Positions 1-64,000 of a stretch of DNA of 64,000 nucleotides are shown here, one piece after another. The stretch's first letter is position 1, and each line of letters opens with the position of its first letter. This stretch comes from Maribacter algicola (GTDB lineage: Bacteria > Bacteroidota > Bacteroidia > Flavobacteriales > Flavobacteriaceae). The notes beneath the pieces were generated by a model that was not told the origin of the DNA, ran no database searches, and saw only the letters and a program-made list of their open reading frames with translations. The translations under genes were made by a program, and so were the position numbers. The stretch spans positions 1,984,001 through 2,048,000 of the forward strand of contig NZ_QUSX01000001.1 of NCBI RefSeq assembly GCF_003933245.1. The letters run 5' to 3'.

Positions 1-2
1 CC

Positions 3-725
3 ATTAGTAATTGGGGCTTTAACGCATTGAAATTCGATTTGGATTATGCGAGCGATCCTGATAAATATGATCGCTATAATTGGACCGCCAGTCCGGGTGA
101 GATTATACGAATGTATGATCAACTTGCTGCGGTTAGGGAAGCGGTAGGACCAAAAATAGATTTATGTGTGGATATGCATGGACGATATGATCATGTGACC
201 GCCCAGACCATTGCCAAAAAAGTAGAAGATTTAAATCTAACTTGGTTGGAAGAGCCTATTCCAGCAGAAAATTTTGACGCATTCAAAACACTTGCGGAGG
301 AAACAAGCACACCCATTTCAGCGGGTGAAAACGTATACTTAGGTCACGGATTTAAACAATTGCTGGACAATGGAGTGGACATCATCATGCCAGACCTTCA
401 AAAATGTGGGGGCCTAGGGGAAGGACAGCGCATTGCCAACCTCGCCAATTTATACTATGTACCCTTCTCACCACATATGGTGGCTTCCTTCTTGGGTGCC
501 ATGGCATGTGCCCATGTGTGTGCCTCGGTTCCCAATTTCCATTTAATGGAATGGCAATCCTACTTCCACACAGACCCTATGTTCAAGGAAATAGTGACCT
601 ATGATGAAGCGGATTGGGTGAAGGACAGTTTTGTGAAGGTTTCCGATAAACCAGGTATTGGAGTGGATATCAATGAGGACGCCATGCGAAAGTATGCCCC
701 CGAAGGCATTCCATTTTTTGAATAA
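3..725 (+). CDS. Enolase-superfamily sugar-acid dehydratase, C-terminal part (5' end outside window)
   Basis: The reading frame is open from the window edge, so the start codon lies upstream. This is the barrel domain of the mandelate racemase/muconate lactonizing group. Visible metal ligands are the Asp of VDMHGRYD (about 171), the Glu of WLEEP (about 249) and the Glu of AGENVY (about 327). A catalytic His lies in SPHM (about 474). The Asp-x-His arrangement is that of D-galactonate or mannonate-type dehydratases, which turn an aldonic acid into a 2-keto-3-deoxy acid. An RraA-like aldolase and an FAH-family hydrolase follow, which fits sugar-acid breakdown. The exact substrate cannot be read from the fragment. 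Confidence 0.85.
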   Translation: MSNWGFNALKFDLDYASDPDKYDRYNWTASPGEIIRMYDQLAAVREAVGPKIDLCVDMHGRYDHVTAQTIAKKVEDLNLTWLEEPIPAENFDAFKTLAEETSTPISAGENVYLGHGFKQLLDNGVDIIMPDLQKCGGLGEGQRIANLANLYYVPFSPHMVASFLGAMACAHVCASVPNFHLMEWQSYFHTDPMFKEIVTYDEADWVKDSFVKVSDKPGIGVDINEDAMRKYAPEGIPFFE

Positions 726-752
726 TCAATAACACATAAAATAGAGACGATT

Positions 753-1688
753 ATGTTACAAAGAAAGTATATGCTGTTAGTGGTGCTGATCGGTTTGGCG
801 ACCCAGATGATGGGGCAACAGATTAGTAAGGAAGAACTTATTTTTTTAACTCCACAGTGGACAGGAGAACGCTTTGAGGATGGAAGACCCAAAGTGTCCG
901 ATGCCTTATTGGAAAGGATAAAGTCTGTTAGTGTGGAGGAGGCCTGGGCCGTAATGAAAAACGAAGGCTATCGGTATCAAATTGCCGAAGACTGGAAACT
1001 GATCAATCCCGATAGTGTTTTGGTAGGTCGCGCGGTCACCGCAACGTTCATGCCCGGCCGCCCAGATGTTTGGAAAGCCATTGATGACCGGGGAAAAGCA
1101 CAGGGAAAACGTGGTCAAAACACCTGGCCCGTGGATATATTGGTAAATGGCGATGTGTACGTTGCAGACCAATTTGGTGCGGATAAGGACGGACCTACCA
1201 TTGGGGACAACGTAGGCAATGCAATTTATGCAAAGACCGGAAATGGAATTGTTTATGATGGAGCTTTAAGGGATGTTGAGGGACTCATGGAAATAGGAGG
1301 TTTTACTTCCTATTACACCAGTTATGACGCTTCCCACCATAATCCACCGGGTGATTTGAACACGATGCTCATAGGAATCAATCAACCTACGAGAATCCGT
1401 ACTGTAACCGTAATGCCCGGTGATGTAGTATTGGGAAAAATGGGTGTGGTAACTTTCATACCACCGCATTTGGCCGAGAAGGTGGCGACGACCTCAGAAG
1501 TTGTTCGTTTGCGCGATATGTTCGGACATCAACGTATAAAGGAGGGTGTTTATACTGCGGGCCAAATCGATACTCGTTGGGCCGATGAAATTGAAAAGGA
1601 TTTCAGCAAATGGCTCAATGAACATATTGATGAATTACCTGTTTCCAGGGAACAAATCCAAGAAATATTGAAGAAGAGAACTTGGTAA
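753..1688 (+). CDS. RraA-like aldolase family protein, exported
   Basis: The protein has 311 residues. It begins with an apparent signal peptide (hydrophobic stretch at residues 7-21, ending MMGQQ). The central part carries the RraA/HMG-CHA aldolase signature: an Asp in IGDNVGN, exactly 20 residues, then Arg-Asp in GALRDVEG. That is the D-x20-R-D metal and pyruvate-enolate site of class II pyruvate aldolases. Members cleave 4-hydroxy-4-methyl-2-oxoglutarate or related keto acids; the bacterial RNase E regulator RraA shares the fold but not this site. It lies 27 bases after the dehydratase, so probably in the same operon. A secreted RraA-like protein is slightly unusual; substrate unknown. Confidence 0.8.
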   Translation: MLQRKYMLLVVLIGLATQMMGQQISKEELIFLTPQWTGERFEDGRPKVSDALLERIKSVSVEEAWAVMKNEGYRYQIAEDWKLINPDSVLVGRAVTATFMPGRPDVWKAIDDRGKAQGKRGQNTWPVDILVNGDVYVADQFGADKDGPTIGDNVGNAIYAKTGNGIVYDGALRDVEGLMEIGGFTSYYTSYDASHHNPPGDLNTMLIGINQPTRIRTVTVMPGDVVLGKMGVVTFIPPHLAEKVATTSEVVRLRDMFGHQRIKEGVYTAGQIDTRWADEIEKDFSKWLNEHIDELPVSREQIQEILKKRTW

Positions 1689-1772
1689 GATCTAGAACAA
1701 TCTAATAAGATTAAGTTGCCATGGCGAATATTCTATATTTCGCCATAGTATGCTTTACTTGCATTATACACC

Positions 1773-2231
1773 ATGTCAACTAAACAATTATTGAATAAAT
1801 TATCTGTACTAATTCTCGTACCATCCTTTTTAAGCGTCATGGTAGGATGTCAAACGAAGACAGAGAAAACAACCCGGCACACTACCTGGTCCCAATATGG
1901 TGGAAGCCCTGACCAATCCAAATACTTTGAATCACCAATCATTACCAAAGCCAATGTGGGTGAATTGGAACTGCTTTGGAGCTATCCTTCTGGAGATGAC
2001 CGATTTTATTTTTTTAGTCCCATTATCGTGGATAGTACCATGTATGTACTGGGAAAAAATAGTTCTCTAATCGCTATTCATGCCAAAACAGGTAAAGAAT
2101 TTTGGATACACACAGACCTACCCGGTATTTCCCGTAGGGGCATTAATTATTGGGAAAGCGAGGATAGAATTAAAAAGGGTTTGCCGTTTCTTGCATGCAC
2201 CTTAATACGGTTTTTTATTTTTAGAATTTGA
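1773..2231 (+). pseudogene. N-terminal remnant of a PQQ-dependent dehydrogenase lipoprotein
   Basis: The frame starts like a normal lipoprotein (hydrophobic leader, lipobox Cys in MVGCQTK). It continues with the first propeller blade of quinoprotein glucose/alcohol dehydrogenases: WSQYGGSPDQSKY, then IITKANVGELELLWSYPSG, and later RRGINYWE. Homology stops at about 2170, where the text becomes unrelated (KKGLPFLACTLIRFF) and ends. Family members usually exceed 550 residues; only about 130 are left here. No other part of the enzyme was found downstream. I read it as a deletion remnant rather than a short functional protein. Confidence 0.7.
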
Positions 2232-2361
2232 AAGGAATGAGGCTCAGTTTTTTTAATTGAACTTTTGGCAGGGAACCGGTAAAGATGCCTAAAAGTCCTT
2301 TAGCTGGCACCTGACTTATTTGGAATAGCATAGTTTAGATTATAAAAAAAATTAATTATCA

Positions 2362-3567
2362 ATGGAATACATGGAAAATAATCAGATAATTCCCGAAATG
2401 GCAAAAGAAGGCACGTGGATAGGAAGATGTTACATTCCAAAAAAAATAGCCTATAATAATATAGCGGGGCCGCACGTCATTTGGGCATATAAGGGGATGG
2501 TTTATGACGTATCACGCTATTACAAATCCACCAGTGAATTGGTCAATGATGGCTCCTATATGAAGGTTTTGAACACGGATGATCCCAACATTTCGCAGGT
2601 GGGAAACCTGGAAGACATCTTGGACAATTCGTTTTATCAAAACAGGGATGGGAACAAACCCTATCTACTTGCACCAAACGATACTCAGGCGGTAAAGGCT
2701 TGTGGGGTTACGTTTATTAAAAGTCTTTTGGAACGGGTCATTGAGGAAAAGGCAAAGGGGGACCCTCGATTGGCAAATCAGATCAGGGAAGAGATTACCG
2801 CTACCATTGGGGAAGGACTCAATAACGTAAGACCTGGTTCTGCGCATGCAATGAAGTTGAAGGAGGAATTAAAGAAACGAGGAATATGGTCCCAATATTT
2901 AGAAGTGGGTATAGGCCCAGATGCCGAAGTGTTCACTAAGTCCCAACCATTTTCGGCCGTAGGCTACGGTGCCGAAGTAGGAATACACCATGATTCCGGT
3001 TGGAACAATCCCGAACCTGAGGTGGTACTGGTGGTTACCAACAAGGGCGAAATTGTAGGTGCAACATTGGGTAACGACGTTAATCTAAGGGACTTTGAAG
3101 GCAGAAGCGCCTTGTTGTTGGGAGAGGCAAAGGACCAAAACGGCTCTTGTGCAATTGGGCCTTTGTTCAGAATGTTGGACGAAACATTTACGCTGGAAGA
3201 CGTAAAGACTTCCAAGGTATCTTTAAAAATTGAAGGCAAGGATGGATTTATTTTGGAGGATTCCAGTGATATGGGCGAAATAAGCAGGTCACCAGAGGAA
3301 TTGGTGGCCCAGGTCCTGAGTGACAATCATCAATATCCGGACGGGTTTGTACTATTTTGCGGAACGATGTTCGCCCCCACCTTGGACAGGGACGCAGAAG
3401 GCATGGGCTTTACCCATAAGTTAAATGATAAAGTGGTTATCGCATCGCCTAAATTGGGTCAATTGACCAATTGGGTCAATATGACGAATAAGATTCCCCG
3501 ATGGGAATTCGGAATCAATGCTTTTGTGGATTATACCTTAAGGAGAATGAATACCCCAGTAGGGTAA
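2362..3567 (+). CDS. Fumarylacetoacetate hydrolase (FAH) family protein
   Basis: The protein has 401 residues. The C-terminal two thirds is an FAH fold: HHDSGWNNPEPEVVLVV carries the Glu-x-Glu type metal ligands, followed by GATLGNDVNLRDFEGR and GEAKDQNGSCAIGPLF. FAH enzymes hydrolyse or dehydrate acylpyruvates and keto-deoxy sugar acids. The close resemblance in layout to 2-keto-3-deoxy-pentonate dehydratases, and the sugar-acid dehydratase two genes upstream, suggest the next step of the same route, but this is inference. A second in-frame Met lies three codons in, so the start could be 2371. It is flanked by two broken genes. Confidence 0.75.
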   Translation: MEYMENNQIIPEMAKEGTWIGRCYIPKKIAYNNIAGPHVIWAYKGMVYDVSRYYKSTSELVNDGSYMKVLNTDDPNISQVGNLEDILDNSFYQNRDGNKPYLLAPNDTQAVKACGVTFIKSLLERVIEEKAKGDPRLANQIREEITATIGEGLNNVRPGSAHAMKLKEELKKRGIWSQYLEVGIGPDAEVFTKSQPFSAVGYGAEVGIHHDSGWNNPEPEVVLVVTNKGEIVGATLGNDVNLRDFEGRSALLLGEAKDQNGSCAIGPLFRMLDETFTLEDVKTSKVSLKIEGKDGFILEDSSDMGEISRSPEELVAQVLSDNHQYPDGFVLFCGTMFAPTLDRDAEGMGFTHKLNDKVVIASPKLGQLTNWVNMTNKIPRWEFGINAFVDYTLRRMNTPVG

Positions 3568-3593
3568 ATAAAAATACTCTAAATAATAAAAAA

Positions 3594-3633
3594 GGCCGAA
3601 TGCATCCGTTTTTTTCGATGATGGAATTCGGCC
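3594..3633 (-). terminator. Stem-loop with T-run on the minus strand
   Basis: GGCCGAAT (3594-3601) pairs with ATTCGGCC (3626-3633), with further pairing of CATC and GATG inside. On the minus strand the stem is followed by a run of T (complement of 3588-3593), as in an intrinsic terminator. It lies just beyond the 3' end of the amidohydrolase remnant and converges on the FAH gene. Confidence 0.6.
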
Positions 3634-3664
3634 CAAAAATGGTTGGTATTAAAAAGGTCTTTGG

Positions 3665-3937
3665 TTACTCAAATTTGGAAGCATCCAGATTAAAGAATCG
3701 TACCGCATTATTAAAGAATATAACACGTTTTTGATATTCAGAAAGGTAATATGCATTATCAATAACACTAATCGAAGTTTTCAATAGGCCGAACCAAATC
3801 ATTAAATCGATTTCATATAAAATTCTTTTGGCAAAGCCCTTCTGCCCCCAGGTTTTACGATACGTATGAATCTCTTTATTCTGATTGCTCCATATATATT
3901 TGGCCAAATCAATTATTTTTGACAGTAACGAAAACAT
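3665..3937 (-). pseudogene. C-terminal remnant of an amidohydrolase
   Basis: This 90-codon frame lacks a protein start of its own but its end looks like the last helices of amidohydrolase (Amidohydro_2) enzymes. KRILYEIDLMIWFG corresponds to the usual RILYGTDxxxW with the barrel-end Asp kept. SEYQKRVIFFNNAVRFFNL corresponds to the conserved terminal SEEQKxxIxxxNAxRxxxL. The catalytic N-terminal barrel is absent, being replaced by the divergent BNR gene. The normal GTD is changed to EID. A stem-loop terminator follows, as expected for the 3' end of a once-real gene. Confidence 0.55.
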
Positions 3938-3942
3938 TACGG

Positions 3943-6900
3943 ATGAAAGTTAGCGTATTGAAAACTGCCCTATTCGCCATATTTTGTTTAAGCTTGGCAA
4001 GTGCCCAACAAATCGACTTTTCAAAACTACAGAATCTAAAGATCAGGAATGTAGGTCCGGCGAATATGAGTGGCAGGATAACGGCCATTGATGTTGTGAC
4101 CGATAATCCCAAAATCATGTATGTGGGGGCCGCCTCCGGTGGTGTATGGAAATCTGAGAATGGTGGTTCTGCTTGGAAACCTGTTTTTGATAACCAACCG
4201 ACCCAAAATATTGGCGCCTTGGCCATCCAACAAAACAATCCCAATGTGATTTGGGTAGGTACAGGCGAAGGAAACCCAAGAAACTCGATGAATTTGGGCA
4301 TGGGAATTTTCAAAAGTGAGGACGCAGGTAAAAGTTGGAAGCATTTGGGCCTGGAAGCTACCAAGACCATCCATAGGATAATTATTGACCCTACTGATCC
4401 AGATATTGTCTATGTGGGTGCCATGGGAGATCCTTTTACGGCCAATCAGGATAGGGGATTGTATAAAACCATCGATGGCGGTACCCATTGGGAGAGAATT
4501 TTACATACCAATGAAAGATCTGGCGTTGCGGACATGGTCATGGACCCAAGAAATCCAAACAGGTTGTTCGTGGCCCTATACGAGCATGAACGCACACCGT
4601 ATTATTTTACGTCCGGTGGGGAAGGTTCCGGACTTTTTGTGAGCGAGGACGCAGGAAAAAACTGGAAGAAATTAGGGACAGATGAAGGCCTTCCTTCGGG
4701 CGATTTAGGCCGAATCGGGCTGGCGATGGCCCCTTCCAACCCCAATAGAATGTATGCTAAGATTGAGGCGAAAAAGAACGCTATTTACCGAAGTGAAGAT
4801 TCGGGAGCGCATTGGGAATTGATCAATGAAAATCCAAAATTTGCCAATAACCGACCTTTTTATTTTCAGGACTTGGCGGTGGATACGGAAGATGCCGATC
4901 GCGTCTATAATATATATCAGCCCTTATCCGTCAGTTATGACGGGGCCGTGACTTTTGATACGATCCCCATGATTCCCGCCGATGAGACCAAGGGTATCCA
5001 TGCCGATTTCCATACCTTTTGGGTCAATCCCAAGGATGCGAAACACTTCATCATTGGGGGCGATGGCGGTCTGGGCATTACCTATGACCATGGCAAAAGT
5101 TGGTATTTTCCAGAGACCATTCCCGTGGCACAGTTCTACCATGTGGGTGTGGATAACGACCGCCCGTATAATGTCTATGGGGGCATGCAGGACAACGGCA
5201 ATTGGTCCGGCCCGGCCTATACATGGAAACGTGGGGGCATCCGCACGCTCTATTGGCAGTATTTAGTGGGTGGTGATGGTTTTGATATTTCGCCGGATTT
5301 GGAAAACTCCCGTTTTGGTTATGGTTCTTCGCAAAATGGAAATTTGTATCGGTACGATAAATTGACGGGCTATTACGTGAACATACAACCTCCCGCACCC
5401 GATGTAAAAACAGAGCTACGCTTTAATTGGAACGCCGGTTTTGCGAGGGATCCGTTCAACCCCAATGCAGCCTATTACGGGTCCCAGTTCGTGCATTATA
5501 CTCCAGACAAAGGGGCTACGTGGCAGGTCATCTCCCCGGACTTATCCACCAATAATCCGGAATACCAAAAAGGGGATTACGGCGGACTCACACTTGATGT
5601 TTCCGGGGCGGAACGTTACAGCTCCATCCTTACCATAGCGCCCAGTACGCTGGACGAGCAATTGATTTGGGTAGGTACCGATGACGGTCAGGTGCAATTG
5701 ACCACTGATGGTGGCAAGAGCTGGACCAATCTTACTTCAAATGTAACCGAAATGCCAGAAGAAGGGTGGATCGCTCAGATTCAGTCATCCACGTATAACA
5801 AGGGAACCGCTTGGATGGTGGTCAACAATTATAGAAAAGGCGACTACGAACCCTACCTTTTTAAGACCGATGACTTTGGAAAGACATGGCAGCGAATGGT
5901 GAACCGAGATTCGGTACGTGGGTATGCCCTCACCTTTATCCAAGACCCCGTAGAACCCAATTTGGTCTTTTTGGGAACGGAGCACGGTCTTTGGGTAAGT
6001 GCCGATGAAGGCCAAGCGTGGACGCAGTTTAAAAACGGTTTTCCTTCCGTATCCACCATGGATTTAAAAATTCAGGAAACCGAGTCGGCCCTTATCGTAG
6101 GAACTTTTGGAAGGGCCATTTGGGTGCTGGACGATTTGTTGTCTTTGCGGGAAATTGCGGGTAACCGATTGAAAGACGGACTGACCGCCCTGCCCATGAA
6201 CGATGCCGTACAGGTCAAGGGGCTTTTTATAAATCCGCCGGGGAATATATGGACCGGGTTTCACACCACTTTTGAGGGCGAGAACAAAGTCTTTCAAAAG
6301 ACGGAAATTCCCTTTTACCTTTCGGGAACACCCAAGGTGGGGGATGTTGTTAAGGCCGATATTTTTGATCATGAAGGCAACAAAATCAATTCGGTGGAAA
6401 CCAAAGATCTCAAAGTGGGACTTAATTATATGCTTTGGAAATTGGACGAAAAGTCTAGTTCCCTACTAGGTTCCTGGACGGATGATTTCTCAAGGGATAT
6501 CCCCGTGCTACCCGGAGACTATACCATCGTCCTGAAGTATGGAAATGTATCCGATACCACCAAAGTAAAAGTGATACCGGATCCACGTTTCGATTTGGAC
6601 GAGGAAGTAGACCTACAGTTATACAAGTATAGAAAAACGGCGGATGTGCAGGTAAAACAGATTTCGGAGCAACTTACATCCATTGATAAAAAGCAGAAAA
6701 AGGTCGAAACGCTTTTAAAGCAATTAGCCGATGCATCGGAAAAATCGAACGCTTCCTTACTACGAAAAATTGACCGAATGAAAACTGACTTAAAAGCCTT
6801 GAAAGCAAAAGGTCAGACCCCAAGACCGGAACGCCAGGTAGGGGCTTGGCAATCCTTTGAAACATCGGCCTATTCAAAAATTCGGGAAGTCCTACAGATT

Positions 6901-7068
6901 GCGGCGGCACAGACCACGGAACCATCCAAACAGCATTGGGAGACCTTGGAGCAGGCAACCCAGTTGATTTCCGATTTTTCTGATGCCGTGGACGATTTTA
7001 TGAATACCCAGTGGCAGGACTTTGCATCGGCTATCAAAAAATCCGATTTGGACTGGGAAATGGAATAG
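3943..7068 (+). CDS. Secreted BNR/VPS10-like repeat protein
   Basis: The protein has 1041 residues starting at ATG 3943, which begins a good signal peptide (ends LASAQQ); a TTG eight codons earlier would spoil it. The first 700 residues are Asp-box (BNR) propeller repeats of the type GGVWKSENGGSAW, GIFKSEDAGKSW, GLYKTIDGGTHW, GLFVSEDAGKNW and QLTTDGGKSW. Then comes a beta-rich region and, near residues 880-960, a Lys/Glu/Leu-rich coiled coil. Such proteins are widespread in Flavobacteria and are annotated as glycosyl hydrolase-like or sortilin-like without proven activity. The role could be polymer binding at the surface. No sorting domain is visible at the C-terminus. Confidence 0.8.
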   Translation: MKVSVLKTALFAIFCLSLASAQQIDFSKLQNLKIRNVGPANMSGRITAIDVVTDNPKIMYVGAASGGVWKSENGGSAWKPVFDNQPTQNIGALAIQQNNPNVIWVGTGEGNPRNSMNLGMGIFKSEDAGKSWKHLGLEATKTIHRIIIDPTDPDIVYVGAMGDPFTANQDRGLYKTIDGGTHWERILHTNERSGVADMVMDPRNPNRLFVALYEHERTPYYFTSGGEGSGLFVSEDAGKNWKKLGTDEGLPSGDLGRIGLAMAPSNPNRMYAKIEAKKNAIYRSEDSGAHWELINENPKFANNRPFYFQDLAVDTEDADRVYNIYQPLSVSYDGAVTFDTIPMIPADETKGIHADFHTFWVNPKDAKHFIIGGDGGLGITYDHGKSWYFPETIPVAQFYHVGVDNDRPYNVYGGMQDNGNWSGPAYTWKRGGIRTLYWQYLVGGDGFDISPDLENSRFGYGSSQNGNLYRYDKLTGYYVNIQPPAPDVKTELRFNWNAGFARDPFNPNAAYYGSQFVHYTPDKGATWQVISPDLSTNNPEYQKGDYGGLTLDVSGAERYSSILTIAPSTLDEQLIWVGTDDGQVQLTTDGGKSWTNLTSNVTEMPEEGWIAQIQSSTYNKGTAWMVVNNYRKGDYEPYLFKTDDFGKTWQRMVNRDSVRGYALTFIQDPVEPNLVFLGTEHGLWVSADEGQAWTQFKNGFPSVSTMDLKIQETESALIVGTFGRAIWVLDDLLSLREIAGNRLKDGLTALPMNDAVQVKGLFINPPGNIWTGFHTTFEGENKVFQKTEIPFYLSGTPKVGDVVKADIFDHEGNKINSVETKDLKVGLNYMLWKLDEKSSSLLGSWTDDFSRDIPVLPGDYTIVLKYGNVSDTTKVKVIPDPRFDLDEEVDLQLYKYRKTADVQVKQISEQLTSIDKKQKKVETLLKQLADASEKSNASLLRKIDRMKTDLKALKAKGQTPRPERQVGAWQSFETSAYSKIREVLQIAAAQTTEPSKQHWETLEQATQLISDFSDAVDDFMNTQWQDFASAIKKSDLDWEME

Positions 7069-7073
7069 GTGTA

Positions 7074-8525
7074 TTATTGGCTTAAAACCGCTTCGGCCTC
7101 AATTTCCACCATATAGCCTTTGCCCACCAATTTGGCCTCCACCAAGGTATTTGCCGGATTGATGTCTTTAAACCGCTCCCCATGGGCACGGGCCACAGCT
7201 TCCCAATCGGATAACTCGTTTACAAAAATTCGGGTACGGATTACATCGGCCAAGGTACCCCCAAAAGAGGTTATGGCGCCTTCAATTTTATCGATGATGA
7301 AATGGGTTTGAGCGGCTGGGTCGTTTCCGCCTATTCTCAGGCTGCCATGGGTGGCGGTCGTCCCCGATACATGGATCCTGTTATCCACTTTTACGGCCCT
7401 GCAGTATCCCGCATATTCCTCCCATTCCGTGCCGCTAAAAATCTGTTCGCGATTGTGTCCGGTTTTAACTGGGGTAAATGCCTTTGGTATGGTTTCCAAG
7501 TGGTCGCTGAGGTCGCCGGATGCCGTTAAAAATGGTGGTTTTCTGTATTCGTCCCCACAGTCGCCAGGAATCATTTGTAATTTCTTTAAGGCATTTTTGA
7601 TGGTTTCCATATCGGAAGGGTCCAAGGTGATGTCCAACATGTTTCGGTTGTCGTGTATGTGTTCACTTTTACCCAACCGCGCCCCAACGATTACAGCGGC
7701 AACGGCCGGATTCTCAAGGATGTACCTAGTAGCGATATTGGCAATGGAGGCCTTGTGTTTGTCCGCCACCGTGCGTACGGTTTTTAGCACGTGCTGATAG
7801 GCTTCCCATCCTCCGGCGGCGTCTATGAAGCGCTTGTATTTCATTTGTGACCAGGTGTTCAATTCCGCTTGTTTGGGCTCGGGTTTGCCTAACCAGGCAT
7901 CGGTCAGAAATCCGCCCGCCAATGTACCAAAGGCCAATAGTTTAACATTGTATTGCCTACAGACCGCGGTCATGTTTCCTAGGGCACGCTGATCGATCAA
8001 GGAATGACACACCTGATTACTCACAATAGGGATTCCGCTTGCAAGGGCAATACGTAAATGGGCCGCATCGAAATTGGTAACGCCCAAATGTTTTATGAGC
8101 CCTTCGTCCTTTAGTTCCTTTAAATAGAAAAGTCCGTCCAGCCAGCTGGGATCCGGATAGTACCAAGCATGAAATTGCATGAGGTCTATGGATGTTTGCT
8201 GCATCCTTTCCAAGGCGGTGTTTACCGCTTCGCGAACTTCTTCCCTCGTAATTTTGCCCGGTTTGGGTACCCATTTGGTAAAAAGTTGCACTTTGTTTTT
8301 TTCGGCAAGGTTGTTTTTAAAAGTACCCGAAATGATTTCGCTGGAGCCGTAATGGTCGGCCATATCAAAGGAGGTAAGGCCGGCATCCAGATACGGTTGC
8401 ATGTATTTAGCGGTTTCCACGGAGTCTAAAGTGGTTCCGTGTCGTTCCATATCGGCAATTTGCCAAAGTCCGGTCACTACACGTGAAATCTCAAAACCAT
8501 CGGCTAATTCTATTGTTGTATGCAT
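7074..8525 (-). CDS. Aldo/keto reductase fused to a Rid (YjgF)-like domain
   Basis: Residues 1 to about 325 are an aldo/keto reductase barrel with the usual tetrad Asp54 (FDMADHYG), Tyr59, Lys84 (LFTKW) and His119 (MQFHAWY), and an NADPH-site stretch VAAVIVGARLGKSEH. Residues about 355-483 are a Rid/YjgF domain (RIHVSGTTA, VIRTRIFVN, MVEIEAEAV). The Rid catalytic Arg is replaced by Asn459 (INPANTLVEA) while the partner Glu is kept at 474. The Rid half is therefore unlikely to be a standard imine deaminase. It lies 3 bases after an amino-acid permease gene, so probably the two are co-transcribed. The product could reduce or protect a carbonyl from imported amino acids; substrate unknown. Confidence 0.85.
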   Translation of the reverse strand: MHTTIELADGFEISRVVTGLWQIADMERHGTTLDSVETAKYMQPYLDAGLTSFDMADHYGSSEIISGTFKNNLAEKNKVQLFTKWVPKPGKITREEVREAVNTALERMQQTSIDLMQFHAWYYPDPSWLDGLFYLKELKDEGLIKHLGVTNFDAAHLRIALASGIPIVSNQVCHSLIDQRALGNMTAVCRQYNVKLLAFGTLAGGFLTDAWLGKPEPKQAELNTWSQMKYKRFIDAAGGWEAYQHVLKTVRTVADKHKASIANIATRYILENPAVAAVIVGARLGKSEHIHDNRNMLDITLDPSDMETIKNALKKLQMIPGDCGDEYRKPPFLTASGDLSDHLETIPKAFTPVKTGHNREQIFSGTEWEEYAGYCRAVKVDNRIHVSGTTATHGSLRIGGNDPAAQTHFIIDKIEGAITSFGGTLADVIRTRIFVNELSDWEAVARAHGERFKDINPANTLVEAKLVGKGYMVEIEAEAVLSQ

Positions 8526-8528
8526 TAT

Positions 8529-10016
8529 TTATTCTTCGGGGAGTTGTAAAAATCGTTTTTTTAAATCAGGTTCATTTTTTGTGAGTCGGACCCAATTATA
8601 TACAAAGATAGCACTTGCCACACCCATAACGATCAACCAAATGGGAGTGGAGTGAAAATACCATTCGGTGGTATCCGCGGTCATATCCTTATAGGTATGG
8701 ATGATCAAAAAGGCCGATAGCGATACAATACCCATCCAGCCTATCAGAAGCTGCATCGTCCTATTTTTTAGGACACCGATTCTCTTTGCAATTTCAGGAT
8801 TTAGTTTTCCGATGGAAACCAGGGTGATGCACATCAACAAAAAATTCACCATCATGGAAGTGACCATGATATCGATACCTAAAAAGAAATCGCCCGCAAA
8901 ATGGGAGCCCAATACCCCGATGCTGGCCATGCCTCCTGCCGCCCAAAGGGCAACGTGCGGGGTTCGGTTTTTAGGGTGTATTTTGGAAACGGCCTTGGGA
9001 AAAATACCGTCCTTTGCCCAAGCGAACATCAATCTGGAGACGGACAAAAGCATGGCAGGTAGATCATTTATAAGTGCAATCGCAGCTCCGGCCAAAATGG
9101 CGATTCCCAGACCAGAGGGCAATACATAACTTAAAAGGCCCGGTGCGGAAATGTCCTTACTCATGGCTTCCTGGGCCACATAGCTCCACGGAACGATGTG
9201 GTATACCGATGCTGCGAACAAAAAGTAAAACAACCCTACTCCTAAAATGGCCAAAAGAATGGCCGTGGGTAGTGATTTTGTCGGGTTTTTGGCCTCCCCA
9301 CCTGCCTGGGCGATGGAGTCGAACCCGATAAAACTGGAGAACAATAGGGCAGCGGCCGATAAGAAGATGCGCCAGTCAAAATCGGTCTGTTCGGTGGGCT
9401 GAAAAGTGGTTCCGGCCTTGTTTTCAAGGGCCAATAGAAAATCAGATGCGTCGTAGATCAATCCGGCAACGATGACGATACCCCCCAAACCGAACATGAG
9501 GAACATCATGGGCAGGACAATGCGTTCGTAACTTTTAATGCCTTGGATGTTGATGGCCACAAAGGCCCAAATGAGACTCAAAGCGATGGATACCCGGATC
9601 CATCCAATTTCTAAACTTTGGGAGATTTCTTCCCAACCCAAGGCGAGGGTTACGTCCCTGATGAAGGGAACGGTCACATAGGCAATGACCCCAATGACAA
9701 TCGAAAGTCCGAACCACTGCGAAAAACTGGCAATAAAACCTAGATAAGGGTTAAGACCTCTGCTGGCGTAAATGTAGCTACCTCCGGCACGTGGCATGGC
9801 CGAACCCAAAATCCCATAGGCCAAAGCTGCAAACAGTGCCGGTATGGCCGCAAAGGCAAAGGCCGGGAGCACGTAGGGCCCAATACCAGGAACATTTCGC
9901 TGGATCATAAAGGGCACCACGTTGATGGAGGCACCCAACATGGAACAGACCCCCGTAGCGGTAAGGGCCAAAATACCCATTTGACGGGCTAATTTTTTCG
10001 GGTTGGCATCGGACAT
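8529..10016 (-). CDS. APC-family amino acid permease
   Basis: The protein has 495 residues and about 12 hydrophobic segments. The first helix has the broken-helix signature of the amino acid-polyamine-organocation family (LTATGVCSMLGASINVVPF). GSAMPRAGGSYIYASRGL follows at the loop where APC members carry the conserved P-R-AGG-Y motif. FIGFDSIAQAGGEAKNPTKSLP is the typical TM6 exit. It acts in the inner membrane as an amino acid importer or exchanger. The aldo/keto reductase-Rid gene begins 3 bases downstream and the DUF885 peptidase ends 25 bases upstream, suggesting a peptide and amino acid use operon. Confidence 0.88.
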   Translation of the reverse strand: MSDANPKKLARQMGILALTATGVCSMLGASINVVPFMIQRNVPGIGPYVLPAFAFAAIPALFAALAYGILGSAMPRAGGSYIYASRGLNPYLGFIASFSQWFGLSIVIGVIAYVTVPFIRDVTLALGWEEISQSLEIGWIRVSIALSLIWAFVAINIQGIKSYERIVLPMMFLMFGLGGIVIVAGLIYDASDFLLALENKAGTTFQPTEQTDFDWRIFLSAAALLFSSFIGFDSIAQAGGEAKNPTKSLPTAILLAILGVGLFYFLFAASVYHIVPWSYVAQEAMSKDISAPGLLSYVLPSGLGIAILAGAAIALINDLPAMLLSVSRLMFAWAKDGIFPKAVSKIHPKNRTPHVALWAAGGMASIGVLGSHFAGDFFLGIDIMVTSMMVNFLLMCITLVSIGKLNPEIAKRIGVLKNRTMQLLIGWMGIVSLSAFLIIHTYKDMTADTTEWYFHSTPIWLIVMGVASAIFVYNWVRLTKNEPDLKKRFLQLPEE

Positions 10017-10041
10017 TACGAAATGGATTCGATGGTTGCCA

Positions 10042-11688
10042 CTATTCCTGCCCCAAGTAATTTTCCACGCCTGTCATTTGCCATCGGCCCAAGGAAATAG
10101 GAATACTTCCCACTGAATTCAATTCGTCAAAGAAGGCGCGCATTTCAAAAGGCTCGTTATTTGCTTCCTTCATTCTTGCATACTCGGCCATGGTATTTTC
10201 CAACAGGTATTTTCCGGTGATGTAGCTGGTGCCGTAGCCGGGCTGCCGTAGATATAGATGTTGTTCAAAAAGCAACAATTCCTTTTCTGTCTTCATCCAG
10301 CCCCGTGGGGTATGTTCTGAATGAATGCCCCCGGCCTCCTCCATGGTCATGATATTGGCATGGGCATACAGGGAACCCAATCCCCGGGCTGCGCGCTGGG
10401 CTATCATAATATAGACGATTTCCCTGGAACGCGGGGAATCGTCATACAGTCCCGCATCCATGAACATCTCCTCTACGGCCGTGGCCGTACCTTCGTTACG
10501 GGAGTCGAAAATATTGTACAAGAGGGGCGTTCGCCTGATTTCACTGGCATGCGGTTCAGTGTCCATACGTGCCAATTCAAACCAATGGTAAAAATGGGAG
10601 TAGAGGGGCCGCTGGTCATAATGTGCGGTAATCCAGAAGAAGTTACGCGTTTCACGGGGTACGAACGCACCAAGATGTGCATCTAACGCCGGTTCAAAAT
10701 AATCCTTTACCGTGACCATTTCATTTTTGTCCAGAAAATCAAGGAGGCTTTTGGCGGCAGCTTTGGCACGACGGTCGTATTCCTCTGGGGAATTGGCATC
10801 CGTCAATTCAGGGAGGTTTCTATTCCGATGCTCCTCGAGTTTTAAGGCCGACCAAGCTCGGGAAAGTTCCCGTTTTAAGATCATGACTTCATCTTCCCAG
10901 GTCAAAGGAACCAAATGAACGTTTTGTAGGTACCAGGTATAATTTTCCTTCCCGATACCCGACGGACCCGTTTTGGTTGATGCCTCGGCTTCCAACCAAC
11001 TTGCCAAGTTGTCCGTAGAGGCAATCGCTTCTTCAATGGCCTTTATTAATTTTCGGTCCTTTGATATTCCGGGGAGCTCCTTCATGTCTTCTAGGTTTTT
11101 GCTCTGGGTTTTAATATCGCGAATTCCGGCAATCCAAAGGTCCTTGGCATTCCCTGTCAGGTTCAGTTTCGCCTGTTCGTTCAAGGGTGGAATGACCTCT
11201 AGTTGTGCCAATAATTTGGTGCGTTGTTCCTTGTTCAACGGAAACTCATAGGTCCAAAGATCTATGATGGCATGATGGGTTGGGCCTTCGTGCGCGGGAA
11301 CATCGCTGCGGGCCGTCCAAATGGTGGCATAAAAGGCGGGGTCGCGCTGCCAGGGTTTCAGGATGCGGTGGTTAAAGTCGTACCCGTTCATTTCGGCGTT
11401 TACGATACGCCAATCTACCTGATGCGGTATGGACCAGTCTGTGGTATCCATCTCTAGCAGCTTTTTATGAAGGGTTTGGAATGCCGGCCACCTTTTGTCA
11501 AAGGTTTCCTGGGTGTAATCCGGTGCGCCATCCCGTAAAGGAGGGTTTTCAAAGGTTCTCCACTCCTTAAAAAAAGCGGTCAAATCCTGGTATGTATTAG
11601 ATGAATTTTGAGCATTCAGGGTTGTTGTAAAAAGGGAGACAAATAGAATATGAAATATGTTTTTTTTGATAATGGAAATAGTTTTCAT
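10042..11688 (-). CDS. DUF885-family putative metallopeptidase, exported
   Basis: The protein has 548 residues with a signal peptide (hydrophobic core at residues 12-24, cut near TLNAQ). The body is of the DUF885 type: [20 protein letters not shown] corresponds to the EGWALY-like helix, and [15 protein letters not shown] to the conserved PGQAxxYxxG region near the C-terminus. Charged His and Glu positions in [10 protein letters not shown] may be metal-related. Members are proposed to be periplasmic peptidases, but the chemistry is poorly known. It is first in the minus-strand set with the APC permease and the reductase-Rid fusion. The 270 bases before the next gene (11689-11958) hold no visible gene and no copy of the regulon dyad. 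Confidence 0.7.
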
Positions 11689-11958
11689 TTAAGGTTTGTT
11701 TTGGTAGGACCGTTTTTACGAATTAAATATAGTGTCAAAATCGACCATAATTTAAATGTAATTATTGGTTTATTTTAGATTGCGAAAAGATTAATTGGAA
11801 TTTTAGTTGTTACGGGCTAAAATGAAATTTATTTTGTAGCTCTTAAAGTACTTAATCGCACCAAGGCAACAGTTTCTTTGCTTTGCTAGTGGGTATTTCA
11901 AATTTGTTTACAGTATTCTATATAAACTTAACTCACTTTTTAAAAAAGAATTTTGATT

Positions 11959-12798
11959 TCAGTGTAGGGCCAAGATTGGTACTATGGCCTTATAACCAAT
12001 TTCCTTCACCAATGGTTTGGAAAAGACACTATTGAAGAAAAAGTGCTTGTGATTTATAAATGCAATCATATCGCTATTTCTACTTTCAACAAATGAAGTT
12101 ATGCCTTCTGCTACGTCATTTTCAGTTAGGTTATGAAAGTCATGCTTTATTGGTTCCATAATAGCATGCAATAATTGCTTATTGCTTTCTTGTAGTTCAG
12201 TTAAATCATGTTTTTTACTTACATATAACACTCTTACAGTTGATTCAAACATTTTTGCAATCTCAATAAGGTAGCTAAGTTTCCGTCGTTTAAAAGTGGC
12301 TTTATAATTTGTTGGAAAAACAATTTCTTTTGGGATAGAAAACTGTACGTTTTTGGGTACGGCCATAACCGGGCATTCTCTAATCTTTTCCATTGCTTTT
12401 ACGGTATTGCTTCCAAAAATGACGCCCTTTGTTCCAGAAGCTCCTTGGGTACCCAATACTATTAAATCAATGTCTTTTTCAGCAATTGTACGCTTTATCG
12501 CTTCAGAAAGATAATTAAAGGTGGAAATTGTATGAAAGGCATGTTTGGGATTGTCGTTATGTAGCTTCAACATATCCAAGAGTTTTAGAAAAGAATCATG
12601 GGATTTTGCTTGGGCAGTCCTGTATTCCGCGCTATCAGGTTCAGGAAAAGATAGTGATTTGGTCGTATAGCCGTCCAAGCTGAAAACGTTTAGAAAGTAG
12701 AATTCACAATTCAATTTCGAATAAAGGTCAAGTGCATATCTAGCAGCGTTTAATGCATTTTTTGAAAAATCCGTAGGAATTAATATTCTTTTGTCCAT
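11959..12798 (-). CDS. Universal stress protein, two Usp domains
   Basis: The protein has 279 residues made of two tandem UspA folds. The first carries the complete ATP-binding signature G-x2-G-x9-G-S/T (GTQGASGTKGVIFGS, residues 116-130). The second (from about 150) lacks it. N-terminal KRILIPTDFS is diagnostic. Such proteins bind ATP and promote survival in energy-poor or non-growing cells; no enzyme reaction is assigned. It follows a paralogue by 91 bases with no regulon dyad between them, so it is probably transcribed from the promoter in front of that gene. Confidence 0.92.
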   Translation of the reverse strand: MDKRILIPTDFSKNALNAARYALDLYSKLNCEFYFLNVFSLDGYTTKSLSFPEPDSAEYRTAQAKSHDSFLKLLDMLKLHNDNPKHAFHTISTFNYLSEAIKRTIAEKDIDLIVLGTQGASGTKGVIFGSNTVKAMEKIRECPVMAVPKNVQFSIPKEIVFPTNYKATFKRRKLSYLIEIAKMFESTVRVLYVSKKHDLTELQESNKQLLHAIMEPIKHDFHNLTENDVAEGITSFVESRNSDMIAFINHKHFFFNSVFSKPLVKEIGYKAIVPILALH

Positions 12799-12889
12799 GA
12801 TAGCATATTGTTTACTATGAGTTTTTATTTTTTTACTTAAGAATTACGAACATTATACCTGAACAAATACAATGGAGTTTTTTGAAGGT

Positions 12890-13729
12890 TTAATCGTGAA
12901 GCACTAAAAATGGAATTGTTGTGTGGTAGCTAACTTTTTCAACCGTAGGCCTAAAAAGAATTCGTTCTATAAAATTCAAATGCTTGGCCACCATTACAAT
13001 CATATCCAGATCGCGACATTCAATGAAATTTTGAATGGTTTCGTCTAATTTTTTTCCTGTAAGGGTGTGGAAAGAGATTTCGATACCCGTAAAATAATCC
13101 TCTAAAAATTGTCGATTCTTTTGTTGTTGTTCACTAAATCGTTCTTCATTGGTCGAAACATATAAAAACCGCAAGGCCGAATTATGTGTTATGATCAGCT
13201 CCTTTATATTTTGCATTACTTTCCAATTATAGCCCAATTGAAAGTCTGTTGGAAAGCCTATTTCCTTAGGTCTACTATACTTCGCATTTTCAGGTACCGC
13301 CAAAACGGCACAGGGTACTTTTGTAATTACATCACCCGTATTGCTACCCATAGAAATGGCCTTTAATCCTGTGGCTCCTTTTGTTCCCATTATAATCAAG
13401 TCAATATTTTTGTCTATGACTTCTTTTTTTATGTGATCTGTAAAAAAACCATAAGAAACCTCAGTCTTAAATGTATGTCTTGTGTTTATTGGAAGATGTT
13501 CCACTCTTTTGATCAAGTGGCTCATCTTTTCTTTGCTTTCCTTTAAAATACTATCTTCAAGTATTTGAGGAGAAACATACATCGCTGGCTCACCACCAGA
13601 ATATGCAGCTATTGGGTGAACGTTTACTATATAAAATGTACAAGACGTTTTATTGAATAACTCCAATCCATAAATAATGGCATTCCAAGCGTTTTCCGAG
13701 AAATCTGTTGGTATCAGTATATTTTTCAT
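12890..13729 (-). CDS. Universal stress protein, two Usp domains
   Basis: The protein has 279 residues and is a paralogue of the gene after it. The first domain has the ATP loop GTKGATGLKAISMGS; the second ends with the family's TTIPFLVLHD. It is preceded by one of the best copies of the 14-bp dyad (13777-13790), and a -7 box (TACCTTTA on the minus strand, 13747-13754) lies at the standard distance. I infer control by the CRP-type regulators encoded nearby. It probably heads a two-gene transcript with the next stress protein. Confidence 0.92.
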   Translation of the reverse strand: MKNILIPTDFSENAWNAIIYGLELFNKTSCTFYIVNVHPIAAYSGGEPAMYVSPQILEDSILKESKEKMSHLIKRVEHLPINTRHTFKTEVSYGFFTDHIKKEVIDKNIDLIIMGTKGATGLKAISMGSNTGDVITKVPCAVLAVPENAKYSRPKEIGFPTDFQLGYNWKVMQNIKELIITHNSALRFLYVSTNEERFSEQQQKNRQFLEDYFTGIEISFHTLTGKKLDETIQNFIECRDLDMIVMVAKHLNFIERILFRPTVEKVSYHTTIPFLVLHD

Positions 13730-13776
13730 TTCCGAAATGTTTTACTTAAAGGTATTTGTGATCCAGATGTTATCAA

Positions 13777-13790
13777 ATGATTAAGGTCAT
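13777..13790 (-). promoter_or_regulatory. Regulon dyad, site 1 (stress protein pair)
   Basis: ATGATTAAGGTCAT, fits ATGAY-N4-RTCAT on both arms. The -7 box TACCTTTA on the minus strand (13747-13754) is centred 33 bp from the dyad centre. The site is 47 bases from the stress protein start at 13729. Confidence 0.75.
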
Positions 13791-14276
13791 GCGGTAAAGG
13801 GGGTTTTTAAATTTTGAATAAATTGGGACTACGGAACCTAGAACTCGGTGAAAATTCGTCAGCTTGATAAAATCACCTAACTTTTTTCTTATCAGATTTT
13901 GAATAATTAGAGCTACATTCCGGTCCTTGCGGAAATTAATTGAATATTGCATTAGTGCTCAACCCGGGTAATTTTAATCACCTTAGGGTTTATATTTACA
14001 ATGCTAGCACCATTTCACTTCAAAACACTGCCCAAGTTCAATTCTAGTAGCTTTTTACATATAAGGTTGGTTTAAAGAATTGCCTTTTAAACCCATCATT
14101 TTTTGTTGGTATTTGTAGTGCTTATGTCAAATCGAATTAAGGGGACGTACGACCAACTTTTTGAATCTAAATACGTTAATAACTTTTGAAGAATGATAAT
14201 TTTAAAAATACTTCTTAGGAGATAGGTGTGAAATCAAACTAACGGTATGCTATCGCAGTAATCAAAATAGTGTTAG
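13791..14276. other. Intergenic, no gene seen
   Basis: 486 bases between the second and third stress protein genes. I see only short frames without family resemblance, no tRNA shape and no dyad with correct spacing (TGATAAAATCA near 13865 has the wrong spacer length). It may hold the 3' UTR of the third stress protein gene. Confidence 0.4.
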
Positions 14277-15113
14277 TTATTCATGTAATACCAACATTGG
14301 TATGGTGGTGTGAAAACTAAGTTTTTCGATAGTAGTGTCAAATAGGATTTGTTGAAGGAAATTTAGGTTCTTGGCGACCATGGTTAACATATTAATCTGG
14401 TTATCAGAAACAAAATTTAGGATGCTGGATTTTACATCCTTGCTTTTTACACTGTAAAAACTATGTGATTTAGGAAATGTCTCTTCCAAATAATCTTTCA
14501 AGTAGTCTTTATTTTTTTCTTGTTGGTCAGTTAATGGGATACTAAATTGTTCCACATTAAAAACCTGGAGGTTGGCATTTGTAATGCGTAATAGTTCTGT
14601 AATGGTTTTTAAAATGGGATAGGTGTAATACAGATTGTAATCTGTAGGGAAGGCAATTTTTTGAGGGGTAATGAATGAAGCGTTTTCAGGTATGACCAAT
14701 ACATTACAAAGCACTTTGGTAATAACATCCCCGGTATTACTACCTACAATGGTTTCCATTATACCAGAAGCACCTTTAGTACCCATCACTATAAGATCTA
14801 TTTTCTTTGCTTCCACTGTCTTACGCACAATATCTATAAAATTCCCATAATCTTGAAGTGCCAAAAAATGGTGTTTGTCATTTGTAGATACATCGGCAAT
14901 TCTTTCGAAGAGTGATTTCAATTTCTCCCGTATGACAGGACTTGAAGTTTTTCGAGGAAATACAAAGGAATTATTCTTGATTTCTGAGTTGCTCAATTCT
15001 CCAACATGCAGTATATAAAAGCTACAATTCTCATTTTTAAAAAAATATATCGCATATTCTAGTGCGTTCCAAGAATTTTCGGAGAAGTCTGTGGGTATTA
15101 AAATATGCTTCAT
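14277..15113 (-). CDS. Universal stress protein, two Usp domains
   Basis: Third paralogue, 278 residues from ATG 15113 (MKHILIPTDFS). A frame-upstream Met at 15131 overlaps the -7 box of the predicted promoter (15131-15138), so the later start is chosen. The first domain has GTKGASGIMETIVGS as ATP loop; the second ends TTIPMLVLHE, nearly identical to the second paralogue. It has its own dyad (15161-15174), so three of the four stress proteins are controlled from separate or shared copies of the same site. Confidence 0.92.
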   Translation of the reverse strand: MKHILIPTDFSENSWNALEYAIYFFKNENCSFYILHVGELSNSEIKNNSFVFPRKTSSPVIREKLKSLFERIADVSTNDKHHFLALQDYGNFIDIVRKTVEAKKIDLIVMGTKGASGIMETIVGSNTGDVITKVLCNVLVIPENASFITPQKIAFPTDYNLYYTYPILKTITELLRITNANLQVFNVEQFSIPLTDQQEKNKDYLKDYLEETFPKSHSFYSVKSKDVKSSILNFVSDNQINMLTMVAKNLNFLQQILFDTTIEKLSFHTTIPMLVLHE

Positions 15114-15160
15114 TAAATTGGTCTGGTACACAAAAATAGACCATTGAGTAAACCTACTAT

Positions 15161-15174
15161 ATGATATTTGTCAG
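15161..15174 (-). promoter_or_regulatory. Regulon dyad, site 2 (stress protein)
   Basis: ATGATATTTGTCAG, one mismatch in the last base. The -7 box TATTTTTG (15131-15138, minus strand) is a perfect TAnnTTTG centred 33 bp away. It predicts a transcript start near 15126 and a short leader to ATG 15113. Confidence 0.75.
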
Positions 15175-15208
15175 ATTATTCATTGTTATGATTTTGCAAT
15201 CATAAAGA

Positions 15209-16261
15209 CTAATCGACATATTGTAAAGCCTCAAGCTCCAAGATTTTGATGTTACGACCCTCAATGGTGATTAGTCCCTCTTTTTTAAAACCGGAAAGGG
15301 TGCGTATTAGACTTTCCGGAGCTATTCCTGCCACACTGGCAAGATCGTTTCTGGAAATTTTAATAGGCTCGTCAGTTTTTGTTTGCATGATTTCCGCGAA
15401 CTGTAATAACGTTTGAGCCGTTTTCTTGCGTACAGAGCTGTAGGCCATTTGAAGTAATTGTGCTTTTATTACGGAAATGTTCTCAGTGAACAACTCCATT
15501 AGCTCTATAGATACATCTTTATTTTTTCCTAAAATCTCCATTAGGTTTTCTTTGGAAATACCGGCAAGCTTCACTTGCTCCAAAGCCGTTGCGGATTCCT
15601 GATAAGGGATATTGTTTAAAAAAGAGGTAAAACCTAGGAAATCATCTGCTTTATACAATGATGTTGTGAGTTCCTTACCGTCTGCATCCATACAATGACC
15701 TTTGACCAACCCCTTAAGGATAAGATATATTTTATTTGATCGTGAACCTTCCTTATAAATAATAGCACCTGCATCAACTTCCACTATCTCGCCATTATCA
15801 TCAAAAAAATTCTTAAGTTCATGTAACGTACGCATTTCATCGTTTGAAATCGCTTGTTCCGTAGTTTCTGAATCGAGCATACGGTTTAAAAGTTGTGCCT
15901 TGGCCAATCTACTTTCAATGGCACTAATCAATTCTTCTTCTTCAAATGGCTTGGTTAGGTAATCGTCTGCACCGAGATCCATTCCTTTTCTGATTTCCTT
16001 ATGCTCTGTTTTCGCGGATAGGAAAATAAATGGGATATGTTTAGTTTTTTCATCGGAAGATAATTCCTCCAAAACTCCATATCCATCTATTAATGGCATC
16101 ATTATGTCGCAAATAATGATGTCCGGTAGGTTTTTCTTTGCGAATTGTATACCTATTTGTCCATTTGAAGCAGTTAGTACCGAGTAACCCGAAAGCTCTA
16201 AGAGCTCCTCAGTATTCTCTCTAAGTGCCTTATCATCCTCAATTAATAGAATTTGTTTCAT
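15209..16261 (-). CDS. Response regulator with receiver, cyclic-nucleotide-binding-like and CRP-type HTH domains
   Basis: The protein has 350 residues. Residues 1-125 are a receiver with acidic pair Glu8-Asp9-Asp10, phospho-acceptor Asp52 (IIICDIMMP) and the TKPF lysine. Residues about 145-265 are a cNMP-binding-type barrel (YKEGSRSNKIYLILKG). Residues about 270-340 are a CRP/FNR winged helix. The recognition helix reads APESLIRTLSGFKKEG and keeps the Glu-x3-Arg pair that in CRP and FNR reads the TGA half-site. It overlaps the kinase gene by 4 bases, making a two-component pair. It is the best candidate, with its paralogue at 34492, to bind the TGAY-N4-RTCA dyads around it. No Cys cluster for an iron-sulfur centre is seen. 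Confidence 0.9.
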   Translation of the reverse strand: MKQILLIEDDKALRENTEELLELSGYSVLTASNGQIGIQFAKKNLPDIIICDIMMPLIDGYGVLEELSSDEKTKHIPFIFLSAKTEHKEIRKGMDLGADDYLTKPFEEEELISAIESRLAKAQLLNRMLDSETTEQAISNDEMRTLHELKNFFDDNGEIVEVDAGAIIYKEGSRSNKIYLILKGLVKGHCMDADGKELTTSLYKADDFLGFTSFLNNIPYQESATALEQVKLAGISKENLMEILGKNKDVSIELMELFTENISVIKAQLLQMAYSSVRKKTAQTLLQFAEIMQTKTDEPIKISRNDLASVAGIAPESLIRTLSGFKKEGLITIEGRNIKILELEALQYVD

Positions 16262-17778
16262 TTTCTAATTGGGATTAAGTTTTTGGGGATTCGCAAAACA
16301 AAGGTAGAGCCAACATTTATCTTACTGGAGAATTCAAGACTTGCCCCCAAGTTTTCAAGGTGCTGTTTTGAGATATTCAGACCGATTCCTGTACCCTGCG
16401 TAACCAAGGCATTCTCCGCTCTAAAATACCGGTCAAATATATGTTTTTGATCTTCTTCTGGAATTCCAATTCCTTCATCGATGACTTTAATAACAACGAA
16501 TTCCTCCTCAATTTCCAATTTTAAATCGATAATGGAATCCTCTGGGGAATATTTAATGGCATTATGTACCAAGTTGGAAAGTGCCAATTCCAATGTCTTT
16601 TCATCAAAAAAGACGATAGCTTCATCTATGTTATCGGGATACTGAATTTTCTGTCCGGATTTGAGTAACATGTTAGCGTTATAGATTACTTCATTCACTA
16701 CTTTACTCAAAGGAAAGATTTCGTTTTTATAGTTCACCTTTCCGGACTCCAAGCGTTCTACAGATAAAAAATCGTTTAGAATGGCGTTCAGGTATTTTAC
16801 TTTGTTTTTTATAGTATTTACGTGTTTATCACGTTTTTCCTGTTGTTCTGTTTCGGTATATTTTCCCAACAAAGTAATGGATGTTAAAATACTGCTCAAA
16901 GGAGTTTTGAATTCATGGGAAACGAGGGATAGGAATCGTGTTTTTAATTCATTGAGTTCTTTTTCCTTGGCCAAGGCTTTTGTTAACTGCCTTGTTCGCT
17001 CCTCTACCGTTTTTTCAAGTTTTTCAGTATATCCTTTGCGTTCGGTTATATCCAAAATGATTGCAAAAAAGACTTTCTTCTCCCCCATTAGGGAAAGTTG
17101 GAGGTGGACTTCTACCGGATATAATGTACCATCCTTTCTTAGATGCTTGGTCTCAAAATCTACTTTGCCCATCGCATCTTCCAATAGTGGTTTAGCCAAA
17201 GACCTAAATTCTGAAAGTTTGAGGTCAGGTTTAATGTCCAAAGGTGTCATCTCCGCCAGTTCCTGCATGTTATATCCTAAATTTCGCTGAGCTTCCTTAT
17301 TTACGTTGATGAATCTGAGACTATCAATATCAAAAACATAAATTTCATTCAGGGTTTCATCAAAAATGCGTGCCCAGAGGCTAAGTTCTTTCTCTATTCT
17401 CTTACGTTCCGTAATATCAATGACCAGTGCCATGGTGTAGGTAGCACCATACAGTTCAAATGGGTTTAAACCTGCCTCAACGGGAAACTCGTGGCCATTT
17501 TTACAAACACCATGTAAATCCCTTCCATGGCCCATTTGGCGTTTTTCACCTTTGGCAATAAAATTTTGAACATGGGTTTCGTGGTGGTTGTGGAATCGAT
17601 TTGGGATTAGAATTTTTAAAGGTTTTCCAATGAGTTCTTCTTTTCCATATCCAAACATTTCCTCGGCTGAAGAATTGGTCGCTACAATTGTCTGCTCTTC
17701 ATTTATGACAATTACACCTTCTGAAACCCCTTCTGAAAGTAGGTTAAAAATATTACTGTTTTTCTTGAAAACATGCAT
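16258..17778 (-). CDS. Soluble PAS-PAS histidine kinase with FixL-like first PAS domain
   Basis: The protein has 506 residues and no membrane segment. PAS 1 (about 10-125) contains LIPNRFHNHHETH and GEKRQMGHGRDL. Against FixL, His66 aligns with the proximal haem ligand and Arg86 with the distal Arg that senses O2. PAS 2 spans about 133-248. A coiled coil (250-280) leads to the phospho-acceptor His288 (SLVSHEFKTP), then N box (HNAIKYSP), G1 (DEGIGIP) and G2 (GTGIGL). The last 4 bases overlap the receiver-CRP gene. An upstream dyad (17802-17815) exists, but the minus-strand -7 match is poor. Haem binding is an inference: many non-haem PAS domains keep the same His. Confidence 0.9.
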   Translation of the reverse strand: MHVFKKNSNIFNLLSEGVSEGVIVINEEQTIVATNSSAEEMFGYGKEELIGKPLKILIPNRFHNHHETHVQNFIAKGEKRQMGHGRDLHGVCKNGHEFPVEAGLNPFELYGATYTMALVIDITERKRIEKELSLWARIFDETLNEIYVFDIDSLRFINVNKEAQRNLGYNMQELAEMTPLDIKPDLKLSEFRSLAKPLLEDAMGKVDFETKHLRKDGTLYPVEVHLQLSLMGEKKVFFAIILDITERKGYTEKLEKTVEERTRQLTKALAKEKELNELKTRFLSLVSHEFKTPLSSILTSITLLGKYTETEQQEKRDKHVNTIKNKVKYLNAILNDFLSVERLESGKVNYKNEIFPLSKVVNEVIYNANMLLKSGQKIQYPDNIDEAIVFFDEKTLELALSNLVHNAIKYSPEDSIIDLKLEIEEEFVVIKVIDEGIGIPEEDQKHIFDRYFRAENALVTQGTGIGLNISKQHLENLGASLEFSSKINVGSTFVLRIPKNLIPIRK

Positions 17779-17801
17779 AAATCAAATATAAAGAGATTAG
17801 A

Positions 17802-17815
17802 CTGATTTTTGTCAT
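17802..17815. promoter_or_regulatory. Regulon dyad, site 3 (TerB-like gene, perhaps kinase)
   Basis: CTGATTTTTGTCAT, one mismatch in the first base. On the plus strand TACATTTA (17838-17845) is centred 33 bp away and points to the TerB-like gene. On the minus side the same distance gives only TATGCATG, so control of the kinase operon is uncertain. Confidence 0.6.
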
Positions 17816-17866
17816 TTATTAACTATGGCCCATGTAATACATTTAAGTGTTTAAAAAAGAGAAAGG

Positions 17867-18268
17867 ATGAAAAATACAGCAAGAACAATGAACAAGCTCT
17901 ATGAAAGTTTAGGCAAATTATTTTATGCCGTAGCGATTAGTGACGGTAGCGTTCATGTTAAGGAATGGGATAAATTAAAAGAAATTGTAAGGGAAGATTG
18001 GCTGTCTTTAGATGACTTTACAGATAGGTTTGGAACCGATTCCGCAAACCAAATAGAAATTGTTTTCGATGTACTCATGGAGTATACAAAAAGCAGTGAG
18101 GAATGTTTTGACGAATTCAAGGAATTTTATAAAGAACACCCACATGCCTTTACGGAGGAAATAAAGACTACGGCCAAAAAAACCGCAAGAGCGGTAGCTA
18201 ATTCTTTTGCGGGAAAAAACAAATCAGAACTAATAATTTTGGCTAAGCTTGACTTGTTGTTGAAATAG
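17867..18268 (+). CDS. TerB-like small helical protein
   Basis: The protein has 133 residues, all helical, acidic and basic in alternation. LGKLFYAVAISDGSVHVKEWDKLKEIV resembles the first helices of TerB-type domains (AxADGxVxxxE), which bind metal in tellurite-resistance systems; the match is partial. An alternative start is Met8 (17888). A purine-rich stretch precedes ATG 17867. It has a dyad with correct -7 spacing upstream. Function unknown; placement suggests a general stress role. Confidence 0.6.
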   Translation: MKNTARTMNKLYESLGKLFYAVAISDGSVHVKEWDKLKEIVREDWLSLDDFTDRFGTDSANQIEIVFDVLMEYTKSSEECFDEFKEFYKEHPHAFTEEIKTTAKKTARAVANSFAGKNKSELIILAKLDLLLK

Positions 18269-18306
18269 CTTGAATAGTTTTGCTTTGTATGGAATTATTT
18301 CAGGAT

Positions 18307-19137
18307 TTAGATTTTAATGGTGAGAACAGGTAGATTGGCATGGTTGGCAACATCCTCACCTATACTTCTACCACCTAATAAAAAGTGTAAAAAAGGCTTT
18401 CTGCCGTGAGTAGGTATGGCAAGTAGATCAAAATTGCCTTTTTTGGAATAATTCAATAAACCTTGCTCAACTGTGTAGTCATCATATATTACCACATCTT
18501 GTGATACATTATTGGATTTAAAAAAGAATTTTGCGATTTTTTCTTCGATTTCATTGGTGCTTTTAAAACCAATATATGGCGTGTTGATATAAATGAGTTT
18601 TAATTTTGCGGAAAAACCATTTGTAAAAGCCTGAATATTCTTAAATGCCAATATAACATCTTCAGAAAAGTCACAAGCAAAAAGCACTTTTTCGATCTTA
18701 AAATCCGGGTTTTTCATCTTTACTACGAGCACCGGCACATTTGAAGTACGCACTACCTTCTCAGTATTTGACCCAACCAATACTTCACTTATTCCACTAG
18801 TGCCGTGTGACCCCATGACTATTAAATCAATCTTTTGTTCTTGGGCCAACGCGTTGAACTCATTAAAAATCTTATAGTTTTGAACAATTTCCCTTATTCT
18901 AACATTTTTCAAATACGGTTTGTCCAAAAAAGGCATGAAACGCTTTTTAGCAAGTTCCATATAATATCTGGCCTCTTCGTATTCCTGTATTTCATTTTTA
19001 GACAACACGGCCTCTGAAAGCCCCAGCATATGCAGCACTACAATTTCTGCCTGTTGCCTTTTTGCAATTTGCGCTGCAATCTCCAAGGCATAAGAGGAGG
19101 TCTCGGAAAAATCTACGGGCACCAAAATTCTTTTCAT
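18307..19137 (-). CDS. Universal stress protein, two Usp domains (divergent paralogue)
   Basis: The protein has 276 residues. The first domain has the ATP loop GSHGTSGISEVLVGS. The second keeps a loop-like stretch (PTHGRKPFLHFLLGGRS) absent from the other three paralogues, so both halves may bind nucleotide. It starts 5 bases after the stop of the ribosome hibernation factor gene, so it is co-transcribed with it from the dyad at 19509-19522. It is more distant from the three stress proteins at 12-15 kb than they are from each other. Confidence 0.92.
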   Translation of the reverse strand: MKRILVPVDFSETSSYALEIAAQIAKRQQAEIVVLHMLGLSEAVLSKNEIQEYEEARYYMELAKKRFMPFLDKPYLKNVRIREIVQNYKIFNEFNALAQEQKIDLIVMGSHGTSGISEVLVGSNTEKVVRTSNVPVLVVKMKNPDFKIEKVLFACDFSEDVILAFKNIQAFTNGFSAKLKLIYINTPYIGFKSTNEIEEKIAKFFFKSNNVSQDVVIYDDYTVEQGLLNYSKKGNFDLLAIPTHGRKPFLHFLLGGRSIGEDVANHANLPVLTIKI

Positions 19138-19142
19138 ACTAA

Positions 19143-19454
19143 CTAAATGGCTTTTTTATGTTTATTGAATTTTTCCTTGCGTTTTCTTAACTGACGCTCT
19201 AAATCACCAATAGTTTCTGCTGCGGATTTTTCAAAATTGTTTTCAATGGTTTTTGCAAAAATTTGTGGACCAGGAACGCTCAACTGTATTTCGCAAATTT
19301 TATCGCTACCATCTGTTCCTTGACCTAACTTGAAATAAACATCCCCGCGGATTATGAATTGATATTTATGCGCTAGTTTATGAAGGTTTCTGGTTACTAT
19401 AGCACTTAAGGACTCACTTCCCGGCATGTCCACATATTGAATATTTACGGTCAT
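19143..19454 (-). CDS. Ribosome hibernation promoting factor, short HPF/RaiA family
   Basis: The protein has 103 residues from ATG 19454 (MTVNIQYVDM). Earlier in-frame Met codons at 19475 and 19481 fall on or before the predicted transcript start near 19474, so they are rejected. The fold is the S30AE domain (beta-alpha-beta3-alpha) with the basic C-terminal helix LERQLRKRKEKFNKHKK, which contacts 16S rRNA. It blocks the A and P sites and stores ribosomes as inactive dimers or monomers in non-growing cells. It heads an operon with a universal stress protein. Confidence 0.85.
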   Translation of the reverse strand: MTVNIQYVDMPGSESLSAIVTRNLHKLAHKYQFIIRGDVYFKLGQGTDGSDKICEIQLSVPGPQIFAKTIENNFEKSAAETIGDLERQLRKRKEKFNKHKKAI

Positions 19455-19508
19455 AACAAGCATATTTTGATTCATAAACAAAAGTATAGTGGCCTCCTAC
19501 TTGGTAAA

Positions 19509-19522
19509 ATGATTTAAATCAT
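19509..19522. promoter_or_regulatory. Regulon dyad, site 4 (hibernation factor and DUF2267, divergent)
   Basis: ATGATTTAAATCAT, a perfect palindrome. Minus strand: TACTTTTG (19479-19486), perfect -7 box, 33 bp from the centre. Plus strand: AAATTTTG (19545-19552), 7 of 8, also 33 bp. One operator can serve both genes. Confidence 0.8.
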
Positions 19523-19576
19523 TTCAGGGTCGTTCACTAATTATAAATTTTGTGTTTCATTTTAAAATATACTCTC

Positions 19577-20029
19577 ATGGCTCTTAATTTTAACCAATAC
19601 GCTACAGAAGGCACTACCTTTCTAGAGGATTATGCCAAGGAGATGAATATGCCCAATGACCTTGAAAAAGCGGGGCGTATTTTCGCTTCCATCATGCATG
19701 CGCTCAGAGATATTATTCCGGCTGAAGAATCTTTACAGTTTATTGCACAACTGCCTATGTTCTTGAAGGCGGTCTATGTAAACGGATGGTCCTTGAAAAA
19801 GAAAAAGCCTAAAATTAAAAACATGGCCGATTTTTTGGATTTGGTTCGCGCTCATGATGGGCCCACCCAGTACAATGACTTTGAATATAGCGATGATACT
19901 GCCGAAAGATATGTTGATACCACCTTTATTTACATAAGAAAATATGTATCGTTGGGTGAATTGGAAGATATACGTGGCAGCTTGCCAAAGGAATTAAAAA
20001 GCATGATTTATTCGAATATAATGTTTTAA
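19577..20029 (+). CDS. DUF2267 family protein
   Basis: The protein has 150 residues from ATG 19577 (MALNFNQYATEG). A Met at 19550 lies inside the predicted -7 box and is rejected. Features of the family are ATEGTTFLEDYAKEMN, a helical pair, RIFASIMHALRDIIPAEESLQFIAQLPMFLK in the centre and a second helical repeat ending LPKELKSMI. DUF2267 proteins are small, soluble and stress-linked, often beside Hsp20 or universal stress genes; no biochemical role is known. Confidence 0.8.
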   Translation: MALNFNQYATEGTTFLEDYAKEMNMPNDLEKAGRIFASIMHALRDIIPAEESLQFIAQLPMFLKAVYVNGWSLKKKKPKIKNMADFLDLVRAHDGPTQYNDFEYSDDTAERYVDTTFIYIRKYVSLGELEDIRGSLPKELKSMIYSNIMF

Positions 20030-20059
20030 GCAGCAAAGAAGTTTTCACCTTAATGCATA

Positions 20060-20073
20060 ATGACTTTGGTCAT
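20060..20073 (+). promoter_or_regulatory. Regulon dyad, site 5 (WG-repeat operon)
   Basis: ATGACTTTGGTCAT. The plus-strand -7 box TAATTTTA (20096-20103) is centred 33 bp away. Start codon at 20126. The five following plus-strand genes are closely spaced, so the site may control them all. Confidence 0.75.
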
Positions 20074-20125
20074 TTCAAGGTGCTTATAACGGTATTAATT
20101 TTAAACGAATGTTAAAATATAAATT

Positions 20126-20764
20126 ATGATAACGAAACTATTATTATTGACTTTTTTGATGATGTTTCCTTTAGCATTGCCATCGCAAGAGCTAAAGGGT
20201 ATTGATGAAATAGCCCCTTTTAGTGAGGGGTTGGCAGCAGTTAGGCAAGGTGAAAAGTGGGGGTTCATTGATGAGAACGGAACTTTGGTAATTGACTTTA
20301 GAAATGATGTTTATTGGAACGATGATGCTGATACCTCCAAGTCCGATATTTCAGGAGTGCGTTATCCCATGTTTCGAGAGGGTAGATGTGTAATTACAAA
20401 GAATGTGGAGGATGGTATTCCCGTTTATGGATTTATGGACACAAAAGGAAACACAATCATAGAACCCCAGTTTTTGAACGTTTTCCCTTTTAAGAATGGC
20501 TACACCACTGGGGTCCTATTCGATAAGACATTGAAAGGTAAAAACGAGTTCAAACTTGATATTTACGAGTTTAAGTTTTTTGATGTGTTGCTGGATGCCT
20601 CTGGAGAAATAGACGAATATTTTGAACGTCGGCATAATATCCTTATGACCAAAAAACGATATCAAGTACCTACAATTGGAGCAAAATATTTAGCGGAAAA
20701 TCTTGTTGCTATCCATAATAAAGATCAAGGATGGGAAATACGAAAACTAGGATTAAAAAATTAA
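20126..20764 (+). CDS. Exported WG-repeat protein
   Basis: The protein has 212 residues with a signal peptide (hydrophobic residues 4-19, cut near LPSQE). It has WG (KWG) repeats: IAPFSEGLAAVRQGEKWGFIDENGTLVI and later YGFMDTKGNTIIEPQF, where each unit gives a beta-hairpin with Trp-Gly or Tyr-Gly turns. Such repeats bind partners in the periplasm or at the cell surface; no enzyme role is known. It is the first gene behind dyad site 5. Confidence 0.8.
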   Translation: MITKLLLLTFLMMFPLALPSQELKGIDEIAPFSEGLAAVRQGEKWGFIDENGTLVIDFRNDVYWNDDADTSKSDISGVRYPMFREGRCVITKNVEDGIPVYGFMDTKGNTIIEPQFLNVFPFKNGYTTGVLFDKTLKGKNEFKLDIYEFKFFDVLLDASGEIDEYFERRHNILMTKKRYQVPTIGAKYLAENLVAIHNKDQGWEIRKLGLKN

Positions 20765-20815
20765 AAAAGGGATTCCATCTAAGAGTTAAATCAGATTTCT
20801 AAAGAAAAATAGTTT

Positions 20816-21577
20816 ATGGGACGATTACAGGATAAAGTAGCCATTATTACGGGTGGAGCAGGAGGAATAGGAAAAGCAACTGCAAAATTGTTTTTGGACC
20901 AAGGTGCCATGGTGGTCATTGCTGATATTAGCAAAGAAGCCTTGGAGAAGGCTAGTTTAGAAATAGATCAGGAGAACTTGTCGTATTGTGTCGTTGATGT
21001 TTCCAAACCCAAGGAAAACCAAAAGTTGGTGGCATATACTTTGGAAGTCCATAATAAGATAGATATCTTTTTTGCAAATGCTGGTATAGAAGGAACTTCA
21101 AAGCCTATAGTGGAATATCCTGATGATATTTTTGACAATGTTATTGACGTAAACTTAAAAGGGGTTTGGTATGGTTGCAAATATGTTGTTCCTAAAATGA
21201 CGGTTGGAGGAAGTGTGATGATTACTTCCTCAGTAGCCGGGCTAAAGGGTTTTGCGGGATTGGGAGCCTATGTAGCCACTAAACATGCTATTATTGGCAT
21301 AATGAGAGTTGCAGCTCTTGAGTTTACTTCTAATAAAATAAGAGTAAATACCATTCATCCGGGACCGGTAAACAATGAAATGATGAGGAGGATAGAAAAA
21401 GACATTTCACCAGAAAACCCTGGGGAGGTTCTTAAAGGTTTTGAAGCTACGATTCCTTTTGGTCGATATGTGGATTCAAATGAAATAGCACAAATGGCCC
21501 TTTTCTTAGCCTCAGAGGATAGTAAAATGATTACAGGTTGTATGCACATAGTCGATGGAGGAATGTTGACCAACTAA
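20816..21577 (+). CDS. Short-chain dehydrogenase/reductase (SDR)
   Basis: The protein has 253 residues, usual for classical SDRs. It shows the nucleotide loop TGGAGGIGKAT (residues 11-21), an acidic residue at the end of strand 2 (VVIADIS) indicating NAD(H), the NAG motif, the catalytic Ser in ITSSVAG and YVATK. The final MITGCMHIVDGGM is the SDR C-terminal signature. The oxidised substrate is unknown. It lies 51 bases after the WG-repeat gene and 24 before a small membrane protein gene, hence probably within the site 5 operon. Confidence 0.9.
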   Translation: MGRLQDKVAIITGGAGGIGKATAKLFLDQGAMVVIADISKEALEKASLEIDQENLSYCVVDVSKPKENQKLVAYTLEVHNKIDIFFANAGIEGTSKPIVEYPDDIFDNVIDVNLKGVWYGCKYVVPKMTVGGSVMITSSVAGLKGFAGLGAYVATKHAIIGIMRVAALEFTSNKIRVNTIHPGPVNNEMMRRIEKDISPENPGEVLKGFEATIPFGRYVDSNEIAQMALFLASEDSKMITGCMHIVDGGMLTN

Positions 21578-21601
21578 AACTTAGTATATATACAATGTAT
21601 C

Positions 21602-21775
21602 ATGAAAAACAAGAATGATAAAAGTACTTGGGCAATAGGTGGAATGACCATGGTGGGAGTGGGTGTAGGAATTGCTTTTTTGCAAAGCTCGCCACTTATT
21701 ATGATTGCATGTATTCTATCTGGCATAGGTTTGGGACTTGTTATAACAGCAATTATTTCTACCAAAAAAGATTAA
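21602..21775 (+). CDS. Small two-helix membrane protein (57 residues)
   Basis: ATG 21602 to TAA 21775. The translation has a charged N-terminus (MKNKNDKST) and then two hydrophobic helices rich in Gly (IGGMTMVGVGVGIAF and LIMIACILSGIGLGLVITAII), ending STKKD. No family recognised. It is supported by its fit between the SDR gene (24 bases) and the FMN-lipoprotein gene (34 bases) and by a typical membrane composition. It may be an inner-membrane partner of the flavoprotein that follows. Confidence 0.6.
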   Translation: MKNKNDKSTWAIGGMTMVGVGVGIAFLQSSPLIMIACILSGIGLGLVITAIISTKKD

Positions 21776-21809
21776 TGGTTTACCATTTTCATCGACTAAA
21801 AACTTAATT

Positions 21810-22487
21810 ATGAGGGCATTTTGGATTATTGGTTCGCTTATTATTTTATTTATTAGCTGTAAGGAAGAACCTAAGGTAAATATGCCTGATAGCGAAAATA
21901 CTATACAAGATTTGCCGAAAAAGGAGGGCTTATCAGCAGTTCAAAAGGAAATAGTAAGTTTTGCCGATTCTACTTTTTCTTATAATAGTGATATGAACAC
22001 ATTAATTGCATATAAAAAAATTGATGAGAAGGGAACTATAACGGATATTGACATGAACGAAGGTATTAGATTGTATAAGGAGTTAATAAAATCCAATACC
22101 GTAGATGCTGTGCCAATATTTGAAGTGAAAAATACTGATACCGCTATTTTAACTATACGGGGAAAAGGATTTGGAGGGGCTATTTGGGCAAAGGTGTTGG
22201 TTAATATAAAGACTTTGGAAATCAAAAAGATTGAATTTGACCATAAGTCAGAAACATATGGTTATGGATCGGCCATGGAACAAAGAGCTTTCGAAAATCA
22301 GTTTGTAGGAACAAAAATAGACTTAGATAAGAATTCCTTTACCCTTCAACAAAATATGGAGAAAAGGATGGATGATGGTGTATATGTCGATGGTATCTCT
22401 GGGGCTACCATGACTAGTGCGGCCGCTATTGAAATGGTTAATTTAGGGCTTCAAAAGTATAAGGGATATTTAGTCCATAATAGATGA
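21810..22487 (+). CDS. FMN-binding domain lipoprotein (NqrC/RnfG-like)
   Basis: The protein has 225 residues. A lipoprotein signal ends at Cys17 (LFISCKEE). The C-terminal half is an FMN-bind domain: GKGFGGAIWAKVLV, then ETYGYGSAM, then FENQFVG and the flavinylation motif DGISGATMTS, whose Thr200 would carry FMN through a phosphoester bond made by ApbE. The family transfers electrons outside the inner membrane. NqrC and RnfG have a membrane helix; here a lipid anchor replaces it. No ApbE gene is in the window. It overlaps the DinB gene by 4 bases. Confidence 0.82.
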   Translation: MRAFWIIGSLIILFISCKEEPKVNMPDSENTIQDLPKKEGLSAVQKEIVSFADSTFSYNSDMNTLIAYKKIDEKGTITDIDMNEGIRLYKELIKSNTVDAVPIFEVKNTDTAILTIRGKGFGGAIWAKVLVNIKTLEIKKIEFDHKSETYGYGSAMEQRAFENQFVGTKIDLDKNSFTLQQNMEKRMDDGVYVDGISGATMTSAAAIEMVNLGLQKYKGYLVHNR

Positions 22488-22939
22488 AATCAAAAACACA
22501 ATTATTCCTGGAACTTTGGATAGAAGCAAGAACACGTTTTACCAATCAACTTGAAAGACTCAAAGAGGAAGATTTGAAGAAGAAGCTGCCACCTTCTGTA
22601 AATAGTGTCGGTTTTCTTATTAGGCATATTGGTGACGTAGAACTACTCTTTGCAAAGAACGTTTTTGGTGCATCTGGAGTTAAGGTAATAGCTAAAACGG
22701 TAATAGCTTCAACCGATACGGGTGAATGGACCAATCTTTCTGAACTTAATGACTATGTTTATTATTCATTTAATACCCTAAAAGCTATTGTGGAACGGCA
22801 AGAGGAAATGGATTGGGAAACCCTGGTGACCACTGAAGAATTCGGGACAAAGACAAAAGCGGAGGCTTTTGGGCGAATTGTATCCCATACTAACCATCAT
22901 GCCGGTCAGATGGCAATCTTAATTAAATACGGCAGCTGA
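22484..22939 (+). CDS. DinB-like four-helix metalloprotein
   Basis: The protein has 151 residues. The DinB/YfiT fold is indicated by three His positions that usually bind a divalent metal: RHIGDVE, then HTNHHAGQ near the C-terminus. The C-terminal stretch SHTNHHAGQMAILIKY is typical. Members include thiol transferases using bacillithiol or mycothiol, and damage-inducible proteins of unknown role. It overlaps the FMN lipoprotein gene by 4 bases, so it is translationally coupled and the last gene of the site 5 operon. Confidence 0.8.
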   Translation: MKSKTQLFLELWIEARTRFTNQLERLKEEDLKKKLPPSVNSVGFLIRHIGDVELLFAKNVFGASGVKVIAKTVIASTDTGEWTNLSELNDYVYYSFNTLKAIVERQEEMDWETLVTTEEFGTKTKAEAFGRIVSHTNHHAGQMAILIKYGS

Positions 22940-23258
22940 TTTTAGCAAGACGAAGCACACAAAGTTGTTCTATCATAGTCCTTTCTTCTATTATTTCATA
23001 AAGTTTAAATAGAAATAAAGAAGAGGCATTTAATGATGGGTATAGTGCTATTTTATTTGAATCCAAGCTTTTCAATTTTCATAGTCTAACAAAAGAGGGT
23101 GAACTATAAGATTATTTCAACATTCATGGAAAAACAATTTTTAGCTCGAGAACTAAATGTAAACTATATAATTCTATAATGGCTTGAGGAGTTTAGAGCG
23201 CTACATGTGTGGTTTCCTATAGTGTCCTACTTGACTTATGGGCGTTTTCTAAATTACT
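22940..23258. other. Intergenic, no gene seen
   Basis: 319 A+T-rich bases between the DinB gene and the zinc-ribbon gene (convergent). No stable frame, no clear terminator and no dyad were found. Confidence 0.4.
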
Positions 23259-23429
23259 TTAAATTTTTTGTTCCAAGCTAATACCATGGTCAATGAATAT
23301 TCCTTTAATAAAACAGAAATGGCAATAATCTGTATTTATAGTGTCGTCTTCGTTGGTACCAAAATCAGACAAGTGGTACATGGGCATACCACAACTTTGG
23401 CATAAATTATTTTCTACTGAGGTTTTCAT
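23259..23429 (-). CDS. Small zinc-ribbon protein (56 residues)
   Basis: ATG 23429 to TAA 23259. The protein shows two Cys pairs, C10-x2-C13 (LCQSCGMPM) and C36-x2-C39 (DYCHFCF). Between them lies the GTNEDDTINTDYC stretch typical of the putative zinc-ribbon family that opens CQSCGMP. It probably binds one zinc and may contact RNA or protein. The gene has its own regulon dyad (23486-23499), so it is a regulated, stand-alone unit. Confidence 0.85.
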   Translation of the reverse strand: MKTSVENNLCQSCGMPMYHLSDFGTNEDDTINTDYCHFCFIKGIFIDHGISLEQKI

Positions 23430-23485
23430 CTTTATTTATCCTACTAGTTTAACTAGTAAGTTAATTATCAATAAAATATATTAAA

Positions 23486-23499
23486 ATGATCTTGGTCAG
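23486..23499 (-). promoter_or_regulatory. Regulon dyad, site 6 (zinc-ribbon gene)
   Basis: ATGATCTTGGTCAG, one mismatch. At 33 bp on the minus strand the -7 region is TAACTTAC (23456-23463), 6 of 8 matches. It lies 56 bases before ATG 23429. Confidence 0.65.
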
Positions 23500-23595
23500 T
23501 ATGTTGATATACCTTTAAATAAACGAAGAATTCATCAGCTATATTCGTCTACGTTAATGGTGTGTTAGGTTTAAGGTGTTTGATTGGCCTTGAAC

Positions 23596-23994
23596 TTATT
23601 CATTTGCTAGGTTTTGAATTACCTGTTCAAGTTTTGCACGTACCTTTTTCGCTATCGAAACAAGTGCATCGTTTTTTATAGCTTGCATGGAAGCAGCTGG
23701 ATCTACGGCTGCTATTTCTATGTTTCCTTGCCCTTTCTCTTGAACGATGACATTACAAGGTAGCATGGTGCCGATTTTATTTTCTACCTGGAGCGCCTGA
23801 TAGGCCATAGATGGATTGCAGGCCCCAAGAATTTTATATTTTAGGATATCAACATCCAGTTTTTGCTTTAGTGTATTTTTCATATCTATTTCGGTCAAAA
23901 CTCCAAAACCTTCTTTTTTTAATGCCTCTTTTGTTTTTAAGATTGCTTCCTCAAACGTCAAGTTAATTAGTTCGGTAGAAAAATAGTAGTTCAT
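23596..23994 (-). CDS. DUF302 family protein
   Basis: The protein has 132 residues. It matches DUF302 by TFEEAILKTKEALKKEGFGVLTEIDMKNTL, then KYKILGACNPSMAYQALQ and GTMLPCNVIVQEKG. The conserved Cys of GACNP and LPCNV are both present. The family is soluble, possibly thiol- or redox-related, and common in stress islands; no reaction is known. A perfect dyad lies at 24101-24114, which predicts a leader of about 70 bases. Confidence 0.85.
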   Translation of the reverse strand: MNYYFSTELINLTFEEAILKTKEALKKEGFGVLTEIDMKNTLKQKLDVDILKYKILGACNPSMAYQALQVENKIGTMLPCNVIVQEKGQGNIEIAAVDPAASMQAIKNDALVSIAKKVRAKLEQVIQNLANE

Positions 23995-24100
23995 TGGTAT
24001 AATATTTTTATTCAGATAATTTGTTTTAGCTATATTGTCCGGTAATCATATTTAATTGTGGTTGCTCATGCCAAGTTATTGATTGTATGTTTTTTGGCTA

Positions 24101-24114
24101 ATGATTTAAATCAT
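24101..24114 (-). promoter_or_regulatory. Regulon dyad, site 7 (DUF302 gene)
   Basis: ATGATTTAAATCAT, perfect palindrome, identical to site 4. At 33 bp on the minus strand is TAACTTGG (24071-24078), 7 of 8. It is 106 bases before the start codon, longer than usual. Confidence 0.7.
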
Positions 24115-24155
24115 GCCTGAATTTCAAATTTTTATTGGATGAGGTTATGAGTCGC

Positions 24156-25367
24156 TTAAAATGTGTTGCGATACCAAGTTGAATTTCTATACTCCTTGTT
24201 TTTGGAGATCGCCTCCCTGTTTTTTACTATTAGGAAATTTTTATCGACCTGTCTACTTCTATATCCCAATAAATGAAAAAGTTTTTTTGCCAAGAATTTC
24301 GCTATCCTTAGGTCTACCCTTAATGCATCTTTCTGGTCTGATACCCAGGAAACGCCTGGTAATAAGGTAAGCATATGATCCAGGTGCATTTTTCTAAATA
24401 ATGAGGAAACGGAAAGAAAGATGGGAGGTATGTGCCTGATAATAAAAAAGCCATCTTCTCCCTTTTTTTGGTATAAAGGCATGAAGATATTTCCATCAAT
24501 AGGTGTATATACTTGTTTCGAATCACTGGTAGCGATCTGTTGCCCTCTTTTTACCGGCTCAAAATTTGTAAAACCCGGTTTTGTGCAGAAATCTTCATCA
24601 TGTCCAATTTTGTGATGGTGTACAATTTCATATGCATTGTACAAATCATTGGTTGAACGGTCAAGAATTGTATAATAGGAATTAAAATCTATGTCGGTTT
24701 TAAGAATCGCACCACTATAGATTAATGTGAGGTATACAAATGCGGTATGGTTTTCTATGGAACAAAGAGCATCATGCTGTCCAGATTCAAACCCAAAGGC
24801 TACGTAGCCAAGTTGATTGATATAATTTAACAAGGTGCCATCCAGAAATTCTTCAATCCCTAAAAGTAAAGGTACCGGGTATTGTTCTGTGAACTTTCGA
24901 TTCAGTAGTGTGTCGTTAACCGTAATAAAGGGTTTTGTTGGGCTTGAGGTGGTATGCAGATCAACAAAATAGAAGGGTCCTTTATCTTCTTCTAAAATTT
25001 GAGAAATTATTTTATAAAGTTGATATTGTTCGTAGTCTTCTTCATTTCTATTGATATTGTCTTCTTTTAAAAGCCATTTGACACTTTCTTCTTTCCACAT
25101 ACGATTCAGGTCTTCCCGATGATATCGTACGCCCTGTTCAAGGGCAGAAACATTGCCGGCAATGGCATATATCTTTCCTCGAACATCTATATTCTTTGAT
25201 TTAATATCATCAAGCACCTTGACCAATGCGAAAACGCCAGATGGCTCATTACCGTGAATTCCTGCCGTGAAAATTAAAGTGGGCCCGGCTGTATCACCCT
25301 CCAACTGTCCAAGAATACGATTTATTTCAATGGATTGATCAAGTGCCTTACTATAAACCTTTACCAT
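24156..25367 (-). CDS. Aspartoacylase/succinylglutamate desuccinylase-like zinc hydrolase
   Basis: The protein has 403 residues. The zinc site of this M14-related family is visible: TAGIHGNEPSG (His38, Glu41) and VDLHTTSSPT (second His, about 139). EDLNRMW supplies the RN-like substrate region. The family removes acyl groups from N-acyl amino acids or cleaves amides. It starts one base after the stop of a GCS2-type ligase gene, and that pairing suggests that the ligase and hydrolase make and break the same gamma-glutamyl or related amide. A beta-rich C-terminal domain (VYTPIDGNIFMPLY) follows the zinc core. Confidence 0.82.
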   Translation of the reverse strand: MVKVYSKALDQSIEINRILGQLEGDTAGPTLIFTAGIHGNEPSGVFALVKVLDDIKSKNIDVRGKIYAIAGNVSALEQGVRYHREDLNRMWKEESVKWLLKEDNINRNEEDYEQYQLYKIISQILEEDKGPFYFVDLHTTSSPTKPFITVNDTLLNRKFTEQYPVPLLLGIEEFLDGTLLNYINQLGYVAFGFESGQHDALCSIENHTAFVYLTLIYSGAILKTDIDFNSYYTILDRSTNDLYNAYEIVHHHKIGHDEDFCTKPGFTNFEPVKRGQQIATSDSKQVYTPIDGNIFMPLYQKKGEDGFFIIRHIPPIFLSVSSLFRKMHLDHMLTLLPGVSWVSDQKDALRVDLRIAKFLAKKLFHLLGYRSRQVDKNFLIVKNREAISKNKEYRNSTWYRNTF

Positions 25368-25368
25368 T

Positions 25369-27225
25369 TTATATTGTGGTCATATCTTTAAGGGTAATAA
25401 TACCAATAAGGGAGCTTTTGCTTACTACTGGTAAGCAGCCAATGTGATTTTTTTCAAGTAACTCGTAAACAGTTTCCAAATCGGTTTCTGGAGTTACTGA
25501 TATTACTTCCCTTACCATCAGGTCTCCTACCTTGGTGGTGGTAAAATCTGACTGCTCTTTTAGATATTCGGTCATATGGCTCCAAGTCAAGAGTCCACAA
25601 AGTTCATTCTTGTCGTCCAGTACTGGAACATGATGAATAATCTTCCAGTTCATTATGGTGGTGGCCATATCTGCCATATCGTTTTCGTTGACGGTGAGCA
25701 ATTGGGTGGACATGATGTGTTTTGCCAGTCTGGCATTGGATCGAACCTTAAACTCTTTAGGAATCATTGGCCATTCTGAAACAGGGGATGATGTTTGCTG
25801 GTTTTCGTAAATTGCCTCCGTTAGAGCAATAACCGCATCGTCTTGTTTCATATTTTTTTTGAGTTTACGGTAATTTAAAACGCTCCATCTTGCACCACTA
25901 TTTCCGTTGGCCCTTCTCTCTATAACTTCCAAATAACGATGGATGTCATTTGAATCGATAGTGCATTTTTTTAATCCTTCATATGCAAGTGGGAGTAATT
26001 CCTTAATAACTAAATCTCTTGTTGATATCTCAATGCCCTTCCATAACATTATGCTTGCGGCCCCATTCCTGGCCGCCTTAATAAAGTTATCCTTGGCATC
26101 CCTAAAGTCCATGACTTTGGTAATGTCGTCAAATTCCGCGGGTCTGGATTTCATAAGCCCTACCCAAAACGCAAAATTTGCCATTTCATCTAGAACTGTC
26201 GGTCCTGAAGGGAGGTACCTGTTTTCAATCCGGATATGGGCATTCTTTTCAGTCGCTCCATAACATGGACGGTTCCAACGATAAATAGTGCCATTGTGCA
26301 AATTAAGGGCATTTAATTTTGGAATATTTCCCTTTTTTAATTCTAAGAGCGAATCTTTTTCCACATTATTGGTCAACATAACTTCATATTGAGCGATGTC
26401 CTCTTTGTAAATATCGATAATAGACCCTGATGCCCATGAATTACCGAAGGTGACCCTGGCCAGTTTGTCTTGAAGGGTATAGGAGGAACTTCTTGTATCT
26501 ATACTCTGTTGAAACAAGGCAATGCGTGTCTCACTCCATAGTTCGCGTCCCATCAAAAGAGGAGAATTGGTGGCTATGCCAAGTATGGGGCCTGATATTG
26601 CCTGAGCCCAATTATAACTGGCTACAAAATCATCTGGAGCAATTTGGAGATGCATTTGAAAACTGGTATTACAAGCCTCAAACAAAACTGAGTCATGGTG
26701 AATGGAAAGTTCGTCTACTCCACGAATGTGCATTTCAAAATCTTTTTTACGTAGTAATTTTACTGCATTGTTTAAGAGTTCGTAGCGGATGTTTGGTGTC
26801 ATGAACTCCATGGAAAGTTCTTGTGTGGTAATTGTTGGCAGTATACCAGTTAATATAACTTTGTTATCATATTTGCTGGCGGTCTGCATTGCCTTGTTTA
26901 GTAATAACCTAAGTTCTTTTTCCATCACTGAGAAACAATTCTCTTTTAACTCTTCAGGATCCAAGTTGATTTCAAGGTTATAACGGGCAATTTCGTTCGT
27001 AAAATGGGAGTCGTCAATAGCCTTTAGGATTCTTATCGCGTCTTGGGTAGGACGCCAGTTCTCATCAACCAAACAAAACTCTTGTTCTGAACCAATATGC
27101 ATAACCTCACTTTCAATCATACCATCTCTAAGCATGATTTTTAATGCCTGAATATCATTCAGTAAATTTTTAATGAATCTTGCTCTAGAATCTTTATCAA
27201 TTTTTTCTACTTGGTATGTTCCCAT
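25369..27225 (-). CDS. GCS2/YbdK-type carboxylate-amine ligase fused to two CBS domains
   Basis: The protein has 618 residues. Residues about 25-430 are a glutamate-cysteine ligase of the GCS2 type (SEQEFCLVDENWRPTQ, ELSIHHDSVLFEACNTSFQMHLQ, RIENRYLPSGPTV). This makes a gamma-glutamyl or similar amide with ATP. Residues about 495-618 are a CBS pair (MSTQLLTVNENDMADM, VGDLMVREVISVTPETDLE, GIITLKD) that normally binds adenine nucleotides. The fusion suggests that energy state controls the ligase. Stand-alone YbdK proteins are about 370-400 residues. It is in one operon with pfkB (26 bases) and the zinc hydrolase (1 base). Confidence 0.85.
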   Translation of the reverse strand: MGTYQVEKIDKDSRARFIKNLLNDIQALKIMLRDGMIESEVMHIGSEQEFCLVDENWRPTQDAIRILKAIDDSHFTNEIARYNLEINLDPEELKENCFSVMEKELRLLLNKAMQTASKYDNKVILTGILPTITTQELSMEFMTPNIRYELLNNAVKLLRKKDFEMHIRGVDELSIHHDSVLFEACNTSFQMHLQIAPDDFVASYNWAQAISGPILGIATNSPLLMGRELWSETRIALFQQSIDTRSSSYTLQDKLARVTFGNSWASGSIIDIYKEDIAQYEVMLTNNVEKDSLLELKKGNIPKLNALNLHNGTIYRWNRPCYGATEKNAHIRIENRYLPSGPTVLDEMANFAFWVGLMKSRPAEFDDITKVMDFRDAKDNFIKAARNGAASIMLWKGIEISTRDLVIKELLPLAYEGLKKCTIDSNDIHRYLEVIERRANGNSGARWSVLNYRKLKKNMKQDDAVIALTEAIYENQQTSSPVSEWPMIPKEFKVRSNARLAKHIMSTQLLTVNENDMADMATTIMNWKIIHHVPVLDDKNELCGLLTWSHMTEYLKEQSDFTTTKVGDLMVREVISVTPETDLETVYELLEKNHIGCLPVVSKSSLIGIITLKDMTTI

Positions 27226-27251
27226 GGTAGTTGTCTTGAATATGTTTTGCT

Positions 27252-28217
27252 TCAGGCGTTGATTTTAATTTTTTGAGATGTATTGGAATTGGAGCATATC
27301 CAATCATTTAATTCCTCCACATCCTTAATTTTACACAATTGGGTGCCATCGGTCATAGTGGCTGCAGTTCCACAAGCAACCCCATATTGGGCCATTTCCA
27401 GTAATGATTTTCCTTGGGCAAGTGCAAGAACCATTCCTGCAACCATGCTATCACCAGCACCAATAGTACTTTTTTGGTACACTATGGGTGCAGAAATGTA
27501 ATCAATTGATTGAGCGGTAAACATTACGGCACCTTGAGGCCCCAGGGAAACCACTAATACTTCACAAGGATTATTCTTTAAAAAAGTTTGGCCGATAGAT
27601 TCCAGTTCCAGAAAAGAGATCGTTTCTACTCCAGAGAGTGTAGCGAGTTCTCCTAGATTGGGTTTTAGCAGATAGGCTCCGGCCTGTGCTCCTTTCAACA
27701 AGGCTTCCCCTGAGGTGTCCAGAATAAATTTCACTTTTTTATCTCCGGCAATTTTGGAAATTCTGGCAAAAAAATCGGTAGGCATACCAGGGCATAGGCT
27801 TCCACTGGCCACCAAAATATCGCCTTCTGTGAGTACGGCTTCCAATTGCTCCAAAGTCTTTTTCCATTCTTGGTCTTTGATCATGGGTCCGGGCATCCCA
27901 AAACGATATTGTTCATTATTCGAAGTATCTGTTACCGCAAAGTTTTCACGTACCCACCCTTCTATGGGAACTACTAGTTGTGGAATACCAAAATCAACTA
28001 ACATATCGTTTAAATGGCTTCCAGTTGGTCCTCCTGCCAAATACATACATAAGGAGGTTCCGCCCAGTTCGAGAAGCACTCGAGAAATGTTAATGCCCCC
28101 ACCACCAGCTTCATAGACGGGATGGCTACATCTTAATTTATTATTTGGTTTTATTCCAGATACAGTAGTGCTTTTGTCTATGGCCGGGTTGACAGTTAAT
28201 GTTATTATCCTATTCAT
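27252..28217 (-). CDS. pfkB: 6-phosphofructokinase II (PfkB family)
   Basis: The protein has 321 residues. It closely follows the layout of E. coli Pfk-2: LTVNPAIDKST, then KLRCSHPVYEAGGGGINISR, EQYRFGMPGP, VKPN-like LLKPNLGEL, VVSLGPQGAV and the catalytic loop STIGAGDSMVAGM with its Asp base. It phosphorylates fructose 6-phosphate; tagatose 6-phosphate or fructose 1-phosphate cannot be excluded. It is the first gene of the minus-strand operon driven from dyad site 8, with a perfect -7 box. A PfkB in a dormancy-type regulon also occurs in mycobacteria. Confidence 0.88.
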   Translation of the reverse strand: MNRIITLTVNPAIDKSTTVSGIKPNNKLRCSHPVYEAGGGGINISRVLLELGGTSLCMYLAGGPTGSHLNDMLVDFGIPQLVVPIEGWVRENFAVTDTSNNEQYRFGMPGPMIKDQEWKKTLEQLEAVLTEGDILVASGSLCPGMPTDFFARISKIAGDKKVKFILDTSGEALLKGAQAGAYLLKPNLGELATLSGVETISFLELESIGQTFLKNNPCEVLVVSLGPQGAVMFTAQSIDYISAPIVYQKSTIGAGDSMVAGMVLALAQGKSLLEMAQYGVACGTAATMTDGTQLCKIKDVEELNDWICSNSNTSQKIKINA

Positions 28218-28275
28218 ATTGTGGGTTATTTTAACTGTGTTTTCTCAAATATAGTAGTATGTCAAATGGTCTCAT

Positions 28276-28289
28276 ATGACCAATGTCAT
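28276..28289. promoter_or_regulatory. Regulon dyad, site 8 (pfkB operon and M50 protease, divergent)
   Basis: ATGACCAATGTCAT. Minus strand: TATATTTG (28246-28253), perfect -7 box, 33 bp. Plus strand: TACTTTCG (28312-28319), 7 of 8, also 33 bp. Predicted leaders are about 24 and 13 bases. This is the clearest bidirectional operator in the window. Confidence 0.82.
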
Positions 28290-28336
28290 TGTTGAAAAAG
28301 TACCTCTGGAATACTTTCGTCTAAAAACAAAACAAT

Positions 28337-29425
28337 ATGAAAGGGGTTCTAAAATTGGGGAGTATTTCTGGGATTAAGATAGAAGTACATTGGACGTTTA
28401 CCCTATTGTTGTTTTGGGTCGCTTTCCTGGAGATACAGCGAGGGTCTAATCTCAATAGAATACTACTTAATGAAGCCCTCATTGTAGTGTTGTTCATTTG
28501 TGTTATACTTCATGAATTAGGTCATGCATTAACCGCAAAAAAATTCAATATCAACACCCAAAAAATAACACTTTTACCTATTGGCGGAGTTGCCATGTTG
28601 GAAAAGATGCCAGAAAAACCTAGGCAGGAACTGTTGGTTGCCCTTGCCGGACCAGCTGTTAATGTGGTTATTGCCATTTTAATTTTTTTGGTAGTTCCCA
28701 TAAAAAGCTATTTTAACTTTGATGCCATCGTATTGGAGGAAGTTTTGTATCAAACCACATTCCAAAATTTTTTATTTTATCTTTTTGTTGCCAATGTAAT
28801 GTTGGTGGTCTTTAATTTAATTCCTGCGTTTCCAATGGATGGGGGTAGGGTCTTAAGAGCATTATTGTCCTTTAAAATAGGTCGTGTAGAAGCTACTAAA
28901 ATAGCCTCTTCTATAGGTCAGGGCCTAGCGATTCTATTTTTTATTCTTGGACTTTTATTTAATCCGTTTTTGATTTTAATTGCCTTTTTTATCTTATTTG
29001 GAGCTTATGGCGAGAACCAAATGGTAAAGCAAAATTCATTATTGGAAGGTCATTTGGTAAGGGAGGCAACTTTGACGAATATCACATTGATAAGTCCTAT
29101 CCATACAATAAAGGACGTGATGGATATCACTCTCGCTGGCGCCGAAAAGGATTTTGTTGTTATGGATAAGGATGAAATAGTTGGAATAGTTACCCAAAAG
29201 CATGTCCTAAAACATGCAAACACCCCGTTGCTTGTAGTGAAGGATGTAATGGATAAAGATTTTAAGACGGTAGATGCGTCAATGGAACTAGTAAAAGTAT
29301 TGGAACTGTTCGCAAAAGAAAAGAAAAATTTTTTCCCGGTAATGGATGACGGCATGTTGGCAGGTGTCATTGATAGGACCAATATTGGAGAATATATCCT
29401 ATTCAAATCTGTACCTTTAGAGTAA
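28337..29425 (+). CDS. Site-2 protease (M50) with CBS domains
   Basis: The protein has 362 residues. Several membrane segments surround the zinc site HELGH (His59, Glu60, His63) and the third ligand in FPMDGGRVLRALL. Residues about 235-360 are a CBS pair (TIKDVMDITLAGAEKDFVVMDKDEIVGIVTQ). It belongs to the SpoIVFB-like group whose CBS domains sense nucleotides and which cut membrane-bound substrates; in this group the substrate is usually a sigma-factor precursor or a peptide. It is read from the plus side of dyad site 8 and is followed by upp after 12 bases. Confidence 0.9.
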   Translation: MKGVLKLGSISGIKIEVHWTFTLLLFWVAFLEIQRGSNLNRILLNEALIVVLFICVILHELGHALTAKKFNINTQKITLLPIGGVAMLEKMPEKPRQELLVALAGPAVNVVIAILIFLVVPIKSYFNFDAIVLEEVLYQTTFQNFLFYLFVANVMLVVFNLIPAFPMDGGRVLRALLSFKIGRVEATKIASSIGQGLAILFFILGLLFNPFLILIAFFILFGAYGENQMVKQNSLLEGHLVREATLTNITLISPIHTIKDVMDITLAGAEKDFVVMDKDEIVGIVTQKHVLKHANTPLLVVKDVMDKDFKTVDASMELVKVLELFAKEKKNFFPVMDDGMLAGVIDRTNIGEYILFKSVPLE

Positions 29426-29437
29426 AATATTTCTACA

Positions 29438-30091
29438 ATGACCGTACATCACTTTGGTAAGGAAGACTCGCTCTTAAATAAATTTATTGCGGAAATCAGG
29501 GATACCGACATCCAAAAGGATTCCATGCGATTTCGGCGCAACATAGAACGAATTGGAGAAATTCTTAGTTATGAGTTGAGTAAAAATTTAAATTATTCCA
29601 ATACCACGGTACAAACACCTTTTGGAAGTAAGGAAATATCCTTGCCAAAGGATAAACTGGTATTATGTTCAGTGCTAAGGGCCGGTTTGCCGTTGCATCA
29701 AGGTATGTTGAATTATTTTGATAGTGCCGAGAATGCGTTCATTTCGGCGTATCGTCATCATAGGGGCGATGAGGATGCTTTTGAAGTTATTGTGAAATAT
29801 TTTGCCGCTCCTTCTTTGTCCGGCAAAACTTTGGTGCTTACCGACCCTATGTTAGCTACAGGGAAGACTTTGGAAAATGTTCTTGAGGCCTTGAAGGATC
29901 ATGGAAAACCAGATCAGATTCATATCCTTTCCGTAATTGGCTCAAAAGCTGGAATCGAACATATTACAAGAATTTTTCCTGAAAATACGCATTTATGGAT
30001 TGCCGCCATAGATGAAAAACTAAATAGTAAGGGGTACATTGTTCCGGGTATAGGAGATGCAGGTGATTTGGCTTTTGGAATGAAACTGTAA
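29438..30091 (+). CDS. upp: Uracil phosphoribosyltransferase
   Basis: The protein has 217 residues. It has the PRPP loop LVLTDPMLATGKTL, the YRHHRGDEDAF flexible region and the uracil site YIVPGIGDAGDLAFG at the end, as in Upp. It makes UMP from uracil and PRPP. It is placed 12 bases after the M50-CBS gene and under dyad site 8, which suggests base salvage during RNA turnover in resting cells. Confidence 0.93.
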   Translation: MTVHHFGKEDSLLNKFIAEIRDTDIQKDSMRFRRNIERIGEILSYELSKNLNYSNTTVQTPFGSKEISLPKDKLVLCSVLRAGLPLHQGMLNYFDSAENAFISAYRHHRGDEDAFEVIVKYFAAPSLSGKTLVLTDPMLATGKTLENVLEALKDHGKPDQIHILSVIGSKAGIEHITRIFPENTHLWIAAIDEKLNSKGYIVPGIGDAGDLAFGMKL

Positions 30092-30109
30092 GTACTTATT
30101 AATCTTGAA

Positions 30110-32605
30110 TCAGCTTATTCGTTTGCCCCATTTAACCAATTCGTACCAGATTACCGATCCAAATCCTGAAAGTACGCTTATCGATAATAGCTTTGGTGTT
30201 AGCATTTCAAATTCAAAAAAACGGGTGAATGCAGGAATGTAAAGTAACAATACTACAATGGCGATGGTGATACCAATAATCAGCGGCACCAGATTATTCT
30301 TATACTTCAATGTTGTAAGGATTGAAAAGTAAAAGGAACGATTGACAAGAGTGAGAAAGATATTGGCTGCAATAAGAACAATAAATACCATAGTTCTGGT
30401 AGTAGATTCGTTCAAGCCTTCCGCCACGGCGTATTGATACACCAGGAGAGCCACTAGGGCAATGGTGAGTCCTTGTGTTATACTTGTTGCCAACTCTTTA
30501 AACTTAAAAAATGTGGTGGTAAAGGGTCTGGGTTTTTGAACCATGGTGTTTTTTTCCATAGGCTCATTTTCATAGATGATGGAACAGGTGGGGCCCATAA
30601 TCAATTCTAGCAAAATAACATGGGAAGGTGAAAAAATCGTGGGATAGAGCCACCCTAGCGCCAAAGGGATAAATACCATCAATATGATTGGAATATGGAT
30701 GGATATAACATATTGAATGGCTTTTTTAAGATTTGTATAAATTTTTCTACCAATAGCTATGGCATCTACTAATTTGGAAAGATCATCTTCCACTAATATT
30801 AACGATGCGGCCTGTTTGGCAATTTCCGTTCCTTTTTTACCCATAGCGATTCCAAAATGTGACGCTTTTAAAGCAGGGCCGTCATTTACCCCGTCACCAA
30901 TCATGGCTACCACCTCATTATTTGCCTTAATAGCATTGATAATTCGGAGCTTGGCGTCAGGAAACATACGTGTATAAACCTGGGTTGTTTTAACTTTTTC
31001 CCTTAATTCAACATCATTTAATTGCATTAATTCATCGCCGGACATGCATCGTTCATATCCAATAAAATCAATTTCCTTCGCTATGGCAATTGCGGTCTCT
31101 GAATTGTCTCCGGTAACCAATTTTACATCTATTCCAGCTTTATCAAAAGAGGTCAATACCTTGGATATATTTTCTTTAGGTGGATCATAAAAGGCTACGA
31201 TTCCTTTAAAATCGAACTTGAATTCTTGTTGTTTTTTAGGAAATTCCATACCCATAAAATGAGCCTGTCCCACCCCTAATAACCTATAGCCCTGTTTTCC
31301 CAAACTTTTTATGGTCTCCTCTATTTGGGACTTTTCCTGTGTGGTTAAATTTGAAATTTCAAAAAATGCTTCAGGAGCTCCTTTGGCCGCAATGATACGA
31401 TGGCCATTTGCATTTTGGAAAAGATGCGTCATCATTGGCGGTTTACCTCCAATTGGGTATTCATGCACCATTTGGTAATTTAATCTCTCGTCACTATCTA
31501 TAAACTGACCATAAGCATTATGGAGTGCGACTTCCATAGGATCGAAGGGAATTGGTTCACTTGCCCACATGGCCAGTGTAATCAATTCTTTCTCGGCTTG
31601 GCCCATTTCATTTTTGGGGTCTGATATTACTCCAGATTGTAATACAAAAAGCTTTGCCAAACTCATTTTGTTTTGTGTAAGGGTACCGGTTTTGTCCGCA
31701 CAGATTACCGTGGCGCTGCCCAAGGTTTCAACAGTTTTTATTTGTTTTACCAATACCCCCATTTTCATCAGGCGCCATGTACCCACCGCCATAAAGGTTG
31801 TAAAAGCTACCGGTATTTCCTCTGGTAGAATACTCATCGCAATGGTAAGGGCTTTTAGAAGGCTATCCATCAAATCCATGGATTTATTATAGTTCATTGC
31901 CCATACCAAAAAAAAGACGACCACCCCCCAGATGGACATCTTTTTGACAAAATTTGAGATTTGTCTTTCTAGGGGTGTTTTTTCTTCTTGGATAGCCTCC
32001 AGACTTTTACTTATTTTCCCCAGTTCCGTATTATTCCCTATTGCCACTACGGTTGCAATGGCCAAGCCACTCACTACCGTTGTACCGCTAAAAATGGAAT
32101 TATCGTCGTTTTTGGAGTCCTTAAAAACAGCAAGGGATTCTCCTGTTAAAATGGACTCGTTGACGGAAAAATCATTGGAATGGATAATGGTTCCATCGGC
32201 AGGGATTAAGGTACCCTCCTCGACCATAAGACTATCCCCAATAACAACCTGTTCGCTAGGTATTCCAATGACCTCTCCGTTCCTTATAACATTGCAATTG
32301 GGTTGTGTAAGTGCTTTTAACTTATCAAGTGCCTTTCTGCTTCTAGAATCCTGATAAAGTGAAATAGAGGCTACTAAAACAATCGCTACCGCCAAAAAAA
32401 CACCATCCCCTACATTTCCGCTCATAAAATAGATGGACGAGGCTACTAAAAGCAAGATGACCATGGGCTCCTTGGCTAAACTTTTTAGTGCATCAAAAAA
32501 GCCATTTTCATTTTTATAGGTCAAGGTATTTGATCCGTATCTTTTTCTGGAAGTCTCAACTTCCAAATCTGTCAATCCTTTAATGTCAAATTTACGTGCG
32601 GACAT
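30110..32605 (-). CDS. P-type cation ATPase (P2-like)
   Basis: The protein has 831 residues. It has the actuator TGES (residues 154-157), the membrane motif PEEIP (261-265), phosphorylated Asp304 in DKTGTLT, KGAPEAFF in the nucleotide domain and MIGDGVNDGPALK in the hinge. Architecture resembles Ca2+ or Na+/K+-type pumps (P2), but PEEIP instead of PEGLP leaves the ion open. Ion use cannot be read from the sequence. It stands alone on the minus strand behind dyad site 9, divergent from Hsp20. Confidence 0.88.
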   Translation of the reverse strand: MSARKFDIKGLTDLEVETSRKRYGSNTLTYKNENGFFDALKSLAKEPMVILLLVASSIYFMSGNVGDGVFLAVAIVLVASISLYQDSRSRKALDKLKALTQPNCNVIRNGEVIGIPSEQVVIGDSLMVEEGTLIPADGTIIHSNDFSVNESILTGESLAVFKDSKNDDNSIFSGTTVVSGLAIATVVAIGNNTELGKISKSLEAIQEEKTPLERQISNFVKKMSIWGVVVFFLVWAMNYNKSMDLMDSLLKALTIAMSILPEEIPVAFTTFMAVGTWRLMKMGVLVKQIKTVETLGSATVICADKTGTLTQNKMSLAKLFVLQSGVISDPKNEMGQAEKELITLAMWASEPIPFDPMEVALHNAYGQFIDSDERLNYQMVHEYPIGGKPPMMTHLFQNANGHRIIAAKGAPEAFFEISNLTTQEKSQIEETIKSLGKQGYRLLGVGQAHFMGMEFPKKQQEFKFDFKGIVAFYDPPKENISKVLTSFDKAGIDVKLVTGDNSETAIAIAKEIDFIGYERCMSGDELMQLNDVELREKVKTTQVYTRMFPDAKLRIINAIKANNEVVAMIGDGVNDGPALKASHFGIAMGKKGTEIAKQAASLILVEDDLSKLVDAIAIGRKIYTNLKKAIQYVISIHIPIILMVFIPLALGWLYPTIFSPSHVILLELIMGPTCSIIYENEPMEKNTMVQKPRPFTTTFFKFKELATSITQGLTIALVALLVYQYAVAEGLNESTTRTMVFIVLIAANIFLTLVNRSFYFSILTTLKYKNNLVPLIIGITIAIVVLLLYIPAFTRFFEFEMLTPKLLSISVLSGFGSVIWYELVKWGKRIS

Positions 32606-32651
32606 ACCGTTTTTTGTTTTCTCAAATGTAAAGGCAAAAAAATAGATGGGA

Positions 32652-32665
32652 CTGACCTACATCAT
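32652..32665. promoter_or_regulatory. Regulon dyad, site 9 (P-type ATPase and Hsp20, divergent)
   Basis: CTGACCTACATCAT, one mismatch. Minus strand: TACATTTG (32623-32630), perfect -7 box, 32 bp. Plus strand: TATTTTCG (32688-32695), 33 bp, which leads to Hsp20 at ATG 32736. Confidence 0.72.
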
Positions 32666-32735
32666 TTTGATAAGTGCAAATAGCAACTATTTTCGATTTA
32701 TAAAACTAATGTTTAACCTTAAAAATAAAAATGTT

Positions 32736-33200
32736 ATGTCACTCGTAAAATTTAAAAGAAGGCCTTTTGGTAATTTGATTACCCAAGATTTTTTTGATAT
32801 GGACGATTTCTTTGATAACCGAAGTTGGGCAAGGGATATGATGCCCGATCAATTCTGGAACGGTAAGAGATCTCAACCTGCTTTGAATATTAAGGAAAAC
32901 CATGACACGTTCGAAATTGAATTGGCGGCACCTGGTTTTGCCAAAGAAGATTTTGAAGTTACCATTGAAGACGGTTGTTTGAATATTTCCGCTGAAAAGT
33001 CTGTTTCTGATGAGGAGAAGGAGGAAAACTATACTCGAAAAGAGTTTAGTTACAACGCTTTTCAACGCTCGTTGCAATTGCCTGAAAGTGTAAAACAAGA
33101 AGCTATTAAAGCAAAGTATAAAGATGGTATTTTAAGCTTCACTCTAGCAAAAAAGGAAGACGCAAAAAAAACACCTCCCAAAAAGGTACAGATTTCATAA
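32736..33200 (+). CDS. Small heat-shock protein, Hsp20 family
   Basis: The protein has 154 residues from ATG 32736. An earlier Met at 32646 lies before the predicted -7 box (32688-32695) and is rejected. The alpha-crystallin domain covers about 40-140: NIKENHDTFEIELAAPGFAKEDFEVTIEDG, then EFSYNAFQRSLQLPESV and the closing YKDGILSFTLAKKE. It holds unfolding proteins for later refolding. Hsp20 (HspX) is also a signature gene of the mycobacterial dormancy regulon. Confidence 0.93.
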   Translation: MSLVKFKRRPFGNLITQDFFDMDDFFDNRSWARDMMPDQFWNGKRSQPALNIKENHDTFEIELAAPGFAKEDFEVTIEDGCLNISAEKSVSDEEKEENYTRKEFSYNAFQRSLQLPESVKQEAIKAKYKDGILSFTLAKKEDAKKTPPKKVQIS

Positions 33201-33410
33201 ATAAATTTTCCTGATAAACTTTTATCAAAAGTAATCCCCTCTCGAATAATCCATTAGTTTATTATTTATAATGGATTCATTTGGGATGGGTTTCCCATAA
33301 TTTATTTTTAGGTGGTATGCTCCTTAAGTGCAAGGGCAGTTTAATAAGGGGCTATAGATTCTTGAAAAATTTTAAATCAGGTTGCTAGTCGAATTTTGAA
33401 TCATCTAGTT

Positions 33411-34178
33411 TTAGGGACCTTTAACAATGTTACTTTGCACTAGGGCCTCTTTGGCGGATTTGTACCCCAGTTCAAAAAGAGCATCTATATTTTTTAGGGA
33501 AAACATACTAAACTCTGCCATGCGCTCTGGACGTATCAGAACATCACATTGACCAAATTTTAGCACAGTTTCGTTGGCAACCATTATATGGTATGCACGC
33601 TCCAATACATTATGGGCATGCTTCAACTCTGTTTTCTTCATCTTTTCAAAAGGATTCACATAGATTCCTATAATCTGATCGCAAAAGTCTTTGATAAGAT
33701 CGACCGGGAAATTGTTCAAAGTGCCACCGTCAACATAATAGCCGTTCTTAAAAGGAACAGGTGCAAATAACCCAGGTACGGCTGCAGAAGCCAAAATGGG
33801 TTTAATTAACTCACCTTTGTTAAAAATTTTTAAGGTACCATCCAAAAGATTGGTTGCGGTAACATGTAAGGATATCATTAAGGATGAAAAGTTATCCTCT
33901 GGAAGATAGACTTTTAAATGATCATAGAATTTTTCAGTATCTACAAATCCAGGTTTGCTTCGTGCATATTTTTTAATGCTGAAAATTTGTGTTGATTTAA
34001 AAAAATCCAATATTTCTTCCCAATGGCTACCCCCGGCATATAGTGCGCCAACTATGGCTCCTGCACTGGTTCCGGCAATATGGGATGGGTGGATCCCAAA
34101 TTCCTCGAGTGCCTTGATGGCACCAATATGAGCTACGCCCCTAACGCCTCCTCCTGATAGTACCAAACCAACATTCAT
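33411..34178 (-). CDS. Patatin-like phospholipase
   Basis: The protein has 255 residues. It has the oxyanion loop SGGGVRG (residues 8-14), the nucleophile Ser38 in GTSAG and the dyad Asp in YVDGGTLNNFPVD. It is a short RssA/YchK-type patatin without membrane segments, and hydrolyses acyl chains of lipids. The dyad at 34231-34244 with a perfect -7 box is its promoter. A lipid hydrolase in this set could remodel membranes at growth arrest (inference). Confidence 0.88.
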   Translation of the reverse strand: MNVGLVLSGGGVRGVAHIGAIKALEEFGIHPSHIAGTSAGAIVGALYAGGSHWEEILDFFKSTQIFSIKKYARSKPGFVDTEKFYDHLKVYLPEDNFSSLMISLHVTATNLLDGTLKIFNKGELIKPILASAAVPGLFAPVPFKNGYYVDGGTLNNFPVDLIKDFCDQIIGIYVNPFEKMKKTELKHAHNVLERAYHIMVANETVLKFGQCDVLIRPERMAEFSMFSLKNIDALFELGYKSAKEALVQSNIVKGP

Positions 34179-34230
34179 ATAGTTTTAATTGAAGCTCGCG
34201 CAAAAATACCTTGTTAGCTCCTTGGTTAAA

Positions 34231-34244
34231 ATGACAATCATCAT
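34231..34244 (-). promoter_or_regulatory. Regulon dyad, site 10 (patatin gene)
   Basis: ATGACAATCATCAT. The minus-strand -7 box TATTTTTG (34201-34208) is perfect and centred 33 bp away. Predicted leader of about 17 bases to ATG 34178. Confidence 0.75.
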
Positions 34245-34266
34245 ATTTAGTCTTATTAGTATTGGT

Positions 34267-34280
34267 ATGACCGAAATCAT
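34267..34280 (+). promoter_or_regulatory. Regulon dyad, site 11 (second receiver-CRP gene)
   Basis: ATGACCGAAATCAT. The plus-strand -7 box TATATTTA (34303-34310) is centred 33 bp away and points to the regulator at 34492. The predicted leader is about 177 bases, the longest in the set. If the regulator binds here, its own gene is under feedback. Confidence 0.68.
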
Positions 34281-34491
34281 TTCTTTCCCTATAAATCCGT
34301 AATATATTTAGTAAACAATTTACAACAAGTTCTTCGCCAAGTAAATTCCTAATCAGTGTAATGGTATTAGCCGGAATTAGGATGTAAAGAATCAAATGTA
34401 TAGCATGTTAACCAAAGGAAGTATTTGTTAATCCATTAAAAACGACATAGATGTACTTTAATTAAATAGATTCCTAAAAAGCTAGAAGAAA

Positions 34492-35562
34492 ATGAAAACA
34501 ATTCTATTGATAGAGGATAATGAAACTGTAAGGGAGAATACGGCAGAAATAATGACTTTGGCCAATTATAACGTAATAACTGCAGAGAACGGAAAAATTG
34601 GATTGGAAAAGGCCAAGAAATTTTTACCTGACTTAGTTATCTGTGATATCATGATGCCACAAATGGATGGATATGAGGTGCTAAGGTCTTTAACCAACAA
34701 CAGTGGAACATCAAGTACTCCGTTTATTTTTCTAACGGCAAAAACAGATAGGTCTGATAGACGAATGGGGATGAACCTTGGTGCCGATGACTATTTGACC
34801 AAACCTTTTGAAGAGGAAGAGTTATTGGATGCGATTTCTTGTCGTTTAAAAAAGCATGATAATTTAGAAAAGGAAATTACAAAAAAACTAGAGGGTATCC
34901 ATTCATTTCTAGTGGAGGCTTCAGAATATGTTGATTTGGAAGGACTTTCTAAAAACCGCACCGCTAGGCCTTTTGAGAAAAAGGAAATGGTTTTTTGGGA
35001 AGGCGATAATGCTCAGTCTCTTTATTTCATTGTAGCTGGATCTATAAAAACATATAAAGGTACCGAATCTGGTAAGGAACTTGTCACTGGAATTTATGGC
35101 CCAGGTGATTTTATAGGACAATTATCACTGCTCAATGTGGCCGGGACATATGTAGAGAATGCAGTTGTTTTGGAGGATGCTGAAATTGGTGCGATACCCA
35201 AAAAGGACTTCCTAAAACTGTTATACGAAAACCCTATGGTATCCCAAAAATTCATCAATATCATTTCAAATAATCTAATTGACGTTCAAACACAGTTGGT
35301 AGACATGGCCTTTGCATCAGTGAGACAACGTGCCGCAAAGGCTCTATTAGAGCTATATGACAAGGGATTGATCAAAGATAAACCAGAAGATGGAAAGTCT
35401 ATTCCCCGTGAGGATTTTGCCGGCATGATAGGTACAGCAACTGAAACGGCCATTCGTACCCTTTCTGATTTTAAGGATGAAGGCTTAATCACCACAGATC
35501 GTAGCAGAAGAATTGTTATTTTGAACAAAAAAGAACTAGAAACCGTTGCGGATTCCGGATAA
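34492..35562 (+). CDS. Second response regulator with receiver, cyclic-nucleotide-like and CRP-type HTH domains
   Basis: The protein has 356 residues, with the same domain order as the regulator at 15209. The receiver has Asp52 (LVICDIMMP) and TKPF. The barrel domain includes FWEGDNAQSLYFIVAGSIK and GPGDFIGQLSLL. The HTH recognition helix is TATETAIRTLSDFKDEG, again with Glu-x3-Arg. No kinase gene is beside it, so it may be phosphorylated by the kinase at 16258 or another one. Its gene lies behind dyad site 11 with a long leader. Sharing the reading residues, the two regulators may compete for or co-occupy the same operators. Confidence 0.88.
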   Translation: MKTILLIEDNETVRENTAEIMTLANYNVITAENGKIGLEKAKKFLPDLVICDIMMPQMDGYEVLRSLTNNSGTSSTPFIFLTAKTDRSDRRMGMNLGADDYLTKPFEEEELLDAISCRLKKHDNLEKEITKKLEGIHSFLVEASEYVDLEGLSKNRTARPFEKKEMVFWEGDNAQSLYFIVAGSIKTYKGTESGKELVTGIYGPGDFIGQLSLLNVAGTYVENAVVLEDAEIGAIPKKDFLKLLYENPMVSQKFINIISNNLIDVQTQLVDMAFASVRQRAAKALLELYDKGLIKDKPEDGKSIPREDFAGMIGTATETAIRTLSDFKDEGLITTDRSRRIVILNKKELETVADSG

Positions 35563-35573
35563 AAAAACTGAAT

Positions 35574-35819
35574 TTATGATTGGCGTCTATTGCGAATCAA
35601 ATCCATTACTTTTTTTACAAAATATGCCACTATTAAATTTTTCCATCCACCGGTGGTTCCAATATTCGACCCTAGGCTTTTAATTAAATTCAAAGGAGCT
35701 AAATCTGTCCTGGCTCGGTGATAATGAATTTTAAGGCTTTCTAGACTTATTTCCCGCTGCAGCTTTAATATTTTTAAGCGGGTATCTACTTCCTCAAATG
35801 AACTATACTCCCTTTTCAT
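35574..35819 (-). CDS. Small hypothetical protein (81 residues)
   Basis: The protein begins MKREYSSFEEVDTRLKILKLQREI, a charged amphipathic helix, and has a Gly-rich turn (LGSNIGTTGGWKN) before a hydrophobic helix (LIVAYFVKKVMDLI). It resembles a small Flavobacterial family (DUF6327-like) that travels with YtxH and holin-like genes; I am not sure of the number. Its start overlaps the end of the holin-like gene by 4 bases, showing tight coupling. Confidence 0.6.
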   Translation of the reverse strand: MKREYSSFEEVDTRLKILKLQREISLESLKIHYHRARTDLAPLNLIKSLGSNIGTTGGWKNLIVAYFVKKVMDLIRNRRQS

Positions 35820-36166
35820 GGTTGTTCGAAATAATAATTAGAAAATTTCCTTAGGATAGGAGCGTTAAGTTTCTTCCTGAAAATATAAAGCATGATTCCT
35901 ACGAGTACATAAAAAGTACCAATTATGATAAAACCGCCATAGTAACTGTCCAACGATTCTGATATTGCCAAACAGGCGGCGAACGATAAAAAGAGTAAAG
36001 CAAAAACGGAACCTATACCAATGAGCAGGGATTGCGTGATAGAGGTAACAAAGAGCATGAGAATCTTGAAAATCCTTAGTCTCACATACTCATCGCTAGT
36101 TTCCACATAAGACCTCATTTCGGCTTGCGCACCCATGAGGTCTTCTTTGAATTCATCAAAAGCCAT
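35816..36166 (-). CDS. Holin-like/phage-holin superfamily membrane protein
   Basis: The protein has 116 residues, with two long hydrophobic segments (about 35-60 ILMLFVTSITQSLLIGIGSV and 78-102), basic ends and the AQAEMRSYVETSDEYVRLRIFK leader. It matches the putative holin/DUF1469-type family found in stress operons of many bacteria. It is not a lysis protein in this context: no endolysin is near. It acts in the inner membrane, perhaps as a scaffold with YtxH. Middle gene of a three-gene operon. Confidence 0.65.
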   Translation of the reverse strand: MAFDEFKEDLMGAQAEMRSYVETSDEYVRLRIFKILMLFVTSITQSLLIGIGSVFALLFLSFAACLAISESLDSYYGGFIIIGTFYVLVGIMLYIFRKKLNAPILRKFSNYYFEQP

Positions 36167-36171
36167 AGCCG

Positions 36172-36501
36172 CTATTTTTGTAGTTGGGCGTTCTTCCTTT
36201 TAAGCTCTTCGAGTTTACGCTCTAGATTTTCAATAATATCATCTGCCTTGTAGCTCATTGTTGAGATGGCTTCATCCAATTTTCTATCAAAAGCGTCCTT
36301 TTTTTCGTTTGCTGTTTTTGTAAGTTCTTCTTTGGCATGAGTTATACGCTCTGCAAGATCGTGAGCGGTATCGTCAACCTTCCTTTTAATTTTATGGCGT
36401 GTCTCAACGCCCTTATCGGGAGCATAAAGAATTCCTATTCCCGCGCCTATGGCGGCACCTGTTAATAGTGCCAGTAAAACACTTCCGTTATCGTTTGTCA
36501 T
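36172..36501 (-). CDS. YtxH-domain protein
   Basis: The protein has 109 residues. The N-terminal Gly-rich helix LLALLTGAAIGAGIGILYAPDKGVETRHKIKRK is the YtxH signature (GxxxGxxxGxLxAPxxGxxxR). The rest is a long Lys/Glu coiled coil. The membrane-anchored family is general-stress induced in Bacillus. It heads the operon with the holin-like and 81-residue genes and has dyad site 12 in front. Confidence 0.85.
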   Translation of the reverse strand: MTNDNGSVLLALLTGAAIGAGIGILYAPDKGVETRHKIKRKVDDTAHDLAERITHAKEELTKTANEKKDAFDRKLDEAISTMSYKADDIIENLERKLEELKRKNAQLQK

Positions 36502-36572
36502 AATTTTGATTTTTAAATTACTATGTTCATTAAAATTCTACTTAAAAATAGGTTGGAAATAATGTACTTGAA

Positions 36573-36586
36573 ATGATTTTGGTCAT
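36573..36586 (-). promoter_or_regulatory. Regulon dyad, site 12 (YtxH operon)
   Basis: ATGATTTTGGTCAT. On the minus strand TATTTTTA (36543-36550) is centred 33 bp away. 71 bases before the YtxH start codon. Confidence 0.75.
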
Positions 36587-36814
36587 GCTTCTCGAATTTG
36601 ATGATTTGCGGGAGTTTTATAAAATCCTTATAGTTGTAAATGTGCGCTAATGATATTCCTTTAATTCCCGTGCATTTGGGAATAATACCATATGAAGGCT
36701 ATAGCTTTTGACAAAAAAGGATTTTTAACAGAAGACCATATCAGCAAGAAATTAAGATTGCTTTCTGTACGACTTCTAACCAAGATTTTTGAGGTATAAT
36801 TTGTCTATAAGGCA
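36587..36814. other. Intergenic with one unplaced 35-codon frame
   Basis: An ATG frame on the plus strand, 36692-36799, reads MKAIAFDKKGFLTED then KKLRLL. Its first residues recall the opening of zinc-type alcohol dehydrogenases (MKAI-F), but the rest does not follow. It may be a relic. Nothing else recognised. Confidence 0.25.
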
Positions 36815-36818
36815 TATA

Positions 36819-36846
36819 AAAACAGGAGACTAAAATCTCCTGTTTT
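36819..36846. terminator. Strong 11-bp stem-loop terminator
   Basis: AAAACAGGAGA (36819-36829), loop CTAAAA, TCTCCTGTTTT (36836-36846). The stem is perfect and its U-rich arm works on both strands. On the minus strand it would end a transcript coming from site 13. Confidence 0.7.
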
Positions 36847-37004
36847 CCGTGAAACGTTCAAATTTGTTTATGCTTTCTATCTAGCTCGTAAATCGCTTTA
36901 TTTCTAAAATGACCTAAAAGACGATTTTAGCATTAACGGTATCTTCCGTTACACTATGGTCCATTTTTCCTTTCGGAACTATAGACCAATTTCGTATGTT
37001 AAAA

Positions 37005-37034
37005 GAAACCGAGGTACCAAGGTGCCTCGGTTTC
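37005..37034. other. GC-rich hairpin
   Basis: GAAACCGAGGTACC (37005-37018) and GGTGCCTCGGTTTC (37021-37034) pair over about 14 positions with one G-T pair. It lies inside the candidate transcript. No good T-run follows on either strand, so it need not be a terminator. Confidence 0.55.
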
Positions 37035-37252
37035 ATAGAAGATGTTCTTCAACTCAATCTCCACTTACATTGATTCATATGGAATATATTGCTATATCCC
37101 TTGGTGATACAAACGGTTTAAAATGGGTGTCCTTAACCTCTTCTTATCTAACAACTTAGTTTTCGAAATCGATTACTAAGTGTATTAAATTTATCAATGA
37201 ACTTTTACTTTTGAATATACAGCTAAAATACAGTGCTAAATGTTTATACAAA

Positions 37253-37266
37253 ATGACCTAGGTCAT
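37253..37266 (-). promoter_or_regulatory. Regulon dyad, site 13 (no obvious target gene)
   Basis: ATGACCTAGGTCAT, a perfect palindrome. On the minus strand TATTTTAG (37223-37230), 6-7 of 8, is centred 33 bp away. The plus strand has no -7 box at that distance. The site lies 15 bases beyond the stop of the BON pseudogene. Confidence 0.65.
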
Positions 37267-37281
37267 TTTGCCTATATTTTT

Positions 37282-37739
37282 CTAAAAAAATTCAGCATAG
37301 TACTGAACGACAATATCATGCTGAACATACCGTACACCAAGTGCTTTATAAGCGGTTTTATCTGCAAGTTCCCGTTCCTTAAAAGAATGTACTCTACCCT
37401 TAAGCTGCACCGTATCACCATCTACCTGTACGCGTATTCCCTTAGCTTCAAGACCGGCCAAGCGCTCGTAGGCTTTTGTTATTTGACTCTCAATAATATT
37501 TGCATTTGTTTTAGGTACTATTTCTATTCTTATCCCTAAAGGATCTTGTAAAATAAGTTGGGCCAATTTCCTTTGATAATCCCAAGAAACTTGCCCTGAC
37601 AAATGAATATAAACATCTTCCGCAAATACCATTTTTTTACTTTGGGTATAGCTTTATTCCATTCTAAGGCATTCACAGCCGCTCTCGCAATTTCAGTATC
37701 CGTTTTTTCGTAGTCCGCCCCATAGTTTACTTCAATGTT
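37282..37739 (-). pseudogene. Broken BON-domain protein
   Basis: The 3' part (37282-37632) encodes two BON domains: EDVYIHLSGQVSWDYQRKLAQ and ANIIESQITKAYERLAGLEAKGIRVQVDGDTVQLKGRVHSFKE (split by me only for reading). Upstream, in another frame (37639-37739), lies the missing piece, NIEVNYGADYEKTDTEIARAA then VNALEWNKAIPK. The frames change at a run of seven A (minus strand, 37632-37638), and a TAG precedes the upstream piece. The usual first BON domain and start codon are absent. Intact OsmY-like homologues have three BON domains and are exported or membrane-associated stress proteins. No dyad precedes the remnant. Confidence 0.72.
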
Positions 37740-37940
37740 CTATTTTTTGGGGTATCATCATAGGGAGGTGTTTGGGTACACAGTAATGAGTTGCCATCAA
37801 GGTACAATAATGCTAAATAAGCGCGCTCGCGTTATGAAAGAATTCAAAATTATAGTGAGGAGAATATTAGTAGTGATCATCAAAATAACAATACAAATCG
37901 AGGAAGGAGTAATAGTACTGTTAAAAGAAATAATTAATGA

Positions 37941-39125
37941 CTAAGAAATCAAATTAAATACTTGTTTTGCAATCTCCAATTCCTCATTAGTAGGAATGAC
38001 CAAAATCTTGACCTGAGAGGAATCGGTATTAATTTCTCGTAATACATTTGACCGTTTTTCATTTTTGACCGAATCCAATTTAATACCCAGATAATCCATG
38101 TCCAAGCAGGTAAGTTTTCGAATTAAACTGGAGTTCTCACCAATACCGGCAGTAAATATGAGAGCATCGAGTCCGTTCATCACCGCAGTGTAGCTTCCAA
38201 TATATTTTTTAATTCGGTAGGCGTTCATTTCAAGTGCCAATTGACAGTTTTTGTCCCCTTCTTCAGCTTTTGCTTGTATATCCCGTAAATCACTAGATCC
38301 TGTTAGGCCAAGCATTCCACTTTTTTTATTCAATAATTGTTTTACCTCGTTTAGGGAGTAACCTAAACCATCCACCAAGTGAAATATAACGGAATGGTCT
38401 ATATCTCCACTTCTTGAGCCCATAACCAATCCATTGGAAGGGGCAAAACCCAAACTATGGTCCACACTTTTACCGTTAACTATAGCCGTCATACTACATC
38501 CATTTCCTAAATGAACAGATATTATTTTTGAGGTTTCCCGGCCAAGATATTTTATGGCTTTTTCGGAAACGTATTTATGACTGGTACCGTGGAATCCATA
38601 AACCTTAATGTTGTCCTCGGTATAAAATGTATTGGGAATAGCATATTTTCTAGCCTTAACAGGCATGGTTTGATAGAAGGCCGTATCAAAAACAGCCACC
38701 TGTTTTGCCGTTGGAAATAATTTTTCTGCGATTTCAATACCTTCCAGGTTAGGTGGATTGTGCAATGGGGCCAATGCAGAATAGTAATTTATTTCATCTT
38801 TTACAGCCCCGTTGATTAGGGTCGTTTCCGCAAAGGAATCCCCACCATGTACGACACGGTGACCCACCGCAAAGATATCTTGCGGATTTTTAATTACCCC
38901 TTTTTCTGGATGTGTCAAATAACTGACAATGATACTTAAACCTTCACGATGCGACTTTATTGGAACGGTTTCTTGAATATTGATTTCATCCTTTTTAATA
39001 CTCAAAATAGCATCTTCATAACCAATACGTTCCACCATTCCGGAGCAAATCATCTTTTCCAAAGGCATTTGCAATAGTTTGAACTTAATCGAGGAGCTTC
39101 CGGAATTGAGAACAAGTATTTTCAT
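37941..39125 (-). CDS. ackA: Acetate kinase
   Basis: The protein has 394 residues. The ASKHA phosphate loop NSGSSSIKFKL opens the protein. VGHRVVHGG, FDTAFYQTMP, FHGTSHKYVS and HLGNGCSMTAI follow in the known order, and FTAGIGENSSLIR marks the C-terminal adenosine region. It converts acetyl phosphate and ADP to acetate and ATP. It lies 14 bases after pta, in the usual pairing, and gives ATP by substrate-level phosphorylation when respiration is limited. Confidence 0.96.
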   Translation of the reverse strand: MKILVLNSGSSSIKFKLLQMPLEKMICSGMVERIGYEDAILSIKKDEINIQETVPIKSHREGLSIIVSYLTHPEKGVIKNPQDIFAVGHRVVHGGDSFAETTLINGAVKDEINYYSALAPLHNPPNLEGIEIAEKLFPTAKQVAVFDTAFYQTMPVKARKYAIPNTFYTEDNIKVYGFHGTSHKYVSEKAIKYLGRETSKIISVHLGNGCSMTAIVNGKSVDHSLGFAPSNGLVMGSRSGDIDHSVIFHLVDGLGYSLNEVKQLLNKKSGMLGLTGSSDLRDIQAKAEEGDKNCQLALEMNAYRIKKYIGSYTAVMNGLDALIFTAGIGENSSLIRKLTCLDMDYLGIKLDSVKNEKRSNVLREINTDSSQVKILVIPTNEELEIAKQVFNLIS

Positions 39126-39139
39126 TATTCATTTTTCTA

Positions 39140-41233
39140 TTAAAGACCTTGGGCCTGTATTGCCGTAATAATGACTGTATTGTAGATGTCCTCTACAGTA
39201 CACCCGCGGCTAAGATCGTTTACCGGTTTATTAAGTCCTTGAAGCATTGGACCAATGGCCAGTGCCCCTGTTTCCCGTTGTACGGCCTTATAAGTGTTGT
39301 TTCCTGTATTGAGGTCAGGAAAAATGAAGACGCTTGCTTGGCCTGCTACCTGGGAATCAGGTAGTTTGGCGAGACCCACCTTACTGTCAACGGCTGCATC
39401 ATATTGAATTGGACCTTCAACTTTGAGTTCCGGTCTTTTTTTCTTGATGATTTCAGTTGCTTTCCTTACACGATCTACATCTTCACCAACGCCCGATGCT
39501 CCCGATGAATATGAAAGCATGGCTATCTTGGGTTCAATGCCAAAAGCGATACTGGTAGCCGCAGATGAGATGGCAATTTCCGAAAGTTGTTCCGCGGTAG
39601 GATTGGGATTGATGGCACAATCTCCAAAGATAGTTACTCTGTTGGGCAAGCACATAAAGAACACAGAGGAAACAATGGAGACCCCTGGCCTTGTCTTAAT
39701 AAATTGTAGGGCGGGCCGTATGGTATGTTGTGTGGTATGCACGGCTCCGGATACCATACCATCCGCATGTCCCATGTAAACCATCATTGTGCCAAAATAG
39801 GAAACATCCTCCATCAAGTCTTTTGCCATGGCCAGATTAACGTTCTTATGCTTTCTAAGTTCAAAAAGAGTAGTTGCATACTCCATGAAATGTGGTGACT
39901 CCGCTGGATTTACGATGTTTATGGTCGATGCATCCAAAACTATATCCAATTCAATGATTTTACTCTTGATTTCTTCTGGGTTTCCCAATAGGGTAAGGGT
40001 TACGGCATCTGCATCTATGAGCCTTTTAGTGGCGAGCAAAATACGCTCATCCGTACCCTCTGGTAATACTATGTGCTTTTTTTCCGATTTTGCCCTTTTT
40101 AGGAGATTGTACTGGAACATTCTAGGAGTGATACCACGGGGCTTGAACGTTATTAGGCGTTCCGCCAATTGGGTGGTGGGAACATGTTTCTCAAATTCCT
40201 GTATGGATGTATTGATTTTTACGGTGTTCTCAGCGTAGATTTTGGGTCGAATGGTACCAATTTGGTTTGTGACGGAAAAAGTACCTCCCTGTACGGATAG
40301 GATGGGTACAATATCGGAAAGTCCTTTGATCAATTTTACAATTGATTTCTCCGGCAACAATCCACCAGTTAATACAATTCCGGAAATATTGGGATAATTA
40401 GCAGAAATATTTGCCTGTAAAGCGCCTAATATTATATCTGCCCTATCGCCAGGTGTAATCACTAAACTGTCCTTTTTAAGATGGGTGAGATAATTCCTTA
40501 ATTGCATTGCCCCAACACTAAAGCCACCGGCTTGGTTGTTCAAAAATTCTTCACCAAATAGAACTTTGGCCTCCAGTTCTTTTGAGATTTCTTTGACAGT
40601 TGGGTTCCCCAATAGCGGATTTATTGGAATGACACCCACCAAAACACTATTTGGAAGTTTCTTTTGTAACCCTTTAGTTACAATATCTATATTTTTTGGC
40701 TCAACTTTATTGGCAACGGTCAATAACACTTCTACACCCTTTTCTTTAAAGGAATCATAGGCCATAAAAAGGTTGCCGATGAGTTCTTCCAAAGTTTTAC
40801 CGGTTCCGCTTGCAATAATTACTGTAGGAATGCCAAGGTTTTTGGCCACAAGCACATTGATGTCCCACTCGATTATCGCACCTTCGCCAGAAAAATCTGT
40901 TCCCTCAACTAGGATAAAGTCGAAACGGTCCTCTATAGCCTTGTATTTATGTATTATATGACCAAGAATTTCGTCGTCCCTGTCTAAGTTTTTTTGTTTT
41001 ACAACTTCACTTCTAGTATAGGCGTAGGCATCTTTAAATGCCAAATCCAACTCAAAATGGGTAATAATAGTGTGGATATGGCTGTCCATAGTCCCTTTTT
41101 CAAAGTCGTCTATTATTGGCCTGAAATAGCCAACTTTTGCGGCTTTTCCCAGTAGGAGTTGCATTAATCCCAAAGAAACTATCGATTTTCCACTATTTGT
41201 TTCAGTGGTAGCAATATAAATGGCTTTGCTCAC
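39140..41233 (-). CDS. pta: Phosphate acetyltransferase, long form
   Basis: The protein has 697 residues. Residues 1-220 are a P-loop/BioD-like domain (ATTETNSGKSIVSLGL), then a DRTGG domain (TPGDRADIILGALQAN), and from about 365 the catalytic PTA domain (RMFQYNLLKRAKSEKKHIVLPEG, VSGAVHTTQHTIRPALQ, SYSSGASGVGEDVDRVRKATE). It makes acetyl phosphate from acetyl-CoA. The N-terminal domains are regulatory in enteric homologues. The 171 bases before it hold no dyad, so whether it is read from the PEP synthase transcript is open. Confidence 0.95.
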   Translation of the reverse strand: MSKAIYIATTETNSGKSIVSLGLMQLLLGKAAKVGYFRPIIDDFEKGTMDSHIHTIITHFELDLAFKDAYAYTRSEVVKQKNLDRDDEILGHIIHKYKAIEDRFDFILVEGTDFSGEGAIIEWDINVLVAKNLGIPTVIIASGTGKTLEELIGNLFMAYDSFKEKGVEVLLTVANKVEPKNIDIVTKGLQKKLPNSVLVGVIPINPLLGNPTVKEISKELEAKVLFGEEFLNNQAGGFSVGAMQLRNYLTHLKKDSLVITPGDRADIILGALQANISANYPNISGIVLTGGLLPEKSIVKLIKGLSDIVPILSVQGGTFSVTNQIGTIRPKIYAENTVKINTSIQEFEKHVPTTQLAERLITFKPRGITPRMFQYNLLKRAKSEKKHIVLPEGTDERILLATKRLIDADAVTLTLLGNPEEIKSKIIELDIVLDASTINIVNPAESPHFMEYATTLFELRKHKNVNLAMAKDLMEDVSYFGTMMVYMGHADGMVSGAVHTTQHTIRPALQFIKTRPGVSIVSSVFFMCLPNRVTIFGDCAINPNPTAEQLSEIAISSAATSIAFGIEPKIAMLSYSSGASGVGEDVDRVRKATEIIKKKRPELKVEGPIQYDAAVDSKVGLAKLPDSQVAGQASVFIFPDLNTGNNTYKAVQRETGALAIGPMLQGLNKPVNDLSRGCTVEDIYNTVIITAIQAQGL

Positions 41234-41404
41234 AGGTAAAGGGTTTTGTGGCTAACAAATTTATGGGATTCTTTAATGTTAACCCATTTAGTCTTTACAA
41301 ACAAAAGAAGAAATCTTTAATTATACGTTCTAGATTGAATTTCCTTTTTATAGGATCTTAGTGAAGATAGGGCAAATACCAGCTTCCATAATAAGGATTT
41401 AGTG

Positions 41405-43801
41405 CTAATTGCTACTTTCTGCCGTTCCAAAAGTTACTTTCTGTTGTTCGGCCTTGTTGATATTTTCGATACCCTGTAGTAAAGCATCAGGATTAAAAGA
41501 AATGCTATCAATCCCTTCTAGAATAAGAAATTTTGCAAACTCAGGAAAGTCACTGGGAGCTTGACCGCATAATCCGATTTTTATATTTGATTTTTTTGCG
41601 GATTTAATTGCCATGGAAATCATGCGTTTGACGGCTTCATCATTTTCATTGAACAGTTTTCCCATAATTTCAGAATCCCTATCAATGCCCAATGTCAATT
41701 GGGTAAGATCATTAGAGCCAATGGAGAATCCATCGAAGATTTTCGCAAACTCCTCGGCTAATATGACATTGCTTGGAATCTCTACCATGGTATAAACTTC
41801 CAAACCATTTTCGGTACGTTTAAGTCCATTATCTTCCATTACTTTAAGCACTTTTTTACCTTCTTCGACAGTTCTGCAAAAAGGAACCATTACCTTAAGA
41901 TTGATTAGCCCCATTTTTTCCCGAATTTTTTTAATAGCGGCACATTCCAAGGCAAAACCATCTTTATATAAATCACTATAGTATCGTGAGGCACCCCTAA
42001 AACCCAACATAGGATTTTCTTCGAAGGGTTCAAAATCCGATCCCCCAATAAGGTTCGCATATTCGTTTGTCTTAAAATCACTTAGTCTTACGATGACCTC
42101 TTTTGGATAAAAGGCCGCTGCTATAACTGCTATTCCTTCCGCCAGTTTATCAACAAAATAGTCAGCTTTGTTGGTGTATTGGCTTGTCAATTGCATTATT
42201 TTATTTTTTACTTTGGAGTCTTTTATTTCCTCAAATTTCACCAAGGCCATAGGGTGTATCTGTACGGAATGAGTAATGATAAATTCCATCCTTAATAAAC
42301 CGATTCCATTATTGGGATAAAAGGAAAGTTGAAAAGCGTTTTCGGGATCGGCCAAAATCATTTTAGTTTCCGTTTTTGGAAGATGGATTCCTGTAAAATC
42401 AATTTCGCGCTCCTTAAAAGGGAGTTTCCCTTCATAAATATACCCAATCTTTCCTTGGGCACAGGACATGGTAATCATTTTACCGTTCACTATTTCTTCG
42501 GTAGCGTTGCCACAACCTACAATGGCCGGAACTCCCAATTCACGGGAAACGATGGCCGCATGACTGGTTCTGCCCCCTTTATTGGTGATAATTCCGCCCA
42601 CTTTTTTGAGCAAAGGATCCCAATCTGGAGTAATAGTGTCCGTCACAATAATGGAATCTTTGGTCAAAGGTCCCGTTTCTATGGGAGAATTCAATAGTAC
42701 AGGATATCCTATTTTAATTTTGGACCCTACAGCATCTCCTTTCACCAGCACTTTGCCCTCCTTCAATAGTTGATACTCTACATGTATATTTTTATTCTTA
42801 GTCTGATGGACCGTCTCTGGACGGGCTTGTGTGATGAACAATTCCTTTGTAATTCCATCCTTGGCCCATTCAATATCCATGGGTTTTTGGTAATGTTCCT
42901 CTATTAGTAGGGCCCACTTGGCCAAGGTAATAATTTCATTATCGGTCAATACATATTGTTCTTGTTGCTTTAATGGGGTATCGATGTTCAAGGTTGTTTC
43001 CTTCTCTTTTTCCGAAGCATAGACCATGGTCAGTTTTTTATCGCCCAGTTTTTTCTGAATTATGGGATACATATCTTTCTTAATGCTGGGTTTAAAGACA
43101 TAAAACTCATCTGGGTTTACTATGCCTTGTACAATGTTCTCACCCAATCCCCAAACCCCCGAGAGTAATACAACGTTCTCAAAGCCGGATTCCGGTTCTA
43201 TGGTAAAACCCACCCCAGAACAGCTTTTATCTGAACGTACCATTAGCTGTACACCAACTGATAGGGCAACATCTTTGTGTTTGAATCCCTTATCCTCTCG
43301 ATATTTAATAGCGCGATCGGTATAGAGCGATGAGAAGCATTTTTTGACTGCCTCCAAAAGCTCTGGTTCTCCTTTAACATTTAAAAAAGTATCGTGTTGA
43401 CCTGCAAAACTGGCATCTGGAAGGTCCTCTGCCGTTGCACTACTGCGCACTGCTACGGCCAATTCACCATCGTCACAGAGTTCCTTATAGGCACGTATAA
43501 GGGCGTTAGAAAATTCTTTGGAAAATTCGCTTTCAAGAATCAGGTTCCTTGCCCGATTACCTATCAGATTTAAATTTGTGTATTGGTTTCTGTCCAATTT
43601 TGATATGATATTTTCCAGGGCACGCTGTATATCATTTTCCTTTAAGAAGTTCCAAAAAGCAGAGGACGTACTGGCAAAACCATTAGGAATACGTACTCCT
43701 TTTGGTAACAATTGATTGTACATTTCTCCAAGAGAAGCATTTTTTCCTCCTACCGTTGATACATCCGTGATACCAATATGACTGAATTTTTTTATAAGCA
43801 T
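41405..43801 (-). CDS. ppsA: Phosphoenolpyruvate synthase
   Basis: The protein has 798 residues. The ATP-grasp domain (GGKNASLGEMYNQL; AVRSSATAEDLPDASFAGQ) is first. The phospho-His domain GGRTSHAAIVSRELGVPAIVG is next. The C-terminal barrel has FSIGSNDLTQLTLGIDRD and the catalytic Cys of GLCGQAPSD. It turns pyruvate and ATP into PEP, AMP and phosphate. With the acetate genes downstream and the PNPOx-like gene 79 bases upstream, it probably reroutes pyruvate during energy limitation. Pyruvate phosphate dikinase is excluded by the short length and lack of the extra domain. Confidence 0.94.
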   Translation of the reverse strand: MLIKKFSHIGITDVSTVGGKNASLGEMYNQLLPKGVRIPNGFASTSSAFWNFLKENDIQRALENIISKLDRNQYTNLNLIGNRARNLILESEFSKEFSNALIRAYKELCDDGELAVAVRSSATAEDLPDASFAGQHDTFLNVKGEPELLEAVKKCFSSLYTDRAIKYREDKGFKHKDVALSVGVQLMVRSDKSCSGVGFTIEPESGFENVVLLSGVWGLGENIVQGIVNPDEFYVFKPSIKKDMYPIIQKKLGDKKLTMVYASEKEKETTLNIDTPLKQQEQYVLTDNEIITLAKWALLIEEHYQKPMDIEWAKDGITKELFITQARPETVHQTKNKNIHVEYQLLKEGKVLVKGDAVGSKIKIGYPVLLNSPIETGPLTKDSIIVTDTITPDWDPLLKKVGGIITNKGGRTSHAAIVSRELGVPAIVGCGNATEEIVNGKMITMSCAQGKIGYIYEGKLPFKEREIDFTGIHLPKTETKMILADPENAFQLSFYPNNGIGLLRMEFIITHSVQIHPMALVKFEEIKDSKVKNKIMQLTSQYTNKADYFVDKLAEGIAVIAAAFYPKEVIVRLSDFKTNEYANLIGGSDFEPFEENPMLGFRGASRYYSDLYKDGFALECAAIKKIREKMGLINLKVMVPFCRTVEEGKKVLKVMEDNGLKRTENGLEVYTMVEIPSNVILAEEFAKIFDGFSIGSNDLTQLTLGIDRDSEIMGKLFNENDEAVKRMISMAIKSAKKSNIKIGLCGQAPSDFPEFAKFLILEGIDSISFNPDALLQGIENINKAEQQKVTFGTAESSN

Positions 43802-43880
43802 TACAAAGAGAATTTATGGATTTAATAGAGGTAACTTGCCCAATGTCTTCATAAGACACCTTAACTTATGTTGGACGTTT

Positions 43881-44336
43881 CTAAGATTCCCTTTTCTTAC
43901 CTGTAATCTCATTAATATTAATTCGGAATACGATGGGCGAACAATCCGATTCAATCTTGGCCGAAAATTCACTAATGTATTCGCTGTCCATCCCTTTAGT
44001 GCGACTCAAAATATTTTTTATACCCTCCGAAAACTCATGAAGCATATGTTTTGCGTCTATACCCTTTAACTCTTCAAAAGTGCCAAGTACTTGAACAGTT
44101 TGCCAATCTGCCACTGTTTCAATCTGATTAACTATAAAAGCTACAGCATTATTTTTGCGCATTGCTGCGATCTTGTGTCCTTCTGAAGAGTAACTAGTAA
44201 TGGTATGGCTTTCTCTATCATAGTAATAGGTCATTGGCACTATAAATGGACTTGTACCCGATATATATGCTAAGTTTCCCATATAGTTGCTGGATAGTAT
44301 TTGAAGGTTTTCAGCAGGTTCTAAATTTCTTCTCAT
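43881..44336 (-). CDS. PNPOx-like flavin-binding protein
   Basis: The protein has 151 residues from ATG 44336 (MRRNLEPAENLQIL). A Met at 44360 falls before the predicted transcript start (about 44353) and is rejected. The split-barrel flavin fold of the pyridoxamine oxidase-like family is indicated by GNLAYISGTSPFIVPMTYYYDRE, HTITSYSSEGHKIAAMRKNNAVAF (given in two parts as seen) and VADWQTVQVLGTFEEL. It probably binds FMN or F420-like cofactors; no substrate known. It has dyad site 14 with a perfect -7 box. Confidence 0.85.
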   Translation of the reverse strand: MRRNLEPAENLQILSSNYMGNLAYISGTSPFIVPMTYYYDRESHTITSYSSEGHKIAAMRKNNAVAFIVNQIETVADWQTVQVLGTFEELKGIDAKHMLHEFSEGIKNILSRTKGMDSEYISEFSAKIESDCSPIVFRININEITGKKRES

Positions 44337-44387
44337 AGCTTTGGTTTTATCTTCTTCCAAAACTAGTTTTTACAAAGTGAAATCCAT

Positions 44388-44401
44388 ATGACATTGGTCA
44401 T
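44388..44401. promoter_or_regulatory. Regulon dyad, site 14 (PNPOx-like gene; perhaps small gene)
   Basis: ATGACATTGGTCAT. Minus strand: TAGTTTTG (44358-44365), perfect -7 box at 33 bp. Plus strand: TTTATTTA (44424-44431), 7 of 8 for TAnnTTTA, 33 bp, facing the 61-residue gene. PEP synthase, 79 bases downstream of the PNPOx-like gene, may share the transcript. Confidence 0.78.
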
Positions 44402-44532
44402 CTAGGAAAAAATGGGAACAATGTTTATTTAATTAGGGATATTTAAAAACCTAAAAAAGAACATATATTCTTAAGAAGACTATAAGTTGCTCATATAAGG
44501 TAAGGAAATGACTGAATTTTGCTTTGGTATCC

Positions 44533-44718
44533 ATGAAAACATTCATAGAACGTACAAAAAATTATCAGGACAAAATAGTTGTATTTACAACATCTGGTGA
44601 AGGCACGTATAGAATGGAAGGAGTAGATGCCATCACAGGAGAATCGATCATTGAGAATGTACCACTTATTGTGAACAGGATTAAAGTTAGACTGGACCCA
44701 TTATTTATTAAGAGATAG
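44533..44718 (+). CDS. Small hypothetical protein (61 residues)
   Basis: ATG 44533 (MKTFIERTKNYQDKIV) to TAG 44718; a TTG three codons earlier is less likely. The translation is soluble, with alternating strands (VVFTTSGEGTYRMEGVD) and no motif I know. Support comes from a possible -7 box at the right distance from dyad site 14 and from a well-formed coding pattern. Function unknown. Confidence 0.5.
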   Translation: MKTFIERTKNYQDKIVVFTTSGEGTYRMEGVDAITGESIIENVPLIVNRIKVRLDPLFIKR

Positions 44719-44799
44719 CAATCTGAAAATAAACAAGATAATCTGGAGTCTTTTTCTAAAATTGCTGTCATTTAGGCGATAAGACCAATACAAAAAATC

Positions 44800-46596
44800 C
44801 TATTCTTTTTCTACAAAGCTTATGGGCTCATCCTTTTGCTCCGCATTTTCCAATAGGGAGTCTTTTTCTCCGTAGAGAAGCTCAGCAACCTCTATTAGAT
44901 TCTTAATGATTTCGTTTAAGTTGTCTTTATCATTGACCAAAGAAGATGCCATCTTGGGAGTTATTAAATTATCCCTAATTAGCTTATTAATTGATTTGGT
45001 AGTTTGATATTTTCCATCTTTAGCTTTATTTTTAAGTATAAAAAGTTTGGTGTCATAGATTTGCTTGTCCACTTGTGTCCTTAACAAATATACTACCCGC
45101 AACACCCTTATTATTTTTTCGCGAAACTTGTTATACTCCTGAACCATATGAATATTTTCCGAGGTTCTATATTGGGATACATTTAATCCCAACTCCAAAA
45201 CACCCTTTATGATTTCCACCATTTTGCGATTGGCTATTTTGATTTCTGAAATCCTATTGTTTAGGTTTTTGCCCATTTTCAAGGTGCTTTGAGCGGTAGT
45301 AGCATATCTTAGGATTTCACCATATATGGTTTTTACCTTACTGTAATAGAGATTGCGAACATCTGTTTTGAAATCCTCTTTGGTTTTCATCAAAATATCC
45401 TTTGGGTCTAAGTCGGATTTTATGTCCCCTCTATGAATATTCAGTGCATGTGCTATTATTTCAAAAATCGCATTTTCAAAAAGATATTTGGATTCTTCGG
45501 TCAATGCTGAAACCACAGTGCTTGGAAACTGTAGTATGCTCTCGTTTAAATATTTTGGTTGTTCAATACCCTTTTCTTTTTCTTCCTTGAAAAATTTGAT
45601 AAGAAATTTTTCCGTTCTTTTTGTTAGTGGTATCATTATGAGTACGCCCAAAATGTTGAAGATAGTATGGAACATGGCCAATTTGAGCGTAAAATTATCA
45701 GCAGACACGCCGGTGATAGCTGAAACGAAATTTACAAAATTGGCAAGAGGAAAAATGATAGTCAAGGCTATGGCTCCAGTAAAAAGATTAAAAAGTAAAT
45801 GGGCTCCAGCCAGTCTTTTTCCGGCAATGTTGGAACTTAAGGAACCCAAAATTGCTGTAATGGTCGTGCCAATATTTGCACCTATCGCCAAGGCCAGGGC
45901 ATTTTCATATTGTATTTGTCCAGCAGCTAATGCAGTCAATATCAAAGCCAAGGTTGCACTGCTGGATTGAAGAATTGTGGTAATTATGATGCCAATACCT
46001 GCATAAACAATAACCCCTAAGAAACCTGGAATGGCATAATGGGTAAGATCAATATATTCTTTAAACACATCAAAACCTTCTTTCATGTACTGTATTCCCA
46101 GAAAGAAAAATCCTAATCCCGCGAGAATATTTCCTATGCCTTTCAAATGCGGTTTTTTTTGTAGGGAAAAAATTATTCCAAACACGAGCATTGGCATGGC
46201 AATGACGGCAATATCGATTTTTAGACCAAAACCTGCAACGATCCAAGCCGTTGCTGTTGTTCCTATATTGGCACCGAAAATTATTCCCATTCCACCTCGA
46301 AGAGTAACCAATCCTGCACTTATAAAAGAAATGGTTACTGCAGACACTAATGAACTTGATTGTATAAATGCGGTGACCAATGCACCAGCAGCAATGCTTT
46401 TGTATAACTTATCAGTTGCCTTTTTTAAAATTTTTTGCAAAGGGCCTTTCGCAAACCCCTTAAATCCTTCTTCCAACATAATCATGCCAAAAAGTAATAT
46501 GGCAATACCTACAGCGATCGATTCAAAATTTGTGTTTAAGAACAAAACCACGGCAAGCATGATAAGAAATATATAAAACAATGCCTTTTTAATCAT
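44800..46596 (-). CDS. Na/Pi cotransporter family protein with PhoU-like tail
   Basis: The protein has 598 residues. Two inverted membrane repeats carry the family's QSSS signatures: TAFIQSSSLVSAVTISFISAG and TTILQSSSATLALILTALA. GANIGTTATAWI and GANIGTTITAIL follow each. Residues about 350-590 are a PhoU-like helical domain. It moves phosphate (or a related anion) with Na+. The 179 bases before it, after the MlaD gene, hold no dyad, so it may have another promoter. Confidence 0.88.
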   Translation of the reverse strand: MIKKALFYIFLIMLAVVLFLNTNFESIAVGIAILLFGMIMLEEGFKGFAKGPLQKILKKATDKLYKSIAAGALVTAFIQSSSLVSAVTISFISAGLVTLRGGMGIIFGANIGTTATAWIVAGFGLKIDIAVIAMPMLVFGIIFSLQKKPHLKGIGNILAGLGFFFLGIQYMKEGFDVFKEYIDLTHYAIPGFLGVIVYAGIGIIITTILQSSSATLALILTALAAGQIQYENALALAIGANIGTTITAILGSLSSNIAGKRLAGAHLLFNLFTGAIALTIIFPLANFVNFVSAITGVSADNFTLKLAMFHTIFNILGVLIMIPLTKRTEKFLIKFFKEEKEKGIEQPKYLNESILQFPSTVVSALTEESKYLFENAIFEIIAHALNIHRGDIKSDLDPKDILMKTKEDFKTDVRNLYYSKVKTIYGEILRYATTAQSTLKMGKNLNNRISEIKIANRKMVEIIKGVLELGLNVSQYRTSENIHMVQEYNKFREKIIRVLRVVYLLRTQVDKQIYDTKLFILKNKAKDGKYQTTKSINKLIRDNLITPKMASSLVNDKDNLNEIIKNLIEVAELLYGEKDSLLENAEQKDEPISFVEKE

Positions 46597-46775
46597 AGAC
46601 TAATAGCGAAAGAGTATTTAATTTGGATTCATAGTTTTTTGTTAAAATTCGGTTCCCAACCTATTCATTCAAGGAATTGGATACTACTCGTATTACTCTT
46701 ACCTTCAAGATTGGAAATGTACTTGCGAGGTTTAATATAATAAAGTAAAGGATTCTGGATATGTTTAATTTTTGA

Positions 46776-47756
46776 CTAACGTTTTTCTTCCTTTTTCTTC
46801 TGTTTCTCTAATTTTCTAAAGTACCCGCGGGTTAAAAAATTATGTTTTAGCGCTTCCATATTTTCATTGAAACGCTCCGTTCCCTGTTCAATATTCCGCA
46901 TAGTTCTATCTAGTTGGTTTACCAAAACAGTATCTTGAGATAAATAGCCAATTGCCCCATCACCCGTTTTGATATCGCCAACTAGGGTATTTAAGTCCAT
47001 TGAAATCTTCTTTATTTGGAAACTGGAACTCTCAAGGTTTTGAATGATTTTTTTGATTCTACTCCCAGAAATGGTATCACTGAGCAACACGCCTGCGGCA
47101 CTTTCTTCAAAATTAAAGTTGTCTACCAAGCGATTTAACTCCCCCATGGAAGTATTAGCATCTTCACTTGTTTGCTTGAGGTTTTTTAGTGTTTGCTCTA
47201 AGTGGTCCGCTAAAACAGTGTCATTGAGTAATCTCCCTAATGTACCTTTACCTTCGGTAAGTGCCTTTGATACTTTCAACAGGTCGGCTGTCAACAATGC
47301 GGCGTTATCATTTGTTATATTTAATGTACTCATCATATCTTGTGTACCAATTTTGCTAGTAGATTGCAGCTCATCTCCTGGAACAATAAGATCACTAGGC
47401 CCTTCACCTGGTGTTATATTGATAAGCATACTGCCCACCAATCCATTAGAGCCAATACTTGCAAGTGCATTTTTTTTAATATGCTTGCGCATGTTATCCT
47501 CAATTCTCATAAGTACTCGTATAGTAGTATCATTTATCATTTCAATACCATTTACAGTACCAACGTTAATTCCTGAAAAACGAACATTATTGCCATTTTG
47601 GAGACCAGTGGCATTTTTAAATATAGCACTTATACCAAAGGTTTTCCCGAACATATTCTGTCTATTGCCAATTAGAAAAGCTGCAAAAAGCAACAGGACT
47701 GTCCCTATGACTACAAACACGCCTAATCTTAAATTTTCCAACTTAGTCTTTGTCAT
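46776..47756 (-). CDS. mlaD: MlaD-type MCE lipid-binding protein
   Basis: The protein has 326 residues from ATG 47756 (MTKTKLENLRLGVF), 4 bases after the stop of the ATPase gene; earlier Met codons lie inside that gene. A membrane anchor (LGVFVVIGTVLLLFAAFLIG) comes first. Then the MCE domain: FKNATGLQNGNNVRFSGINVGTV and GSNGLVGSMLINITPG. A long helical tail follows, as in longer Flavobacterial members. It passes phospholipids between the outer and inner membranes as part of the Mla/Yrb complex. Confidence 0.88.
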   Translation of the reverse strand: MTKTKLENLRLGVFVVIGTVLLLFAAFLIGNRQNMFGKTFGISAIFKNATGLQNGNNVRFSGINVGTVNGIEMINDTTIRVLMRIEDNMRKHIKKNALASIGSNGLVGSMLINITPGEGPSDLIVPGDELQSTSKIGTQDMMSTLNITNDNAALLTADLLKVSKALTEGKGTLGRLLNDTVLADHLEQTLKNLKQTSEDANTSMGELNRLVDNFNFEESAAGVLLSDTISGSRIKKIIQNLESSSFQIKKISMDLNTLVGDIKTGDGAIGYLSQDTVLVNQLDRTMRNIEQGTERFNENMEALKHNFLTRGYFRKLEKQKKKEEKR

Positions 47757-47760
47757 ATTC

Positions 47761-48546
47761 CTATTTTTTAAAAAACGCCTCAACTTTTGGATCGGATGAC
47801 GATGATAATTCAGAAAAAGTGCCATCTGCATAGTTTATGCCGTCTACCAACAGAATCATTCGCTCGGATATCACACGGGCACAGTCTACGTCGTGGGTAA
47901 TTATTAAAGAAGAGGTATTATATTTTTTTTGGATACTGCGCATTAATTCAATGATTTCCTTAGCCGTAATAGGGTCCAGTCCACTGGTGGGTTCATCGTA
48001 TAGGATAATTTTTGGTTTGAGGATAAGCGTACGCGCCAAAGCAACACGTCTCTTCATTCCTCCAGAGAGCTTGGATGGCATTAAATCCATGGTATGGCCC
48101 AGACCTACATTTTCCAATGCCTCTAGCACCAGAGGGGTTGTATCATGGAAACCACCCAGTTTCTCTTTGTGTCTGCGCATTGGAAATTCTAGATTCTCTC
48201 GCACCGTCATGGAATCATACAGTGCGCTTCCTTGAAAAAGAAACCCTATATCAGAACGTAGTTCGTCCAAGTTTTGACGATTCAAGGTGCCTATCTCCTT
48301 ACCCATAACTTCTATATATCCACTATCTGGTGTAATTAATCCTACAAGGCATTTTATCATTACAGACTTGCCCGAGCCCGATTTTCCCATGACCACTAAA
48401 TTTTCACCTTGATGTAGCACCATGTTGAAACCATTTAGTACATGGTTACTGCCAAAGCTTTTACGAAGATCTTCAATACGGATGACTACCTTTCGACTGT
48501 TGTCATTTATTGGTTCCATTAAGTTTTTAGAAGCTATTAAAGGCAT
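47761..48546 (-). CDS. mlaF: MlaF-type ABC transporter ATPase
   Basis: The protein has 261 residues. It has Walker A (VVMGKSGSGKSVMIKCL), Q loop (FLFQGSALYDSMTV), signature LSGGMKRRVALAR, Walker B (IILYDEPTSGLDP) and the switch His (ITHDVD). FQGSALYDSMTV is typical for MlaF-like ATPases. An alternative start at Met10 (48519) is possible. It drives lipid transfer with MlaE and MlaD; the three genes are packed within 10 bases of each other. Confidence 0.92.
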   Translation of the reverse strand: MPLIASKNLMEPINDNSRKVVIRIEDLRKSFGSNHVLNGFNMVLHQGENLVVMGKSGSGKSVMIKCLVGLITPDSGYIEVMGKEIGTLNRQNLDELRSDIGFLFQGSALYDSMTVRENLEFPMRRHKEKLGGFHDTTPLVLEALENVGLGHTMDLMPSKLSGGMKRRVALARTLILKPKIILYDEPTSGLDPITAKEIIELMRSIQKKYNTSSLIITHDVDCARVISERMILLVDGINYADGTFSELSSSSDPKVEAFFKK

Positions 48547-48555
48547 TTTTTTGAT

Positions 48556-49320
48556 TTAGAGTTCATAAAAAACATCGGAAACGAAAACTGCAATAAAATC
48601 CACAACGAACAATAAGAGGGATGCCATTACTACTGCCGTGTTGGCCGCTACACCAACACCGGCCGTGCCTTTTTTGCAATAATATCCCTTATAGCAGCCT
48701 ACCAAACCAATAACAAAACCGAAAAAAAAGGATTTTACCGTTGCTGGGACCAAATCTCCAAAACTCAAGGCATCAAAAACCGTATTAAAATATAGTTGAA
48801 AAGATACTTGTCCCTTCAAATTCTCAACCAAGGCGGAACCATATAGTGCAATCAAATCTCCAAAAATGACCAGAAGCGGAATCATTAGCGTCGTAGCCAA
48901 AATTCGTGTCACGACCAAATATTTGAATGGATTGGTTCCAGATACCTCCATGGCATCAATTTGCTCCGTTACCCGCATAGATCCCAATTCGGCCCCAATA
49001 CCTGAAGCGATCCTGCCTGCACAGATCAAAGCCGTTATGACAGGGCCAATTTCCCTTACTATGGAAATACCTACCATATTGGGCATCATTGATACGGCCC
49101 CGAATTGAATCATGGTAGGCCTTGATTGGAGTGTTAACACTAAACCAATAATGAAGTTGGTCATAACAACCAATACCAAGGACCTATTTCCCATATGGTA
49201 ACATTGGCGTAACAGTTCCTTGAATTCGAAAGGAAGTGTAAATGTCTCTTTGAAAAAGCGGCCTGCAAAATAGGATAGTTCTCCTATTTGGATGAAGAAA
49301 TTCTTTATCCTACTGACCAT
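48556..49320 (-). CDS. mlaE: MlaE-type ABC permease
   Basis: The protein has 254 residues from ATG 49320 (MVSRIKNFF). Upstream codons at 49359 and 49365 are at or before the predicted transcript start near 49358. About six membrane helices include the MlaE signature IGPVITALICAGRIASGIGAELG (read as two parts) and the coupling region VTEQIDAMEVSGTNPFKYLV. It is the first gene of the lipid transport operon and sits behind dyad site 15 with a perfect -7 box. Retrograde lipid transport in the regulon suggests envelope upkeep in resting cells. Confidence 0.9.
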   Translation of the reverse strand: MVSRIKNFFIQIGELSYFAGRFFKETFTLPFEFKELLRQCYHMGNRSLVLVVMTNFIIGLVLTLQSRPTMIQFGAVSMMPNMVGISIVREIGPVITALICAGRIASGIGAELGSMRVTEQIDAMEVSGTNPFKYLVVTRILATTLMIPLLVIFGDLIALYGSALVENLKGQVSFQLYFNTVFDALSFGDLVPATVKSFFFGFVIGLVGCYKGYYCKKGTAGVGVAANTAVVMASLLLFVVDFIAVFVSDVFYEL

Positions 49321-49392
49321 TTTTGAAGCGTTAAATACCGGTTTTGCAACGTAACCCATTCTCAAATATAGATTGAATAGGATTTTTTAAAA

Positions 49393-49406
49393 ATGACCAA
49401 TATCAT
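49393..49406. promoter_or_regulatory. Regulon dyad, site 15 (Mla operon; perhaps LOG gene)
   Basis: ATGACCAATATCAT. Minus strand: TATATTTG (49363-49370), perfect -7 box at 33 bp. On the plus side the nearest candidate, TACTTTTT (49432-49439), is centred 36 bp away, so control of the LOG gene is less sure. Confidence 0.78.
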
Positions 49407-49474
49407 GCAGGTAATGAGAATTGTCATCTTTTACTTTTTAGATTGGTGATACTTTTATTCAACAAAAATTTACC

Positions 49475-50239
49475 ATGAAACAGAAGTCAAAAATTGATTC
49501 CAATTCTTTCTACTTAAGTGAGGAGCGTACTTTTTTAGATGGTCCAAGGAGTAGATTCAAAGAATTTTGGTTTACACTAAAGGTTCAATATCACTTCATC
49601 AGGGCTTTTCGTAAATTACACTTTATAGGACCTTGTGTTACAGTATTTGGTTCTGCAAGGTTCGAGGAGGATAATATCTATTATAAACAAGCGGTGGAGG
49701 TTGGTAAGGCATTATCAGAAATGGGTTTTGCAGTGATGACAGGTGGCGGGCCAGGAATCATGGAGGCCGCTAACAAGGGGGCCTATCTCAATAATGGTTT
49801 TTCCATTGGTTGTAATATTATATTGCCATTTGAGCAAAAACCTAATCCTTATTTACATAAATGGATCAATATTCCTTATTTCTTCGTACGTAAGTTTTTG
49901 TTATTGAAATATTCCTATGCATTTGTGGTTATGCCAGGGGGTATTGGCACTTTAGATGAACTCTTTGAGGCATTGACGCTGATTCAAACAAAAATGATAC
50001 ACCATTTCCCAGTGGTAATTTTTGGAAAGGCATACCATAAGGAATTATATCACCATATTCAGACCATGGCGAAAAATGAAAGTATTTCGAAGGAGGATAT
50101 GAATCTATTGTTTCTTACTGATTCTGTGGAGGAAATGACGCAACACCTTAAGGAATATGCCGTAAAGAGATTCGGACTTGTTAAAAAGCCTATGGAAACT
50201 AGGTGGTGGTTTGGGGAGACCCGTCCTAAACGAACATGA
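49475..50239 (+). CDS. LOG-family nucleotide-binding protein (TIGR00730)
   Basis: The protein has 254 residues. The Rossmann fold shows the family motifs VMTGGGPGIMEAANKGA and VVMPGGIGTLDELFEAL. LOG (Lonely Guy) proteins release free cytokinin-like bases from nucleotide 5'-phosphates (phosphoribohydrolase); many bacterial ones are general nucleotide hydrolases. The N-terminal extension of about 45 residues is longer than in the smallest members. The gene is divergent from mlaE across site 15 and followed by an L,D-transpeptidase. Confidence 0.85.
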   Translation: MKQKSKIDSNSFYLSEERTFLDGPRSRFKEFWFTLKVQYHFIRAFRKLHFIGPCVTVFGSARFEEDNIYYKQAVEVGKALSEMGFAVMTGGGPGIMEAANKGAYLNNGFSIGCNIILPFEQKPNPYLHKWINIPYFFVRKFLLLKYSYAFVVMPGGIGTLDELFEALTLIQTKMIHHFPVVIFGKAYHKELYHHIQTMAKNESISKEDMNLLFLTDSVEEMTQHLKEYAVKRFGLVKKPMETRWWFGETRPKRT

Positions 50240-50330
50240 TGAGGATCATTTTTCTGTACAGTTAGAGACCCTATTTTTAACCATAAAATTATTTAAGGGA
50301 ATAGTGATAGTTCTACTGAAAAAGACAGAT

Positions 50331-51266
50331 ATGGTTAGATTCGTGTACTTTGGTATTTGGTCCCTATTATTGATTTTGACGTCATGTAACGCAAAAAACT
50401 CCTATGCGTTAGAGAAAAGGCAGATGGAAAGGATTATTTCAAATACCGGTGGAGATGATATCAAACAGCCAATAATGGTGCAAATAAACAGAAATGTCAC
50501 CATAAGGGAGTACTTTGATTACATTGATTCATTGGTAATTCGTTATGATTCTTTATTATCTTATCCATTATCAGAACATATTATTGTTAGGAATAATCCA
50601 TGGATAATTGACACTTTGGCCAATACGGATTATTACAGGATGATTTCCCGTGATTCCTTTGTTTATGACCAACGACAATTGACCGTACTGCCAAAAGGAA
50701 GTAAGCTTCATATTCCGGATTCGATTAAAGCCGAACAAATACTAGGGCAAATTGCAAAAACTGAAATCGATGTTAATATTCCTGAATTTAAATTAAGGAT
50801 ATTCCAAGATTCTGTATTGTTATATTCATTTCCCGTTCGAGTAGGGCAAAACAAGGAACGTTACTTGAAATTTGGAGACCGTATTACTGATTTGCGCACC
50901 AAAACTGGTATTGGGACCATAGTTGATCATGTTAGGCACCCTGAGTTCTATAATCCGGTAAACGGCAAACAGTTTTATGTTACCAAACGTGATGATGGAA
51001 AAACGACCATCATGCCTCAAATTCCTTGGATAGAAACAGAAATCAATGGGATAAGAAATGGACAAATGATACATCCGACTACCAATCCTGAAACGTTAGG
51101 AAAGGCCTATTCTAATGGATGTATTGGTACAAGGGAAGCAGATGCGTGGATAATTTATTATTACTCGCCCATTGGAACAAAGCTAAGGATTCGCTATGAT
51201 TTAAAAACGTACGAAGAAGGTAGGGTAGTGGCCGTATTTAAGGATATTTACGATAAGAATAATTAA
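50331..51266 (+). CDS. L,D-transpeptidase (YkuD) lipoprotein
   Basis: The protein has 311 residues from ATG 50331, which begins a lipoprotein signal (MVRFVYFGIWSLLLILTSCN; Cys19). A frame-upstream Met at 50178 is inside the LOG gene. The catalytic pattern is complete: His248 in MIHPTTNP and Cys264 in YSNGCIGTRE. It forms 3-3 cross-links in peptidoglycan or attaches proteins to it. The N-terminal half includes repeated strands and no clear peptidoglycan-binding module. It starts 91 bases after the LOG gene, possibly in one transcript. Such cross-links are typical of stationary cells. Confidence 0.88.
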   Translation: MVRFVYFGIWSLLLILTSCNAKNSYALEKRQMERIISNTGGDDIKQPIMVQINRNVTIREYFDYIDSLVIRYDSLLSYPLSEHIIVRNNPWIIDTLANTDYYRMISRDSFVYDQRQLTVLPKGSKLHIPDSIKAEQILGQIAKTEIDVNIPEFKLRIFQDSVLLYSFPVRVGQNKERYLKFGDRITDLRTKTGIGTIVDHVRHPEFYNPVNGKQFYVTKRDDGKTTIMPQIPWIETEINGIRNGQMIHPTTNPETLGKAYSNGCIGTREADAWIIYYYSPIGTKLRIRYDLKTYEEGRVVAVFKDIYDKNN

Positions 51267-51653
51267 AATCAAATTTAGATTGCGCAAAGATAATGTTCGA
51301 AACCGTTGTTTCTACTCATCTACTCAAAGTCCAGCATTGTCTATCTTTTCTCGGCTCATATTATTGTAATGATTTGCCATGTTTTTCCTTTTTCGCCGCC
51401 AAGTGAGTAGAAGCTGGTTAAATTGAACTACAAAAAAAGGAATTTTTTGAGCTACTTAAAAAGTCATGTTATACATGGCCATAAAAGGGTTTACATAATT
51501 ATTGCTATGCTCACTTAAATCAGGCCAACGTTGTATACTAGGACTGGGTCATCCACATATGATATATTCAAACTGATTTTAAGATTAAAATCGAAATAAT
51601 AATCGTTTGAAAGTAAACTTTTTTCAAGATATAAAGGATACTATTGTGTTCAC
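51267..51653. other. Intergenic between convergent genes, no gene seen
   Basis: 387 bases between the L,D-transpeptidase and TonB receptor ends. Frames are short and unrecognised, and there is no clear stem-loop with T-run. No regulon dyad is present; this gap marks the right end of the block of dyads. Confidence 0.4.
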
Positions 51654-54164
51654 TTAATTTAAAAAAACCCTGAATGTAAAATTGGGTGTAAGAGAAAGAG
51701 CTCCCTCGTTTATTTCCTCGACCTCCCCATTTCTTATTCTGTAATAATGGTTTAGGGTGTTCTGGTTATTCAATGAATTCCAAATGGAAAATCCTGCAAG
51801 ACCATTCAAATTTTCATTAATCCTGAAATTGTAAATGGCTGAAAAATCCAATCGGAAAAAGTCCTTGATATTTTCATTGTTTGGAAAATCGTAGTTCAGT
51901 GCTCCATTTTCATTTTCCATGTTTAGGAGAATTGTAGTGGGCTTTCCGGTATGCCAGTTTAATCCAGAGGAAACTTTTAAATTGCCAATCGTATAATTGA
52001 TGCCAGTAGTGATGGCATTTTTTATGTGTAAATTATTTGGAAATACACTGGGCATGAAGTTATTAAAACGATAGTTGTTGGATGTATATGAATAGCTAAA
52101 CCAGGTGTTTATTCTTTTATACTGACGGTTGACCAAGAGATCCAAGCCCTGTATCGTGTAACTCCCTGTTTCTCTTGCATCTTCAAATTGATTTTGAAAA
52201 CCTTGGCTCTGACTTGTAATCCCTGTGATTTTTTTAATATAGCCATCCGCACTGGCAAGCCAGCCCTTTCTTTTAAAGGTAAAGCCCGTACTTAGTTGTT
52301 TACCTTGAATGATGGGTATTTGATTTGGTGATGAAAGTACCCATCGCCTGTTCTCTACCCCCAAGAAATCATTTTGAAAATCGATGATCTGTGAGGTGGT
52401 CTGACTTTTAATTTCACCTAATACCTGAACGGAAAAGTATTTCAAAAATCGTTTGTTCATACTAATTCGTGGCTCAACCAAAACCGTGTTGAATTTATTG
52501 ATGTGGTTTGCCCTAACTCCTCCGTAAATGACCGTCTTAAGTTTTGGTATTGTATAATTTAACTGTGCATAAAGGCTATTTGTTCTTAAGACCTGTTTAT
52601 CCAGTTGCCTTAATAAGGGATTGTTTATTTCTTGAAAGTTTTCGATACCTGTTTCATTGAATTGATATCCTACCGCTAGCTTTAAATCTGAATTGAAATT
52701 AAAATTGCCCCCAATCTTTAAACCATTTTCGGTAACGTGATTTTCTTGGGACAGGGCTTGATTGTCAGGTATGTTCGCGTTTACGGCTTTCAGTTTGTAC
52801 AAGCTACCATATGCTTGAATTTCCGTAAAGAATTTTTGGCTCCAATTTTTTCTGTAATACAATCCTGTACTAATATTATTTTGAGATAGATTACTGTTTC
52901 TAAAAACCTGCTCATTATTGACATCACCCACCTCGGTCAAACCCAATTGGTTACCCAAGATGATAAAATTGAAATTGAATAGATCATTTTCGGTAGGTTT
53001 ATAAAGCAATCTCGCATTGGTGTCAAAGAAAGAAAAGCCAACTTGTGATGGTTTTTCTTCTTTTCCAAAGCCCACTACTTCGGTGTTCTGAAAGGACTTT
53101 TCAAAATAGGAAGCATACGTGGGCGACTCGATTAAATTATTTATAGATTTTCTTCCGGATAGTTGCAAGGACATTTTTGGCGATAACGGTAGGTCTAAAA
53201 AAGCATCTGTGCTCAAAAGATTAAAGCCCCAATTAACCTTGTATGTAGTGTTCAATTTTTTTTCCGTTTCCAATTCCACGATTCCCGAAACGCCATCACC
53301 ATAAAAAGAACTACTGCCATTTTTGGTTATGGTAGCTCTGCTGGTGAGATAGGGGTTGAATGCCGAGATAAGTCCAAAGAAATGACCTGTTTGGTACATT
53401 TTAATTCCGTCCCAAAGTATAAGGGTCTGATCGCTTGTACCTCCTCGAATGTTGATATTGGAGACGGTTTCGTTAACACTCAATATGCCGGGCAGCTCTT
53501 GGATTGATTTGAGGACATCGGGCTCAATAAGTCCGGGAAGAATATCAAACTCATTAAAGTCTATGGTAGTGCTTCCATTTAAATTTTGACTAATGCCCCT
53601 TGCAAGATAATTGCTGATGAGCGTAACGGGTTGAAGCATTTCAACCATCTCATCGAAAACAATTGTTCTGCAATCTTCATTTTCAAAAAAATCCATAGAA
53701 ACGGATTTTGCCCGATTATCTGGAGGGTATATAAATATCACTTCAGAATCATTCTTGGAAAGAAATGTGAAATTTTTATCGCCCTCGATTGTTAATCGTT
53801 GATAGTCGGTTATAACGGTATATTTATTATGTTCTTCATTTTTGTTTGCATTCCTAATGCGTCCACATACTTTTTTTAAATCATGCTTTAAGGACACGGC
53901 AATAATTTCTTTATCAAGAAGGGTAAAGTTGAAAAGGGTTTTATCGGTTAAAATAGAAAGTGCCTCTGAAAGACTTTTTGGTTTGTTAAAATCGACGAAA
54001 TGTGATTCTAATTGTTGGTCGTGATAATTGAAATTACATTGGAAATCGTTTTCTAAAGCTGTAAGAACACTTTTAAGGGATTGTTTTGAAATATTTTGCT
54101 GTGCGTAACTTATTGACGACAATAAGATTACGCCTAAAACAAATAACCTTGACACAGTATTCAA
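51654..54164 (-). CDS. TonB-dependent receptor with STN domain (FecA-type)
   Basis: The protein has 836 residues, with a signal peptide (ends SISYAQQ). Residues about 22-95 are an STN domain (SLKSVLTALENDFQCNFNYHDQ), used for surface signalling to FecR. A plug domain follows from about 205 (GLIEPDVLKSIQELPGILSVNE, NIRGGTSDQTLILWDGIKMYQ), then a long beta-barrel ending in Phe-Leu-Asn (FRVFLN). It imports an unknown ligand through the outer membrane. FecR and ECF sigma genes lie just upstream, so it is a self-regulating uptake set. Confidence 0.9.
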   Translation of the reverse strand: MNTVSRLFVLGVILLSSISYAQQNISKQSLKSVLTALENDFQCNFNYHDQQLESHFVDFNKPKSLSEALSILTDKTLFNFTLLDKEIIAVSLKHDLKKVCGRIRNANKNEEHNKYTVITDYQRLTIEGDKNFTFLSKNDSEVIFIYPPDNRAKSVSMDFFENEDCRTIVFDEMVEMLQPVTLISNYLARGISQNLNGSTTIDFNEFDILPGLIEPDVLKSIQELPGILSVNETVSNINIRGGTSDQTLILWDGIKMYQTGHFFGLISAFNPYLTSRATITKNGSSSFYGDGVSGIVELETEKKLNTTYKVNWGFNLLSTDAFLDLPLSPKMSLQLSGRKSINNLIESPTYASYFEKSFQNTEVVGFGKEEKPSQVGFSFFDTNARLLYKPTENDLFNFNFIILGNQLGLTEVGDVNNEQVFRNSNLSQNNISTGLYYRKNWSQKFFTEIQAYGSLYKLKAVNANIPDNQALSQENHVTENGLKIGGNFNFNSDLKLAVGYQFNETGIENFQEINNPLLRQLDKQVLRTNSLYAQLNYTIPKLKTVIYGGVRANHINKFNTVLVEPRISMNKRFLKYFSVQVLGEIKSQTTSQIIDFQNDFLGVENRRWVLSSPNQIPIIQGKQLSTGFTFKRKGWLASADGYIKKITGITSQSQGFQNQFEDARETGSYTIQGLDLLVNRQYKRINTWFSYSYTSNNYRFNNFMPSVFPNNLHIKNAITTGINYTIGNLKVSSGLNWHTGKPTTILLNMENENGALNYDFPNNENIKDFFRLDFSAIYNFRINENLNGLAGFSIWNSLNNQNTLNHYYRIRNGEVEEINEGALSLTPNFTFRVFLN

Positions 54165-54168
54165 ATTC

Positions 54169-55065
54169 CTATTCTTTTATTAACACGATGTCTCCTGTAA
54201 TTTCGAATTGTAAATTTAGTGGAACGGTCAATGCCTTTAATGCTTCTTCTAAATTATCACTGCTGATTTTTCCCGTAAAATTTTGGCTTAGGTCTATGGC
54301 ACTTGATAGTTCTAAGGTTATACCATACTGTTTTTCGATGTTCTCGATTACTTTGTTCAAAGGAATGCTTTTAAATAAAAGGCTGTTAGAAATCCAAGTA
54401 GGCTCCGAAATGAAAACATCCAGAGGCGCATCTCCCATTGCTGTATTTAACTCTTTTCCAGCCTCTAAGATTGTATTCTTGTTATTTGCCATAATACTAA
54501 CCTTGCCTTCATAACATGTTACAACTAAGCCGTTGTCTTCCTTTACATTGAATTGGGTACCTAGCACCGTTATGATCGCCTCTTTTGCATGCACAACGAA
54601 GGACGAACCTTTCTCAACCTTGAAAAATCCCTCTCCGTTCAGTGTAACGTCCCGCTGTTGTTTCCAGGTCCGTTTATTATAAACAATACTGCTGCCCTGG
54701 GTCAATACAACACTACTCTCATCAGGTAGGGTAACAGAAAAACCATTAAGGTTTGCCGTTATTGTAGTTACATGCGTTCTAAAAAAACTGAAATAAAGGC
54801 CAAAAATGACCACCACGCTGGCAGCGACGGCTATAATGGAACGGTATACAAATTGGCGTTTTCTTTTTTCGCTCTTTATTTTATTTTTAATAGTGATGTA
54901 GGAATCATCTATTTCAAAAGCGGGCGCTTTAAATTTATGGGCGTTATCTATAATATATTCATAATCAGAAAAATCATCCGAAGTTTTTAAGACCTTCAAT
55001 TCTTCGCTGGTAATTGAGCTATTCAGCCACTTTTTTAACAATATTTTATTTTCAAGTTTGTCCAT
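54169..55065 (-). CDS. FecR-type anti-sigma factor
   Basis: The protein has 298 residues. A cytoplasmic N-terminal helix bundle (about 1-70) binds the sigma factor. One membrane helix spans about 75-95 (SIIAVAASVVVIFGLYF). The periplasmic FecR domain includes VTLPDESSVVLTQGSSIVYN, then GEGFFKVEKGSSFVVHAKEAIITVLGTQFNV (in two pieces), and the C-terminal STN-contact region LNKVIENIEKQYGITLEL. It relays ligand binding by the TonB receptor to the sigma factor. 4 bases separate it from the receptor gene. Confidence 0.92.
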   Translation of the reverse strand: MDKLENKILLKKWLNSSITSEELKVLKTSDDFSDYEYIIDNAHKFKAPAFEIDDSYITIKNKIKSEKRKRQFVYRSIIAVAASVVVIFGLYFSFFRTHVTTITANLNGFSVTLPDESSVVLTQGSSIVYNKRTWKQQRDVTLNGEGFFKVEKGSSFVVHAKEAIITVLGTQFNVKEDNGLVVTCYEGKVSIMANNKNTILEAGKELNTAMGDAPLDVFISEPTWISNSLLFKSIPLNKVIENIEKQYGITLELSSAIDLSQNFTGKISSDNLEEALKALTVPLNLQFEITGDIVLIKE

Positions 55066-55111
55066 TCTATATTAAAAACAATTACGCATAAAATACTCCT
55101 ACCCTTTTTTA

Positions 55112-55621
55112 CTACTTTTTTATAGCCTCCTTGATTTTTTTGAGGGCCGCATAGATTCTTTTTTCAACCGTTTTTTGACTAATCCCTAGAATTTCAGCTA
55201 TATCGCTGTGCTTCTTGCCTTCTATTTTACTCAACATAAAGGCTACCCTTTGTGACTCCGTTAGTTTTTCCAGTGCTTCCTTATATCTTAATAACTTTGG
55301 ATCTGCCTCTTTTATGAACTCTGGCTCCTCTTCCTGTTGTGTAGGTGCAGTATTGGCAAAGTTTAAAACTACTTTGTTGTGCTTTATTTCATTTAGACCT
55401 AAATTTTTTGCAGTTACAAATAAAAACCCTTTTGCATTTTCAAATTCGATGTTTTTACAATTTTCCCATAATTTAACAAAAGCATCCTGAACTTTGTCCT
55501 TTGTATTTATTTGATTTCCATATCTGTAGTATAAAGTATCGTACAATTCTTTTGAAAATCTTTTATAGATTAGGGAAAAAATTTGTTCCTCACACACATT
55601 ATTGAATAACTTTTTAGGCAT
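55112..55621 (-). CDS. ECF sigma-70 family sigma factor
   Basis: The protein has 169 residues. Region 2 (KRFSKELYDTLYYRYGNQINTKD; VQDAFVKLWENC) and region 4 (LTESQRVAFMLSKIEGKKHSDIAEILG, then ISQKTVEKRIYAALKKI) are both clear. It belongs to the FecI-like group controlled by FecR. It stands first in the operon and directs RNA polymerase to its own cluster, probably including the TonB receptor. The next gene is divergent. Confidence 0.93.
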   Translation of the reverse strand: MPKKLFNNVCEEQIFSLIYKRFSKELYDTLYYRYGNQINTKDKVQDAFVKLWENCKNIEFENAKGFLFVTAKNLGLNEIKHNKVVLNFANTAPTQQEEEPEFIKEADPKLLRYKEALEKLTESQRVAFMLSKIEGKKHSDIAEILGISQKTVEKRIYAALKKIKEAIKK

Positions 55622-55671
55622 TAGGGTGGGAGAATTTAATGTTAAGTTGTCTTTATAGAAAATACAATGTT

Positions 55672-56322
55672 ATGAAGAATTTTATATTTATTGCATTTCT
55701 ATTTATGTTCTCTACCTGCCAAAAGGAAGAATTTTCTTTGGAGACCGATCCTCAGGAATCTTCTTTTTTAAACGACGGACAGCTTACCAATTTGGTGAAA
55801 TCGATAGCCCTGCACGATGGGTCATTTGATGATGCGGTTGATGGATCCAATTGTTTCAGTATCAATTTTCCGTACGAAATCACCCTTGACAATAGTACAC
55901 ACAATATAACTGGGATAGATGATTTGAGTATCTTCCAAAGCGGTCAAGAAATAAGACCCGTGTTTCCAATTCAAATAACATTTTCAAACCATGAACAGAT
56001 CCAATTGGAAGATTATCAAACACTATTGAATTTACAGCATAATTGTGCCGAAGGACTTATGGACAATAATTTTATAAGCTGTTTGGATTTTGTTTACAAT
56101 ATAGATGTCGCCTTGTTCGATTCCTCATTGGGCACTTTTTCATCGATAACATTCGATCACGATCGTACCACCTATCAGTCCATACAAGGATTTTCTAAAA
56201 GTACGCTGGCCTCCATACAATTTCCGGTTATTCTTAAGTTGCATGGCAGTTCTGACATATCCGTTCATAGTAATGAAGAATTAAAGGAAATTATTCTAGA
56301 ACATCAATCAGCCTGTAACTAG
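55672..56322 (+). CDS. Hypothetical lipoprotein beside the ECF sigma operon
   Basis: The protein has 216 residues from ATG 55672 (MKNFIFIAFLFMFSTCQKE), which gives a lipobox with Cys16. The rest is beta-rich and acidic, with three to four Cys (DGSNCFSINFPYEITL, LQHNCAEGL, FISCLDF). It may carry disulfides in the periplasm or outside. No family recognised. Divergence from the sigma gene by about 50 bases suggests that it is a target or partner of this uptake set, for example a surface ligand-binding protein; this is inference. Confidence 0.65.
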   Translation: MKNFIFIAFLFMFSTCQKEEFSLETDPQESSFLNDGQLTNLVKSIALHDGSFDDAVDGSNCFSINFPYEITLDNSTHNITGIDDLSIFQSGQEIRPVFPIQITFSNHEQIQLEDYQTLLNLQHNCAEGLMDNNFISCLDFVYNIDVALFDSSLGTFSSITFDHDRTTYQSIQGFSKSTLASIQFPVILKLHGSSDISVHSNEELKEIILEHQSACN

Positions 56323-56959
56323 ATTCCTTAAGGATTCTCCCAATATTTTTCTTGAGCGCTCGAAAGTACCTCCCTAGCGGCCTACGGCCATTACAAACCT
56401 TTCTAAATGCATTTTGGCAACCGTTTCTTTGACTTTCTTCCAGGTTTCAGCCCGCCAAATAGGGTATAGATTTCCTGCGCACGTTTTAGGTTCCATCTGT
56501 GGCCGTGCTTGAGGCTGTGGTTGAAAAGCTTATCAAAGCCCCTGCTGGAATTGGTTTATGCCAACTTAGTTGGTCTATTGATAGCTTCCGTATCGCCTCA
56601 ATGCCTAGGTTAGTACCATAACGAACTGGAGAGTTTTACTGTATTATTGGCTCTGGCCAAGTTCATGGGACTTGCTTCAAACGTACTTTCGCAATAGTGC
56701 AACGCTCTGAGTTTCTGTAAACCTGCCTTTTTCACAATCTAAAATAACTGATTTTTAAACTGTTCGAAAAACAGGTAAGCCTTCACTGATAAGAACCTTT
56801 TTCTTTCTTTTTTAAAATAAAACACCCTCCCCTTAAATGTTAAAATAGAATTAAAATTCCTGAACATAGGGGTAGATTTCAAAAGGCTGTTGTTTTTATA
56901 CAAGACGTCCAAAATTAAATAACTGAAATTTTTAACATAATTCTAAAATCCCATACATT
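56323..56959. other. Intergenic region with decayed DNA
   Basis: 637 bases between two lipoprotein genes. It contains the IS3 relic listed separately. On the plus strand near 56610-56700 a short open stretch encodes NELESFTVLLALAKFMGLAS, which looks coding but belongs to no family I know. The last 150 bases before the FAS1 gene are A+T-rich and should hold its promoter. Confidence 0.4.
56403..56543 (-). pseudogene. IS3-family transposase (OrfB) relic
   Basis: A 46-codon frame contains FDKLFNHSLKHGHRWNLKR, YTLFGGLKP and GRKSKKRLPK. It resembles the N-terminal HTH region of IS3-type OrfB proteins (HRWNHKRVYRIY, KRKKRLP). It has stops on both sides and no catalytic DDE part. Terminal inverted repeats were not found. 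It marks an old insertion beside the FAS1 gene. Confidence 0.5.
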
Positions 56960-58981
56960 ATGAAAAAAGTATTACATTTTAAAACATTTATGATACTGTT
57001 GACTACCCTATTTATGGTCATTTCTTGCGAAAAGGAAGATGGTATCGAGACTTCAAAGGAAGATGGCCTGACCATTGTGGAGACTGCCCAAGGCCAAGAC
57101 GCCCTAACATCCCTCGTTAGTGCACTGATCACCGCAGATGTTAATGAGGGAACCGATTTGGTAGGAACTTTGAGTTCTGAAGGTCCCTTTACTGTATTTG
57201 CCCCTACAAACGATGCCTTCGCAGCGCTGTTAGGGCAATTGGACGGTTTTGATTCCTTGGAAGATTTTGATACAGATGAAGAAAGGGCCATTCTTGCCAA
57301 AATTCTAACCTATCATGTGGTGGCAGGTACGGCAGCAGCATCCACGGACTTGTCGGATGGTATGATGGTTACCACCGTTCAGGGAGAGGACCTGACCATT
57401 AGTCTGGAAGGTGGCGTTTTCATTGATGATGCAACTGATATGAATGCCCAAGTAATTATTCCGGACGTAGCAGCTAGCAATGGTATCGTACACGTAATAG
57501 ATAAAGTGTTGCTTCCACAAGAAATAATCGACGCTCTAAATGCGGGCGAAATGGAAAATGAAACGGGTACCTTGGTAGATATCGTAGTAGCTACGGAAGC
57601 CCTGTCCATCCTAGAGGCTGCGGTAATCAAGGCAGATTTGGCCGCTACCTTAAGTTCTGATGGCCCCTTTACCGTTTTTGCACCAACGGATGATGCTTTT
57701 GTAGCCCTTTTGGACATTCTTGGGGACGAGTACAATAGTCTGGATGACTTTGACACCATGGAAGAAATGGCCCTCTTAAAGGACATCTTGTTATACCATG
57801 TAATAGCGGCAGAGGTCAAGTCGACCGATTTAGCACCTGGTCAAGTACCAACTGCCCTACCGGATAACAGCATCGAAGTAATCGCTTCAGGGGATACGTT
57901 TGTAATTGGAGACGCTTCTGGAACGGACGCCAATATTACTGGGGTCGATATAATGGCCTCCAACGGCGTTGCTCATACGATCAATAAGGTTTTATTGCCT
58001 CAAAGTGCCATTGATTTTGTAACCCAACTGCAATTAAAGTCTATTGTGGAAATCGCCGTAGAGACTGAGGATTTAAGCTTATTGGTAGGTGCCTTGACCC
58101 AAGCGAATGCCGGATTGGTGGAAACGTTGAACGGTGATGGCCCTTTTACCGTTTTTGCTCCAACCAACGAAGCCTTCGTGGCGTTGTTGGATACATTGGG
58201 TGAGGATTATAATAGCTTAGCCGATTTTGATACCGATGCCGAAAAGGATTTATTGGTAACCATTCTTACCTATCATGTCGTTGCCGGTACTGCCGCTTTT
58301 TCTTCCGGACTTAGCGATGGACAGGAAATTGAGACCTTTCAAGGCGAAAACGTGACCATTAATATAAAGGATGGAACCGTACATGTAGCCGATGCAACTG
58401 GGGAAAACGCGACCGTAACAATGCCCGATGTCGAGGCCAGCAATGGAGTTGTACACATTATAAACAAAGTATTGTTACCGCAGGCAGCTTTGGACGCTTT
58501 GGAACCTCCCATGCCTAACATTGTTGAAGCTGCACAAGCTACCGAAAGCTTAAGTTCATTGGTAGCAGCATTGATACAAGCGGATGCCGGTTTGGTAGAA
58601 ACTTTGAGTGGAGAGGGCCCCTTTACAGTTTTCGCACCCACAAATGCAGCTTTTGTGGATTTGCTGAACAATTTAGGTCCTAATTATAATAGTCTGGAAG
58701 ATTTTGATACGGACCAGGAGAAGGCACTATTGGCCCAATTACTTACCTATCATGTGGTTGCAGGTGCCGCAGTGGCCTCCACAGACCTAACTGACCATCA
58801 GGAAATTGTAACCGTACAGGGAGAATCACTATTTGCAATCCTTGGGCATGGTGTACAAATAAGGGATAAAACACATGTGGATGCCAACGTTACCATAGCG
58901 GACGTTATGACCAGCAACGGTATTGTACACATCATTGATAAAGTGCTTTTGCCACAGGAAATCATAGATGCCCTACACTAA
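56960..58981 (+). CDS. Lipoprotein with four FAS1 (fasciclin) domains
   Basis: The protein has 673 residues. The lipoprotein signal ends at Cys23 (MVISCEKED). Four FAS1 domains of about 140-150 residues start near 38, 198, 350 and 512. Each has the H1-like box (GPFTVFAPTNDAFAALL, GPFTVFAPTDDAFVALL, GPFTVFAPTNEAFVALL, GPFTVFAPTNAAFVDLL) and the H2-like box (SNGIVHVIDKVLLPQ and variants). The near-identical boxes show recent internal duplication. FAS1 proteins mediate adhesion to surfaces or matrix; the family is common in outer-membrane lipoproteins of Flavobacteria. A strong terminator follows. Confidence 0.95.
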   Translation: MKKVLHFKTFMILLTTLFMVISCEKEDGIETSKEDGLTIVETAQGQDALTSLVSALITADVNEGTDLVGTLSSEGPFTVFAPTNDAFAALLGQLDGFDSLEDFDTDEERAILAKILTYHVVAGTAAASTDLSDGMMVTTVQGEDLTISLEGGVFIDDATDMNAQVIIPDVAASNGIVHVIDKVLLPQEIIDALNAGEMENETGTLVDIVVATEALSILEAAVIKADLAATLSSDGPFTVFAPTDDAFVALLDILGDEYNSLDDFDTMEEMALLKDILLYHVIAAEVKSTDLAPGQVPTALPDNSIEVIASGDTFVIGDASGTDANITGVDIMASNGVAHTINKVLLPQSAIDFVTQLQLKSIVEIAVETEDLSLLVGALTQANAGLVETLNGDGPFTVFAPTNEAFVALLDTLGEDYNSLADFDTDAEKDLLVTILTYHVVAGTAAFSSGLSDGQEIETFQGENVTINIKDGTVHVADATGENATVTMPDVEASNGVVHIINKVLLPQAALDALEPPMPNIVEAAQATESLSSLVAALIQADAGLVETLSGEGPFTVFAPTNAAFVDLLNNLGPNYNSLEDFDTDQEKALLAQLLTYHVVAGAAVASTDLTDHQEIVTVQGESLFAILGHGVQIRDKTHVDANVTIADVMTSNGIVHIIDKVLLPQEIIDALH

Positions 58982-59003
58982 ATAAGCATAAGGCTTTTGC
59001 TTT

Positions 59004-59039
59004 AAAAAAACCTTCCTCAATATAGAGGAAGGTTTTTTT
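59004..59039 (+). terminator. Strong intrinsic terminator of the FAS1 gene
   Basis: AAAAAAACCTTCCTC, loop AATATA, GAGGAAGGTTTTTTT: a perfect 15-bp stem with T-run on the plus strand, 22 bases past the stop. The A-run on the left makes it active on the minus strand too. Confidence 0.9.
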
Positions 59040-59144
59040 GTTTGGAAAGTTTTTGTGAGGTATGTGGTATATCGTTTGTCATGCGGCGTACTAAAAATCG
59101 GCCCATCGTTCCTATATGCCGCACGGCAAAACTCCTGCAAATAG

Positions 59145-61304
59145 CTACTTAGATGGCAAGACTAGATGTCGGTCAAAGTATTCGATTATCTTACCAAACA
59201 GATAGCGATCGTAATATTGCTCACGGCTCCATCCATGCGTCGCACCCGGTGCAAACGCAAAGTCGAAGTCTTTGCCCTGTTTGATTAGTTCTTCGGCTAA
59301 CACGGCTATCGTCTTGAAGGGCACCACATGGTCCTGCATGCCGTGGATAAACAGGAGTTTATCTTTCAGATTCGCTGCATAGTTGAGCGCTTTTCTTTCG
59401 AAGACCTCTGGGTGTGACTGTGGGCTACGAACAATCGCAACGTCGTCCGTGCCAAAGAACATTGGGTCAACAGCCGCCGCTGCAGCAACACCCACCTGGA
59501 ATAAGCCCGGCTTCATCAACAGCGAATAAACGGAGAGAGTGCCACCGTAACTGCTGCCCCAGATGCCGATGCGATCGGGATCGACATAATCCAGAGACTC
59601 CATGTAGGCAACGGCACTCGCATAATCCTCAATGTCTTGGTCGGCAAAACCCAGAAGGAATTCTTCACGGAATGCCCGGCCATAACCATTGCTACCACGT
59701 GAATCCACCTGTACGATAATATATCCCTTCTTGACCAGCAATTGCTGTACGAGGCTGTAGTTACCTGCCCATCGGTTCCTTGCTGTATTCGAATACACGG
59801 GCCCAAACAGCACTGGATACTTCGTACCGGGCTGCATGTTGGTAGGTTTCAGAATCCTGGCATGCAGCGTGTAGTCATCTACAAGACTAGGGAAACTAAC
59901 GTATTCCGCAGCTGTCCAGGTTCGCTTCGTGAAGGCGGGCAATGGCGAGTGGGTTACTCGCGTAGCGTCACCACCCTCGCTGCTTACTGCGTAAAGTTCG
60001 GGCGGCGATGTGTCGTTGCTATGTATGAATGCCAAGTGCCGGCCATGTGGTGAGGGGTAGCCAACGTTCTGGCCGGAAAGATTTGTCACTTGTTTTGGAT
60101 CACCACCGGACAGATTCAGGCGATACACGTGTTGTTCATACGGATTAACGCCGTTGCCTTCATAAAACAGCGCACCACCAGCAATAATTGGGGCGGATAA
60201 CACATCGTAGGAGGGATCTGTCAGTAGCTGCGGACTATCCCTAGACGGTGAGGCATCGATTGTATAAAGGCCGTAGCGATCACCCATATCGCTTAAGAAA
60301 ACGACACTCTTTCCATCAGAATCCCAGGTAGACCCAAACGATGTATACATGCGGCTCTCTCGAACACCTCGCCAAATCTCGCGCAGTTGGCTTTCTCTGG
60401 GTGCAACGACGAACAGCTTACGTTCAACGGCGGTGTCGGATGCGGTATCAACCAGCAGAGCACCGTCCGGTGACCAGTTGAAGTCAATGACCTGGTTGGC
60501 GTTCGGGTCTGGTAAATTTAAATACATAATGGTACCACTCTCTACATCGAGGAGGCCAACCCTGCGAAGCTCGTTTGGATCGCCCGGATAACTTCTGCGT
60601 ACCTCGTTAGGATTGGTTTCGGTAGCGAGGAAATCTGGGAACGGCACTTTTCGCATCTCGCGTCGGTCAACGACATGAATTGCGATTATCTTGCCATTGG
60701 GCGACCACTTGTACGTTGGCCCACTCCAGATGCCTGGACCTATTTCACGTTCCGGTCGACTGTAGCGTCCCTTCCCTAAGCTCGAGAGACTGGCGATGCC
60801 GATCTCGGTGAGCTGGCGATTCTGTTTGGAAGAGAAGTCAGCAAGCCAAAGGTCACCGTTCCGTATATAAGCCGCTTGGTTGCCGCTTGGTGATATCGAC
60901 AGGTCATGTGCACCTGACTCGACTGGCATAAGCTTGAGGTCGTCTCCTTGGCTCAGGGATGTTTGCCAAAGGTCATTACCTCGAAGGCTGACGATTGTAT
61001 TCGCGCCGCTCCAGACAATATCGCGTACGGATGCGGATGCCGTATTGGAACGGAGGCGCACTTCCTTCCCATCGCTCGTGGATACCCAGAGGCCACGTTC
61101 AGGATTTCCAGGTTCACTCCAGGAAAAGGCGAAGTGCTTGCTATTCGGTGCCCACACAGGCCGGGAAGGGGTTGTTCCCGTCAGTTTTGGTTTTGCAAAT
61201 AGGTCATCCAGCGTGAGCTCACCTTCCTGTGCTGTGACTTTTGCGTGCATCGCCATCAGTAAACCTAGCACTACCAATGTTTGCCAAAAAGAAATCTGTT
61301 GCAT
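59145..61304 (-). CDS. S9 family prolyl oligopeptidase/DPP IV-like peptidase, exported
   Basis: The protein has 719 residues, with a signal peptide (ends KVTAQE). Residues about 30-440 are a beta-propeller of the DPP IV type. Residues about 465-719 are an alpha/beta hydrolase with triad Ser585 (WGSSYGG), Asp658 (MQDHVV) and His690 (ATHGWS). It removes N-terminal dipeptides or cuts small peptides in the periplasm. Base use differs strongly: 59401-59460 has about 33 G+C in 60, against 18 in 62101-62160. This suggests transfer from another group. A tRNA-like scar lies upstream. Confidence 0.9.
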   Translation of the reverse strand: MQQISFWQTLVVLGLLMAMHAKVTAQEGELTLDDLFAKPKLTGTTPSRPVWAPNSKHFAFSWSEPGNPERGLWVSTSDGKEVRLRSNTASASVRDIVWSGANTIVSLRGNDLWQTSLSQGDDLKLMPVESGAHDLSISPSGNQAAYIRNGDLWLADFSSKQNRQLTEIGIASLSSLGKGRYSRPEREIGPGIWSGPTYKWSPNGKIIAIHVVDRREMRKVPFPDFLATETNPNEVRRSYPGDPNELRRVGLLDVESGTIMYLNLPDPNANQVIDFNWSPDGALLVDTASDTAVERKLFVVAPRESQLREIWRGVRESRMYTSFGSTWDSDGKSVVFLSDMGDRYGLYTIDASPSRDSPQLLTDPSYDVLSAPIIAGGALFYEGNGVNPYEQHVYRLNLSGGDPKQVTNLSGQNVGYPSPHGRHLAFIHSNDTSPPELYAVSSEGGDATRVTHSPLPAFTKRTWTAAEYVSFPSLVDDYTLHARILKPTNMQPGTKYPVLFGPVYSNTARNRWAGNYSLVQQLLVKKGYIIVQVDSRGSNGYGRAFREEFLLGFADQDIEDYASAVAYMESLDYVDPDRIGIWGSSYGGTLSVYSLLMKPGLFQVGVAAAAAVDPMFFGTDDVAIVRSPQSHPEVFERKALNYAANLKDKLLFIHGMQDHVVPFKTIAVLAEELIKQGKDFDFAFAPGATHGWSREQYYDRYLFGKIIEYFDRHLVLPSK

Positions 61305-61315
61305 GTTTTTTTGCT

Positions 61316-61435
61316 TTAGTAACTGTCTAGTAAAATACTTTTATACTGCTTAAATAGTACTCTCGCCATTGAAGCGTGTGCTTTCTGAACGTCTTTCAAG
61401 TCGGATTTTTTTGGTTTTCTTGTCATCACTTCCAT
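61316..61435 (-). CDS. Possible tiny basic protein before the S9 peptidase
   Basis: ATG 61435 (or 61426) to TAA 61316 gives 36-39 residues: MTRKPKKSDLKDVQKAHASM and on to ILLDSY. A second frame over the same bases reads WANIRAETGMRNGSDDKKTK. Both look coding-like, so at most one is real; the region may be debris of a longer gene. No family recognised. Confidence 0.25.
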   Translation of the reverse strand: MEVMTRKPKKSDLKDVQKAHASMARVLFKQYKSILLDSY

Positions 61436-61961
61436 TGCGCATACCGGTCTCGGCACGTATGTTTGCCCAGTATTGGTTATTATTTATAAATATAGTAGAT
61501 TCCTAATTACTAATAAGAGCTTAAAATAGAAGGGACAAGGAGGTCCTGGCGAGATACATTAAATGATATCGTTTCAAAGAAATCACGCCCATCTATATTT
61601 TTCTTTGAATCCTTACAGTACCTAAATCCTGTTTCTCAAAGGTCTAATGATGTGCGAGCAAGGATGATAAAGAGAGGTATGTTTAATAGGTTTTCTAAAA
61701 AGTTGTTTGTGTTACAGATGTGTTACAAGAACAAAAAAGCACTCAAGCAAGCTCGGCGTTTTCTATGCGAATTCTTTTTTAGTGATTGCGACAAGATTCG
61801 AACGTGTGACAGTCTGCTAGCGCGCGAATCCTTATCGAGTGGTCTACAGACTATCGGTTTTCTTTACCACACTATTGGAATCGTGCGGTAGAGGGGGTAA
61901 TCTTGTTGCATAAAAACAACTATTATTTATTATTCAAACTGTGCGAAAATTATTATTGAAT
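61436..61961. other. Intergenic region with possible integration scar
   Basis: 526 bases. One plus-strand frame (61652-61891) runs through the tRNA-like piece and is taken as spurious. Upstream of it, 61610-61700 reads PVSQRSNDVRARMIKRGMFN in one frame, which belongs to no family I know. No terminator or dyad seen. Confidence 0.35.
61784..61830 (-). tRNA. tRNA-like 3' fragment, probably a pseudo-tRNA
   Basis: On the minus strand GTTCGAATC (complement of 61795-61803) is a canonical T-loop. The flanking ACACG/CTTGT forms a 5-bp stem with one mismatch, and CGCAATC could be the 3' half of an acceptor stem. The matching 5' acceptor half GATTGCG was not found at the required distance, so the gene is incomplete. 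Such 3' tRNA ends often mark integration sites. Confidence 0.25.
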
Positions 61962-62789
61962 TCACAAAACAAAATTATACGTATTTGAACCATTTTTCCG
62001 AATGTGCCTTTTGACCTCAAAATTCGCATTTTGGTTCCAATATGAGATGTTAGAAAAGAAATAATTCGTTGGATAAGCCTTAACATAGATAGTATCTCCT
62101 TGTTTAAAACCAACTTCTTCAAATAGTTTAAAATCAAACCTGGACCAAAGGAAAATTCTGTCAGTAGTATAGCCTTCTTCCAAAGGGGAGGAACTGTTAT
62201 TATCACCTCCGTAGGAACTTGCGGATAAATAACGTAAATCATAATTCAGAAAATTAACAGAAGAATCTTTTGAAAAAAAGAACTCATTTCTAACTAATTG
62301 CCAGTTATCATCAGCAAAATAAGTATGGGTGGTTCTACCAAGATATCCATTTTCGAATTTCATGTTTAGAATGGTCAAGTCTGCTTTTGGAAATTCCAGT
62401 AATCTAACCTTGGAAATGATATCAATTGTTTCATTATTCTTTATCTTAAGTGTATCATAAGATCCATATCTTGGCTTTTCGAGTACCATTAGCAATTCAC
62501 CTATTTCAATATCTTCAATTATATAAGTGCTATCCTTATACATTGAATAATTACCTAAAATGGTATTATCTTTAAGAATTTTGATTTTAATGTCACTATA
62601 GTTGTAGGACTCTTTTCCGTACCTATCAAAAAGTTGTAGGGTTCCTTTAATGGAGCCAGTTTTTATTGGTATCTCCTGTAGTTCCTCTGATTCCGGTTTA
62701 ATAGATTCTTTTGAACAACCTAAGAGAACTACGATCGTGAGAAGCAAAATTTCGAATTTCAGAAACCTGTTTATGTATTTTGTATTCAT
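61962..62789 (-). CDS. Hypothetical lipoprotein with carboxypeptidase-regulatory-like start
   Basis: The protein has 275 residues from ATG 62789 (MNTKYINRFLKFEILLL), a lipoprotein signal with lipobox LLGCSKE. Earlier Met codons overlap the previous gene's end. The first domain (about 45-130) looks like a Greek-key carboxypeptidase-regulatory domain: GSIKGTLQLFDRYGKESYNY, ILKDNTILGNY, YIIEDIEIGELLMVLEK. The rest is beta-rich and unrecognised. It starts 7 bases after the preceding gene, so one operon is likely. A surface or periplasmic binding role is a guess. Confidence 0.6.
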   Translation of the reverse strand: MNTKYINRFLKFEILLLTIVVLLGCSKESIKPESEELQEIPIKTGSIKGTLQLFDRYGKESYNYSDIKIKILKDNTILGNYSMYKDSTYIIEDIEIGELLMVLEKPRYGSYDTLKIKNNETIDIISKVRLLEFPKADLTILNMKFENGYLGRTTHTYFADDNWQLVRNEFFFSKDSSVNFLNYDLRYLSASSYGGDNNSSSPLEEGYTTDRIFLWSRFDFKLFEEVGFKQGDTIYVKAYPTNYFFSNISYWNQNANFEVKRHIRKNGSNTYNFVL

Positions 62790-62796
62790 TGGATTA

Positions 62797-64000
62797 TTAT
62801 TCGTTGTAAGGTAAACCGATATATTCGTGTGATTGCAAAAGTGAATTTCCTGGAACTTGTTGTCTCCATAAATATAATACTGTAGATTGAAACTCAAGAT
62901 TATCTAAATCCATTTTCGGAAAACGTGTTTTAAGTTCTTTAGGGAAATCTTCAAGTGTTAATTTATTTTCATCATCCAAATCAATTGCCCAACTTGTAAA
63001 GCTATAATTAGCATTGAGCTGTGAGCCTGCAGAGTTTTTCCAATAATGTTGAGTAGCAGCAAACTCAACGTTGGCCTCAAATTCAAAATTAAATGGGGTG
63101 GTTTCCAACCATTTTGCGTTTGGTTTTGAAGGAATAACGATTTCGGTTAGTTTATTTCCATAGTTAACTATACCATAATTATAACCTTCATTAAGGGAAA
63201 TATTGAATATGGTTCTATAGCGTTCGAAACGATCTAAATACCCCAATTTCAAGGGACTGGTAGTGACAGAAGGGTTTAGTGGCTTGATTACATCGTTCAG
63301 ACAATAACCATAGCGATCATGAAAGGCCTGCCATTCATCAAAACCGGCAATATTAAGAAGATAAAAACTATTTCTGGGCAATACCAATTCTACATAATGA
63401 TCGAAATTCTTAAAATCAGTCAAAAAATCGGCTTTTACAGGATAAGTTCCATCCGCATTGAACTCATCATAATATTTAAGATTATTATAGGCGTCTAAAA
63501 TGGTTATAATACCATCATATACTTTGTATTTATCAAAATCTACATTAAGCTCTAAATAGCCATTGATACTTCTTCCGGAACCTCTTATTCCCGATTTTTG
63601 GGTGGCATCTGTAAAAATAATGTTGGCTGGCCATGCCCCTGTATTATTGTTAACCGGAATGTTGGTGATATTGCAATCAATGGTGACCCTTTCCAAAGTA
63701 GAATTTTCATTTGGAACCTCCTCAAAACCAAAAACATCTTCAGCACCCCTTTTAATCAAGCTTTTTGTATTTAAATAATGTATGTCTCCAGATTCATGTC
63801 TGTAATCCAGTGTGGTAATACGAATGTTTTCTGAGATAGTGTCAAGAGAGCCATAAAATGATATTTTTCCTATAGATTCAATTTTTTTGTAATCAAGTAA
63901 TTTTCCTGTTTCTTCATGGATAATTATCCAATATTCACTTACAGGAAGTGATTTGACGTCAAGTGTGTAATATGGAACCGGGTCAGGTAAAGACTCTGGC
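62797..64000 (-). CDS. Hypothetical secreted protein, 5' end outside window
   Basis: The frame remains open to the window end, so the start lies beyond 64000; the visible part has about 400 residues. It is rich in Tyr, Asn and Phe and beta-like (NGYLELNVDFDKYKVYDGII, YVELVLPRNSFYLLNIAGF, FNFEFEANVEFAATQHYW). No catalytic motif or known family seen. Its stop is 7 bases before the lipoprotein start, which suggests a pair acting together at the cell surface. Low G+C is like the host genome. Confidence 0.6.
   Translation of the reverse strand, partial: PESLPDPVPYYTLDVKSLPVSEYWIIIHEETGKLLDYKKIESIGKISFYGSLDTISENIRITTLDYRHESGDIHYLNTKSLIKRGAEDVFGFEEVPNENSTLERVTIDCNITNIPVNNNTGAWPANIIFTDATQKSGIRGSGRSINGYLELNVDFDKYKVYDGIITILDAYNNLKYYDEFNADGTYPVKADFLTDFKNFDHYVELVLPRNSFYLLNIAGFDEWQAFHDRYGYCLNDVIKPLNPSVTTSPLKLGYLDRFERYRTIFNISLNEGYNYGIVNYGNKLTEIVIPSKPNAKWLETTPFNFEFEANVEFAATQHYWKNSAGSQLNANYSFTSWAIDLDDENKLTLEDFPKELKTRFPKMDLDNLEFQSTVLYLWRQQVPGNSLLQSHEYIGLPYNE

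Follow-up and report, generated by a model that had tools for sequence, protein, structure and literature searches.

A dyad and -7 box composite marks a probable low-oxygen survival regulon of CRP-type response regulators in Maribacter algicola

A 36.5-kb block within a 64,000-nucleotide stretch of the Maribacter algicola genome (the window, meaning the whole stretch analysed) was found to carry repeated 14-letter dyads, ATGAY-N4-RTCAT, at a fixed distance from the core of a -7 box. The repeated dyad looks like a genuine on-switch site. The block encodes universal stress proteins (USPs), a hibernation-factor-like protein, Hsp20, PfkB, PEP synthase and Pta-AckA. Its regulatory genes code for a kinase of FixL-like type and for a pair of receiver-CRP response regulators (RR1 and RR2). 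The block probably represents a low-oxygen survival regulon of the DosR/lxa kind, controlled by these CRP-type response regulators. The sites, their geometry and conservation, the gene content and a predicted RNA structure with covariation were observed directly; from them we infer binding of the dyads by RR1 and RR2, an oxygen signal, the direction of regulation and a phosphorelay.

A re-scan recovered all 15 dyad positions given in a preliminary description of this DNA, and the division into 11 exact copies and four with one mismatch in an outer base (15161, 17802, 23486 and 32652) also held. The spacing, given there as TGA-N8-TCA, is in fact TGA-N6-TCA, and the list was incomplete: a one-mismatch site at 49414, just beyond the last listed site, and an exact dyad at 50236 had been overlooked, the latter contrary to the statement that no sites occur between 49.5 and 64 kb. 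All sites had been described as lying in front of transcription units; the one at 37253 faces a predicted non-coding RNA and no protein gene. Gene calls in the scripts were greedy longest ORFs, so that gene starts are approximate. Three sites described as intergenic (32652, 34231 and 34267) fall in mechanically called ORFs, which were judged over-extended or spurious, since 3' of every predicted transcription start there is a gene start that could be used.

With at most one mismatch, 30 dyads were found in the window, compared with 9.5 +/- 2.9 in shuffled sequence, and 0 of 100 shuffles reached 30. The whole genome (4.11 Mb) contains 37 exact dyads, compared with 6 copies of the reversed pattern. 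The 36.5-kb block accounts for 12 of these exact dyads (binomial 4e-16, post hoc). When 4-mer dyads with spacers of 0-16 were counted in the script-called non-coding DNA of the block, ATGA-N6 ranked first with 11, the runner-up reaching 5. Chance dyads were rejected on the basis of the shuffles and of the control on dyad-box spacing given below. The regulon is not confined to the block: composites of dyad and box also occur at a cbb3/FNR cluster and at a second USP cluster.

In Bacteroidota the -7 box has the core TAnnTT. This core was found exactly 22 bp 3' of the dyad in all 15 listed sites, and the fuller, strict box in 12 of them. Throughout the window 14 strict boxes had the 22-bp spacing, and no other of the 61 spacings tested gave more than two. 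The composite (dyad, N22, box) was present 23 times in the 4.1-Mb genome, compared with 0 for the reversed control and 1 at spacing 24, and in 249 of 295 genomes, compared with 139 of 295 for a control spacing. Among the best 80 of 563 relatives, 417 boxes had the 22-bp spacing, the runner-up spacing reaching 20. Control DNA of 240 kb yielded 32 dyads, counted by strand, and 0 of them had a box at 22. That AT-rich palindromes had clustered by composition is a negligible prospect, already refuted by this composite test. In favour of chance, genes contain 14 of the 19 remote exact dyads that were inspected, so that the plain dyad has a background and is a poor predictor genome-wide, whereas the dyad with a -7 box at 22 bp is a good one. 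Neither the shuffles, the reversed composites, the spacing counts in relatives nor the control dyads agree with such clustering.

In Flavobacterium psychrophilum the box TAnnTTTG spans -12 to -5 (PMC9723704), and the fixed 22-bp spacing would accordingly place the dyad centre at -41.5. Relative to these predicted start sites, this corresponds to the class II position of CRP/FNR activators, and a promoter geometry so fixed allows regulons of this kind to be recognised from sequence alone in this class of bacteria. In class II activation by E. coli FNR and CRP, a TGA-N6-TCA dyad is centred at -41.5. Dyad and centring are alike here, whereas the -7 box TAnnTTTG and an activator with a receiver domain are not, and the outer and inner bases differ from E. 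coli TTGAT-N4-ATCAA. The earlier proposal of a CRP/FNR-type operator that defines a regulon is strongly supported by the class II geometry, by conservation in relatives and by the two CRP-type proteins of the block. Dimers of CRP/FNR-type response regulators would be centred at -41.5, where they would cover the position of the -33 element, and would act as class II activators of sigma-A promoters with the -7 box TAnnTTTG.

Table 1. Dyads, regulators and predicted RNA in the window (USP, universal stress protein; RR, response regulator)
Feature	Position	Strand	Box or basis
Class II site, USP gene 12890-13729	13777..13790	-	box TACCTTTA at 22 bp
Class II site, USP gene 14277-15131	15161..15174	-	box TATTTTTG
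RR1, receiver-cNMP-HTH_Crp response regulator, 350 aa	15209..16261	-	Pfam
PAS-PAS-HisKA-HATPase sensor kinase, PAS1 FixL/DosP-like	16258..17778	-	domain search, alignment
Dyad common to orf133 (+) and kinase-RR1 operon (-)	17802..17815	+	class II box at 22 on orf133 side
orf133, 133-aa protein without Pfam or NCBIfam match	17867..18268	+	
Class II site, S30AE (HPF-like) gene, then USP 18307-19137 on same strand	19509..19522	-	one-mismatch box toward DUF2267 on +
Class II site, WG-repeat gene 20126-20764	20060..20073	+	
Dyad for 56-aa CxxC small ORF 23259-23429	23486..23499	-	box core only, TAACTTAC
Dyad for DUF302 gene 23596-23994	24101..24114	-	imperfect box TAACTTGG
Class II site acting both ways, toward PfkB (-) and toward M50-CBS protease (+)	28276..28289	.	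boxes at 22 bp on either side
Class II site, Hsp20	32652..32665	+	
Class II site, patatin-like gene 33411-34178	34231..34244	-	
Class II site, RR2 gene (leader about 177 nt)	34267..34280	+	
RR2, second receiver-cNMP-HTH_Crp response regulator, 356 aa	34492..35562	+	domain search
Class II site, YtxH/phasin-like gene 36172-36501	36573..36586	-	
Predicted non-coding RNA, about 405 nt, with intrinsic terminator	36814..37218	-	
Dyad ATGACCTAGGTCAT + N22 + TATTTTAG, predicted RNA promoter	37253..37266	-	
Class II site, PNPOx-like gene 43881-44360	44388..44401	-	
Class II site, MlaE, MlaF, MlaD genes 46776-49365	49393..49406	-	
Overlooked one-mismatch site for LOG-like gene 49475-50239	49414..49427	+	box TACTTTTA at 22
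Overlooked exact site, 3' end of LOG-like gene, facing YkuD gene	50236..50249	+	strict -7 box TATTTTTA at 22

The presence of two CRP-type proteins in the block was confirmed, and both are two-component response regulators of receiver-cNMP-HTH build. Residues D52 and K104 of the RR1 receiver and E316, I319 and R320 of its helix were invariant in 79 rows from the best 80 of 563 relatives. The best solved relatives of PAS1 of the neighbouring kinase were the haem PAS domains of FixL (5e-16) and DosP; H66 of PAS1 aligns with their haem-ligand histidine. Among the best 80 of 563 relatives, H66 was kept in 80 of 80 rows and R86 in 73 of 80; these residues would fit a FixL-type haem pocket and do not prove haem. 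Compared with the FixL system, the regulator beside the kinase is a receiver-CRP fusion, in effect the roles of FixJ and FixK in one protein. A drop in oxygen or respiration may lead the kinase to phosphorylate RR1, with RR2 as a possible second substrate. RR2 would also be positively autoregulated through the dyad at 34267. On the kinase-RR1 side (-) of the dyad at 17802, a box TATATTTG stands at 11 bp, with the dyad centre at about -30.5, and among the best 80 of 563 relatives this operon appeared as a class II target in 1 of 79 and 0 of 80 cases.

A stand-alone FNR-like protein (L139:7978-8667) is encoded about 1.4 Mb from the RR1/RR2 block. FNR proper has four cysteines for its Fe-S cluster; in this protein C5 and C8 are present and the expected third N-terminal cysteine is absent, and it scored 107 bits against the NCBIfam Fnr model (cut-off 228). 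An operator with the box at 22 bp precedes its own gene, a USP gene, CcoN-O and HemN in this cbb3 cluster, and CcoI is preceded by an operator with a one-mismatch box. In the RR1 flanks fetched from the best 80 of 563 relatives, CcoN-O was found in 11, HemN-like genes in 21, CcoI-like genes in 7 and any of these in 25, where the HemN-like and CcoI-like calls (BLAST at 1e-30) may include relatives with other jobs. The arms of the cbb3-cluster dyads differ from those of the block (inner A in 8 of 8 vs 9 of 34, p 2e-4). A separate FNR-only operator was considered and dropped because RR1-side sites of relatives resemble the cbb3 sites.

Operators of RR1 loci and of RR2/RNA loci could be separated on held-out loci (17 RR1 vs 8 RR2/RNA, p 4e-5), and two flavours were retained for this reason; inside the window alone the split was not significant (p 0.12). 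RR1 and RR2 may thus favour distinguishable inner sequences, TGAYAWWTRTCA vs TGAYCTARGTCA, and two operator codes are proposed, an RR1 type TGAYAWWTRTCA and an RR2 type CTGACCTAGGTCAT. The recognition helix E-x-x-I-R is common to RR1, RR2 and the FNR-like protein, so that the binders are not separable by helix. It is unlikely, though conceivable on these grounds, that the FNR-like protein is the main binder everywhere and that both response regulators act elsewhere or only modulate. The shared helix, the operators in its own cluster and the likeness of RR1-side to cbb3 sites would agree with this, as would the composites still present in 21 of the 23 genera without a receiver-CRP match, in which absences are uncertain because in some genomes the scoring covered a subset of the first-look candidates. 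Against it stand the block of sites around RR1 and RR2, far from the FNR-like gene, the distinct inner sequence at RR2 loci and the roughly threefold excess of composites in receiver-CRP genera (median 22.5 in 18 genera vs 7 in the 23 without a match; p 6e-5, kinship ignored).

Under the regulon of RR1 and RR2, the two proteins would then turn on USPs, ribosome hibernation, Hsp20, PfkB, PEP synthase and Pta-AckA metabolism, as well as membrane upkeep (Mla, patatin) and the structured RNA. This survival programme would run parallel to the cbb3-oxidase genes, which carry the same operator beside the FNR-like protein. PEP synthase, Pta and AckA lie 3' of the PNPOx-like gene on the same strand, in a candidate operon. 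With PfkB they are targets or lie 3' of one, which would suit a carbon and energy regulon of Cur/MalR-like CRP type. A role in carbon sensing was also assigned to the CRP/FNR homologues that a Flavobacteriales MAG encodes (PMC8510549). Such a role in place of low oxygen is nevertheless improbable, given the FixL/DosP-like PAS domain, the linkage to cbb3 and HemN genes, the USP/HPF/Hsp20 content and the receiver domains on the regulators.

Marine Flavobacteria are known as polymer degraders that meet oxygen gradients. The window contains the DosR-type gene set (USP, Hsp20, PfkB, CBS, P-type ATPase and ribosome hibernation), the P-type ATPase gene being without a class II box of its own. A regulator and operator of DosR/NarL type were not found, the regulators being receiver-cNMP-HTH_Crp proteins; DosR and OsdR are not known to be receiver-CRP proteins. 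In DosR of Mycobacterium tuberculosis and OsdR of Streptomyces, which belong to another phylum, a response regulator and sensor kinase likewise control USPs, together with a heat-shock protein in the case of DosR and with pyruvate phosphate dikinase in that of OsdR, and OsdR sites are GGGCCG-like, unlike the dyad here (PMC5069765). The lxa locus of Burkholderia cenocepacia comprises six USPs, alpha-crystallin, phosphofructokinase and metabolic genes that are up in low oxygen; the regulators discussed for it are FixK/Anr-type Crp-Fnr proteins and FixLJ, and no receiver-CRP fusion of the kind present here is named in the text consulted (PMC6127331, PMC9104464). NmpRSTU of Myxococcus, an oxygen-linked phosphorelay over USP and cbb3-linked genes, is described with an NtrC-type regulator and a protoglobin sensor, unlike the present system (PMC11841059). 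Hypoxia-survival gene sets are known in Actinobacteria, Proteobacteria and Myxococcus, each under unrelated regulators, and in the literature searched none was found for Bacteroidota.

The RNA faced by the 37253 site is conserved, predicted to be structured (MFE z -7.0, with covariation in support) and co-occurs with RR2. Read along the transcript, the region offered no ORF of more than 40 aa, nor was a frame seen to be conserved, and a protein product was rejected; no Rfam match exceeded the gathering score, and weak matches (E 1.3-2.3) were taken as chance. Across the family, BLAST recovered the RNA from 2 of 199 genomes, its own included, a count of copies within BLAST reach in which absences are uncertain owing to partial candidate scoring in some genomes. 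DosR is likewise reported to regulate a small RNA, DrrS (PMC5360333). A fuller reading, to which we give an even chance, is a flavobacterial dormancy-type low-oxygen regulon with two paralogous receiver-CRP response regulators and two operator codes, in which RR2 gained the RNA as a dedicated effector (MTGAYCTARGTCAT-like dyad, N22, TAnnTTAG); a DosR-like programme, small RNA included, would then have arisen independently in Bacteroidota. The RNA family is ready for testing.

Conservation was followed in the best 80 of 563 confirmed stretches, several of whose flanks end at contig ends. In this sample the orf133 site was kept in 71 of the 74 relatives having orf133, and class II footprints were found for USP-c (50/53), HPF (24/27) and M50-CBS (13/13), with genes assigned by best BLAST match, so that USP paralogues mix in these counts. 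No footprint was seen in the same relatives for patatin (0/4), RR2 (0/2) or LOG (0/11), the scan demanding TGAY, which the LOG site of the window lacks. A small CxxC ORF resembling 23259-23429 in another stretch (L064) likewise has a composite site. Of 496 relaxed sites in the best 80 of 563 relatives, 18 were without a downstream gene and 123 had downstream genes that match no window protein. Among those 123 genes, the larger groups, named by eye, included a thioredoxin and a small CcoS-like protein.

The 15 dyads (ATGAY-N4-RTCAT) listed in the preliminary description, which span 13777-49406 (the block), were all recovered in place, 11 as exact matches and four with one mismatch in an outer base. 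Two sites, at 49414 and 50236, had been overlooked, and the spacing TGA-N8-TCA proved wrong, the spacer being N6. At up to one mismatch, the window held 30 matches, against 9.5 ± 2.9 in shuffles, none of which reached 30 (0/100). In the non-coding DNA of the block, as called by the analysis script, ATGA-N6-TCAT was the commonest 4-mer dyad at spacers of 0-16, with 11 copies versus five for the runner-up. In all 15 listed sites TAnnTT, the core of the Bacteroidota -7 box, started exactly 22 bp past the dyad, toward the target. The strict form TAnnTT[TC][AG] was found there in 12 of them (exceptions 23486, 24101 and 37253) and at both overlooked sites. Over spacings of 0-60 in the window, strict boxes numbered 14 at 22 bp and at most two at any other spacing; in 240 kb of control DNA none of 32 strand-counted dyads had a box at 22. 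CRP/FNR activators of class II sit at -41.5. The TAnnTTTG box occupies -12 to -5 in Flavobacterium psychrophilum (PMC9723704), so that the 22-bp spacing centres the dyads at this class II position.

Exact dyads numbered 37 in the genome (4,114,314 bases) and six for the reversed pattern; 12 lay within the 36.5-kb block and five within a second cluster of 8 kb. Nineteen of the 20 remote exact dyads were counted (C3:178013 was left out): 14 were inside genes, one of them with a box at 22, and five in non-coding DNA, two of them with such a box. The plain dyad alone is a noisy genome-wide predictor. The composite TGAYN4RTCA-N23-TAnnTTTR occurred 23 times, never in reverse, and once when the spacing was lengthened by two bases; with one mismatch allowed, the counts were 50 versus 11. 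The regulon is local in that 12 of the 23 composites lie in the block, but not confined to it, since two are in the second cluster of universal stress protein (USP) genes, four in the cbb3-oxidase cluster and five elsewhere, one of these (C2:9968) inside a gene. The four cbb3-cluster composites belong to a USP, a stand-alone FNR-like protein, CcoN-O and HemN; CcoI there has a box with one mismatch. The second cluster (stretch L016, 3510-13592) comprises four USP genes and thioredoxin, beta-CASP metallo-hydrolase, PLD and MscS-like genes; adjoining it (11-2016) are genes for an HD and PycTM (Pycsar effector-type) protein and then a BLUF blue-light sensor protein. Just past the block (51654-55621), genes for a sigma-70-type factor, FecR and a TonB receptor plug showed no dyad match at up to one mismatch.

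To follow the composite in relatives, genome contigs were scanned with RR1, one of the CRP-type proteins of the block; 563 stretches were confirmed, of which the best 80 were used (1.57 Mb in total; by title chiefly Maribacter, Arenibacter, Aquimarina and other Flavobacteriaceae, and one Cytophagaceae). The motif in these was MTGAYAWWTRTCAT. Boxes numbered 417 at a spacing of 22 and no more than 20 at any other. At least one composite was present in 249 of 295 genomes of the class, versus 139 at a control spacing. Among 41 family genomes, one per genus, those matching a receiver-CRP regulator at E <= 1e-60 (18) had a median of 22.5 composites and the other 23 a median of 7 (p 6e-5, kinship ignored). 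The sites, their geometry and their conservation are established by these data.

Features of the window, with footprints (genes with the composite upstream/all best-hit homologues having upstream DNA, best 80 of 563 stretches)
Feature	Position	Strand	Footprint	Remark
orf133	17867-18268	+	71/74	
USP-c			50/53	
HPF			24/27	
M50-CBS			13/13	
WG			15/20	
Hsp20			5/6	
USP-a			63/84	
USP-d			30/50	
USP-b			62/135	
Kinase	16258-17778	-	1/79	
RR1	15209-16261	-	0/80	
SDR			0/21	
LOG			0/11	
MlaF			0/10	
Patatin			0/4	
RR2	34492-35562	+	0/2	
Predicted transcript, about 405 nt	36814-37218	-		Conserved stretch downstream of 37253; 3' hairpin and T-run

Four HTH_Crp_2 proteins are encoded in the genome. 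The two CRP-type proteins said to lie in the block are indeed there, both as receiver-cNMP-HTH_Crp response regulators (RR1 and RR2). In RR1, E316, I319 and R320 of the recognition helix were invariant in 79 aligned rows, and E-x-x-I-R is common to RR1, RR2 and the FNR-like protein. Judged from sequence, the regulators would bind at these operators; the direction of control and the phosphorelay are likewise putative. The RR1 gene is preceded by that of a PAS-PAS kinase, whose first PAS domain (PAS1) is closest, among solved structures, to FixL (1d06, 5e-16) and DosP. Its H66, present in 80/80 aligned rows (R86 in 73/80), aligns with the haem-ligand His of FixL/DosP. The kinase-RR1 operon, which shares site 17802 with orf133, is not a class II target. 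In many loci of Maribacter, Arenibacter, Pricia and Pseudozobellia only 9-11 bp separate its -7 box from the dyad that it shares, and in this group the operon may be autorepressed by occlusion. Among 78 loci there were 30 box matches, and 32 loci lacked any dyad in the nearest 300 bp; six other loci (titled Algibacter, Bizionia, Lacinutrix or Flavobacteriaceae) had the box at 23-24. The kinase mRNA seems to be leaderless or nearly so in many relatives, the box ending, by eye, a few nucleotides 5' of the ATG (17767-17802, minus strand; stretches L036-L060). The RR2 gene has a class II site of its own, suggesting positive feedback. No kinase gene adjoins RR2 in the window; in one Maribacter-genus genome (L183:12-2950) RR2 is preceded by a kinase-like gene with 47% identity to the window kinase over 244 residues.

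At or behind the sites are genes for USPs, an S30AE (HPF-like) protein, Hsp20, PfkB, CBS proteins, PEP synthase (NCBIfam equivalog), Pta, AckA, Mla proteins, a patatin and a phasin-like protein; the block also encodes a P-type ATPase and UPRTase. This gene content has parallels in the low-oxygen loci known for DosR, OsdR and lxa (PMC5069765, PMC6127331, PMC9104464) and in the Nmp regulon (PMC11841059). The flanks of RR1 examined in the 80 relatives (best 80 of 563 stretches) contained CcoN-O in 11 cases, HemN-like in 21, CcoI-like in seven and any of these in 25, counts that are not independent because they come mostly from Aquimarina. Gene content, this linkage and the PAS domain point to low oxygen as the probable signal. 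A MalR matrix has been used to predict CRP/FNR targets in a Flavobacteriales MAG (PMC8510549). Among the papers listed by the literature searches, whose coverage leaves out most subscription journals, no description of the operator, regulators or RNA in Bacteroidota was found.

Downstream of site 37253 there was no ORF of more than 40 aa, and the conserved stretch is predicted to be a non-coding RNA. No conserved reading frame was seen in translations of two sequences and in the indels, and no Rfam family matched. Nine sequences were aligned (mean column identity 81%). The folding energy had a z of -7.0, with none of 100 shuffles equally low, and paired cells in the consensus structure amounted to 94%. 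Two-sided changes were observed in 20/99 pairs, versus 11.6 ± 2.1 in shuffles (0/500) and at most 10 in slid structures, controls that are lenient because this very alignment had supplied the structure and its members are kin. BLAST yielded 15 copies, 14 of them in 12/36 genomes of the genus Maribacter and the remaining one outside it, in another genus; across the family the RNA is rare (2/199 genomes, own included). Fourteen copies were preceded by the operator, with TAnnTTAG as the box at 22 bp. They were the nine aligned and five of the six others; these five include the copy from outside the genus and a second copy from each of two genomes, of which that of L180 matched in two separated pieces only. 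The sole copy without operator (L181:4461-4728) has a terminator that looks degraded, and is perhaps decaying. Among 31 genus genomes examined for both, the RNA was present in 12/14 with RR2 (one a partial match) and 0/17 without (p 6e-7, relatedness ignored). These data show the predicted structure of the RNA and its co-occurrence with RR2. In the other genus (genome G431), RR2 (70% identity) lies about 10 kb from the RNA.

RR2/RNA-side sites prefer TGAYCTARGTCA-like centres and RR1-side sites TGAYAWWTRTCA. Matrices were trained on stretches L052-L115 minus L058 (RR1) and L160, L164 and L169-L177 (RR2). Within the window alone the split was a trend (p 0.12, not significant). As RR1-like were classed 50/58 held-out RR1-side sites, and of the held-out RR2/RNA-side sites, some from genomes shared with training loci, 6/27 (L178-L181 and L183, box relaxed; L179-L181 do not adjoin RR2) and 7/23 (L166-L168). 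Locus means, for which the box was also relaxed in L166-L168, did not overlap: all 17 RR1 loci had +1.7 or more, and none of the eight RR2/RNA loci exceeded -0.2 (p 4e-5).
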